Below are positions 1 through 41,479 of a DNA stretch of 41,479 bases, piece by piece. The notes below the pieces were generated by a model. It had not been told where the DNA came from. It did not search any database and saw only the letters and a program-made list of their open reading frames with translations. A program made the translations under genes and the position numbers. The stretch covers positions 1 through 41,479 of the forward strand of contig JAICGZ010000015.1 of NCBI GenBank assembly GCA_025922875.1, given 5' to 3'. The DNA is from Pyrinomonadaceae bacterium (GTDB lineage: Bacteria > Acidobacteriota > Blastocatellia > Pyrinomonadales > Pyrinomonadaceae). How positions within the stretch are numbered: position 1 is the stretch's first letter; every line of letters starts with the position of its first letter.

Positions 1-153
1 AAATCTCATCTCAAAAGTGGGATTCGGAAGTCCCGCAAGCGAAACGTTTGTTGGGTCTTCAGGAACTCGCATTCGAGCCTCGCCGCTGTGTGAAACCCCA
101 CAATTCCTTGGATTTTTCGAGTTAAAGCCTTAAACTTCTCCCCAAACCTACTG

Positions 154-170
154 CTGGCACGGGCTTTGAA
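154..170 (+). promoter_or_regulatory. Candidate sigma-54 (-24/-12) promoter
   Basis: The sequence CTGGCACGGGCTTTGAA fits the sigma-54 consensus YTGGCACGRNNNTTGCW with one mismatch: the -12 GC reads GA. The -24 GG (156-157) and the -12 dinucleotide (168-169) are separated by the canonical 10 nt. Transcription would begin near 180, leaving a ~130-nt leader before the adaptor start at 313. Sigma-54 promoters need an AAA+ enhancer-binding activator, and none is encoded in the window. The mismatch in the normally invariant C is the main reason for caution. Confidence 0.5.
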
Positions 171-181
171 AGAACGGTCGT

Positions 182-299
182 GGAGAACTGTATGGTTGTG
201 CGTGAAGTTTGGTAACTAGCTCGATCCTAATTCACTCTTCGCGCGCTTTATCGCCGCTCTCTCAAAAAGGCTAGTACAGCTCTCCAATAAATTTTTTTT
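182..299 (+). promoter_or_regulatory. Possible structured leader with U-tract
   Basis: GGAGAACTGTA (182-192) can pair with TACAGCTCTCC (275-285) with a single A-C mismatch. A smaller nested pairing is GTGAA (202-206) with TTCAC (231-235). The outer stem is followed after a few bases by T8 at 292-299, 13 nt before the adaptor ATG. This could be an attenuator-like leader or chance; the 82-nt loop makes a classical intrinsic terminator unlikely. Confidence 0.25.
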
Positions 300-312
300 G
301 AAGTAAAAAGCT

Positions 313-1569
313 ATGGACATCAAGCGACCCCCAAAATCGAAGATCAAGAAGAAAATTCGCAATGCGGTCATGATCATTGTCGGTCTGGCCACAATCGGTG
401 GCATCACCTATGGCCTCACGAAATTGAAGCCCGCCGCCCCGACACTCGATCGCTCGACGGCTGTAATCGAGACAGTCAAGCGTGGGGAGATGGTGCGTGA
501 TGTTCGTGGTAATGGAACGCTGGTACCCGACGTAACGCGCTGGGTGCCTGCTCCTGCTGACGGGCGCGTCGAGAGAATTCTTCTCAAGGCAGGCGTTGAA
601 GTCGATTCATCTACTGTGATCGTCGAGCTTTCAAACCCCCAACTTGAACAGCAAGCCACCGACACTGAGTTTCAGGTCAAAGCCGCGGAAGCTGATCAAG
701 AGAACCTGAAAGTGCGACTCGAAAGCGAGACGATGACGCAGAAGGCGCAGATCGCCACCATCAACTCGCAGTACAGCCAGGCGAAGTTGCAACTCGACGC
801 CGATGAGGTACTGGCGAAACAAGGTTTGGTGGCCGACCTCGTGTTGAAGATCTCTCGTGTGGCTGTTCAGGATCTCGCCAACCGGCTCAAGGTCGAGCAG
901 GAAAGATTGGCGGTCAGTTCGAAATCCACCAGGGCGCAATTGAATGCGGCGGCTTCACGTCTCCAACAGTTACGTGCGCTTGCCACACTGAGGCGCCAGG
1001 AAGTGGAAGCATTGAAAGTGCGAGCTGGCACGGGCGGCGTTCTCCAGCAAGTGCTGGTGACCGAAGGCCAGCAGGTGACACCCGGATTCAACATCGCACG
1101 CGTCGCCGATCCGACCTCGTTGAAAGCTGTTTTGCGAGTGGCGGAAACACAGATTAAAGACGTTCGCGTCGGTCAGCCGGTCGTCGTCGACACGCGCAAC
1201 GGTCTGATCCAGGGAACAGTTTCGCGCATCGATCCGGCTGCTCGCGAAGGCACGTTCGAAATCGATGCTTCGTTGATTGGTCCACTGCCGGCGAGTGCGC
1301 GTCCCGATTTGAGCGTGGATGGAACAATCGAGCTCGAGAGACTGAAAGATGTCTTGAAAGTCGGCCGGCCGGCGTTTGGGCAGGCACAACAAACTATTGG
1401 AATGTTTGTGCTGACGCCTGACGGAACCGAAGCCGAGCGGAGAAGCGTCAAACTTGGACGCAACTCCGTCAGTACTGTCGAGATTCTCGAAGGTCTGAAA
1501 GAAGGCGACCAGGTCATAATTTCCGATACATCGGCTTTGGATAGTTACAACCGGATCCGGATTCGCTAG
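313..1569 (+). CDS. MacA/HlyD-type periplasmic adaptor (membrane-fusion protein)
   Basis: This 418-residue protein is the probable adaptor of a tripartite ABC efflux or periplasmic-export machine, joining an inner-membrane permease to an outer-membrane duct. A basic N-terminus (KRPPKSKIKKKIR) precedes one membrane anchor at about residues 17-36 with no lipobox, so it is anchored by the helix. The order is then a lipoyl/barrel-sandwich half (~70-110, with GNGTLVP and PADGRVERILLKAGVEV), a long alpha-helical hairpin rich in Q, A, E and R (~105-235), the second lipoyl half (~235-270, VLVTEGQQVTPG), a beta-barrel (~270-345) and a membrane-proximal domain ending in LKEGDQVIIS. The ATG at 313 has only a weak GAAG upstream. 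Two ABC ATPase genes follow, as in MacAB and LolD-type operons. The substrate cannot be read from sequence. Confidence 0.92.
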   Translation: MDIKRPPKSKIKKKIRNAVMIIVGLATIGGITYGLTKLKPAAPTLDRSTAVIETVKRGEMVRDVRGNGTLVPDVTRWVPAPADGRVERILLKAGVEVDSSTVIVELSNPQLEQQATDTEFQVKAAEADQENLKVRLESETMTQKAQIATINSQYSQAKLQLDADEVLAKQGLVADLVLKISRVAVQDLANRLKVEQERLAVSSKSTRAQLNAAASRLQQLRALATLRRQEVEALKVRAGTGGVLQQVLVTEGQQVTPGFNIARVADPTSLKAVLRVAETQIKDVRVGQPVVVDTRNGLIQGTVSRIDPAAREGTFEIDASLIGPLPASARPDLSVDGTIELERLKDVLKVGRPAFGQAQQTIGMFVLTPDGTEAERRSVKLGRNSVSTVEILEGLKEGDQVIISDTSALDSYNRIRIR

Positions 1570-1586
1570 CCGCCAATCGTAAAACT

Positions 1587-1605
1587 CCACGGGACAAGCC
1601 CGTGG
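1587..1605 (+). repeat. Hairpin-forming short repeat
   Basis: CCACGGGACAAGCCCGTGG is a perfect 7-bp stem with a 5-nt loop between the adaptor and the first ATPase gene. No T-run follows, so it is not a standard intrinsic terminator. It could stabilise or process the adaptor mRNA, or be a member of an interspersed repeat family. Confidence 0.6.
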
Positions 1606-1686
1606 CATCTGGAGGCGATTGCCATACAAGTCCGGTTCGCGGTGTTCAGTTAGTGAGATCGTGTACACAAATTTGGTAAGGAGCTA

Positions 1687-2448
1687 ATGATGAGTTCTTC
1701 CGAGCCCCTGATTCACCTCTCTGACGTCAAGAAAGTGTTTTACACAGACGAGGTTGAAACCCATGCGCTTTCAGGTATCCACCTCGATATCAAACAAGGT
1801 GAATACGTCTCCATCGCCGGACCTTCGGGGTGCGGCAAATCCACTCTCTTGTCGATTCTCGGTCTGCTGGATACACCGACCGACGGCAAGTACATCCTCA
1901 ACGGCCACCCGGTGGAGAATCTTTCTCTTTCGGAGCGCGCGAGGATCAGAAACCGCGAGGTTGGCTTTATTTTCCAGAGCTTCAACCTGATCGGCGATCT
2001 CACGGTTTATGAAAACGTTGAACTTCCGTTGACCTATCGCGGGATGAGTTCCAGCGAGCGCAAGAAGCGCACGACCGAAGCACTCGAACGCGTCGGCATG
2101 GCGCATCGTGCGAAGCACCTGCCCAGCCAGTTGTCCGGCGGTCAACAGCAACGCGTCGCGGTTGCGCGCGCAGTTGGTGGACAGCCGAGCATCCTGCTTG
2201 CTGACGAGCCGACGGGTAACCTCGACTCAACCAATGGCGAAGCTGTGATGGAGCTCATGCGCGAATTGCACCGCGGCGGCGCAACCATCTGCATGGTTAC
2301 GCACGACCCGCGCTATGCCCAGCATGCCGATCGCATCGTTCACTTATTCGACGGATTGATCGTCGAAGAAGAAGCAGGCGCAGACCGGCGCGAGATTCAG
2401 GAAGCCAAGCGCGAATTGGCGGAGAGCGGTTTTGGAGCCATCTCATGA
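1687..2448 (+). CDS. ABC transporter ATP-binding protein, MacB/LolD type (ATPase 1)
   Basis: This 253-residue cytoplasmic ATPase would power a MacB/LolCE-like permease. All nucleotide-binding motifs are intact: Walker A GPSGCGKST (45-53), Q-loop Gln97 in FQSFNLIGDLTVYENVELPL, signature LSGGQQQRVAVARA (149-162), Walker B ILLADEP (169-175) with catalytic Glu174, D-loop NLDS (178-181) and switch His206 in VTHD. The Q-loop context and the TGNLDS motif are characteristic of the MacB/LolD/FtsE subgroup. The start may be the second ATG at 1690, since AAGGAG at 1678-1683 is spaced better for it; the difference is one residue. The stop overlaps the next start as ATGA, so the two ATPases are probably made together. 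Confidence 0.95.
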   Translation: MMSSSEPLIHLSDVKKVFYTDEVETHALSGIHLDIKQGEYVSIAGPSGCGKSTLLSILGLLDTPTDGKYILNGHPVENLSLSERARIRNREVGFIFQSFNLIGDLTVYENVELPLTYRGMSSSERKKRTTEALERVGMAHRAKHLPSQLSGGQQQRVAVARAVGGQPSILLADEPTGNLDSTNGEAVMELMRELHRGGATICMVTHDPRYAQHADRIVHLFDGLIVEEEAGADRREIQEAKRELAESGFGAIS

Positions 2449-3140
2449 TCAGTTTGCGCGGCGTTGAGAAAGCTTTTCCACACGGTCCGACGAAGACTTA
2501 CGTGCTGCGCCGGATCGATCTGGATATCAGGCCAGGCGAGTTTGTATCGATCATGGGCCCCTCGGGTGCCGGCAAGTCAACGCTGCTGCACATCCTGGGG
2601 ATGCACGATCAGTCGTGGACCGGTGAGTACTACTTCGACGATATTCCGGTCCATAAGCTCGAGGGAAAAAAACGCGCGGCGCTGCGTAATCAGAACATTG
2701 GATTTGTTTTTCAAAGCTATCACCTGCTCGACGACCAGACAGTCTTTGAAAACCTCGAGTTGCCGCTTTCTTACCGCGACGTAAGCAAAAAAGACCGGCA
2801 GTCGATCGTCTGCGACACGCTCGATCGTTTTCAGATGGTTGGCAAAAAGGATCTCTTCCCGACTCAGCTTTCAGGCGGCCAGCAACAACTCGTTGGCATA
2901 GCTCGTGCAGTCGTTGCAAATCCGCGGATCATCCTTGCCGACGAGCCGACTGGAAATCTTCATTCGGCGCAAGGTAAGGAAATCATGGACATGTTCAAGC
3001 GCTTGAACGAAGAAGGCACGACGATCGTGCAGGTGACGCACTCGGAGACGAATGCGGCATACGGGAATCGGATCGTGCGGCTTGAAGATGGTTGGATTGT
3101 TAATCCGGAGCAGCAGCAGAAATCAGGCGTGGCCCGTTAG
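2445..3140 (+). CDS. ABC transporter ATP-binding protein, MacB/LolD type, atypical D-loop (ATPase 2)
   Basis: This is the 231-residue partner of ATPase 1, with its start inside the previous stop (ATGA) and a GGAG at 2434-2437. Walker [10 protein letters not shown] (38-46), Q-loop Gln90, signature LSGGQ (142-146), Walker B IILADEP (162-168) with Glu167, and switch His199 are present. Two positions differ from the family pattern: the residue after LSGGQQQ is Leu149 instead of the usual Arg, and the D-loop reads NLHS, with His173 replacing the normally conserved Asp. The catalytic Glu and His remain, so it may still hydrolyse ATP, but its contribution across the dimer interface could be altered. 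A heterodimer with ATPase 1, one standard and one modified site, is my inference. Confidence 0.93.
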
Positions 3141-3224
3141 CCCCTGATGCCTGCTCCTGCTGGTAAAGCAGAGAGCCCGGCTTAGGTTTAATTCCCTGTA
3201 GTTGCTCAATAGTTAGTTGACCGA

Positions 3225-3250
3225 ACGTCGATCGTGTATGCGATCAACGT
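3225..3250 (+). promoter_or_regulatory. 26-bp imperfect dyad upstream of the response regulator
   Basis: ACGT-C-GATCG, a 6-nt centre TGTATG, then CGATC-A-ACGT. The arms match at 9 of 10 positions and end 30 nt before the GTG start at 3281. It could be an operator for a dimeric regulator or an RNA hairpin close to the ribosome-binding site. I see no clear -35/-10 pair placed around it. Confidence 0.3.
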
Positions 3251-3280
3251 TGACGTCACCAGTGTGCCCGGAGGGAAGTC

Positions 3281-4432
3281 GTGAATACAGTAACAGTGCA
3301 GACTCCTCGAACTCTTATCGCCGACGATCAGCCCGACGTGCTCGCCGCTCTACGTCTCCTGCTCAAAGGCGCGGGTTATCAAACCGAAGCGGCTGATTCC
3401 CCCAAAGCCGTCCTCGAGGCTATCAAGCAGCAGAAATTCGATCTGGTGCTGATGGACCTCAACTATGCACGCGACACAACTTCCGGAAAGGAAGGTCTGG
3501 ATCTCATTTCAAGTATTCAGGCAGTCGATCACGATTTACCCATCGTAGTGATGACGGCCTGGGCCACTGTCGATCTCGCAGTGGAGTCGATGCGGCTTGG
3601 CGTGCGCGACTTCGTGCAGAAGCCCTGGGAGAACTCCCGGCTGCTGAAAAAGTTGAGAACTCAGATCGAAGCCGGCCGTGAACGGAGACTTCAGCAGCAT
3701 CGCGAAGCTGAGGCACGACTCGAGCTCGATGAAGCTCGCGAGATCCAACGAGGCTTGATGCCGCGTCGAATGCCGAACCTTCGCGGCTTCAGTCTCGCGA
3801 GTGCGTGGCAGCCGGCGCATGCAGTCAGCGGCGATTACCTCGGTGCTTTTAAGTTGAGTGAGTCGCATGCGGCTCTGTGTGTTGCGGACGTGGCGGGCAA
3901 AGGGTTTCCCGCGGCGTTGTTGATGTCAAACATGCAGGCCGCGCTCAAGTCTCTGACTTCGGAAACGATCGCGCCGAGTGGTTTGTGTGTGAAGCTCAAT
4001 CAATTGATGTGTAGCAACACTCCTCTGCGCAAGTTTGTCAGTTGCTTCTACAGCGAACTCGACGTTGACAAACGAACACTGACTTTCACGAACGCGGGTC
4101 ACAATCCACCATTCCTGATACGCCGCAACGGTGAATGTATCCGGCTCGATGAGGGTGGTCCAGTGATTGGCGCGTTCTGTGACTCGAAGTACACGCAAAG
4201 AGAAATTCAATTCCACGAAGGCGACAAGCTGTTGCTCTTTACCGACGGCGTGACGGAAGCGCGCAACGCCGCGGGAGAAGAATTCGGTGAGGAGCGCCTG
4301 GAGCAGTGCCTGCGCTCTTACCGCGGACACAACGCTGCCGAATTGCGCACGATCATTTTGAATGAGGTCACGCAGTTTTGCGCCGGCGACTTCGACGACG
4401 ACGCCGCGCTCATGGTGATCATTGCTGATTAA
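3281..4432 (+). CDS. Response regulator with SpoIIE/RsbU-like PP2C phosphatase domain
   Basis: This 383-residue cytoplasmic signalling protein has an N-terminal receiver (~10-130) with acidic pocket Asp15/Asp16, phospho-acceptor Asp59 in LVLMDLN, Thr92 in MTAW and Lys114 in FVQKPW. A helical linker (~125-160) follows, with EAREIQRGLMP, the usual entry to RsbU-type phosphatases. The PP2C/SpoIIE domain (~165-383) has metal-ligand motifs SGDY (Asp185), VADVAGKG (Asp203), NAGHNPP (271-277), LFTDGVTEA (Asp322) and FDDDAALMV (Asp373/374). Such proteins dephosphorylate anti-sigma-factor antagonists in partner switching; no antagonist or anti-sigma kinase gene is nearby. The GTG start is supported by GGAGGG at 3270-3275. 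The gene sits between the ATPases and the permease array, so a shared transcript or shared stimulus is possible but unproven. Confidence 0.93.
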   Translation: MNTVTVQTPRTLIADDQPDVLAALRLLLKGAGYQTEAADSPKAVLEAIKQQKFDLVLMDLNYARDTTSGKEGLDLISSIQAVDHDLPIVVMTAWATVDLAVESMRLGVRDFVQKPWENSRLLKKLRTQIEAGRERRLQQHREAEARLELDEAREIQRGLMPRRMPNLRGFSLASAWQPAHAVSGDYLGAFKLSESHAALCVADVAGKGFPAALLMSNMQAALKSLTSETIAPSGLCVKLNQLMCSNTPLRKFVSCFYSELDVDKRTLTFTNAGHNPPFLIRRNGECIRLDEGGPVIGAFCDSKYTQREIQFHEGDKLLLFTDGVTEARNAAGEEFGEERLEQCLRSYRGHNAAELRTIILNEVTQFCAGDFDDDAALMVIIAD

Positions 4433-4439
4433 TAGAAAC

Positions 4440-4458
4440 GGCGGGGCATAGCCACGCC
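4440..4458 (+). repeat. Hairpin after the response regulator
   Basis: GGCGGGGCATAGCCACGCC forms an 8-position stem with one G-A mismatch and a 3-nt loop, 7 nt after the stop codon. There is no following T-run. It may be a 3'-end processing or stability element, or an interspersed repeat. Confidence 0.5.
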
Positions 4459-4464
4459 TCACAT

Positions 4465-4605
4465 CCGGCGGCGGAGCCGAAACCCCAGACCGGCGGCGGA
4501 GCCGAAACCCAGACCGGCGGCGGAGTTGAAACCCCAGACCGGCGGCGGAGTTGAAACCCAGACCGGCGGCGGAGTTGAAACCCAGACCGGCGGCGGAGCC
4601 GAAAC
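4465..4605 (+). repeat. Six-copy 24/25-bp tandem repeat
   Basis: The unit is CCGGCGGCGGAG, then CC or TT, then GAAACCC(C)AGA. Copies lie at 4465-4489 (25 bp), 4490-4513 (24), 4514-4538 (25), 4539-4562 (24), 4563-4586 (24) and a 19-bp partial at 4587-4605 that runs into the Shine-Dalgarno of the first permease. The inner copies have TT and the outer ones CC, suggesting expansion from within. The last copies are open in the frame of P1 and would encode QTGGGVET repeats if translated from an ATG at 4526, but the start at 4616 is far better supported. Confidence 0.9.
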
Positions 4606-4615
4606 GAGGAGGCTT

Positions 4616-7036
4616 ATGGAGAATCTTCGCGGCGATATACGGTACGCATTCAGGAATCTCTTAAAGCGGCCCGGGTTCACGGTAATCGCCGTCGTCACGC
4701 TTGCTCTCGGAATCGGCGCTAACACCGCCATCTTCAGCGCCATCCATGCACTCCTCCTGAAACCACTGCCATTCCCCGAACTCGATCGCGTGGTTGCGAT
4801 CTGGGACAAACTGCCGAGCCGTGGCCTCATGCACAACGAAGTCGCGATGGCCAACTACCTCGACTGGCAGGCGCAGAACCAATCGTTCGAACAACTCGCT
4901 GTCTATCGCTGGTGGAGCGCGAACCTCACCGGTGTCGATACCCCTGAACGCATCCAGGGTTTTTTAGTCTCCGCGAATTATCTCGACGTTCTCGGCATGA
5001 AGCCGATCATGGGCCGCAACTTCACTCCCGAAGAAAATCAGCCCGGCAAGGACGCGGTCGCGATCATCACTCACAGTCTCTGGCAACGACGTTTCGGCGG
5101 CGATCCGAACATCATCAATAAGACGGTCACTATCAACAGCATCGTGCGCACAGTCGTCGGTGTCACGCCGGAGCGTTTCAACTTTCCGAAGGGGGCCGAA
5201 ATTTATGCGCCGCTGCCGATGACGCCCGAGGTAATGAGCAGCCGCGGCAATCATAGTTACTACGTCTTCGGACGGCTGAAGCCCGGTGTTTCAATCGAAA
5301 GCGCGCAAGCCGATACAGACAACATCACCGCGCGACTCGCGCAGCAGTATCCGGAAACAAACACCGGTTGGGGCGCGACTGTTTTCCCAATCGTCGCCGA
5401 CACAGTGCGACTTTACGACACCCCACTCTGGGTGCTGATGGGCGCTGTTGGATTTGTGCTGTTGATTGCGTGTGCAAACGTTGCCAACCTGATGCTCGCG
5501 CGCGCCAGTGGACGTCGAAAAGAGATCGCGTTGCGTGCGGCGCTGGGTGCAAGCCGCTGGCGCATCATTCGCCAACTGCTGACTGAGAGCGTGATCGTCG
5601 CGTTGATCGGCGGTGCGCTGGGTGTCCTGATCGGTCTTTGGGGTATCGACGCATTGCGTGCGGGCAATCCTGGCGACGCGGCAAAGTTTGCGCCGGGCTG
5701 GGATCGACTCGGCATCAACACCCCAACGCTCCTATTTACACTCGGACTGTCTTTGTTGAGCAGCATCGTATTTGGCCTCGCTCCCGCGTTGCAGGTCTCG
5801 AAACCTGATCTCAACGTTGCGTTGAAAGAGGGAAACTGGCAAATGTCCGGAAGCTCGCATCGCCTGCGCAGCTCGCTCGTAGTTTTTGAAGTTGCACTGT
5901 CTTTGATGTTGCTCATCGGTGCGGGACTGTTGGCTCGCAGTTTCCTGTCACTGTTAAAAACCAATCCTGGTTTCAATCCTGACAACGTGCTCACGCTGAA
6001 CCTCGTATTGCCGGGTGCGAAGTACAGGGAACAACCACAACGCGCGACGTTCTACGACGACCTGGTCCAACGCGTAAAAGCATACCCGGGAGTCGAATCA
6101 GCGGCGGCCGTCAACTATCTACCGCTCGGCGGTGCGAACTCATCCGACTCTTATCTGGTTGAAGGCGAACCGGAACCCGCGGCGGGCGATGAGTATGATG
6201 GACGTTATCGCGTCTGTACGCCTGACTATTTCCGCACGATGGGCATTCCGCTGCTCAAAGGCCGCGGCTTTACGGACCAGGACAAAGCAGGCGCCACACC
6301 AGTAATCATCGTTAACGAAACACTCGCGCGCAAACACTGGCCTAACCAGGACGCGATCGGCAAGCGCATTCGTTTCTATGGGCCATCGGAAAGGGCGCGG
6401 TGGATGGAGATTGTCGGCGTCGTCGCAGACGTGAAGCATGAACTGAATCTGCCGGTCACGCCCGAATACTACTTGCCGCATGCGCAGGATCCGTGGAGCG
6501 CGATGGTGCTGGTCGCGAGGACAAGCGTTGAACCTGGCTCCCTCTCATCAGCGCTCAGGCAACAGGTATGGGCCATCGACAAGGACCAACCGGTGTTCGA
6601 CATACGCACGATGCAGGAAGTGCGATCGATGTCAGTCGCGCTGTATTCGTTTTCATCAGTGATGCTGGCGATCTTCGCAGGCGTGGCGTTACTGCTGGCA
6701 TCAGGTGGGATTTACGGTGTGATGGCGTTTGCAGTCACGCAGCGCACACAGGAGATCGGCATTCGCATGGCGCTCGGCGCGCGTGCGCTCGACGTGTTGA
6801 ACCTGGTGGTACGACACGGAATGAAGCTCGCGCTGTTGGGAATAGTGATCGGACTCGCAGGCTCCTGGGCGCTGACGCGTTTCATGGAGAAGTTGTTAGT
6901 GGACGTGCAGCCAACTGATTTGCTGACGTTCAGTGTGGTTTCAGCGTTTCTGCTGGCGGCTGCGTTTGTTGCGTGCTATCTGCCCGCTCGTCGCGCCACC
7001 AAGGTCGATCCGCTGCAAGCGCTTAGATATGAATAG
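4616..7036 (+). CDS. ADOP-family ABC permease P1
   Basis: 806 residues. The protein is a tandem of two MacB-like membrane halves: a cytoplasmic helix (DIRYAFRNLLKRPGFT, 7-22), TM1 ~22-46, periplasmic MacB_PCD-type domain ~50-268, TM2 ~271-296, TM3 ~324-346, TM4 ~370-392, TM5 ~418-442, second periplasmic domain ~450-670, then TM6 ~676-702, TM7 ~732-757 and TM8 ~767-790, ending [16 protein letters not shown]. It has no ATPase domain, so ATP must come from a separate subunit; ATPases 1 and 2 upstream are candidates. I chose ATG 4616 because GAGGAGG lies at 4606-4612 and the family N-terminus begins there; an in-frame ATG at 4526 would add 30 residues from the tandem repeat. The loop before TM8 reads LLVDVQPTD where most copies have LLFGVxxTD. 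Substrate unknown. Confidence 0.95.
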   Translation: MENLRGDIRYAFRNLLKRPGFTVIAVVTLALGIGANTAIFSAIHALLLKPLPFPELDRVVAIWDKLPSRGLMHNEVAMANYLDWQAQNQSFEQLAVYRWWSANLTGVDTPERIQGFLVSANYLDVLGMKPIMGRNFTPEENQPGKDAVAIITHSLWQRRFGGDPNIINKTVTINSIVRTVVGVTPERFNFPKGAEIYAPLPMTPEVMSSRGNHSYYVFGRLKPGVSIESAQADTDNITARLAQQYPETNTGWGATVFPIVADTVRLYDTPLWVLMGAVGFVLLIACANVANLMLARASGRRKEIALRAALGASRWRIIRQLLTESVIVALIGGALGVLIGLWGIDALRAGNPGDAAKFAPGWDRLGINTPTLLFTLGLSLLSSIVFGLAPALQVSKPDLNVALKEGNWQMSGSSHRLRSSLVVFEVALSLMLLIGAGLLARSFLSLLKTNPGFNPDNVLTLNLVLPGAKYREQPQRATFYDDLVQRVKAYPGVESAAAVNYLPLGGANSSDSYLVEGEPEPAAGDEYDGRYRVCTPDYFRTMGIPLLKGRGFTDQDKAGATPVIIVNETLARKHWPNQDAIGKRIRFYGPSERARWMEIVGVVADVKHELNLPVTPEYYLPHAQDPWSAMVLVARTSVEPGSLSSALRQQVWAIDKDQPVFDIRTMQEVRSMSVALYSFSSVMLAIFAGVALLLASGGIYGVMAFAVTQRTQEIGIRMALGARALDVLNLVVRHGMKLALLGIVIGLAGSWALTRFMEKLLVDVQPTDLLTFSVVSAFLLAAAFVACYLPARRATKVDPLQALRYE

Positions 7037-7040
7037 ATCA

Positions 7041-7071
7041 TATAGGTCCTATTTAGGACCTATTTAGAGGA
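7041..7071. repeat. TAGGTCC/TAGGACC palindromic repeat, P1-P2 gap
   Basis: AGGTCCTATTTAGGACCT (7044-7061) is a perfect palindrome with 8-bp arms and a TT centre, followed by TATTTAGAGGA, whose AGAGGA supplies the probable ribosome-binding site of P2. This is the first of six gaps with this repeat. Confidence 0.8.
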
Positions 7072-7074
7072 ATC

Positions 7075-9591
7075 ATGGAAACATTATTTAAGGATCTCCG
7101 TTACGGCATCAGAGGCCTCCTGAAACGCAAAGGGTTTGCGGCGATCGCAGTGCTCACGCTCGCACTCGGCATTGGCGCGAACACCGCCATCTTCACACTC
7201 GTGAACGCAGTGATGCTGAAGTCGCTTCCCGTCGAGAAGCCCGAAGAGTTGGTGCTCTTCAGCGACGCAACCGGCGAGGGAACATCGGTAGTAGACACCC
7301 CATCAACAGGTGAGTGGCAACTCTTTTCATACGCGTCTTACGAATACTTTCGCAGTCACAACCAATCATTCCAGGACATCACCGCGCTCCGCAGTGGAGC
7401 CAGTCGCCTCAGTGTTCGCCAGGCTGATTCGCAAGCCGGAGCAGTGCGAGCGTCGGGCCAGCTCGTGTCCGGCAATTATTTCTCGGTTCTCGGTGTGCGT
7501 GCGATGCGTGGTCGCGTGCTCACGCCCGACGACGATAAACCTGCCGCCACACCGGCGGCAGTGATCAGTCATCGCTACTGGGAGAAGGAGTTGAACAGCG
7601 ACTCCGCAACTGTGGGCAAGAACTTCATTATCAACGGCACAAACTTCACAATCGTCGGGATCACTCCGCCCGAATTTTTTGGCGAGCGAGTGCGGCGTCC
7701 ACCCGACTTCTGGGTGCCACTCTCATTCCAACCTCAAATCGAATTACGCGAATCGTACCTGGCCGATAATCAGGTTTACTTTCTCATGATTATGGGCCGC
7801 CTCAAGCCCGGTGTGAGCCTGGACCAGGCACAGGCGACCACAAATCTGGCGCTGCGCCAGTTCTTGACTGAACAAGCCGGCAGCCAACTCAGCGAAGAGC
7901 GACAGAAAGGCATTCAAAACACTTACGCCACACTCGTCGAAGGCAAGGGTGGTATCTCAGGGCTTCGACGCAACTACTCAAAGCCATTGCAAATGCTGCT
8001 GGCGATTGTCGGCATGATCCTGCTGATCGCGTGCGCGAATGTTGGCAGCCTGCTGTTATCACGCGCTGCTGCTCGCAAAGCCGAGATCTCTCTGCGCATG
8101 GCCCTCGGTGCAAACCGTTGGCGCATCATTCGCCAGTTACTTACCGAAAGCATGTTGTTGGCCGGGCTCGGCGGCATTGTTGGCGTGCTGCTGGCCCAGT
8201 GGGCCGTCATCGTACTCGTCCGCCTGGTCGCGAGGGAGGCTCCGCTGGATACGCGAGTGGATCTTGGAGTGCTGGCATTTACTGTCGGCGTCTCGATCCT
8301 CGCTGGGCTTTTGTTTGGCTTGATTCCCGCAATTCAGGCCAGCCGTACAAATCTTTCCTCCGCGATGAAAGAGAAGACTCGAACCAGAGGCGGCTTTCTG
8401 AAATTCAGCTTGTCGTCGCTAATGGTGGTAATGCAGGTAGGACTATCGATGGTCCTACTCACCGGCGCGGGATTGTTCGGCCGCAGCCTCGTGAAGCTTC
8501 AGAGCGAAGACGTCGGCTTCGAGCGAGACAATCTTTTGCTTCTGGGTATTGATCCACGTCTCGCGGATTACAAAACGACCCAGCTCGCGACGCTTTACCA
8601 GCAGTTGATCGATCGTGTGGGTTCGCTGCCGCAGGTGAAATCCGTATCGCTGGCGACCTACGCACCGATGACGGGCACACGCCGCAGTAGCAGTATCAGA
8701 GTACCCGGACATACGCCCGAGCCCAATGAAAGTCAGGACGTGCAGGACATTCTGGCGGGACCCCGGTACGCCGAAACACTCGGTATGCCGGTGTTGCGGG
8801 GACGTGAGATTGAACTGCGTGACACGCCGGCCTCGCCCCAAATTGCCGTGGTTAATGAGACTTTCGTCCAGCGTTACTTCAAAGATCAAAATCCGATAGG
8901 CCGTTCATTCACGTTTGACGACGATACGGATAGGGGGGCGCCGATTGAAATAGTCGGAGTAGTTGGCGACATCAAGTCAGACCGCGACACCCGCGAGAAG
9001 CCCCAGGCCACTGTCTATCGCCCCATTCTTCAGATTCAGGACGGGTCAGCTTATTCCGCTACTCTTCACGTTCGCACACTGTCGGACCCGACGCCGCTCA
9101 CGTCGCAAGTGCGGCAGATGATCAACCAGATCGATCCCAAGCTGCCGATCTTTGGTGTGACGACGATGAGCGAACAACTACGCGAGAACCTGAACCAGGA
9201 ACGCTTGATCGCGCAACTCGTCAGTTTCTTTGGCGCGCTGGCGTTGATACTTGCGTGCATCGGTTTGTATGGCGTGATGGCCCATGGTGTCGCGCGTCGT
9301 ACGAATGAGATTGGCATACGCATGGCGCTCGGTGCTCGCGGCGGGAACATCGCGTGGATGATCTTGCGAGAGACGCTGTATCTCGTGTTGGCGGGATTAG
9401 TGATAGGCGTGCCGGCGGCGCTGCTGGGAGCGCGTTTGATTTCGTCGCAACTGTTTGGAGTGAGCCCGGCAGAGCCGGTGACGCTGATCGGAGCTGCGGC
9501 TGTGTTGACGATCGTTGCGCTGCTCGCGGGTTATTTACCTGCGCGCCGTGCATCGCGTGTGAATCCTTTGAATGCGTTACGTTACGAATAG
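7075..9591 (+). CDS. ADOP-family ABC permease P2 (long first periplasmic domain)
   Basis: 838 residues, about 30 more than most copies. The extra length is in the first periplasmic domain (~50-303): a TGEGTSVVDTPSTGEW segment before the FSYASYEYFR motif and an added stretch near SEERQKGIQNTYATLVEGKGG. TM2 therefore starts near residue 305. Only P13 shares this layout ([16 protein letters not shown] in P13, MLKSLPVEKPEELVLF here), so P2 and P13 form their own subclass. The remainder is a standard duplicated permease with 8 predicted TM helices and a second periplasmic domain from ~480 to ~700. The C-terminus is PARRASRVNPLNALRYE, a divergent form of the array-wide ending. AGAGGA at 7066-7071 is a close ribosome-binding site. 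Confidence 0.95.
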   Translation: METLFKDLRYGIRGLLKRKGFAAIAVLTLALGIGANTAIFTLVNAVMLKSLPVEKPEELVLFSDATGEGTSVVDTPSTGEWQLFSYASYEYFRSHNQSFQDITALRSGASRLSVRQADSQAGAVRASGQLVSGNYFSVLGVRAMRGRVLTPDDDKPAATPAAVISHRYWEKELNSDSATVGKNFIINGTNFTIVGITPPEFFGERVRRPPDFWVPLSFQPQIELRESYLADNQVYFLMIMGRLKPGVSLDQAQATTNLALRQFLTEQAGSQLSEERQKGIQNTYATLVEGKGGISGLRRNYSKPLQMLLAIVGMILLIACANVGSLLLSRAAARKAEISLRMALGANRWRIIRQLLTESMLLAGLGGIVGVLLAQWAVIVLVRLVAREAPLDTRVDLGVLAFTVGVSILAGLLFGLIPAIQASRTNLSSAMKEKTRTRGGFLKFSLSSLMVVMQVGLSMVLLTGAGLFGRSLVKLQSEDVGFERDNLLLLGIDPRLADYKTTQLATLYQQLIDRVGSLPQVKSVSLATYAPMTGTRRSSSIRVPGHTPEPNESQDVQDILAGPRYAETLGMPVLRGREIELRDTPASPQIAVVNETFVQRYFKDQNPIGRSFTFDDDTDRGAPIEIVGVVGDIKSDRDTREKPQATVYRPILQIQDGSAYSATLHVRTLSDPTPLTSQVRQMINQIDPKLPIFGVTTMSEQLRENLNQERLIAQLVSFFGALALILACIGLYGVMAHGVARRTNEIGIRMALGARGGNIAWMILRETLYLVLAGLVIGVPAALLGARLISSQLFGVSPAEPVTLIGAAAVLTIVALLAGYLPARRASRVNPLNALRYE

Positions 9592-9630
9592 ATCCTATAG
9601 GACTTAGAGGACCTATTGAGAGGACCTAAA
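9591..9630. repeat. TAGGTCC/TAGGACC-type repeat, P2-P3 gap
   Basis: TCCTATAGGA (9593-9602) is a perfect palindrome starting two bases after the P2 stop. It is followed by two direct copies of AGAGGACCTA (9606-9615 and 9619-9628). The second copy also offers AGAGG as a ribosome-binding site for P3. Confidence 0.75.
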
Positions 9631-9634
9631 ACTT

Positions 9635-12037
9635 GTGGACTCCTTAATCAAAGACCTACGTTACGGCATTCGGAGTTTGTTGAAGCGGCCAGCGGTTACC
9701 GCCATCGCTCTTATCGCGCTGGCTCTCGGAATTGGAGCGAACACGGCCATCTTCAGTCTGGTCAATGCTGTTGTGCTCCAGTCTCTTCCGTATCCGGATT
9801 CCGATCGACTCGTCTGGGCATGGGGAACCGTTCGTAACAGGATAAGTCGTGCTAGTGTTGCGCCGCCCGATTACCTCGACTTTCGCGCTCAGAACAAAAC
9901 ATTCGAACATTTCGGCGCCTCAACCACGCTTCCAGGTTCAGCGAATCTCACGGGCCTTGGCGATCCGGAACGCCTCACCGCATCGCGTGTGACCGGAAAC
10001 TATTTCGACGTGTTTGGAGTAGCGCCCGCGCTCGGTCGCGGATTCTCACTCGATAACGAAAAGACTGGTAACGATCAGGTCACTCTACTCAGCTACGCGT
10101 TATGGCAGAAACGGTTTGGTGGTGATCCCCAGATCGTTAACAAGACGATCATTCTTGATAGCAAACCGTATCAGGTGATCGGCGTGATGCCGGCCCATTT
10201 TAAGGTGCCGCAGATGGCTGAGTTGTGGCTGCCCATTAACTTCGATGCGGATCCGGAAATGAAGATGCGCCAGGCGCACTTTTTCCGGCCCGTCGGCAGA
10301 TTGAAAGCCGGTGTCAGCCTGGTGCAGGCGCAATCCGACATTGATTCAATCGCAGCTAGACTGGAGGAACAGTTTCCCGACACAAACACCGGGTGGGGTC
10401 TTGGTCTGGTTTCGTTGCGTGAACAACTAATCGGCACCAGTCGCAGTTTCGTCTTTATTCTTTTCGGTGCTGTCGGGTTGGTATTGCTCATTGCTTGCGC
10501 GAACGTGGCGAACCTGTTGCTGGTGCGCGCGGCTGCGAGGCAAAAGGAGATTGCCTTACGGACCGCACTAGGCGCGAGTCGACCGCGAATTATTCGCCAG
10601 ATGATCACTGAGAGTCTGTTGCTTGCGATCGTGGGCGGTGCGCTCGGTGCACTGCTGGCGGTTTGGGGCGTTGAACTGTTGGTAGCGTTGAGCGCGGACA
10701 GCCTGCCCCCAACCGTGACTGTAAAGATCGATTCGACGGTACTCGCGTTTACGCTCCTTATCTCAATCGTAACCGGAGTTTTATTTGGCCTGGCACCAGC
10801 CTTCCGCACGTTAAAAGTGAACCTCATAGATACGTTGAAAGACGGAGCGCGGGGTGCTGAAGGCACGCTACGAAATCGAACGCGTAGTTTCCTCGTAGTT
10901 TTCGAAAGCGCCGTCGCTGTGATGTTGCTGATCGGCGCGGGATTGCTGGTGCGAAGCTTGATTGAACTGCAACGGGTCGATCCGGGTTTCGACGCAAATA
11001 ATATTTTGACGTTCCAAATCGTCTTGCCGCAGAAGAAATATGACTTCGAAGGAAAGCCGGCCAGTTTCTTCGAGCAACTCGAAACCCGCGTCGGTTCGTT
11101 ACCCGGCGTTGAATCCGTAGGTCAAATTTCGGAGCTTCCATTCAGTGGCCAACTCAATGACGTCCCTTTTATTGTGGAAGGACGCCCAGCGGTTTCACCC
11201 GGCGACGGCTTTAACGCCGATTGGCGTCGCGTGAACCAAAACTACTTCAGCGCGCTCCGTATTCCTCTGCTGCGCGGTCGTAACTTCACTGAGCAAGAGG
11301 TGAGACAACGTGACAAGGTAGTGATCGTAAGTCAACAACTCGTCGCTATGGCTTTCCCGAATGAAGATCCGTTAGGCAAACGTCTCTTCTCAATTGGTGA
11401 CAAGCCGTACGAGATCATTGGCGTCGTGGGCGACGTTCGTCATTCATCGCTCGCAAGCCAACCGTTTGCCACGATGTACTTCCCCACTCGCAATTCCGGC
11501 CGGATGAATCTGGTTATTCGTACGCAGGGAGATCCTTTAGCCATTGTCGGTGCGGTACGCAAAGAGGTGCATGCTATGGATCCTGACCAGCCAATAGCGG
11601 AGGTCAAGAGGCTGAGTGATTGGGTTGACTCGTCGGTTGCCGCGCCGCGTTATCGCACGACGTTGCTCGCGTTGTTTGCGGCGCTCGCGATGGTGCTTGC
11701 AGCGACAGGAATTTACGGCGTGATGTCGTATTCAGTGGCCCAGCGAACGCACGAGATCGGTGTGCGCATGGCATTGGGTGCGCGACAGCTTGACGTGCTG
11801 AAACTCGTCGTTCGCCAGGGAATGGTTCTCGCGCTGGTCGGCGTGATTTTGGGTTTAGGTGGCGCGTTTGCTCTGACGCGCGTGATGTCGACGTTGCTGT
11901 TCGGAGTTACAGCGAAGGATCCGATTACATTTGGCGTGGGGGCGGTCTTGTTGACAGCGGTAGCTTTCATCGCCTGTTTCGTCCCCGCGCGCCGTGCGAC
12001 AAAAGTCGATCCATTAGTCGCGCTGAGATACGAGTAA
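9635..12037 (+). CDS. ADOP-family ABC permease P3
   Basis: 800 residues from a GTG start. GTG is chosen because it gives the N-terminus VDSLIKDLRYGIRSLLKRP, matching the MDSxIKDIRYxxR start of P4, P5, P7 and P8; no nearby in-frame ATG preserves this. Landmarks: TM1 ~22-46 ([20 protein letters not shown]), periplasmic domain 1 ~50-268 with DYLDFRAQNKTFEHF and FGGDPQIVNKTI, TM2 ~272-296, TM3-TM5 to ~440, periplasmic domain 2 to ~665, TM6-TM8, ending [17 protein letters not shown]. One of five adjacent-region copies (P3, P4, P5, P7, P8) with the same N-terminal heptapeptide style, which suggests they came from one another by tandem duplication. Confidence 0.95.
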   Translation: MDSLIKDLRYGIRSLLKRPAVTAIALIALALGIGANTAIFSLVNAVVLQSLPYPDSDRLVWAWGTVRNRISRASVAPPDYLDFRAQNKTFEHFGASTTLPGSANLTGLGDPERLTASRVTGNYFDVFGVAPALGRGFSLDNEKTGNDQVTLLSYALWQKRFGGDPQIVNKTIILDSKPYQVIGVMPAHFKVPQMAELWLPINFDADPEMKMRQAHFFRPVGRLKAGVSLVQAQSDIDSIAARLEEQFPDTNTGWGLGLVSLREQLIGTSRSFVFILFGAVGLVLLIACANVANLLLVRAAARQKEIALRTALGASRPRIIRQMITESLLLAIVGGALGALLAVWGVELLVALSADSLPPTVTVKIDSTVLAFTLLISIVTGVLFGLAPAFRTLKVNLIDTLKDGARGAEGTLRNRTRSFLVVFESAVAVMLLIGAGLLVRSLIELQRVDPGFDANNILTFQIVLPQKKYDFEGKPASFFEQLETRVGSLPGVESVGQISELPFSGQLNDVPFIVEGRPAVSPGDGFNADWRRVNQNYFSALRIPLLRGRNFTEQEVRQRDKVVIVSQQLVAMAFPNEDPLGKRLFSIGDKPYEIIGVVGDVRHSSLASQPFATMYFPTRNSGRMNLVIRTQGDPLAIVGAVRKEVHAMDPDQPIAEVKRLSDWVDSSVAAPRYRTTLLALFAALAMVLAATGIYGVMSYSVAQRTHEIGVRMALGARQLDVLKLVVRQGMVLALVGVILGLGGAFALTRVMSTLLFGVTAKDPITFGVGAVLLTAVAFIACFVPARRATKVDPLVALRYE

Positions 12038-12085
12038 AACGGACATTTGGAGACCTCTGTGCGAAACATTTTTTCTCACGCAAAG

Positions 12086-12140
12086 GCGCAAAGGCGCAAA
12101 GAAAACCCTGGAAACGCGGTAGCGCTTTGCGCCTTTGCGC
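12086..12140. repeat. CGCAAAGG stem-loop repeat, P3-P4 gap
   Basis: GCGCAAAGGCGCAAAG (12086-12101) pairs perfectly with CTTTGCGCCTTTGCGC (12125-12140), a 16-bp stem around a 23-nt loop. A further half unit, CTCACGCAAAG, precedes the left arm. Each arm contains the GCGCAAAG unit twice. No T-run follows. Confidence 0.85.
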
Positions 12141-12164
12141 GAGAGTTTCTTCGGATAAAGAAAG

Positions 12165-12256
12165 ATGCTGCAAGATTTACGATTTGGTGTTCGGATGTTG
12201 CTGAAGAACCCCGGCTTCACGGCGGCGCGCCGCGCGTGGCGCTACGTTACGAATGA
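12165..12256 (+). pseudogene. Internally deleted ADOP remnant (both ends only)
   Basis: ATG 12165 begins MLQDLRFGVRMLLKNPGFTA, a perfect ADOP N-terminus. The next bases read GCGCGCCGCGCG (ARRA of the C-terminus) and then jump to GTGGCGCTACGTTACGAATGA (VALRYE-stop). Almost the whole ~2.4-kb gene is missing. A further ~19 nt, including the TKVDPL codons, is gone at the 3' side, so the final VALRYE is in a different frame from the start. No functional product is expected. Its 5' piece does not match any intact copy in the window exactly, so it marks an additional lost permease. Confidence 0.85.
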
Positions 12257-12277
12257 ATCTCAATTGAAAATAAGATT

Positions 12278-14713
12278 ATGGATTCGATCATTAAAGACAT
12301 TCGCTACGGAATACGAGGGTTGTTGAAGCATCCGGGTTTCACGGCCATCGTGGTGATCACTCTCGCGTTGGGCATCGGCGCCAGCACTGCGATCTTCAGC
12401 GTCGTGAACAGTGTCTTGCTGCGCCGCCTGCCATTCAAAACTGCGGAGCGCATCGTCGCGATCCAGGAACTGAATCCTCAGGGCACACGCGTCCAGGTGA
12501 CCGCGGCCAACTTTCTCGACTGGCGTGCGCAAAACACAGTCTTCGAACACCTCGCCGCCATCAGGACCGCCACCACAAACCTCGCTCTTTCCGATCGAGC
12601 CGAAAGACTGGAAATGGCTCAAACCTCCGCAAACTTCTTTGAGGTGTTCGGAGTTGGACCACAACACGGCCGGTTGTTTCTGCCACAAGATGAACAAGCC
12701 GGTCACGAACCAGTCGTTGTACTGAGCCATGCCCTGTGGGTGAGACGGTTCGGCAGCGATCCAGGAATGATTGGAAAGCCGATAACGCTGGATGGCGCTA
12801 ACTACACGGTCATCGGTATTGCTCCACCGGGCTTTCAGTATCCGGACAAGACAGAACTCTGGTTGCCTCCGTTAAGAATCATTCCGGAGTTGTATGCGCA
12901 GGTGGATCCGACGCAGAACCGCGGCATGGGTTACCTCGCGGCAGTCGCACTGTTGAAGCCCGGCGTTACTGTAGCCGAGGCTGCGAGTGAAATGGAGACC
13001 ATCACCACTCGTTTGCGCCAACAGTATCCCGAGACAAACAATCGTCGCTTCAATCGCGTTGTTTCTTTGCACGATCACCTCATCGGGAATAACAGCACGA
13101 TGTTGTTGTTGCTCTTCGGCGCCGTGATGTTTGTGCTGCTAATCGCATGCGCGAATGTCGCCAACCTTTTGCTTGCCAGCGCTTCAGCGCGTCACAAAGA
13201 GATCGCGATTCGCGCAGCGTTGGGGGCATCGCGTAAACGAATCGTGCAGCAGTTGCTGACTGAGAGCGGGATGCTGGCGCTTGCCGGCGGCGCTTTAGGA
13301 CTGCTGCTTTCGTTTTGGGCGGTGGCGCTCATAACGAGGTTGCTTCCTACAGACTTTCCGCGTCTCAACGAGATTCACATTGACTGGCGCGTGCTGGTTT
13401 TTACACTCGCGGCCTCTCTGCTGACGGGCTTTCTTTTCGGTCTTGCCCCGGCTTTAGGTCTCTCGAAAAGCGATGTTCAGGAAGCGATGAAAGAAAGCGG
13501 GCGAGGTACGGCCGGAGGCGTTAGAAGTAGTCGCCTGCGGCAGGCGCTGATCGTTACTGAAGTCGCGCTATCTGTCGTGTTGCTCGCGGGCGCCGGTTTG
13601 TTATTCCGAAGTTTTCTGCAACTTCAATCGGTCAACGCAGGGTTCACTCCGCAACAAGTATTGACTGCGAGGCTGACTCCTTCCGGAACTGACTTCAGGA
13701 CTGATGCTGACTTCGTGACCTTTTACGACAACGTGTTACAGCGGCTTCGTGGGGTTCCCGGTGTTCAGTACACGGGTATGATCAATACCCTGCCGCTGAG
13801 TAAAGGCCCAACCACGGGATTCAGAGTTGAAGGCCGTCCCGTTCTTCCGCGCGACCAGTGGAGTCCAACAAACATGCGCGCTGTTAGCACCGACTATTTC
13901 CGCGCGATGGGTATTCCAGTAAAGCATGGACGCGCCTTTACTGATAACGACGGCGCTGGTGCACCGCTGGTGTTGCTTGTAAATCAAGCGCTTGCCGAGC
14001 GCGATTTTCCCGGTGAATCCGCGGTGGGAAAACGCGTCACCTTTGGCCGTACCGACAATAATCAGCAGCCTGTTTGGTTTGAGATCGTCGGCATAACAGC
14101 CAACGTGAGAAGTCTCGAGCTGCGCGAAGAGCCTCAGCCGGAGGTTTACTTCTCGGCTAAGCAAAATCCGTTTATCAACATGTCGGTTGTCATTCGCTCA
14201 ACTGTTGAGCCGACCTCTTTGGCAGCCTCGGTGCGGCAGGTTGTGAGTGAAGTGAACAAATCTGTGCCCGTCGCAGACATCAGGACAATGGAGCACATCG
14301 TCAGCGAGTCAGTAACGCAGCCGCGCTTCAACTTGTTTCTACTCGGACTTTTCAGCTTCATCGCGCTGTTGTTGTCAGCAGCGGGTATTTACGGCGTCAC
14401 TGCTTACACCGTCACGCAACGCACGCACGAACTCGGCATTCGTCTCGCGCTTGGCGCACAAGTCGGAGACGTGCTCAAGATGATCCTGGGCCAGGGACTG
14501 GCGGTGATTGGTGTTGGGCTGGTGCTTGGTTTGGTGTCGGCGTTTGCGTTGACGCGTTTGTTGAGAAGCTTGCTGTTCGGTGTTGGTGAAAACGATCCAC
14601 TGACATTCGCGGCGATCACTCTGGTTCTGCTCCTTGTGGCGCTCGTCGCCTGTTACATCCCGGCGCGCAGCGCGACGAAGGTCGATCCGCTTGTAGCGCT
14701 GCGATACGAATAA
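12278..14713 (+). CDS. ADOP-family ABC permease P4
   Basis: 811 residues with N-terminus MDSIIKDIRYGIRGLLKHP, the P3/P5/P7/P8 type. TM1 ~22-46; periplasmic domain 1 ~50-270 with NFLDWRAQNTVFEHLAA and SANFFEVFGVGPQHGR; TM2 ~275-300; TM3-TM5 to ~445; periplasmic domain 2 to ~675 with FVTFYDNVLQRLRGVPGV and DYFRAMGIPVKHGRAFT; TM6-TM8, ending [17 protein letters not shown] (ARSA instead of ARRA). No Shine-Dalgarno is visible before the ATG (CAATTGAAAATAAGATT), so translation may be weak or coupled. It directly follows the gene remnant at 12165-12256. Confidence 0.95.
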   Translation: MDSIIKDIRYGIRGLLKHPGFTAIVVITLALGIGASTAIFSVVNSVLLRRLPFKTAERIVAIQELNPQGTRVQVTAANFLDWRAQNTVFEHLAAIRTATTNLALSDRAERLEMAQTSANFFEVFGVGPQHGRLFLPQDEQAGHEPVVVLSHALWVRRFGSDPGMIGKPITLDGANYTVIGIAPPGFQYPDKTELWLPPLRIIPELYAQVDPTQNRGMGYLAAVALLKPGVTVAEAASEMETITTRLRQQYPETNNRRFNRVVSLHDHLIGNNSTMLLLLFGAVMFVLLIACANVANLLLASASARHKEIAIRAALGASRKRIVQQLLTESGMLALAGGALGLLLSFWAVALITRLLPTDFPRLNEIHIDWRVLVFTLAASLLTGFLFGLAPALGLSKSDVQEAMKESGRGTAGGVRSSRLRQALIVTEVALSVVLLAGAGLLFRSFLQLQSVNAGFTPQQVLTARLTPSGTDFRTDADFVTFYDNVLQRLRGVPGVQYTGMINTLPLSKGPTTGFRVEGRPVLPRDQWSPTNMRAVSTDYFRAMGIPVKHGRAFTDNDGAGAPLVLLVNQALAERDFPGESAVGKRVTFGRTDNNQQPVWFEIVGITANVRSLELREEPQPEVYFSAKQNPFINMSVVIRSTVEPTSLAASVRQVVSEVNKSVPVADIRTMEHIVSESVTQPRFNLFLLGLFSFIALLLSAAGIYGVTAYTVTQRTHELGIRLALGAQVGDVLKMILGQGLAVIGVGLVLGLVSAFALTRLLRSLLFGVGENDPLTFAAITLVLLLVALVACYIPARSATKVDPLVALRYE

Positions 14714-14720
14714 AGAATTG

Positions 14721-14798
14721 ATTGTAGGGGTGGCCCTCCGTGGCCACCCCTCCGCCGGAACTAATACAGGGGTGGCCACAGAGGGCCACCCCTACAAT
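14721..14798. repeat. Double-hairpin inverted repeat, P4-P5 gap
   Basis: Two 31-bp arms (14721-14751 and 14768-14798) are inverted copies with one mismatch, separated by 16 nt. Each arm is also a hairpin by itself: AGGGGTGGCC, a 6-nt loop, GGCCACCCCT. The element can therefore form one long stem or two consecutive hairpins, like REPIN-type double palindromes. It fills almost the whole 99-bp gap. No transposase gene is associated. Confidence 0.9.
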
Positions 14799-14812
14799 AA
14801 ACACCCAAATCG

Positions 14813-17212
14813 ATGATGGATTCAATAATCAAAGACATTCGCTACGCCCTTCGCAGTCTGGCAAAGCGACCTGCGTTCACCGCGATCGCTGTAATTACGT
14901 TGGCGCTCGGAATCGGAGCCAACTCCGCGATCTTCAGCGTCGTCAATGCGGTGCTGCTACGACCGCTGCCTTATGACGATCCGTCTCGATTGATCAGTTT
15001 CAGATCGAACCAGTCGGCGCCTGACCTTGCTGATGTCGAGTCGCAGAGCAAGACGTTCAGCAGCCTCGGCGGCATGGTTATGCAGCCGCTCGCTTACACC
15101 GCCGGCGCCGAACCAATTCAACTTCAGATCGGACAAGTTACCGGCAGGTTCTTTGAAACTCTCGGCGTCAAACCTGAGCGCGGACGTTTTATCAACGCCG
15201 AGGATGATCGCAACGGCGCTCCATTCGTCGTAGTGTTGGGCCACGACTTATGGGTGAAACAGTTCAATCGCGACGAGCAGATTCTCGGTAAAGCAATTCC
15301 TCTCAGCGGCAACATGTACACCGTCATTGGTGTCATGCCCGCTACGTTTGTCACACCTCGTGATAACACCGAAGCATGGACGGCAGTGCATGTGTCGAAC
15401 CCGGTGGCAGCGAATCATCGTGGCGTTCATTTTCTACGAACGTACGGCAGGTTAGCGCCGGGCGTCTCTATCGAACAGGCGCGCGCCGAAATGCAGATCG
15501 TCGATCGCAACCTCGCCGCGCAGTACCCCGGTGAGAATAAGAATCGGAACACTATCCTGTTTGCATTGCATGAACGCATTGTCGGCGATACTCGGCAGTC
15601 GTTATTCATCTTGTTTGCGGCGGTAAGTTTTGTCCTCCTGATTGCCTGCGCCAACTTCGCGAATCTGCTGTTGGCGCGCGCCGCTGAGCGCCAACGCGAG
15701 TTTGTGATTCGCGGTGCGCTCGGTGCGGATCGCTGGCGTTTGATTCGGCAGTTGCTGACGGAAAGTCTGTTGTTATCACTTGCAGGCGGTGCTGTCGCGG
15801 TTGTGTTTGCGTTTTGGGGCACGAGTCTTTTGGTGGCGTTCAAGCCAGAGAACTTGCCGCGTTTATCCGAGGTCGGAGTTGATGCATGGGTGCTTGGTTT
15901 CACTCTCGGCATTTCGATTCTGACTGGACTCGTCTTTGGTCTCGCACCCGCATGGACCGCCTCGCGCGGAGGCGCAGGTGACGCATTAAAAGAAGGCGGC
16001 AGAAGCGCTACCGCAGGCAGTTCGCGCCAACGACTGCGGAGCGCATTCGTGGTTGCCGAACTTGCAGTCGCGCTGATTCTTCTCGTAGGCGCAGGCCTGC
16101 TCATCAAGACTTTCTGGAAACTGCGCTCGGTAGAGCCAGGATTCAATCCCGATAACATGATCACCATGCGGGTTGAGCTGCCTGAGACTCGTTACCAGGA
16201 CGTTGCTTCACAAACGCGTTTTCGCAAACGGGTATTGGCCGGCATGAACTCACTGCCGCGCGTGCAGGCTGCGATGGTCAGTGAACTGCCACTGAGCGGC
16301 GATTCCCTCAATCACGATTTTCTCGTCGAGAACCGGCCGCCTCTCGCCGAAGGTGATGAACCGAGTGTGGAAACTCGCAGCGTGCTGGGTGACTACTTCA
16401 AGGTCATGCAGATTCCGCTTCAACGTGGCAGAGATTTTGGCTCGCAGGACTTCGACGAGAAAGCGCCACGCGTTGGTATCGCGAATGAAACCCTCGTGCG
16501 CCAGTATTTTCAGAATGAAGATCCACTTGGCAAGCGAGTCCGCTGGGCGCGCAATCCTCAGGTTGAGTGGATAACGATTGTTGGAGTGGTCGGAGATGTG
16601 AAGCACTTTGGTTTGGATCTGCCGGAGGAACCGGCGCTTTACACTCCGTACACCCAAATCAATCCGTGGAAAAGATGGATGTCGATCGCCGCCCGTACGC
16701 AAGGCGACTCGGCCGGCACTGCCCAGGCACTCAAACAGGAGATCTGGAAAGTTGATTCGCAGCTACCTGTAACGAAGGTAGAGACGATGAGCGAAGTCAC
16801 TGCGAGTTCGTTTGCTGAACGCCGCTTCAACATGTCGCTGCTGTCTCTATTTGCCGGTCTGGCTTTGGTGCTGGCTGCGATCGGAATTTACGGCGTGATG
16901 TCGAATGCCGTAACGCAACGAACTCAGGAGATTGGTATTCGCCTGGCGCTGGGTGCGCGCACGGTTGATGTCCTCAAACTAATTATTCGAAATGGAATGG
17001 CATTGGTGGCCATCGGTGTGGCATTGGGCCTTGCCGGAGCTTTCGCGTTGACGCGTTTGATGACGACTTTGTTGTTTGGAGTAACACCGACAGATGCGCT
17101 GACCATCGGCGTTGTGTCGGCGGTTTTGATTGTTGTTGCGTTTTTAGCGTGCTTCATTCCTGCACGCCGCGCAACCAAAGTAGATCCATTAGTCGCGCTC
17201 CGATACGAGTGA
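14813..17212 (+). CDS. ADOP-family ABC permease P5
   Basis: 799 residues, starting at tandem ATGs (14813 or 14816); the second gives MDSIIKDIRYALRSLAKRP, aligning with P3 and P4. No ribosome-binding site is apparent. The first periplasmic domain is compact: after LPYDDPSRLISF the loop that in other copies contains NFLDWRAQN is reduced to DLADVESQSKTFSSLGG. TM2 follows at ~265-290 ([26 protein letters not shown]). The second periplasmic domain contains GDYFKVMQIPLQRGRDF and YFQNEDPLGKRVRW. TM6-TM8 are standard (LALVLAAIGIYGVMSNAVTQRTQEIGIRLALGAR) and the end is [17 protein letters not shown]. Confidence 0.95.
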   Translation: MMDSIIKDIRYALRSLAKRPAFTAIAVITLALGIGANSAIFSVVNAVLLRPLPYDDPSRLISFRSNQSAPDLADVESQSKTFSSLGGMVMQPLAYTAGAEPIQLQIGQVTGRFFETLGVKPERGRFINAEDDRNGAPFVVVLGHDLWVKQFNRDEQILGKAIPLSGNMYTVIGVMPATFVTPRDNTEAWTAVHVSNPVAANHRGVHFLRTYGRLAPGVSIEQARAEMQIVDRNLAAQYPGENKNRNTILFALHERIVGDTRQSLFILFAAVSFVLLIACANFANLLLARAAERQREFVIRGALGADRWRLIRQLLTESLLLSLAGGAVAVVFAFWGTSLLVAFKPENLPRLSEVGVDAWVLGFTLGISILTGLVFGLAPAWTASRGGAGDALKEGGRSATAGSSRQRLRSAFVVAELAVALILLVGAGLLIKTFWKLRSVEPGFNPDNMITMRVELPETRYQDVASQTRFRKRVLAGMNSLPRVQAAMVSELPLSGDSLNHDFLVENRPPLAEGDEPSVETRSVLGDYFKVMQIPLQRGRDFGSQDFDEKAPRVGIANETLVRQYFQNEDPLGKRVRWARNPQVEWITIVGVVGDVKHFGLDLPEEPALYTPYTQINPWKRWMSIAARTQGDSAGTAQALKQEIWKVDSQLPVTKVETMSEVTASSFAERRFNMSLLSLFAGLALVLAAIGIYGVMSNAVTQRTQEIGIRLALGARTVDVLKLIIRNGMALVAIGVALGLAGAFALTRLMTTLLFGVTPTDALTIGVVSAVLIVVAFLACFIPARRATKVDPLVALRYE

Positions 17213-17232
17213 CGTTTTACAGGATTTACAAG

Positions 17233-19659
17233 ATGTTTCAAGATTTGCGCCATAGCATTCGTAGTCTCTTACGGCATCCTGCCTTCACGGCGGTTGCGAT
17301 TGTCACGCTGACGCTCGCCATCGGCGTCAACACCACGATCTTTAGCGTCGTGAACGCGGTGCTGCTGAAGGCTTTGCCTTTCCGCGATCCACAGCAACTC
17401 GTCTCCGTTCACAAAAATCCGGCGGCGGGTGACTTGCCCGGTATCGCTGCGTATCAGTACCTAGCCTGGAAAGAGCGGAGCACATCGTTCGAGGATCTCG
17501 CGGCGTTCAGCGACGACAACTTCAATCTCACCGGCAATGGTGAACCTGAACGCATCCCGTGCGCGCGAGTTACCGCCAGTCTCTTCACGACTCTCGGAGT
17601 GCAACCAGTACGCGGACGCTTCTTTCTGCCTGAAGAAGACAAGCCCCGCGCGAGTGGCGTCGCAATCGTCAGCGAAGGTTTCTGGCAACGCCGCTATGGA
17701 CGCGACGAAGGAATTCTGCAAAGCACTCTGACGCTCAACAACAAACCTTACACGATCGTTGGCGTGATGCCTGCCGGTTTTCGTTTTCCAGGCGAGTTTG
17801 ACGTCTGGCTTCCCTTAGCTCTCGACCCGATCAAAGAAACTCAAGGCGATATGTTTTCTTTGATTGAAGTCGTTGGTCGTCTCAAGCCGCCGGCAAACGC
17901 GCAAGCCGCGCAAACAGAGCTGAGCCTGATCGCTCGACAAGCTTCAGAGCAGGGCACCGAGGGAAAAGAGCCTCGGCCGCTCGCGACCGTTGAAGTTGCA
18001 CCACTGCACCGGCAACTCGTTTCCGGCGTCCGCATGACGGTGTTTGTGTTGTGGGGTGCGGTCGGGCTCGTGATGCTCGTCGCGTGCGTCAACGTCGCTA
18101 GTCTGATGATTTCGCGCACGCTTGCACGACAGCGCGAGATGGCTGTGCGCGCCGCAGTCGGCGCGCGGCGCTGGCAACTGATTCGCCAACTACTCACCGA
18201 GAGCGTCGTCGTCGGTGTCGCAGGCGGCTTGTTGGGTCTGCTCATCGCGCTTTGGGGTACGCGCGCGATCGCGAGCCTCGTGCCGGAGGGTTTCACCACC
18301 TCAGTTTACGACTTGAATAACATCCGCATTGACTGGCGCGTGTTTGCATTCACTTTAGGACTATCAGTTCTCACCGGAATCGTGTTCGGACTAGCGCCCG
18401 CGCTAACCGCGTCGAAGCCCGATCTGATCAAGGCACTGCGAACCAGCCGCTCGTATGGACTGATGAGTTTTGGACTTCGCAGCTTTCGTGGCTGGCTGGT
18501 CGTCGCTGAACTCGCGCTCGCTGTAGTCCTGCTGCTGGGTGCGGGTCTGCTCGTCAGAAGCTTCAACAAACTAGTCGCCATCGATCTAGGATTCAATCGC
18601 GAGAATGTCTTAACTGCTCGCATCAATCTGCCGCGTTCAAACTATTCCACAGACCCTCAGACCACCGCCTTTCAACAACAGTTATTACAGCGCGTGAAGT
18701 CGTTGCCGGGCGTTGAGTCGGCTGGAACTATCAACCACACGCCGCTGACCGGCTTTGGCATCATCGTCTTCACCGGCATCGAAGGGCAGCCGCCATTCGA
18801 CCGCAAAAAAGATGCGCCGATCGGAGTTGGCTCAGTCTCGCCCGAGTATTTCCTAACAATGAAGATACCGTTGCTGAGCGGGCGCCAGTATGACGAGCGG
18901 GATGGACCAGACACGCCGAAAGTTGCGATCGCAAATGAGGCCTTCGCGCGCCGGTATTTCCCCAACGGTAACGTGTTAGGCAAACGAGTGGGGTTTGGAT
19001 GTACGGAAGCAGAGCGTCTTTGCAGGACCATTGTCGGCGTCGTGGGAAACATCCGGCAGGAGAGTCTGACAGATGAGGTGGCCCCCGAGCTTTACCTGCC
19101 GTTCTCGCAGATGCCGATGAACGGCGTGACGCTTCTGGTTCGCACTGCTTCAAATCCACTGAGCCTGGCGCCGGCGGTGCGCAATGAAGTTTTGGCGATC
19201 GATAGAAACCAACCAATCTTCGACGTGAAGACGTTGGACCAGCGCGTGAACGATGCGGTTGCTGTTTCGCGTTCGTTGATGCTGCTGTTGGGATCGTTCG
19301 CGCTGCTGGCGTTGGTGCTGGGCGCGGTCGGGATTTACGGCATTGTGTCTTACTCAGTGACGCAACGAACACACGAGATTGGAATTCGCATGGCGCTCGG
19401 CGCGCGCGCAGCCAACGTGCTGAGTTTGATCATGAAGAACGGGCTGACCCTCGTGCTCACTGGAATCGCGATCGGAATCGCGGGCGCGCTCGCGTTGACG
19501 CGTTTTTTGACGACGCTGCTTTTCGGAGTGACGGCGACCGATAGTGTGACGTTTGTCGTTGTCTCGGTGGTGTTCTTCGTGATTGCGATGATCGCGGCGT
19601 TGATTCCGGCGATAAGAGCGACGCGCGTAGATCCACTAATCGCGCTCAGATATGAATAG
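17233..19659 (+). CDS. ADOP-family ABC permease P6
   Basis: 808 residues beginning MFQDLRHSIRSLLRHPAFTA. ATG 17233 is chosen because the frame upstream (to 17149) runs inside the P5 C-terminus and has no family similarity. The gap to P5 is only 20 bp, with AGGA at 17221-17224 as a possible binding site. TM1 has LTLAIGVNTTIFSVVNAVLL; periplasmic domain 1 carries YQYLAWKERSTSFEDLAA and RRYGRDEGILQSTL; TM2 contains VVMLVACVNVASLM-like sequence at ~277-300. The end differs from most copies: TM8 reads VFFVIAMIAALIPA, then IRATRVDPLIALRYE, without the ARRA box. The second periplasmic domain has two cysteines (GFGCTEAERLCRTIVG) that could form a disulphide, a feature I do not see in the other copies. 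Confidence 0.95.
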   Translation: MFQDLRHSIRSLLRHPAFTAVAIVTLTLAIGVNTTIFSVVNAVLLKALPFRDPQQLVSVHKNPAAGDLPGIAAYQYLAWKERSTSFEDLAAFSDDNFNLTGNGEPERIPCARVTASLFTTLGVQPVRGRFFLPEEDKPRASGVAIVSEGFWQRRYGRDEGILQSTLTLNNKPYTIVGVMPAGFRFPGEFDVWLPLALDPIKETQGDMFSLIEVVGRLKPPANAQAAQTELSLIARQASEQGTEGKEPRPLATVEVAPLHRQLVSGVRMTVFVLWGAVGLVMLVACVNVASLMISRTLARQREMAVRAAVGARRWQLIRQLLTESVVVGVAGGLLGLLIALWGTRAIASLVPEGFTTSVYDLNNIRIDWRVFAFTLGLSVLTGIVFGLAPALTASKPDLIKALRTSRSYGLMSFGLRSFRGWLVVAELALAVVLLLGAGLLVRSFNKLVAIDLGFNRENVLTARINLPRSNYSTDPQTTAFQQQLLQRVKSLPGVESAGTINHTPLTGFGIIVFTGIEGQPPFDRKKDAPIGVGSVSPEYFLTMKIPLLSGRQYDERDGPDTPKVAIANEAFARRYFPNGNVLGKRVGFGCTEAERLCRTIVGVVGNIRQESLTDEVAPELYLPFSQMPMNGVTLLVRTASNPLSLAPAVRNEVLAIDRNQPIFDVKTLDQRVNDAVAVSRSLMLLLGSFALLALVLGAVGIYGIVSYSVTQRTHEIGIRMALGARAANVLSLIMKNGLTLVLTGIAIGIAGALALTRFLTTLLFGVTATDSVTFVVVSVVFFVIAMIAALIPAIRATRVDPLIALRYE

Positions 19660-19688
19660 GGTCCTATTGGACCAATAGGACCTATAAA
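19657..19688. repeat. TAGGTCC/TAGGACC palindrome, P6-P7 gap
   Basis: GGTCCTATTGG (19660-19670), a single central A, and CCAATAGGACC (19672-19682) form a perfect 23-bp palindrome that begins at the base after the P6 TAG stop. The stop itself is the TAG that starts the repeat in other gaps. Confidence 0.85.
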
Positions 19689-19698
19689 GAAAGAAATT

Positions 19699-22122
19699 AT
19701 GAGTTCAATAATCAAAGACATTCGCTTCGCACTTCGTGGACTGTTTAAGCATCCCGGTTTTACGGCTATCGCCGTTGTTACGCTGGCGCTCGGCATTGGC
19801 GGCAGCACTTCGATCTTCACGGTCGTTGATGCCGCATTGCTGCGCGGGTTGCCATACAAATCACCCGATGGCCTCTATCACCTTTGGGAACAGGTGCCGC
19901 GACGGGAATACCCGAAACGAGAGTTCTCGTATCCTGACTACCAGGACTACCAACAGAACAACGTCTTCGAAGGGCTCGCGGCTTATACCGGTGGCGGTGC
20001 GCTCCTCAGTGGTTTGGGCGAAGCCGAAAGTATTGCGGCGCCAAGAGTAAGTGCGAACTTCTTTTCAGTGCTGGGTGTCGATCCGATCCTTGGACGAACA
20101 TTTCAAACAGGTGAGGACCAGCCCGGTGGCGCGAGAGTCACAGTACTCACTTATGGCTTCTGGCAGCGACGATTCGGCGGGGACCCCGGCGTCCTCGGCA
20201 AAGCCGTGACCATCAACGGTGAAAGCTACACCGTGATCGGTGTGCTGCCCGCGAGTTTTCAGTTTGCACTCAGAAACAATGACCTCTGGCTGCCTTACCA
20301 ACCCACGCAAAATCAACTGACTCGCCGCTACATGCACGGCACGAACCTAATCGGCCGGCTTAAACCACAAGTGGATGCCGCGGCAGCCCAGTCAGAGTTG
20401 AATCTCATCGCCAATCGCATCGAGCAGCAGCACAACGATTCGCATGCCGGAATAACCATGAAAATTGTTCCGCTGCAAGAGGAGATCGTCGGAAACGTCA
20501 GACCGATTCTGATGGTGTTGCTCGGCGCAGTCGGGTTTGTACTGCTCATCGCCTGTGCAAACGTCGCGAGCTTGTTATTGACGCGATCGCTCGCGCGCCA
20601 GAAAGAAGTTGCGATCCGTTCGGCGCTGGGAGCAAGTCGTTGGCGCGTGATCAGGCAACTGTTGACCGAGTCGCTGTTGCTTTCTCTCGCCGGCGGAGCG
20701 GCAGGCTTGTTTATCGCTTACTGGGGTGTGCCGGCGCTCGTTGCTGCGATACCGCAGAACCAGTTGATCTCGATGCCGTTCCTCAAAGGACTCAGTCTCG
20801 ACGCCGGCATTCTCGGCTTTTCATTTGCGCTCTCATTGCTGACCGGCCTGGTGTTTGGCCTCGCGCCGGCGTTGCAATCTTCGCGGCTCGATCTGAATGA
20901 AGCGCTCAAAGAAGGTGGTCGTAATGCATCCGCGGGCGCAAGCCATCGTCTGCGTAGCGCGTTGGTAGTTACTGAGATCGCGTTGGCCGTCGTGTTGTTG
21001 ATCGGCGCGGGACTGATGATGAAGAGCCTGCTGCGACTGCTCCAGACCGACGTGGGATTCACCACCGAGAACGTGTTGACCATGACGGTGATTTTACCGC
21101 CGACGAAGTACACGGACGCTAATCAACAGATTAGTTTCAACGAGCAACTTCGCGAACGAGTGAAGTCGTTACCCGGAGTCGTAGACGCAGGGACGGTGGA
21201 CCGTCTGCCACTCAACGCCGGCAACACCACGCGGTTCTACGTCGACGGCGATCCTGTGCCAGCGCCCGGAAAGGAGATCGAGGCCAACATCCGCGTCGCC
21301 AGTGACGACTACTTCAAAGCTCTGGGAATTCCGTTGCTTGCCGGACGCACGTTTGACGCGAGTGACAGCGCCGGCACCCCTGTCAAGGTCATCATCAACA
21401 AAACTATCGCTGACCGCATGTTTGCAGGTCGCGATCCTATCGGGAAGCGTTTGCGCTATCCGTCGGTCCAGGTTGATCCGATTACGGTGGTGGGTGTTGT
21501 AGGCGATGTAAAGATCACCGGGCTCGATGAAGCTGTCAAACCGGTACTCTACTATTCGTTCCGTCAGAGCCCTTCAACCTTTGCCAACCTGGTCGCTCGC
21601 ACACAGAGCGATCCAAATACTCTCGCGAGTTCGATTCGCAACGAGGTTCGCACGCTTGAATCTGACGCAGCGATTCTCAACGTCCGCACGATGGACGAGA
21701 TGATTTCGCTAACACAGGCGTCGTTCATGCGACGGTTTCCGGCGTTGCTGATCAGCATCTTCGCGGGCATGGCGTTGTTGCTGGCGTCGATCGGAATTTA
21801 CGGCGTCGTCTCTTATTCCGTCAGCCAGCAGACGCATTACATCGGCGTGCGCATGGCGCTTGGTGCGAGCCAGGCTGACATTCTGAAGATGGTGTTGAAG
21901 CAGGGATTGTTCCTGGCGCTTTTGGGCGTGGGGATTGGCGTGTTGGCGGCGCTTGGTCTGATGCGTTTGTTGAGCACGCTGCTTTACGAGGTGAGCGCGA
22001 ACGACTTTGCGACATTTGCGTTGGTTACGGGCGCCTTGTTTGTGGTCGCGCTGGTGGCTTGTTATCTGCCGGCGAGAAGGGCGACGAAAGTCGATCCACT
22101 CGTGGCGCTTCGGTACGAGTAA
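19699..22122 (+). CDS. ADOP-family ABC permease P7
   Basis: 807 residues, N-terminus MSSIIKDIRFALRGLFKHPGFTA (P3/P4/P5/P8 type). TM1 contains LGIGGSTSIFTVVDAALL, with GGST in place of the usual GANT. Periplasmic domain 1 has DYQDYQQNNVFEGLAAYTGG and ASFQFALRNNDLWLPYQP; TM2 ~270-296; TM3-TM5 to ~440; periplasmic domain 2 has DYFKALGIPLLAGRTF. The cytoplasmic loop after TM6 reads SVSQQTHYIGVRMALGAS instead of QRTHEIG, and the loop before TM8 is LLYEVSAND instead of LLFGVxxxD. The ending is [17 protein letters not shown]. The ribosome-binding site is weak (AAAGAAAG). Confidence 0.95.
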   Translation: MSSIIKDIRFALRGLFKHPGFTAIAVVTLALGIGGSTSIFTVVDAALLRGLPYKSPDGLYHLWEQVPRREYPKREFSYPDYQDYQQNNVFEGLAAYTGGGALLSGLGEAESIAAPRVSANFFSVLGVDPILGRTFQTGEDQPGGARVTVLTYGFWQRRFGGDPGVLGKAVTINGESYTVIGVLPASFQFALRNNDLWLPYQPTQNQLTRRYMHGTNLIGRLKPQVDAAAAQSELNLIANRIEQQHNDSHAGITMKIVPLQEEIVGNVRPILMVLLGAVGFVLLIACANVASLLLTRSLARQKEVAIRSALGASRWRVIRQLLTESLLLSLAGGAAGLFIAYWGVPALVAAIPQNQLISMPFLKGLSLDAGILGFSFALSLLTGLVFGLAPALQSSRLDLNEALKEGGRNASAGASHRLRSALVVTEIALAVVLLIGAGLMMKSLLRLLQTDVGFTTENVLTMTVILPPTKYTDANQQISFNEQLRERVKSLPGVVDAGTVDRLPLNAGNTTRFYVDGDPVPAPGKEIEANIRVASDDYFKALGIPLLAGRTFDASDSAGTPVKVIINKTIADRMFAGRDPIGKRLRYPSVQVDPITVVGVVGDVKITGLDEAVKPVLYYSFRQSPSTFANLVARTQSDPNTLASSIRNEVRTLESDAAILNVRTMDEMISLTQASFMRRFPALLISIFAGMALLLASIGIYGVVSYSVSQQTHYIGVRMALGASQADILKMVLKQGLFLALLGVGIGVLAALGLMRLLSTLLYEVSANDFATFALVTGALFVVALVACYLPARRATKVDPLVALRYE

Positions 22123-22130
22123 GAATTAAC

Positions 22131-22184
22131 CACGGATTACACGGATTTTGTACGGATCGGATCAGTTCATCCGTGTCATCCGTG
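22131..22184. repeat. CACGGAT inverted repeat, P7-P8 gap
   Basis: CACGGATTACACGGAT (22131-22146) pairs with ATCCGTGTCATCCGTG (22169-22184) at 15 of 16 positions around a 22-nt loop. Each arm holds the CACGGAT unit twice. The element ends 13 nt before the probable TTG start of P8. Confidence 0.85.
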
Positions 22185-22197
22185 TTCAGGTTAGGTA

Positions 22198-24621
22198 TTG
22201 GATTCGATGCTCAAAGAAATTCAATTTGCTGTGCGGGGGTTGTTGAAGCGCCCCGGGTTCACCGCGATCGCCGTGCTTACGCTCGCGCTGGGGATTGGTG
22301 CGAACACAGCGATCTTCAGCGTGGTTAATGCAGTGTTGCTGCGCCCGTTGCCACTAAAAGAACCGGATCGCCTGATGACGTTCTGGCATTCGGCGCCGGC
22401 GAAAGGTTTGCGCCACCTCGATCTCAACGATGCTTTGTTTGCTTATCACCGCGATCGCACTCAGACGTTTGAAAGTCTCGCTGCTCACGAGACCGGTGAG
22501 TTTGCACTGACCGGCAACGGCGATCCGGAAGTCGTGCCGGGCGCCATCGTCACTTTCAACTACTTCAACGTACTCGGTCGCGAACCACTGCACGGCCGCA
22601 CCTTCACCGCACAGGAAGACACTCCGGGCAACAACAACGTCGTCATTCTCAGTTACGGCTTGTGGCAACGACGCTTCGCCGGCAACACCAACATCATCGG
22701 ACAGTCAATTAATCTCGACAGCATCGCGACGACAGTAGTCGGCATCATGCCTCCGGATTTCGACTTTCCCAATCCCGCCGAACGAGCCAGCAGCTCAGGT
22801 CACGTGCAACTCTGGGTGCCGAAGGGTCTGGATCCGCAGGATTCGAATTCGTGGAACCTTTTAGCAATTGGACGGCTACGACCGGGCGTGACACCAGACG
22901 ATGCGCAAAAAGAGATCAGCGCTTTGTTCCAGGCGTTTACCGGCGAGTCCGGCGTGCGACCGGGAGCAGGCGCGTTGGGCCCGAGCGAGACGACGATAAT
23001 GTTGCCTTTGCAACGTCACATTGTCGGCGAAGTGCGGCGACCGCTGCTCGTTCTGTTAGGCGCGATCGCTTTAGTGCTTTTGATTGCGTGCGCAAATTTG
23101 ACGAACCTTCTGCTTGCACGCGCAGCAACGCGAAATCGCGAACTCGCTGTACGCCAGTGTCTCGGTGCGAGCGCGTGGCGCATTGCGCGACAAACATTGA
23201 CAGAGAGTCTGTTGCTTTCGTTCGCCGGCACGCTCGTGGGAATACTGATCGCAGTGTGGATCGTTACCGGACTGAAGAGTTTGGCGGCGTCGCAGCTACC
23301 TCATGTCGAGTCTGCGCGGATCGATTCAAGTGTCTTGCTTTTCACGACGGCGATCATGCTGCTCACGGGTGTGTTGTGTGGTCTCGCTCCGGCACTGCGC
23401 GGCGCACGCGTGAATTTGCAGGATGCAATCAAGGAAGGCGCTCGTGGTTCATCAGGCGCAAATCGCCGGCTGAACAACGCATTTGTAGTTTCACAACTGG
23501 CCTTGTCGCTCGTGCTGTTAATCGGGGCGGCGTTGTTCCTCCAGAGTTTTCGAAATCTGTTGTCAGTCAATCCGGGTTTTCGCGCGGACAACGTGTTGAT
23601 GGCGCGAGTCGCCCTACCTGAACAACGGTACAGCAAAGAGCAGGCGGAAAGCTTCTACCAGCAACTGCGCCAGGGTGTGAGCAGTGTTCCCGGCGTGGAG
23701 GCAGTTGAGCTGTGTCAGGTCGTGCCGTTCAGTGGCGATGGCCAGGGTGGAGCATTCACGGTTGAAGGCGTCGAGCAGGAACAGACAAAGGTCGCGTGGT
23801 TGCGAAGTTCGACGCCCGGATACTTCGCGGCGATGGGAATGCCGATCCTCAAAGGCCGCGGATTCGAATCTTCCGACACGGCAACATCTCTGCCCGTTGC
23901 GATCGTCGATGAAAGATTGGCCCAGATGTACTCGGTGGATGGCGATCTTGTCGGAAGACGGATTCGTACCGGCGATGGTCCATGGTTGACGATCGTGGGA
24001 GTTGTTCCGAACGTCAAGAACCGCAAACTCGACGAAGAGCGGTGGCCTTACATTTATCGACCTTTCAGCCAGTGGATCAGACGCGAGACGATGCTGGTGG
24101 TGCGAACGTCAGTGGATCCCACGACGATCGCGGGCAACGTGCGACAGGAAGTCGCGAAACTCGATTCCGAAATACCGCTCTCGAAAGTGAGCACGATCCA
24201 GCAGGCGATGGATCGTTCGCTCGTCACGACCAGATTGACGAATTCGTTGCTCGCGGGTTTCGCCGCAACGGCGTTGTTGCTGGCGCTGACTGGTATCTAC
24301 GGAGTCATGTCGCTCAACGTTGCTAACCGGAAGAACGAGTTTGGGATTCGACTCGCTTTGGGTGCCCAAAGATCAAATGTACTGCGACTGATCCTTGGTC
24401 AGGGACTGCGGTTGGCAGTGGCCGGCGTTGGGTTAGGACTGCTGGCGGCGATCGGTTTTACACGACTGTTGCAGGGTTTGTTGTTTGGGATCAGCGCGAG
24501 CGATCCGTGGACGTTTGTGGTGATAGCGGCGTTGCTTGCCGGCGTCGCATTGCTCGCGTGCTGGATTCCCGCACGACGAGCAACGAAAGTCGATCCACTC
24601 GAGGCGCTGAGGTACGAATAG
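22198..24621 (+). CDS. ADOP-family ABC permease P8
   Basis: 807 residues from a TTG start, giving MDSMLKEIQFAVRGLLKRPGFTA, which aligns with P3, P4, P5 and P7. An in-frame ATG at 22207 (MLKEIQFAVRG) would lose only three residues and is a real alternative. Periplasmic domain 1 carries a FAYHRDRTQTFESLAAHE motif and an Ala/Gly-rich stretch before TM2 (SGVRPGAGALGPSETT). The loop after TM6 reads SLNVANRKNEFGIRLALGAQ, unlike the usual [13 protein letters not shown]11 has the related SVYVGSRTKEFGIRLALGAQ. The ending is [17 protein letters not shown]. Its stop is immediately followed by an ADOP remnant. Confidence 0.94.
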   Translation: MDSMLKEIQFAVRGLLKRPGFTAIAVLTLALGIGANTAIFSVVNAVLLRPLPLKEPDRLMTFWHSAPAKGLRHLDLNDALFAYHRDRTQTFESLAAHETGEFALTGNGDPEVVPGAIVTFNYFNVLGREPLHGRTFTAQEDTPGNNNVVILSYGLWQRRFAGNTNIIGQSINLDSIATTVVGIMPPDFDFPNPAERASSSGHVQLWVPKGLDPQDSNSWNLLAIGRLRPGVTPDDAQKEISALFQAFTGESGVRPGAGALGPSETTIMLPLQRHIVGEVRRPLLVLLGAIALVLLIACANLTNLLLARAATRNRELAVRQCLGASAWRIARQTLTESLLLSFAGTLVGILIAVWIVTGLKSLAASQLPHVESARIDSSVLLFTTAIMLLTGVLCGLAPALRGARVNLQDAIKEGARGSSGANRRLNNAFVVSQLALSLVLLIGAALFLQSFRNLLSVNPGFRADNVLMARVALPEQRYSKEQAESFYQQLRQGVSSVPGVEAVELCQVVPFSGDGQGGAFTVEGVEQEQTKVAWLRSSTPGYFAAMGMPILKGRGFESSDTATSLPVAIVDERLAQMYSVDGDLVGRRIRTGDGPWLTIVGVVPNVKNRKLDEERWPYIYRPFSQWIRRETMLVVRTSVDPTTIAGNVRQEVAKLDSEIPLSKVSTIQQAMDRSLVTTRLTNSLLAGFAATALLLALTGIYGVMSLNVANRKNEFGIRLALGAQRSNVLRLILGQGLRLAVAGVGLGLLAAIGFTRLLQGLLFGISASDPWTFVVIAALLAGVALLACWIPARRATKVDPLEALRYE

Positions 24622-24858
24622 TCTTGTTGCTGATCGGAGCCGGACTGCTGATTCGCACACTGCGGAATCGTAATCGGGCTCGGCGCTGCTTACGTGTTGA
24701 CGAAGTATGTGGAGACTTTGACCAGCATGTTGTTTGGCGTTGAGGCGCGCGACCCCTGGACGTTTGCAGTGACCACTGTGCTGCTCGCGGCGGTGGCGTT
24801 GATCGCGTGTTTGGTTCCGGCGCGGCGAGCGACGAAGGTCGATCCGAGATACGAATAG
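24621..24858 (+). pseudogene. ADOP remnant made of a TM5 piece joined to the C-terminal end
   Basis: The first bases (sharing the last G of the P8 stop) encode [14 protein letters not shown], the TM5 core of an ADOP. At about 24663-24670 the sequence jumps, with a frame change, to an ADOP C-terminus: [16 protein letters not shown], then [14 protein letters not shown], then [19 protein letters not shown] and TAG at 24856. LVAL is missing from the final box by a clean 12-nt loss. The YVLTKYVE stretch resembles P13 most. No start codon or complete domain remains, so it is a relic of at least one more permease. Confidence 0.85.
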
Positions 24859-24888
24859 GTCATATAGGTCCTATCGGTCCTACAGGAA
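24856..24888. repeat. TAGGTCC-type repeat, gap before P9
   Basis: TAGGTCATATAGGTCCTATC, then GGTCCTACAGGA. The stop codon TAG of the preceding remnant is the first triplet of the repeat. Its last bases (AGGAAAG, 24884-24890) give P9 a well-placed ribosome-binding site. Confidence 0.75.
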
Positions 24889-24896
24889 AGCAGAAA

Positions 24897-27302
24897 ATGC
24901 ACGCGTTACTTCAGGATCTAAGGCACGGGCTTAAAAATCTCTTGAGACGACCGGGCTTTACCGCGATCGTTTTGGTCGTGCTCGGTTTGGGCATCGGTTC
25001 GACGACCGCAATCTTCTCGATTGTCGATGCACTCCTCCTGCGCTCGCTGCCGTATCCCGAGAGTGAACGCCTGGTGATGCTGCGCGAAGTCGGCGAGAAG
25101 GGAAATTTGATGGCCGTCGCCGGGGCCAACTTCCTGGACGTGCAGGCGAGTAGTCAAAGCTTCGACGCCCTCGCGATATCAGCAGGTAGCTTCCCCCTCG
25201 TTGTGACCGGAGCGGTGGAACCGATGCGCGCGAATATCTCCTACGCGTCCGGAGCTTTTATAAAAGCGATGGGCGTGCAGCCTGTCGCCGGGCGGTCTTT
25301 CCTGCCGGAAGAAGAGAAGTATGGCGGACCGGTTGCCACAATGCTGAGTTATGACTTCTGGCAGCAACATCTCGGCGGGCGAACTGATTTCGACGCAGTG
25401 AAGCTGAACGTCGATGGTGTCGCATGCAACATCGTTGGAATTCTTCCCGCAGGTTTTGATTATCCGACCGACACTGACATCTGGATCACGCAAAACAGCG
25501 AACCCCCGAACCCGTCGCGCACCGCGCATAACTGGCCCGTGATCGGCCGGCTCCGATCCGGTACTTCGCTCGAACAAGCACAGGCGGAAGTGAGTCTGAT
25601 CGCGAAGCAATTGCGTGCGACGTACGGTGACAAGATCGACGCGGTCGATTTCAGGCTTATCCCGCTGCAGACACACCTCACCAGAAACATTAGACAAGCT
25701 CTCTGGGTGCTGCTCGGCGCAGTCGGCTTATTGCTGCTCGTTACTTGCGCAAACTTTTCCAACCTGCTGCTGGCCCAGGTGACGTCACGCGAGCGCGAGT
25801 TCACGATCCGTTGCGCATTAGGTGCATCACGTTTTCACATCACGCGACAGTTGCTCGTCGAGAATCTTTTGCTGACGCTTCCGGCCGCGGCGCTGGGTGC
25901 GTGGCTGGCGAGTTTTGGTGTGCGCCTTTTGCTGCTTCTCGATAAAGGAACACTGCCGCGCATCAACACCATCGGCGTGGATAGTCGTGTACTGCTGTTC
26001 TCGTGCGCCTTAGGCATTCTGATCGGAGTGGTGTTGAGTTTCATTCCCGCTATTCGACTCTCGCGACAAGTGCACTTTGCGATCCAGGCGGCCGGACGAG
26101 GGCAAGTCTCAGCCGGTATTGGTAATCGCCTGCGCGCGGTGATGGTAGTCGGGCAGATCGGGTTGACCGTTGTACTGCTCGCTGCCGCAGGTCTCCTTGG
26201 TCGCAGTTTTCTGAATCTGCAGAAAGTCGATCCGGGTTTCAGCACTGAGAGCGCGGTGGCGATGACACTGTCTCTGCCAACCACGATCACGCCCGATGAA
26301 GATGAACGCTTGCGCCAGTTTTATGTGCAACTGCTGGAGCGAATCAGCCAGCTTCCCGGTGTGACGGCGGTAGGAGGAATCAATGTTTTACCGATTGCCG
26401 ACCGCGGCGCGAACGGCACGTTTTTAATCGACAACGATCCGAACCAACGCGGTTACGCCGAGTATCGCGTTGCCAGCGCCGGATACTTCGCTGCGATGAA
26501 GATCCCGCTGCTTAAAGGCCGGATCTTTGACCGTTCAGATAATGTCAACTCACCCCACGTCGCGGTGATTAGCCAATCGTTGGCCCAACGTTATTGGTCC
26601 AATGAAAATCCGATCGGAAAGCGGATTCAATTCGGCAACATGGATACAGACAAACGGCTGTTACATGTTGTCGGTGTGGTCGGAGACGTGCGCACGGTGC
26701 TCGAACGCGAGGCACAGCCGACTGTCTACGGGTTTTCATTACAGAGACCGCAGTGGTGGCAGGTTGCTCGACTTGCGATCGTCGTAAGGGCGAATGCAGA
26801 GCCCGAAGCGTTGGCTCCCGCGCTACGAAGTACGGTCCAGTCATTGCGGTCTGATGCGCCGGCAAGCTTCCGGACTCTCGAACAGGTTTTTTCGTCGGCA
26901 TTCGATGCGCGTCGCTTCAGCCTCGTGCTCTTCGGTGTGTTTGCCGGAGTTGCGTTGCTGATCACGGTCATTGGTCTGTACGGGATGCTGGCTTACCTGG
27001 TAGCCGAAAGAAGACAAGAGATTGGTATTCGCATGGCGCTCGGCGCACAGCCGGGAAACGTGTTGCGACTTGTGATTGGACAAGGACTGAAACTGGCGGT
27101 GATTGGTGTAGCCGTTGGATTGCTCGGTGCGTGGGGACTCACGCGTTTTATGCAAACGCTGCTGTTCGGTGTGAAGCCAACTGATCCGGGTACGTTTGCG
27201 ACGATCGCACTGCTGTTGCTGCTCGTTGCGTTAATAGCGTGTTGGATTCCCGCGCGCCGCGCAACGAAAGTCGATCCCCTGGTGGCGCTGAGGTACGAAT
27301 AG
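24897..27302 (+). CDS. ADOP-family ABC permease P9
   Basis: 801 residues starting MHALLQDLRHGLKNLLRRPGFTA at 24897, with AGGAAAG six nt upstream. A longer open frame back to 24807 only reads through the remnant and the repeat and is rejected. TM1 reads VLGLGIGSTTAIFSIVDALLL. The first periplasmic domain is divergent: NFLDVQASSQSFDALAIS and AVEPMRANISYASGAFIKAMGV replace the GEPERL/SANFF signature. The second periplasmic domain also departs from the usual YF(R)xMGIP spacing less strongly (GYFAAMKIPLLKGRIF). The loop after TM6 is [18 protein letters not shown]. The ending is [17 protein letters not shown]. Confidence 0.95.
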   Translation: MHALLQDLRHGLKNLLRRPGFTAIVLVVLGLGIGSTTAIFSIVDALLLRSLPYPESERLVMLREVGEKGNLMAVAGANFLDVQASSQSFDALAISAGSFPLVVTGAVEPMRANISYASGAFIKAMGVQPVAGRSFLPEEEKYGGPVATMLSYDFWQQHLGGRTDFDAVKLNVDGVACNIVGILPAGFDYPTDTDIWITQNSEPPNPSRTAHNWPVIGRLRSGTSLEQAQAEVSLIAKQLRATYGDKIDAVDFRLIPLQTHLTRNIRQALWVLLGAVGLLLLVTCANFSNLLLAQVTSREREFTIRCALGASRFHITRQLLVENLLLTLPAAALGAWLASFGVRLLLLLDKGTLPRINTIGVDSRVLLFSCALGILIGVVLSFIPAIRLSRQVHFAIQAAGRGQVSAGIGNRLRAVMVVGQIGLTVVLLAAAGLLGRSFLNLQKVDPGFSTESAVAMTLSLPTTITPDEDERLRQFYVQLLERISQLPGVTAVGGINVLPIADRGANGTFLIDNDPNQRGYAEYRVASAGYFAAMKIPLLKGRIFDRSDNVNSPHVAVISQSLAQRYWSNENPIGKRIQFGNMDTDKRLLHVVGVVGDVRTVLEREAQPTVYGFSLQRPQWWQVARLAIVVRANAEPEALAPALRSTVQSLRSDAPASFRTLEQVFSSAFDARRFSLVLFGVFAGVALLITVIGLYGMLAYLVAERRQEIGIRMALGAQPGNVLRLVIGQGLKLAVIGVAVGLLGAWGLTRFMQTLLFGVKPTDPGTFATIALLLLLVALIACWIPARRATKVDPLVALRYE

Positions 27303-27330
27303 GTTCTATAGGACCAATAGGACCTATCAG
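27300..27330. repeat. TAGGTCC/TAGGACC repeat, P9-P10 gap
   Basis: TAGGTTCTATAGGACC, then AATAGGACCTATCAG. The P9 stop codon is the first TAG of the repeat. It is continuous with AGGTGAAAG, the ribosome-binding region of P10. Confidence 0.75.
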
Positions 27331-27339
27331 GTGAAAGCT

Positions 27340-29760
27340 ATGACTCAAGATATTCGTTATGGCATCAGAAGCTTGCGGAAGCGTCCGGGGGCGACGGTCG
27401 TTGCGCTTATCACCCTCGCGCTTGGCATCGGAGTCAACACCGCGATCTTCAGTGCCGTCGATTCCATTCTGTTGCGCCCACTGCCGCTGAAAGATCCCGA
27501 CCGGATCGTTTCTATTTGGGAGCGCACTCTGCGAGTGGGCATAAACCAAAACGAGGTCGCACCCGCCAACTTCTTCGACCTACGGAATCAGAACCAGGTA
27601 TTTGACGGCATCGGCGCCCACGGTCCACAGGATCTCAACCTGAGCGGCGGAGGCGAGCCGGAGCGTCTTACCGGGGAACTCGTCACTGCGAATGTCTTTT
27701 CACTTCTAGGTGTCGAACCCGCATTGGGCAGGACGTTTTTGCCGGACGAAGATCAACCGGGCCAGGAGCACGTCGTTGTGCTAAGCGACGCGCTCTGGCA
27801 GCGACGCTTCAATCGCGATCCCTCCATCCTGAATCGCAACATCGTGCTCAATGGAGAATCGTTTACCGTCGTTGGCGTGATGCCGCGTGGTTTCTTTTTC
27901 CCCGCGCGTGAGACCGAGTTATGGATTCCATGGGCCATGGAACCCGAACAAGCGAGTGGACGTGGCGACCACTACCTGCGACTCGTCGCGCGTCTCAAAC
28001 CGGGAACAACTATCGAGCAAGCGAATGCCGACGTCGAATCCATCGCTCAACGTTTGTCTGCCGAATATCCCAGAACGAATGAAGGGCTTGGCTTCGTCGT
28101 TCATTCGTTGCACCAGGATTATGTCGGCAATCTTCGTCTGCCGATCCTCGTGCTGTTTGCCGCCGTCGGGTTGGTGCTGCTGATTGCCTGCGCCAACGTT
28201 GCCAATCTGCTGTTGGCCCAGGCCACTACGCGGCGCAGAGAGATCGCGATTCGGATTGCGCTGGGTGCACGGCGTTGGACCATCGTGCGACAACTGCTGG
28301 TCGAGAGCTTATTGCTTGCCTGTGCCGGCGGTTTGCTGGGTGTGCTCGGAGCGTTCTGGGGTGTGCAGGGCCTTTCAAAGTTACTGCCGGAGAATCTTTC
28401 AAAACTTCAGGACGTCAGTATCGATGCTCGAGTCTTTATGTTTACGCTCGGAGTCAGTTTACTCACTGCCATCGTCTTTGGCGGTGTACCTGCTTTACTT
28501 GCCGCGCGCGCCAAGCCCGGAGAAACATTGAGTGACGTCGCGAGAGATCCGGCGGGAGGATCTTCGGGCCGCCACGTGCGGCGCGTGCTCGTCGTTTCCG
28601 AAGTCGCACTCGCAGTTGTGCTTCTCGTCGGCGCCGGGCTCTTGATCCGAAGCTTTCAACTACTGCGGCAAGTCAATACCGGATTCACGACTGACAACGT
28701 GCTGACGATGCGGATGGTCCTGCCGGTGCCGAAGTATCGCCAGCCTGAGGCTCGCCGGGCGTTTTATGACGAAGTGTTGCTACGAATCGCCACCGTTCCC
28801 GGCGTTGAGTCCGCGGGAGTCATCACGTTTCTACCGCTGTCGTTCAATGGAATGAATTTCAGCTTCTCAGTCGAGGGACATCCCGCACCGGGGGATATGA
28901 AACTGCCGTTCGCGCTTTATCGCGTGGTGAGTCCCGACTATTTCCGTGCAATGGGTATCACACTTCAGCGTGGCCGCTTTTTCAACGCGCACGACACTGC
29001 TGAGTCCATGCCCGTGACTCTCGTGAGCCGTCGACTCGCCGCGCAATACTGGCCCGGCGAAGATCCCGTCGGAAAGCGGATCAAGATTGGACCACTCGAT
29101 TCACCCAATACGTGGCTCACGGTCGCGGGAGTGGTCGATGACGTGCGCCAGGCGGGACTCTACGGCGATCCGAGAATGGATTTGTATGTGCCTTACGCGC
29201 AGGAGCGCCGCGGATTCGTAGCACCGCGAGATCTGGTACTGCGCACCAAGGGAGATGCAGCTTCCGTCGTTGCCGCCGTGCGACAGGCAGTCTGGTCGGT
29301 AGACAAGGACCAGCCAGTCTCAAACGTTCGCACGATGGACCAGGTGTTCGCCACCGCAATTGCAAGAGAACGTTTCCAGGCGTTGCTACTCGGTATGTTT
29401 GCAGCATTGGCGCTGGTGCTCGCGTGCGTCGGACTCTACGGAGTCATTTCGTATTCCGTCGCGCAGCGGACGCATGAGATAGGCGTGCGCGTGGCATTGG
29501 GCGCGCAGCCACGAGACGTGCTCCGGCTCGTGATTTGGCAGGGAATGATATTGACGCTGGCGGGTTTGGCGGCCGGCATCACAGTGGGGTTACTGGCGAC
29601 GCGTGTGTTGTCAGACATGCTTTACGGAGTGACGACGACAGATCCGCTGACGTTCGTAGGCGTGCCGGCATTCTTATTGTTGGTTGCTTTTCTTGCTTGC
29701 TACATCCCGGCACGACGCGCGACGAGGATCGATCCCTTAGTAGCGTTGCGATACGAATAG
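27340..29760 (+). CDS. ADOP-family ABC permease P10
   Basis: 806 residues from ATG 27340 (MTQDIRYGIRSLRKRPGATV), with AGGTGA at 27329-27334 upstream; an in-frame GTG at 27331 lies within that binding site and is less likely. The N-terminus has GAT where most copies have GFT. TM1 LALGIGVNTAIFSAVDSILL; periplasmic domain 1 with NFFDLRNQNQVFDGIGA and the GGGEPERLTGELVTANVF box; TM2 ~272-296; periplasmic domain 2 with FYDEVLLRIATVPGV and DYFRAMGITLQRGRFF; TM6-TM8 with SVAQRTHEIGVRVALGAQ and DMLYGVTTTDPLTF. The ending is [17 protein letters not shown] (RI instead of KV). Confidence 0.95.
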   Translation: MTQDIRYGIRSLRKRPGATVVALITLALGIGVNTAIFSAVDSILLRPLPLKDPDRIVSIWERTLRVGINQNEVAPANFFDLRNQNQVFDGIGAHGPQDLNLSGGGEPERLTGELVTANVFSLLGVEPALGRTFLPDEDQPGQEHVVVLSDALWQRRFNRDPSILNRNIVLNGESFTVVGVMPRGFFFPARETELWIPWAMEPEQASGRGDHYLRLVARLKPGTTIEQANADVESIAQRLSAEYPRTNEGLGFVVHSLHQDYVGNLRLPILVLFAAVGLVLLIACANVANLLLAQATTRRREIAIRIALGARRWTIVRQLLVESLLLACAGGLLGVLGAFWGVQGLSKLLPENLSKLQDVSIDARVFMFTLGVSLLTAIVFGGVPALLAARAKPGETLSDVARDPAGGSSGRHVRRVLVVSEVALAVVLLVGAGLLIRSFQLLRQVNTGFTTDNVLTMRMVLPVPKYRQPEARRAFYDEVLLRIATVPGVESAGVITFLPLSFNGMNFSFSVEGHPAPGDMKLPFALYRVVSPDYFRAMGITLQRGRFFNAHDTAESMPVTLVSRRLAAQYWPGEDPVGKRIKIGPLDSPNTWLTVAGVVDDVRQAGLYGDPRMDLYVPYAQERRGFVAPRDLVLRTKGDAASVVAAVRQAVWSVDKDQPVSNVRTMDQVFATAIARERFQALLLGMFAALALVLACVGLYGVISYSVAQRTHEIGVRVALGAQPRDVLRLVIWQGMILTLAGLAAGITVGLLATRVLSDMLYGVTTTDPLTFVGVPAFLLLVAFLACYIPARRATRIDPLVALRYE

Positions 29761-29790
29761 GTCCTATTGGACCTATTAGGACCTATTAAG
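29758..29790. repeat. TAGGTCC/TAGGACC repeat, P10-P11 gap
   Basis: AGGTCCTA (29759-29766) and TAGGACCT (29777-29784) are 8-bp inverted arms flanking TTGGACCTAT. The P10 stop TAG is the first triplet of the repeat. Together with a few A/G bases it makes up the whole gap. Confidence 0.8.
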
Positions 29791-29793
29791 AAC

Positions 29794-32220
29794 ATGAACA
29801 CCTTAATACAAGACCTGCGCTACGGCGTGCGAATTTTATTGAAGCAACCGGGCTTCACTTTCGTTGCGGTTATCACGCTGGCTCTCGGCATAGGTGCAAA
29901 CACCGCGATCTTCAGTCTGGTGAACAGCATTCTGCTGCGCCCGCTGCCGTTTCGTGATCCCGATCGCGTGGTGCGCTTGATTCAGTCGAGTCCGAAGCTT
30001 GGTCTCTCGACGTGGGGTGTTTCGCAGGCCGGCTTTGCTGCTTATCGCGAACAGAATCGCTCGTTCGAATCAGTTGCTCTTTACACCGGTGCGGAAATCA
30101 ATCTCACCGGCGATGGCGAGCCTGAACGCTTGCCGATGGCGAATGTTACCGCCGACTTTTTCAAAGTCTTCGGTGTCAATCCCTTGCTCGGGCGCACGTT
30201 TGTCGAAGGTGAGGATGCTGCCGGAAAGAACCAGGTTTGCGTGATCAGTTACGCGTTCTGGCAACGGCGCTTCGGTGGCGATCAAAACATCGTGGGCCGG
30301 ATGCTGAACCTGAACAACACGCCCACACAAGTCGTCGGCGTCATGCCTGCCAGTTTCAAGTTTCCGCGTCTCGACAACGACTTGTGGGTTCCGCTCGCAC
30401 TAAATACGACGCGCACCGCGCCCTACTTCTACATTGTCGTCGGCCGTTTGAAACCCGGAGTCCAGATCGCGCAGGCCCAAACCGACACCACCGAGATTCT
30501 GCAAAACTACGGACGCCAACATCCCAATCTCGGCGAAGCCGTCGGAATAGCTGAAGGTATTGGTCCACGGACCATCGTCCAACCAATCAAGGAAGTACTT
30601 CTCGGCCGGACGCAAAAGCCGCTGCTTGTTCTGCTCGCGGCTGTTGCTTTAGTGCTGCTAATTGCCTGCGCCAACGTCGCGAATCTTTTGCTGGCACGCG
30701 CAACGTCGCGCACGCGAGAGATCTCCGTCCGTATTTCACTCGGAGCAACTCCGCGACGCGTCGCACGCCAACTGCTGACTGAAAGCGTGCTGCTTTCATT
30801 CATCGGCGCGATCGTTGGCGTGGGACTCGCGTCGCTCGGCGTTCGCATGCTCGACAAGTTGCCGATCACCGGCATCGCCCGCATGGAAGAAGTGAGTTTG
30901 AGCGCCGGTGTGCTTGCTTTTACGTTGGGACTAACCGTGTTGACGGGTTTGTTGTTTGGGTTCATGCCTGCGCTGCGCGCCTATGCCATCGGGATTCCGG
31001 GTGGAATGCGCGAGGGTGCGCGCGGCAGCGCTTCTCACCGGCGCTTGAACAGCGCGCTGGTCGCGGTGCAGTTTGCGCTCTCGCTGGTCCTGCTCATCGG
31101 CGCGGGTTTGTTGTTGAAGAGTTTTCAGCGACTCGAGTCAGTGGACCTTGGATTCAATGCGGAAAACACACTCACGATGGTCGCCACTTTGTCGCAGGCA
31201 AAGTACGACAACGACGAGAAGGCGCTGCGCTTTTACGACAGCGCGATCGAGCGACTGCGTAACACGCCGGGCATCAAGTCTGTTGGTCTAACCAACAACT
31301 TGCCTTTCGCCGACGGTGGCAATGTCGATGGTTTTATTGTTGAAGGACAGGAGCCGCCTGCGGGTGGCAACGTTTCGCAAACGGAACAGGCCGAATTGCA
31401 GAGCGTGACACCGGGAACGTTTCAGGCGCTCGGAATTCCGCTTTTGCAGGGTCGCGATTTTCAACAGAGTGACAATAGTAACTCACCCCGCGTAGCGATT
31501 ATCGATGAGCCTCTGGCGCGCCTTTACTGGCCGGCGAATAACGCTGTCGGCAGACGCATTCAGACAGCCGGCGACCGCCAGTGGTTGACCATCATCGGCG
31601 TTGCCGGCGGCATCAAGCACACGGATCTCGCCACAGAGAAACCGCCGCATATTTACTTTCCGATGGCGCAGTCTCCGGACCGGCGCGCTTCGTTTGTCGT
31701 GCGCACTGATGGTCCACCGGAGGCTGCGATTCCGACTTTCCGCGCTGCTGTTAAGCAGTTGGATCCTGATATGCCGTTGTACCTCGTGCGATCGATGTCG
31801 GAGATCATCGGTGACACCCTCGGCACGCAACGTTTGACCAACATGTTGCTGACGGCGTTTGCGATCATCGCACTGACGCTCGCCGCGGTCGGAATCTACA
31901 GCACGATGTCGGTTTACGTTGGGAGTCGCACGAAGGAGTTCGGTATCCGGCTCGCACTCGGCGCGCAGCCCGGCGCGTTGCGACGCGGCGTTATACGGCA
32001 GGGCATGTTGTTGACCGCTGCCGGCGTGATTGTGGGAGTGTTGGGTGCGTTGGCATTAACAAGGACGATCAAGAGTTTGCTGTTTGAAGTGAGTGCGACC
32101 GATCCGGTCGTCTTCATTGCTATTCCGTTGCTGCTCGTGGTGGTGTCGGTGATTGCGTGTTACACGCCCGCGCGCCGCGCAACGAAAGTCGATCCACTAG
32201 TGGCGTTACGAGAGGAGTAA
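29794..32220 (+). CDS. ADOP-family ABC permease P11
   Basis: 808 residues starting MNTLIQDLRYGVRILLKQPGFTF at 29794; an upstream in-frame ATG at 29767 lies in the repeat and is rejected. TM1 [20 protein letters not shown]; periplasmic domain 1 with GFAAYREQNRSFESVALYTG and an added GEAVGIAEGIGPRTIV stretch just before TM2. The second half resembles P8 more than its direct neighbours: TPGTFQALGIPLLQGRDF, AIIDEPLARLYW, VGRRIQT, QWLTIIGVAGGIKH and, after TM6, YVGSRTKEFGIRLALGAQ. TM8 is preceded by LLFEVSATD. The C-terminus is [17 protein letters not shown], with Glu replacing the near-universal Tyr. Confidence 0.95.
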   Translation: MNTLIQDLRYGVRILLKQPGFTFVAVITLALGIGANTAIFSLVNSILLRPLPFRDPDRVVRLIQSSPKLGLSTWGVSQAGFAAYREQNRSFESVALYTGAEINLTGDGEPERLPMANVTADFFKVFGVNPLLGRTFVEGEDAAGKNQVCVISYAFWQRRFGGDQNIVGRMLNLNNTPTQVVGVMPASFKFPRLDNDLWVPLALNTTRTAPYFYIVVGRLKPGVQIAQAQTDTTEILQNYGRQHPNLGEAVGIAEGIGPRTIVQPIKEVLLGRTQKPLLVLLAAVALVLLIACANVANLLLARATSRTREISVRISLGATPRRVARQLLTESVLLSFIGAIVGVGLASLGVRMLDKLPITGIARMEEVSLSAGVLAFTLGLTVLTGLLFGFMPALRAYAIGIPGGMREGARGSASHRRLNSALVAVQFALSLVLLIGAGLLLKSFQRLESVDLGFNAENTLTMVATLSQAKYDNDEKALRFYDSAIERLRNTPGIKSVGLTNNLPFADGGNVDGFIVEGQEPPAGGNVSQTEQAELQSVTPGTFQALGIPLLQGRDFQQSDNSNSPRVAIIDEPLARLYWPANNAVGRRIQTAGDRQWLTIIGVAGGIKHTDLATEKPPHIYFPMAQSPDRRASFVVRTDGPPEAAIPTFRAAVKQLDPDMPLYLVRSMSEIIGDTLGTQRLTNMLLTAFAIIALTLAAVGIYSTMSVYVGSRTKEFGIRLALGAQPGALRRGVIRQGMLLTAAGVIVGVLGALALTRTIKSLLFEVSATDPVVFIAIPLLLVVVSVIACYTPARRATKVDPLVALREE

Positions 32221-32240
32221 AGCCACAAAGAGGCACAAAA
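32221..32240. repeat. GGCACAAAG-type direct repeat, P11-P12 gap
   Basis: AGCCACAAAG and AGGCACAAAA are two consecutive copies of a 10-bp unit that fill nearly all of the 23-bp gap. A second site with the same unit separates P12 from P13. AGG in the second copy is the only ribosome-binding candidate for P12. Confidence 0.6.
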
Positions 32241-32243
32241 GAC

Positions 32244-34664
32244 ATGTTCAGAGTTCTGAAGCAAAACATCAGCTATGCGATCCGCACCTTGTTAAAGAAC
32301 AAGGGCTTTACGATCACGGCTGTGTTGACACTTGCCCTCGGTATCGGAGCGACGACCGCGATCTTCAGTGTGGTCTACGCAGTGTTCGAACCGATGCCGT
32401 ATCCGAATCCAGATCAACTCGTGATGGTGTGGACCAAGCTGCCGGGCGGGAAAAACTCTGTGGCGAGTGGCGACTTTCTTGAATGGCAACGACGCAGCAC
32501 CTCGTTCCAGGGCATGGGTGCGTGGACCGGCGCCTCATTCAATATCGCAACGAATGATAGACCAGAGCAGGTCACAGGCAGCCGTCGATCGCCAGGATTG
32601 TTCACGACGGAAGGACTGCCGCTGTTACTCGGACGCGATTTTCTTCCGGAAGAAGGCGAGCCTGGGAGGGACCATGTGGTGATTCTCAGTCACCGGCTTT
32701 GGAGTAAGCGCTTCGGCGCAAACCGGGATCTAATCGGCAAAGACATCCGGATGAACGGCGAGCCATACACAGTCGTCGGCATTCTCCCTCCCGGCGTGCA
32801 CGATCGATTCAACTCGCAATTGTGGGTACCGCTGTCTTTCAGACCAGACCAGATCGCTCACAATGCAAATTTCATGCTCGTGATGGCGCGGTTGAAAGAC
32901 GGCGTGACAATCGACCAGGCGCAGGCAGAGATGAACGTCATCGCCGCTCAATTGCAGAGCGAGCATCCGCAGTCAAATGCCAATCGCAACATAAGCGTCG
33001 AGCCGCTGCACCTCAACTTCGTCGCAGATTCCACACGCCGCAACCTTTGGCTGCTGTTAGGAGCCGTTGGGTTTCTGCTGTTGATTGGTTGCGTCAACGT
33101 CGCAAACCTGCTGCTCGCGCGCGGCACATCTCGTCAAAAAGAAGTTGCGGTAAGAGCGGCGTTGGGTGCATCCAGAAGCCGCTTGTTCGCCCAGTTTCTT
33201 ACGGAGAGTTTGGTGTTGGCTGTTCTTGGTGGAGCGCTCGGAATTTTTCTGGCCAATGCGATCATAAATGCGATAACAGCAGTTATGCCGATCGGCAGGA
33301 TGCTTCCGTCAGAAGCGAACATCAGAATCAGCATTCCGGTTTTGCTTTTCACGATCGCGGTAACGACGCTTGCGGGATTTTTGTTCGGAACAGCGCCGGC
33401 GTGGCAGGCAACAAAAGTCGATCTCAATGATGTTCTCAAATTAGGAGGACGCACCGGCACTGGGGGCGTGAGGCGTAAAGCTCTTCGCGCGCTTGTAGTC
33501 GCAGAGTTTTCGCTTGCACTCACGTTGTTGGCGACGGGTGGTCTTGCACTGCGAGGCTTCTGGAATCTGACGCGAATCGATCTCGGCATTCAAACAGAAA
33601 ATGTGGTTACGTTCCGCTTGCCGGTTCCTGAGAAACGCCTCGATGGCCCGGATCAAATCAGATCGTATTACGGGCAAATGCTCGAAAAGATTAAGTCGCT
33701 GCCCGGTGTAAACAAGGCTGCTGTGACGACTGGCATTCCCGGTCTCGGCGCATCGTTTGGAGCGCGCTTCACGATTGTGGGCCAACCCGTCAATCCTTCT
33801 GAACGCCTTGGCACCGGCGTTCTGATGGTGACGCCGGAATACGTCGACACGCTCGGAATTCGCATGGCACGTGGCCGCAACCTTAACGAGTACGACACAG
33901 CCACGAGTGTCCGTGTCGCCACCGTCAACGAAGAGTTTGTGAAGCAGTATTTATCCGGAGCCGATCCACTCACGCAAAGAATCTCCTTTCCGGAAATTAT
34001 TCCGGGCCAACCGCGAGGCAAACCAGTCGAATGGCAGATCGTCGGCGTGTATCACAACGTACGAGCTGCTGGATTTCGCGAAGAGCTTCCGCAGATCCAC
34101 GTGCCTTTCGCGCAAAGTCCGTGGCCAGAGGCGTCGATGGCAATAAAGACTGAAAGCGATCCAAAACACGTGGTCAAGAGTATTGCTGCCGCGGTTAGTT
34201 CAGTCGATCCCGATCTGCCGCTCGCGGGTGTGGAGACGATTGACGAGATCGTAAGTGATGCGTTGGCGATCGATCGTTTTAGCGTCGTGTTGTTTGCGAG
34301 CTTTGGCGTGCTCGGTCTGATGCTGGCGGCGGTCGGGATTTACGGCGTGATGGCTTTTGCTGTAGCGCAGCGCACACATGAATTCGGTGTGCGCATGGCG
34401 CTCGGCGCGCAGCGATCGCGAGTCGTCAATATGGTGCTGAAAGAAGGAACGATTCTGGCGATAAGCGGCACGGTGATCGGACTCGCCGGAGCGTATCTCG
34501 TAGGTCGGGCGATGCAGTCGACGTTGTATGGAGTCGAGGCTTTTGACGTTCGTTCGTTTGCCGCGGTCTCGTTGTTGTTGCTCGTGGCGGCGTTGCTGGC
34601 GTGTTTAACCCCAGCGTTGCGAGCCAGCCGTGTCGAGCCGCTGGTGGCGCTGCGATATGAATAG
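32244..34664 (+). CDS. ADOP-family ABC permease P12
   Basis: 806 residues from ATG 32244 (MFRVLKQNISYAIRTLLKNKGFTI); the open frame upstream to 32157 lies in P11 and has no similarity. It is among the more divergent copies: the N-terminal helix lacks the DLRYG pattern, TM1 ends VVYAVFEPMPYP instead of NAVLLRPLPYP, and the TM2 region reads [17 protein letters not shown]. Periplasmic domain 1 has DFLEWQRRSTSFQGMGAW and a PEQVTGSRRSPGLF box. Periplasmic domain 2 carries an insertion, FPEIIPGQPRGKPVEWQIVG. The loop before TM8 reads TLYGVEAFD, and the end is [15 protein letters not shown] with no ARRATKVD. Confidence 0.94.
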   Translation: MFRVLKQNISYAIRTLLKNKGFTITAVLTLALGIGATTAIFSVVYAVFEPMPYPNPDQLVMVWTKLPGGKNSVASGDFLEWQRRSTSFQGMGAWTGASFNIATNDRPEQVTGSRRSPGLFTTEGLPLLLGRDFLPEEGEPGRDHVVILSHRLWSKRFGANRDLIGKDIRMNGEPYTVVGILPPGVHDRFNSQLWVPLSFRPDQIAHNANFMLVMARLKDGVTIDQAQAEMNVIAAQLQSEHPQSNANRNISVEPLHLNFVADSTRRNLWLLLGAVGFLLLIGCVNVANLLLARGTSRQKEVAVRAALGASRSRLFAQFLTESLVLAVLGGALGIFLANAIINAITAVMPIGRMLPSEANIRISIPVLLFTIAVTTLAGFLFGTAPAWQATKVDLNDVLKLGGRTGTGGVRRKALRALVVAEFSLALTLLATGGLALRGFWNLTRIDLGIQTENVVTFRLPVPEKRLDGPDQIRSYYGQMLEKIKSLPGVNKAAVTTGIPGLGASFGARFTIVGQPVNPSERLGTGVLMVTPEYVDTLGIRMARGRNLNEYDTATSVRVATVNEEFVKQYLSGADPLTQRISFPEIIPGQPRGKPVEWQIVGVYHNVRAAGFREELPQIHVPFAQSPWPEASMAIKTESDPKHVVKSIAAAVSSVDPDLPLAGVETIDEIVSDALAIDRFSVVLFASFGVLGLMLAAVGIYGVMAFAVAQRTHEFGVRMALGAQRSRVVNMVLKEGTILAISGTVIGLAGAYLVGRAMQSTLYGVEAFDVRSFAAVSLLLLVAALLACLTPALRASRVEPLVALRYE

Positions 34665-34699
34665 GGCCACAACAAGGCACAAAGGGCACAGAAGAGGAC
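34665..34699. repeat. GGCACAAAG-type direct repeat, P12-P13 gap
   Basis: GGCCACAACAA, GGCACAAAG and GGCACAGAAG follow one another. The unit matches the P11-P12 gap. The 3' end (AGAGGA) serves as the likely ribosome-binding site of P13. Confidence 0.6.
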
Positions 34700-34700
34700 C

Positions 34701-37301
34701 ATGAATACACTGCTACAAGACTTACGCTATGGGTTTCGGATGCTGTTCAAGCAAAAGGGGCTGACGGCTGTCGCCCTGCTATCGCTTGCACTCGGCATTG
34801 GCGCCAACACCGCGTTGTTCAGCATCGTGGATGCGATGCTGCTGAAGATGTTGCCGGTCAAAGAGCCGGAGCGCCTGGTCCTATTTAAATCGGTTGCGCC
34901 GAAAGGTTTCAGTGCCGGCAGTTACAGCGGAAGTGGAAACACCGATCCGGTAACGGGCCAACGCACCATGACTTCGTTCGCGTTCCAGAGTTACCAGCGC
35001 ATGCGCGAACAACAAGGACCGCTGTCTGACATCTTTGCATTTGGCAACGTGGGGCTGAACGTCAGCGCCGATGGAGAGGCCGACGTCGCCAACGGACAGG
35101 CCGTGTCCGGGAATTATTTCGTTGGCCTCGGTGTGCAGCCTGCCGCCGGTCGCCTGTTGACTGATGAAGACGACAAAGCTTCAGCGACACCCGTCGCGGT
35201 TCTCAGTCATCGCTACTGGCAGAAACGTTTCGGCGGCGATCACGCAGTTGTCGGCAAACAGATCAATCTCAACAACGTTCCGTTCACAGTAGTCGGTGTT
35301 TCGGCCAAAGGCTTTGATGGGACCATGAGCGTCGGAACAACCCAGGACGTAACGATTCCGCTCGCGATGGAGCCGCAGCTATACGTCGACAAGCAACGTT
35401 CGTACATGAGCGGCGCGGGTGTGTGGTGGTTGCGCATCATGGGCCGTTTGAAACCCGGCGCCACCGCGGAGCAGGCCCAGGCGCAATTAGAAAATGCTTT
35501 TCAGCAATCCGTCGTCGAGCATCGTACGGCGCGTCAGGCCGTGCTTAAAGCAAGCGGCGGAAATCAGATAAGCGATTTAGATCCGAAGCAATATCCGCGA
35601 CTCTTTGCTGATCCGGGCGGGCAGGGTGAGATGTACCGCCGCAGATATTACGCGCCCTCGCTTTATCTATTGCTGGGTGTTGTCGGACTGGTGCTGCTGA
35701 TCGCGTGCGCGAACGTTGCGAACTTGCTCTTGTCCCGCGCCGCGGGGCGGCAAAAAGAGATTGGTTTGCGTTTGGCGTTGGGCGCAAGTCGCTGGCGACT
35801 CATCCGACAACTGTTGACCGAGAGTGTGCTCCTTTCAGTTTTGGGTGGACTGTTCGGAATCATCTTCGCGGTGTGGATCAAGAATGGATTGTTGGCCGTT
35901 ACGGAGTGGGGCGGCCGCGGGATGAGCGCACTCGATCCACGACTGGATTGGCGCGTGCTCGGTTTCACCATCGCGCTCTCACTGCTGACCGGAATTATTT
36001 TTGGACTCGCGCCCGCCTGGCGGTCGACGAGAGTTGATCTCACGCCGTCATTGAAAGACAGTGCGCGCGCATCGAGCGCCGTTCATCGCTCGCTGTTGAG
36101 TCGCGGGTTGGTGGTGGTCCAGGTGGCGTTGTCGTTGTTGCTGCTGGTTGGCGCGGGGTTGTTCGTCCGCACACTGATCAACCTGCAACGCGTCGATCCT
36201 GGTTTCAATACGAAGAACCTGTTGCTGTTTGAAGTTCAGCCGGCGCTGATTGGTTACAAGGACGAGAAGTTGCGGCAGGTTTTTCAACAGCTCAGCGAAC
36301 GTGTCGAAGCAGTTCCGGGCGTGCAGGCGGTCACCTTTTCGCGCGTGCCTTTGCTGGGTCAGAGTTCAAGTACGAGCCCTGCGTTTTTGCGCGAAGCTTT
36401 GAACGCGACGCCCGATGCCGAAGGACGTATCACGCCGACCGCCGAGGCCCACCGCCACACGGTTCGCGAAAACTTTCTCGAGGCGATGGGGATTCCACTG
36501 CTCCACGGTCGCACCCTCCGATCGCAGGATGACATGACTTCACCGCGAGTCGTAGTCGTCAATCAAACATTCGCTAACAAGTTCTTCCCGGGGGAAAACG
36601 CTGTCGGAAAACGCTTCACGTTCGACACATCAAAACCCGACGAGCTCGAGATCATCGGCGTGTGCCGTGACGCGAAGTACGCGACCCAGCGTGACGACGT
36701 GCCGCCCACCGTCTACTCCTCGTACCGGCAAGAGCGACCGCTCGCAAGCGCGGTATTCGAAGTGCGCACTGCTGCCGATCCGAATTCAATGGTAGCGGGC
36801 GTGCGCGACGCTGTGCGGCAGGTCGATTCGAATCTGCCGGTGAGTGGCGTGAAGACACAGGTCGAACAGGCTGATGAAACACTTCGCATGGAACGCTTGT
36901 TCGCAAAGCTGTTGACGCTGTTTGCGCTGTTGGCCCAGCAACTCGCGGCGATCGGATTGTTTGGTGTGCTCGCATACACAGTTTCGCAGCGCACGCACGA
37001 GATCGGAATTCGCATGGCGCTCGGCGCCGATCGTGCGAGTGTGCTGAAGATGATCGTGCGGCAGGGGATGACGCTCGCTGTACTCGGCGTGATCCTGGGA
37101 CTCGCGGGCGCTTATGTGCTGACGAAGTATCTCGAGAGTTGGGTTGGTCTTTCGAAGATGTTGTTTGGAGTGCAGGTTTCAGATCCGTTGACGTATGCAG
37201 CGATCGCGATATTGCTGACGGTGGTGGCGCTCATCGCGTGCTACATCCCGGCGCGTCGCGCGACGAAGGTGGATCCGCTCGTCGCACTTCGCTACGAATG
37301 A
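34701..37301 (+). CDS. ADOP-family ABC permease P13 (longest, P2 subclass)
   Basis: 866 residues, the longest in the array. N-terminus [22 protein letters not shown]1 ~22-46 ([20 protein letters not shown]). The first periplasmic domain (~50-318) has a Gly/Ser-rich stretch ([19 protein letters not shown], ~68-86), a [13 protein letters not shown] motif at ~93-105, and an added segment ([20 protein letters not shown], 281-300) ahead of TM2 (~319-343). It shares the [12 protein letters not shown] junction and long domain with P2. The second periplasmic domain includes [23 protein letters not shown]7-TM8 are separated by an extra [13 protein letters not shown]. The end is [23 protein letters not shown] lies just upstream of the ATG. 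Confidence 0.95.
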
Positions 37302-37343
37302 ACCGGGCGCACTCCAAGGAGACGACCTGTTGAGGAGATCACT

Positions 37344-39740
37344 ATGCTTAACGACATCCGATTTGCCGCGAGGAGTTTGTTAAAGCGACCGGGCTTTACG
37401 ATCATCGTCGTGCTCACGCTCGCGCTCGGTATCGGCGCGAATGCGGCAGTCTTCAGCGTGATCAATGCCGTGTTGCTGCGCCCGCTGCCGTATCGCGACG
37501 CCGATCGCATCGTCACGCTCTGGCAAAACAATACCAAATCAGCCTTATCGCAAAACGACGTCTCACCCGCAAACTTCATCGACTGGAGTGAACAAAGCAG
37601 CTCGTTCGAAGCGATCGCCGGAATCGAGCCCTTTGGTTTTTCGATGGCGGACGAAGGTGAGCCGGAGCGCTTTACCGCATGGCTGGTCACTTCCGGTTTC
37701 TTTCAAGTCGCCGGCACTGATGCGTTGCTCGGCCGGACGTTCACAGCCGAAGACTATAAGCCCGGAAACGAACGCGTCGTGGTGTTGGGCTATGGCTTAT
37801 GGCAACGACGTTTTGGCGGTGACAAAAACGTCGCCGGTCGAAAGATAACTCTCAACGGCCAACCTTATGTCGTCGTTGGCGTCATGCCACACGAGTTCCA
37901 ACTGCCGTCGGAAAGAGAAATCTGGGCGCCGCGAGTTCTCGTCGAGAACCACCGGCAGACTCGTGGCGCGACCTACTGGAACGTTGTCGCTCGCTTGAAA
38001 CAAGGGACCACCGTCGCGCAGGCACAGGAGGAGATGAATGGAATCGCGGCGCGGCTCGCTGTGCAGTATCCCGAGACGAACGGCGGAATGGGCGCGAGTG
38101 TTGTTCCACTCTTCGAACAGATGACGGGACAGATTCGATCGGCGTTGTGGGTGCTCGCGGGTGCGGTTGGGTTTGTGCTGCTGATCGCGTGCGTCAATGT
38201 CGCCAACCTGTTCCTGGTCCGTGGCGCTGAGAGACAACGTGAGTTTGCGATCAGGCGTGCGCTCGGCGCGGAGCGCTGGCGATTGTTGCGGCAGACGCTT
38301 ACTGAGAGTTTGTTGTTGGCGCTGGTCGGTGGCGTAACCGGCGTGCTGCTCGCTTCTTGGTTAGTCAAACTGATCCCCGCGCTGAGCTCTTCCAAGATCC
38401 CGCGAGTTGAATACGTCGAGATGGATCTACGGGTCGTGTTGTTCGCGTGCGGAGTTTCAGTTTTGACTGCAATCATCTTCGGTCTCGTACCGGCAATTCA
38501 ATTCTGGCGCAACGATATTCAATCGACTCTCAAAGAAAGCGGCCGCAGCACCGGAACGCCGGTACGCCACCGCGTACGAAAGGCGCTGGTGATCAGTGAA
38601 GTCGCGATCGCGGTCGTGCTGTTGACCGGCGCGGGACTGCTCCTACGCAGTTTTGTCCGGCTCATACAAGTCGATCCGGGATTTACAAAAGAGAACGTGC
38701 TCGCGCTGCAAGTGTTTCTGCCCAGGAATTACGACAAGCGCGACCAGATGATCAACTTCTTCGATCAATCACTCGAAAAGATCGCAAATGTCCCGGGAGT
38801 CGAAACAGCGGCGGTTATCGCTACGCCGCCTTTCATAGACCTGGAACAGGATGCAAATTTCAATGTGGTGGGCCGGCCGGCGCCGCCGCAGGGCAGCGAG
38901 CCCGCCGCGTTTTATGCACAGGTTTCAAGTGAGTACCTGAATACGCTCAATATTCCACTCAAACAAGGCCGCTTCTTTACGAAGTTCGACAATGCGGGTT
39001 CACAGCCTGTCGTTGTAATTAACGAGACGATGGCTCGTCGTTATTTCCCGAATGAAGATCCATTGGGACAACGTTTGATCGTGATCTTTGGTAAAGCCGA
39101 AACGCGAGAAATCATCGGCGTCGTGGGTGACGTGCTCCATAACGGCCTTCATGTTGAGCCTCGCGCTGAAATGTTCGTGCCGCATCAGCAGAGTGTGAGC
39201 GCGCACATGACATTTTTAGTTAAGACGCGCACCGAGCCCACGTCACAAGTCGCCGCCGTCAAGCAGGCGATTCGCGAAGTGAATCCAAGACAAACTTTCG
39301 CGAGGACAGCGACGATGGATGAACTGGTGGCCGATTCTCTCAAGGAACGCCGCTTCAATCTCTTTCTGCTCGGACTGTTCGCGGCGACTGCTTTGCTGCT
39401 GGCGACGATCGGTATTTACGGATCGATCAGTTACTCGACGCGACAACGGACCAACGAGATCGGCGTGCGTATCGCATTGGGCGCGCAATCGCGCGACGTG
39501 CTGCGTTTGATTGTTGGACAAGGCATTGGTCTCGCGTTGATTGGTGTGGCGATCGGTCTCGGCGCGGCGTTTCTGCTGACACGTGCGATCAGGGGTTTGC
39601 TATTTGGTGTCAGCCCGACGGACCCGCTGACGTTTTTCGCGATTTCATTGTTGCTTTTGTTTACGGCGCTGGTGGCGTCGCTGATTCCCGCGCGGCGGGC
39701 GACGAAGGTCGATCCGCTCGTAGCGCTCAGAACCGAATGA
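37344..39740 (+). CDS. ADOP-family ABC permease P14
   Basis: 798 residues, starting MLNDIRFAARSLLKRPGFTI, with a strong GAGGAG at 37332-37337. The 42-bp gap to P13 shows no repeat. TM1 [20 protein letters not shown] (NAAV instead of NTAI); periplasmic domain 1 with NFIDWSEQSSSFEAIAG and RRFGGDKNVAGRKITL; TM2 ~265-290; periplasmic domain 2 with EYLNTLNIPLKQGRFF and YFPNEDPLGQRLIV. The loop after TM6 reads SYSTRQRTNEIGVRIALGAQ. TM8 lacks the usual Cys ([17 protein letters not shown]). The final residues are LVALRTE, with Thr replacing Tyr. Confidence 0.95.
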   Translation: MLNDIRFAARSLLKRPGFTIIVVLTLALGIGANAAVFSVINAVLLRPLPYRDADRIVTLWQNNTKSALSQNDVSPANFIDWSEQSSSFEAIAGIEPFGFSMADEGEPERFTAWLVTSGFFQVAGTDALLGRTFTAEDYKPGNERVVVLGYGLWQRRFGGDKNVAGRKITLNGQPYVVVGVMPHEFQLPSEREIWAPRVLVENHRQTRGATYWNVVARLKQGTTVAQAQEEMNGIAARLAVQYPETNGGMGASVVPLFEQMTGQIRSALWVLAGAVGFVLLIACVNVANLFLVRGAERQREFAIRRALGAERWRLLRQTLTESLLLALVGGVTGVLLASWLVKLIPALSSSKIPRVEYVEMDLRVVLFACGVSVLTAIIFGLVPAIQFWRNDIQSTLKESGRSTGTPVRHRVRKALVISEVAIAVVLLTGAGLLLRSFVRLIQVDPGFTKENVLALQVFLPRNYDKRDQMINFFDQSLEKIANVPGVETAAVIATPPFIDLEQDANFNVVGRPAPPQGSEPAAFYAQVSSEYLNTLNIPLKQGRFFTKFDNAGSQPVVVINETMARRYFPNEDPLGQRLIVIFGKAETREIIGVVGDVLHNGLHVEPRAEMFVPHQQSVSAHMTFLVKTRTEPTSQVAAVKQAIREVNPRQTFARTATMDELVADSLKERRFNLFLLGLFAATALLLATIGIYGSISYSTRQRTNEIGVRIALGAQSRDVLRLIVGQGIGLALIGVAIGLGAAFLLTRAIRGLLFGVSPTDPLTFFAISLLLLFTALVASLIPARRATKVDPLVALRTE

Positions 39741-39769
39741 GCGAGACGCCCAATTATTGAGGGGACCGG

Positions 39770-41479
39770 ATGCTTCAAGACCTCATCTACGGTGTGCGGT
39801 GGTTGCGTAAGAATCCCGGCTTTACGTTGCTGGCGGTGCTGATGCTCGCGGTTGGCATTGGTGTGAACACGGCGATGTTCAGCGTTATCAATGCCGTGCT
39901 GTTGAACCCACTGCCATACCCGGAAGCCGATCGCATCGTGTGGATGGCTGAGTCTGGCCCTGAAGTCGCCAGTCGTTGGGTCTCTTACGCCAACTTCGTT
40001 GACTGGCGCAATCGCAGCCAATCCTTCGAAGCGATGTCAACGTTTCGCGGTTGGTCTATGAACATAACCGGCTCGGACAAGCCGGAGAACATCAACGCGC
40101 GAATGGTCACCGCGGATTATTTCAAGGTCATGCGCACCGCTCCATTCATGGGGCGCGATTTCACTGCCGATGACGATAAGCGCGGAGCCGCGCCGGTAAC
40201 GCTCATCAGTTTTGGTTTCTGGCAACAGCATTTCGCCGGCGATCCGAATGTAGTTGGTAAGGCTCTCCTGCTTGACGATAAGGCGTACACAGTGATCGGC
40301 GTGTTGCCCGAGAGCTTTGCGCATCAGGGACCACCGCCTTTGTGGATCCTGATGGGCCCGCTACTGCACTCGCAGGGACGCGACACGCGAACCGGAGGCA
40401 ATGTAATTGCGCGGTTGAAACCCGGCGTCACAATCGAGCAGGCACGCTCGGAGATGAACCAGATCTCGCAGCAGTTGTCACAGGAATATCCGGTGGAGAA
40501 TGCGGGAGCGCATAGCGTCACGGTCGTGTCGCTGCAAGACAGCATCACGCGAAACGTCAGTGTCGCATTGAAAATACTCTTCGGCGCTGTGGGCCTGGTG
40601 TTGTTGATTGCATGTGCGAACGTCGCGAACCTCTTGCTGGCTCGGGCGGCGGTGCGGCGAAAAGAGTTTGCGGTGCGCGCCGCACTCGGCGCTTCGCGGT
40701 TCAGGATCGCGAGGCAAATGCTGATTGAGAGCCTGCTGCTTGCCGTCACCGGTGGCGCACTGGGCCTGGTCCTTGCGAGCTGGACCACATCCTTACTGAC
40801 TCGCGTGGCCCATGAGACAGTGCCGCGCATGAGTGGCTTGCAGCTTAACGGCAAAGTACTCGGTTTCAATCTCGCAGTTTCGCTGCTCACCGGAATTCTT
40901 TTCGGCGTGCTGCCTGCACTGCGCTCATCGAAAACAGATCTACAAGACACACTCAAAGACAGCAGCTCCACCACGACCGGCGCACAAGGCAAGAGACTGC
41001 GCGGTGCGTTAGTAGTGTCGGAAGTGGCGTTATCGGTTGCTCTTTTAGTGGGCGCAGGCCTGCTCGTAAAGAGCATGTTTGTACTCTTGCGAACTCAAAA
41101 TAATTTCGAGCCCGAAGGCGTCCTCACGATGGAACTGAAGGTGTCGCGGGGTCGATACCAGAGGCCCGGAGAACTCGGCCGTTTATTGCACCAGGTGCTG
41201 GACAACGTGAAAGCAGTACCGGGGGTTGAGTCCGCGAGTCTTTCCACCACGCTGCCGGGGCTGGGTGATTGGCAAAACGATATCGTGCCGGAAGGCTACG
41301 AGGTTCAGCCCCGTGAGGTGATCAACGTTGATTGGTCTATCGTCTCTGCCGGTTACTTTCAGACGATGAATGTCCCGATTCTTCAGGGGCGTACTTTCAG
41401 CAAAGATGAGGACGAGCAGGGAAAGAAGGTCGTGCTCGTTGATGAGACGCTCGCACAACGCTTCTGGCCCAATGAGAAT
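39770..41479 (+). CDS. ADOP-family ABC permease P15 (cut by the window end)
   Basis: 570 codons are visible from ATG 39770 ([20 protein letters not shown]), preceded by GAGGGGA, and the frame stays open to the last base. TM1 reads [21 protein letters not shown]; periplasmic domain 1 contains [16 protein letters not shown] and [18 protein letters not shown]2-TM5 are present ([40 protein letters not shown]). The window stops in the second periplasmic domain at [15 protein letters not shown], roughly residue 570 of an expected ~800, so TM6-TM8 should lie in the next ~700 bp. Whether the array continues beyond it cannot be seen. Confidence 0.93.

Follow-up and report, generated by a model that had tools for sequence, protein, structure and literature searches.

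A long row of ADOP permeases and the case for a shared adaptor-ATPase hub in a Pyrinomonadaceae bacterium

Permeases of the ADOP family (TIGR03434, a name which we take to stand for acidobacterial duplicated orphan permease) are, to our knowledge, by definition essentially never found with ATPases. The window, i.e. the whole 41,479-nucleotide stretch of DNA analysed, is the complete contig C15 (base 1 to 41479) of a Pyrinomonadaceae bacterium, in an assembly of 542 contigs. Its ADOPs resemble the family in the abundance of paralogues, but, contrary to that definition, stand in a single row beside ATPases and an adaptor. ADOPs are numerous yet unexplained in soil Acidobacteriota: the relevant passage of PMC10564751 gives 102 in one acidobacterial MAG, 80 of them transcribed, and that of PMC11573002 gives 28 and 33, by RAST, in two Dyadobacter genomes.

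Extent and history of the array

The row consists of 14 complete ADOP genes and one cut by the contig end, all on the + strand. It opens at 4526, with 4616 as the likely start, and reaches 41479; the ORFs are 798-866 aa long (570 aa for the cut one). In line with the original prediction of a long co-oriented array, all 15 proteins pass the curated TIGR03434 cut-off of 622.3 bits (680-1043 bits), and the genes are separated by nothing more than short gaps (less than 100 bases in 12 of the 14), a pair of ADOP relics and short repeats. Reading frames are open across the whole array.

Nine window ADOPs have orthologues, at 71-84% identity, in the congener G015, an independent assembly with 20 ADOPs in a single run. 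A01 (4616..7036, its ORF opening at 4526; 1038 bits against TIGR03434), A02 (7075..9591; 934 bits) and A03 (9635..12037; 993 bits) match G015 B01, B02 and B03 at 73%, 73% and 71%, and are followed by a relic (12038..12277, +) in which, by eye, the first codons of an ADOP are joined to the last and the interior is gone. A04 (12278..14713; 990 bits; B04, 73%) precedes an intergenic palindrome, GGGGTGGCC...GGCCACCCC (14714..14812, no strand), that looks REP-like by eye. A05 (14813..17212; 978 bits) has no G015 orthologue and has one in G120 (76%), a genome of a different genus. A06 (17233..19659; 954 bits) and A07 (19699..22122; 998 bits) correspond to B05 (75%) and B06 (77%). A08 (22198..24621; 934 bits), which has no close G015 orthologue, is followed by the second relic, a C-terminal ADOP fragment (24622..24846, +) whose bases 24655-24846 match TIGR03434 positions 736-796. 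The nearest G015 protein to A09 (24897..27302; 829 bits) is a scattered ADOP, at 42%. A10 (27331..29760; 1043 bits; B08, 74%), the member with a predicted structure (pLDDT 82.5), and A11 (29794..32220; 956 bits; B09, 75%) are followed by A12 (32244..34664; 891 bits), which, like A14 (37344..39740; 990 bits), has no close G015 orthologue. A13 (34701..37301; 930 bits; B07, 84%) is the array member closest to its G015 orthologue, and its best matches elsewhere are at 63% (G032 array), 70% (G036 array) and 51% (G120). A15 (39770..41479; 680 bits), cut by the contig end, has a G120 orthologue at 69%.

The suspicion that the array is longer than the window proved justified: C15 ends inside A15, and the rows of G015 and G120 have 20 ADOPs each, which in G120 are flanked by the ATPases on one side and by an NtrC-type regulator plus kinase on the other. 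Two other contigs of the window's genome are probably the continuation and end of the array, namely C373, whose best matches G015 B13-B16 are collinear and which has a fragment at each end (111 and 201 aa), and C238, where a cut ADOP is followed by NtrC and kinase genes. Since they look like this continuation, the full array likely comprises at least 20 genes. NtrC and kinase genes form its distal end in G015, in G120 and, on contig C238, in the window's genome. The beginning of a similar array is also present in G004 and G001.

Array paralogues share 33-47% pairwise identity, and no half of any window ADOP is more than 53% identical to another ADOP of its own genome. In a FastTree tree of the ADOPs of two genomes (80 sequences less 7 fragments below 500 aa), built without two window-genome ADOPs (contigs C2 and C6) and with long branches flagged, array members are dispersed, with 15 label changes of which at least 7 are forced by well supported branches. 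The tree and the identity matrix rule out recent tandem duplication. Thus, of the predicted clade-specific expansion with variable copy number, the variable count holds, from 0 to 20 ADOPs beside the hub across genomes, whereas a recent expansion does not, given the spread in the tree and the fact that 9 of the 15 members are older than the split from G015. Nor is the array static: instead of the same 15-gene order across distant Acidobacteria, congeners already differ in which genes they have and how these are arranged, and so do families. Two G120 array members are orthologous to G015 ADOPs outside the array (67% and 76%), and the second has an orthologue also in the window's genome (75%). 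The half-by-half comparison, made by best match per half and not by trees, gave the same partner for both halves in 15/15 orthologue pairs, which rules out half-swapping or gene conversion. All nine tested window-G015 pairs are under purifying selection, with dN/dS of 0.08-0.13, ratios that are rough at a dS of 1.3-1.9, near saturation. This constraint, and the run of the G015 and G120 rows from the hub to NtrC and kinase, support the idea of an organised repertoire beside adaptor and ATPases. On these sequence comparisons, the array is a maintained repertoire with reshuffled order, its members moving in and out, and not a recent tandem expansion.

Hub genes and their control

Upstream of the ADOP row lie an adaptor, two ATPases and a receiver-SpoIIE gene. 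The MacA/HlyD-like periplasmic adaptor (MFP, 313..1569, +) scores above the cut-off of RND_mfp TIGR01730, contains HlyD Pfam domains and, by profile, matches MacA structures. ABC1 (1687..2448, +), a MacB/LolD/DarD-type ATPase, has the canonical D-loop NLDS, and in ABC2 (2445..3140, +), the second ATPase, the D-loop Asp is replaced by His. With some loci counted twice, the Asp motif is kept in 94/95 ABC1 homologues and the His in 49/49 ABC2 homologues (NLHS 42, NLHT 6, SLHS 1). DarD is the best NCBIfam match for both ATPases, and the Dar equivalog cut-offs are not reached (DarB, DarC and DarD best 61, 85 and 254 bits vs 700, 450 and 375). RR-SpoIIE (3281..4432, +) is, by Pfam, a receiver fused to a PP2C (SpoIIE) phosphatase, and its receiver resembles the distal-end NtrC of G015 and C238 (66% identity across 136 aa and 64% across 140 aa, respectively). 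A 24-base tandem repeat (4465..4605, +) precedes the first ADOP. No outer-membrane channel gene was noticed among the hub genes examined, in an inspection short of a systematic search. The word orphan does not apply to this row, with ABC1 and ABC2 upstream on the same strand; it fits most of the scattered copies inspected.

A candidate sigma54 (-24/-12) promoter, TGGCACGGGCTTTGAA (155..170, +), lies 158 bases 5' of the adaptor and has one mismatch to the sigma54 pattern TGGCACGNNNNTTGCW. In 24/27 loci, the window and six congeners among them, a site with up to two mismatches precedes the first gene of the hub, compared with 4.4% of 2892 control tiles. Inside the window alone the number of sites is not above chance (1 found vs 0.65 expected), and the signal is weaker in named loci (26/80 with up to two mismatches). 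Upstream of scattered ADOPs such sites are not clearly enriched (5/37 vs 5.4% of tiles), leaving sigma54 coregulation of the scattered genes unsupported.

ADOPs, adaptor and ATPases across genomes

In a phylum-wide draw of 119 genomes of at least 90% completeness, ADOPs (E<=1e-150) and the hub adaptor (E<=1e-60) are present in the same 41 genomes, the sameness of the two lists being judged by eye (Fisher 7e-33, kinship not corrected for). All 41 have a single adaptor, the genomic pattern of one energising module with many permeases in trans; four of them have no ADOP above the curated TIGR03434 cut-off. ABC1 (E<=1e-100) is found in 39/41 ADOP genomes and 0/78 others. In a set of 59 genomes, made up of the window's own and relatives, 33/35 ADOP genomes and 0/24 others have the adaptor (E<1e-70), and 32/35 and 0/24 have ABC1 (E<=1e-95). 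The E thresholds are our own choice, and most ADOP-less relatives do contain adaptor-like proteins of lesser similarity (E 1e-4 to 1e-15); ADOP counts are lower bounds since the multi-genome searches score few candidates per genome. ABC2 (E<=1e-85) is found in 27/35 ADOP genomes; because it was not found in the other 8, the strict ABC1-ABC2 pair is not universal, which weakens the view of ABC2 as an obligatory part. In a kinship-aware test on an rpoB tree covering 48 of the 59 genomes (11 without a match), with presence and absence labels taken from the adaptor and ADOP searches, most or all of the five independent contrasts that lie on supported branches are concordant and none opposes (p 0.06, where 0.05 is unreachable).

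Most scattered ADOPs inspected have no hub-type ATPase nearby, as far as similarity to ABC1 or ABC2, by which neighbours were detected, can tell: only 3/34 loci have an ABC1-like ATPase, a weak match. G136, an assembly of 3 contigs, has 16 ADOP matches and one hub in the order MFP-ABC1-ADOP-ABC2-NtrC-HK, and around its 15 remaining ADOPs (14 loci) no ABC1/ABC2-like ATPase is found up to a distance of about 3 kb. G162, a single contig, has 41 ADOP matches (30 above the cut-off) and a hub at 2.71 Mb; its ABC2 adjoins a different ADOP 2 Mb from the hub, and the genome has a 58% identical ABC1-like ATPase in addition to the hub copy. Of the ADOPs inspected in these two assemblies, nearly all are without an ATPase next to them. 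The window's genome likewise contains two additional ABC1 copies, on C92 and C194, and in 12/119 genomes, all of them ADOP-less, the only ABC1-like ATPase is one of 50-59% identity. Several scattered ADOPs are extended at the N-terminus and have a PadR-like neighbour; scanned with Pfam, the long N-terminal stretches of 10 non-array ADOPs contained no named domain.

Pfam finds two MacB_PCD and two FtsX units in each of four ADOPs scanned (of 15), and the predicted fold of A10, modelled alone, has an internal duplication and matches YbbP, MacB, LolE and BceB. In the window array the mean identity of the coupling helices is 0.61 and 0.76, whereas that of the periplasmic domains (0.32 and 0.31) is among the lowest. 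Because TM1 (0.67) and the C-tail (0.85) exceed the N-terminal coupling helix (0.61), docking-helix conservation seems a weaker argument than it might appear. The consensus of the ATPase-docking helices is the same for array and scattered ADOPs.

A proposed single hub for many permeases

We think it reasonably probable that these genes encode a system akin to MacAB, with a single hub of adaptor and ATPases energising many duplicated permeases, those of the array as well as the scattered ones. MFP and ABC1, usually with ABC2, would be the common hub of a type VII, periplasm-acting ABC system, on which each of about twenty ADOPs, seen as a pair of MacB-type halves joined into one protein that lacks an ATPase domain, would serve as an interchangeable permease body. 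The ATPases would dock on two different ADOP coupling helices, the variable periplasmic domains would set the substance handled, and ADOPs scattered elsewhere in that genome would use the same hub. The whole row is probably one operon, presumably read as a single transcript, and the NtrC-type regulator and kinase from its far end may switch on the sigma54 promoter. The activity would be export, and envelope-active compounds met in soil are our guess at the substrates. Only a shade less firmly do we hold the wider proposition that one adaptor and an asymmetric ATPase pair energise dozens of interchangeable permeases, in a 50-kb operon and chromosome-wide, as a group II-like sharing in type VII (MacB) ABC systems, tested in Acidobacteriota and with the same hub also in Verrucomicrobiota. 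If true, the sharing rule would explain why orphan ADOP permeases usually have no ATPase of their own. Hub loss should then disable every ADOP, and a family of paralogues that is intractable today would become a single system open to testing; ADOPs differing mainly in their periplasmic domains would be a natural library for studying substrate choice.

The additional ABC1-like ATPases (in the 12 ADOP-less genomes, G162, C92 and C194) raise the thought that the hub serves adjoining ADOPs only and that scattered ones, which with their N-terminal extension and PadR-like neighbour are partly a separate class, use other MacB/LolD-type ATPases. This is unlikely, albeit not negligibly so, as it leaves unexplained the hub adaptor in 41/41 ADOP genomes of the phylum-wide draw, the docking consensus common to both classes, and the same ADOP lying inside an array in one species and outside in another. 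Somewhat less likely again are hub-energised ADOPs that are not exporters and act as FtsX-like mechanotransmission devices driving periplasmic enzymes or envelope remodelling. Against this reading, the hub has an adaptor of MacA/HlyD type, which normally joins an outer-membrane channel. In its favour, no channel gene was noticed in the unsystematically inspected hub, and type VII permeases, as PMC8277102 describes, move periplasmic parts by the ATPase stroke.

That ADOPs function without any ATPase, their ATPase neighbours being incidental, would suit the scarcity of ABC1-like genes near scattered copies (3/34 weak; 0/14 non-hub loci in G136); it is very improbable in view of the good conservation of the coupling helices, which the periplasmic domains lack, and of an adaptor and ABC1 that track ADOPs phylum-wide. 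We give scarcely any credence to a silent reservoir of recombination cassettes with one expressed slot, as in antigenic variation: relics, short repeats and order changes do indicate rearrangement, but gene conversion has left no sign (33-47% identity, halves at most 53%, 15/15 concordant, 9/9 purifying). Least credible of all is an assembly artefact or decaying gene graveyard, despite the 542 contigs and two relics. An artefact is very unlikely because members are only 33-47% identical and similar arrays occur in the independent assemblies of G015 and G120, and the open frames and low, if rough, dN/dS (0.08-0.13) argue against decay.

With the shared hub as our preferred reading, we know of no earlier case of an energising module shared among MacB-type transporters. 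Among the matches listed in a literature search that covered subscription journals little, there was no paper on an ADOP array or hub sharing, and the text retrieved from PMC11573002 and PMC10564751 mentions orphan permeases only incidentally; in that of PMC3174227 the word orphan is absent and the permease passages do not name ADOP.

Several known systems are nevertheless partly alike. The best Foldseek match among solved structures is E. coli YbbAP (9ge6_A, E 1.1e-18, TM 0.44), which likewise has a duplicated permease with a separate ATPase; YbbAP has one permease and one ATPase without an adaptor, whereas the window locus has an adaptor and many permeases. The darobactin exporter DarBCD also has adaptor, ATPase and duplicated permease as separate proteins, but it has one permease, and the window scores far below the Dar cut-offs. 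Group II ECF transporters, vitamin importers of another fold, are alike in working only, with no homology claimed. In these, as PMC7755397 describes, several membrane subunits share a single energising module that contains two different ATPases, EcfA and EcfA'. MacAB-TolC, named in part of PMC8277102 as the holotype of type VII ABC transporters, shares with the window the MacB-type core with FtsX domains, a MacA-like adaptor and MacB/LolD-like ATPases. Unlike MacB, an ATPase joined to a four-helix permease, the ATPases here are separate proteins and the permease, doubled by fusion, has no ATPase domain, with about twenty permeases per adaptor and no channel gene noticed. Bce modules (BceAB-BceS, from an excerpt of PMC10314905) combine a permease of the same superfamily with a kinase that has, by eye, two helices and a loop of ~10 residues, and differ from the present locus, which has an NtrC/sigma54 output, an adaptor and many permeases.

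The ADOP array as a maintained repertoire

The window is contig C15 (bases 1-41479) of a 6.8 Mb genome in 542 contigs. It carries on the + strand, from left to right, a MacA/HlyD-kind adaptor, two MacB/LolD/DarD-like ATPases (ABC1 and ABC2, their genes having 4 bases in common), a receiver-SpoIIE protein (RR-SpoIIE), and 15 ADOPs (A01-A15), permeases of two fused MacB-type halves. All 15 exceed the curated TIGR03434 cut-off and 14 are complete. Gaps of less than 100 bases separate the ADOPs in 12 of 14 cases, and relics occupy the two longer gaps. In one of these the start of an ADOP is fused to the end of an ADOP, and in the second only a C-terminal ADOP fragment is left. The original prediction of a co-oriented array of 15 ADOPs is thus correct.

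Short GGTCCTATAGGACC-like repeats, which could be recombination or RNA elements, lie directly 3' of ADOP stop codons in six window gaps (7037-7074, 9592-9634, 19660-19698, 24847-24896, 27303-27330, and 29761-29793), in one of the six after a relic. A REP-like palindrome (14714-14812) separates A04 from A05; the array of the congener G015 has a different palindrome.

In G015, an independent and better assembly (20 contigs), the array contains 20 ADOPs on one strand (C7 219536-269153) and adjoins the same adaptor and ATPases as the window array. G120, from another genus of the family and 100% complete, has a 20-ADOP run flanked by ABC2 and by an NtrC regulator and kinase, with one further ADOP on the opposite side of the adaptor. 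The array in the window's genome probably also has 20 genes or more, because its contig C373 (6 kb, ADOP end to end) finds its best hits in B13-B16 of the G015 array, in order (81, 78, 71, and 77%; the first and last pieces, fragmentary at 111 and 201 aa, have non-reciprocal best hits), and its contig C238 opens with a cut ADOP, after which come NtrC and kinase; these resemblances would join C15, C373, and C238. Whole genomes contain 39 ADOP genes above the cut-off in the window's genome and 36 in G015.

The array is a maintained repertoire whose members are gained, lost, and relocated. Nine of the 15 window ADOPs have reciprocal orthologues in G015, and A05 and A15 have orthologues in G120. 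Gene order is partly preserved relative to G015 (A01-A04, A06, A07, then A13, A10, A11) and mostly lost relative to G120; in G004 an additional ADOP is inserted between A01 and A02, and in G001 A02 precedes A01. Two array members of G120 are orthologous to ADOPs located outside the array in G015. A FastTree analysis of 73 ADOPs drawn from two genomes (several long branches are flagged) places the array members in no single clade, and 15 label changes are required, at least 7 of them on supported branches. A fresh amplification of the array is rejected on this tree and on the 33-47% identity among array members, versus 71-84% between orthologues. The nine orthologue pairs have a low dN/dS (0.08-0.13, rough ratios since dS is 1.3-1.9).

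Co-occurrence of ADOPs with a single hub

Among 59 genomes (the window's own and relatives), 35 contain ADOPs, and 33 of these contain the adaptor (E<1e-70); the two others are G008, where a contig end truncates ABC1, and the 62% complete G013. None of the 24 ADOP-less relatives has the adaptor at this threshold, their best matches being no better than about 1e-15. G003, G014, and G017, of the same genus or family and 95-100% complete, showed neither ADOP nor hub adaptor at the thresholds used; the congeners lacking both include G003 (98% complete) and G014 (95%), an apparent absence of the whole system within a genus.

When the phylum was sampled evenly (119 genomes, completeness >=90%), the 41 genomes with an ADOP at E<=1e-150 were identical to those with the adaptor at E<=1e-60. 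Each has one adaptor, and 37 of the 41 have an ADOP above the curated cut-off. ABC1 (E<=1e-100) is present in 39 of the 41 and in 0 of the remaining 78; G059 and G073, both of one genus, lack it at this threshold and have a 59-60% version, and a 50-59% version occurs in 12 ADOP-less genomes. To allow for kinship, changes were counted on an rpoB tree (48 genomes), where ADOP requires 8. Supported branches give five independent contrasts, a number for which a sign test cannot fall below 0.05; the adaptor tracks ADOP in an average of 4.6 of them and opposes it in none.

Two well assembled genomes illustrate this pattern. G136 (3 contigs) has 16 ADOPs, one of them within a compact hub (MFP-ABC1-ADOP-ABC2-NtrC-kinase, MFP being the adaptor), and no ABC1/ABC2-like ATPase was found within about 3 kb of its 14 non-hub loci (15 ADOPs). 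G162 (1 contig) yields 41 ADOP matches (E<=1e-120), of which 30 exceed the cut-off, and has its MFP-ABC1-NtrC-kinase hub at 2.71 Mb and ABC2 beside another ADOP at 4.76 Mb; elsewhere among the 20 stretches inspected, which cover part of the 41 genes, two had ATPase matches, of only 26-29%. Scattered ADOPs of the window's genome and G015 have an ATPase-like frame at 3 of 34 loci (26-27% identity). Among the best 80 of 577 adaptor-profile loci, counted within stretches many of which are short, ABC1 occurs in 70, a same-strand ADOP in 50, ABC2 in 35, NtrC in 31, and kinase in 26; they come from Acidobacteriota, Verrucomicrobiota, a MAG labelled Deltaproteobacteria, and one labelled only bacterium.

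The window's genome has two extra ABC1 copies (L318:4282-5058, 85%; L319:2384-3115, about 80%), with neither adaptor nor ADOP in the stretches around them. PadR-like small regulators, so labelled by eye (L111:9474-9815, L120:2227-2586, L121:5911-6321, L128:5830-6213, and L131:1621-1962), adjoin scattered ADOPs whose open frame is extended at the N-terminal end by about 87-115 residues.

The component parts of the locus are known kinds. In PMC10564751 and PMC11573002, ADOPs appear as numerous, transcribed, and unexplained, the former giving 102 in one MAG, 80 of them active; among the papers listed, our literature search found no account of this ADOP array, its hub, or ADOP-hub co-occurrence.

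Permease structure and proposed mechanism

The predicted structure of A10 (pLDDT 82.5, pTM 0.70) is a single chain of two MacB-type halves, and Foldseek matched it to E. coli YbbP, then MacB, LolE, and BceB, with TM-scores by query length of at most 0.44 and large rmsd. Such permeases touch their ATPases at cytoplasmic coupling helices. In the window array, mean pairwise identity is 0.61 and 0.76 for these two helices, 0.32 and 0.31 for the two periplasmic domains, and 0.41-0.53 for the remaining helices apart from TM1. Since TM1 reaches 0.67 and the C-tail 0.85, the N-terminal docking helix is not alone in its conservation. Each half has a docking consensus common to array and scattered ADOPs.

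Docking motifs differ between the two halves, and the D-loop has Asp in 94 of 95 ABC1 and His in 49 of 49 ABC2 sequences, which fits an asymmetric ATPase pair under a pseudo-dimeric permease. Counting against a strict ABC1-ABC2 pair, the search found no ABC2 in 8 of the 35 ADOP genomes (G005, G013, G016, G025, G026, G028, G038, and G041). We therefore propose that one hub would power many permease bodies, with specificity set by the periplasmic domains and the ATPase stroke transmitted to the periplasm, as PMC8277102 describes for MacB. From co-occurrence, docking conservation, and relocation, we infer that scattered ADOPs are served by the same hub. As a working analogy, the group II ECF module (PMC7755397) comes closest; no common descent is claimed.

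Putative control genes and candidate promoter

In 24 of 27 loci, all except G026, G036, and G037, a -24/-12 site, a candidate sigma54 promoter, lies upstream of the first hub gene, versus 4.4% of control tiles. Taken by itself, the site in the window would not be conspicuous, and a search of 400 bases at the best 80 adaptor-profile loci found one in only 26. The distal NtrC combines a sigma54-activator domain with a Fis-type helix-turn-helix, and a kinase is encoded next to it; two NtrC proteins and two kinases were scanned. In the Verrucomicrobiota loci L254, L259, L260, L263, L276, and L278, the NtrC-kinase pair precedes the adaptor rather than following the permeases.

By eye, five kinase sequences have two hydrophobic stretches about ten residues apart, recalling the intramembrane-sensing kinases of Bce modules, and it is our speculation that the array kinase senses transporter activity. 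The RR-SpoIIE receiver shares 64-66% identity with two NtrC receivers, so RR-SpoIIE and NtrC may be targets of one kinase. RR-SpoIIE (3281-4432) is without a counterpart beside the G015 hub; a 57% homologue there adjoins a scattered ADOP (L122:5649-6902).
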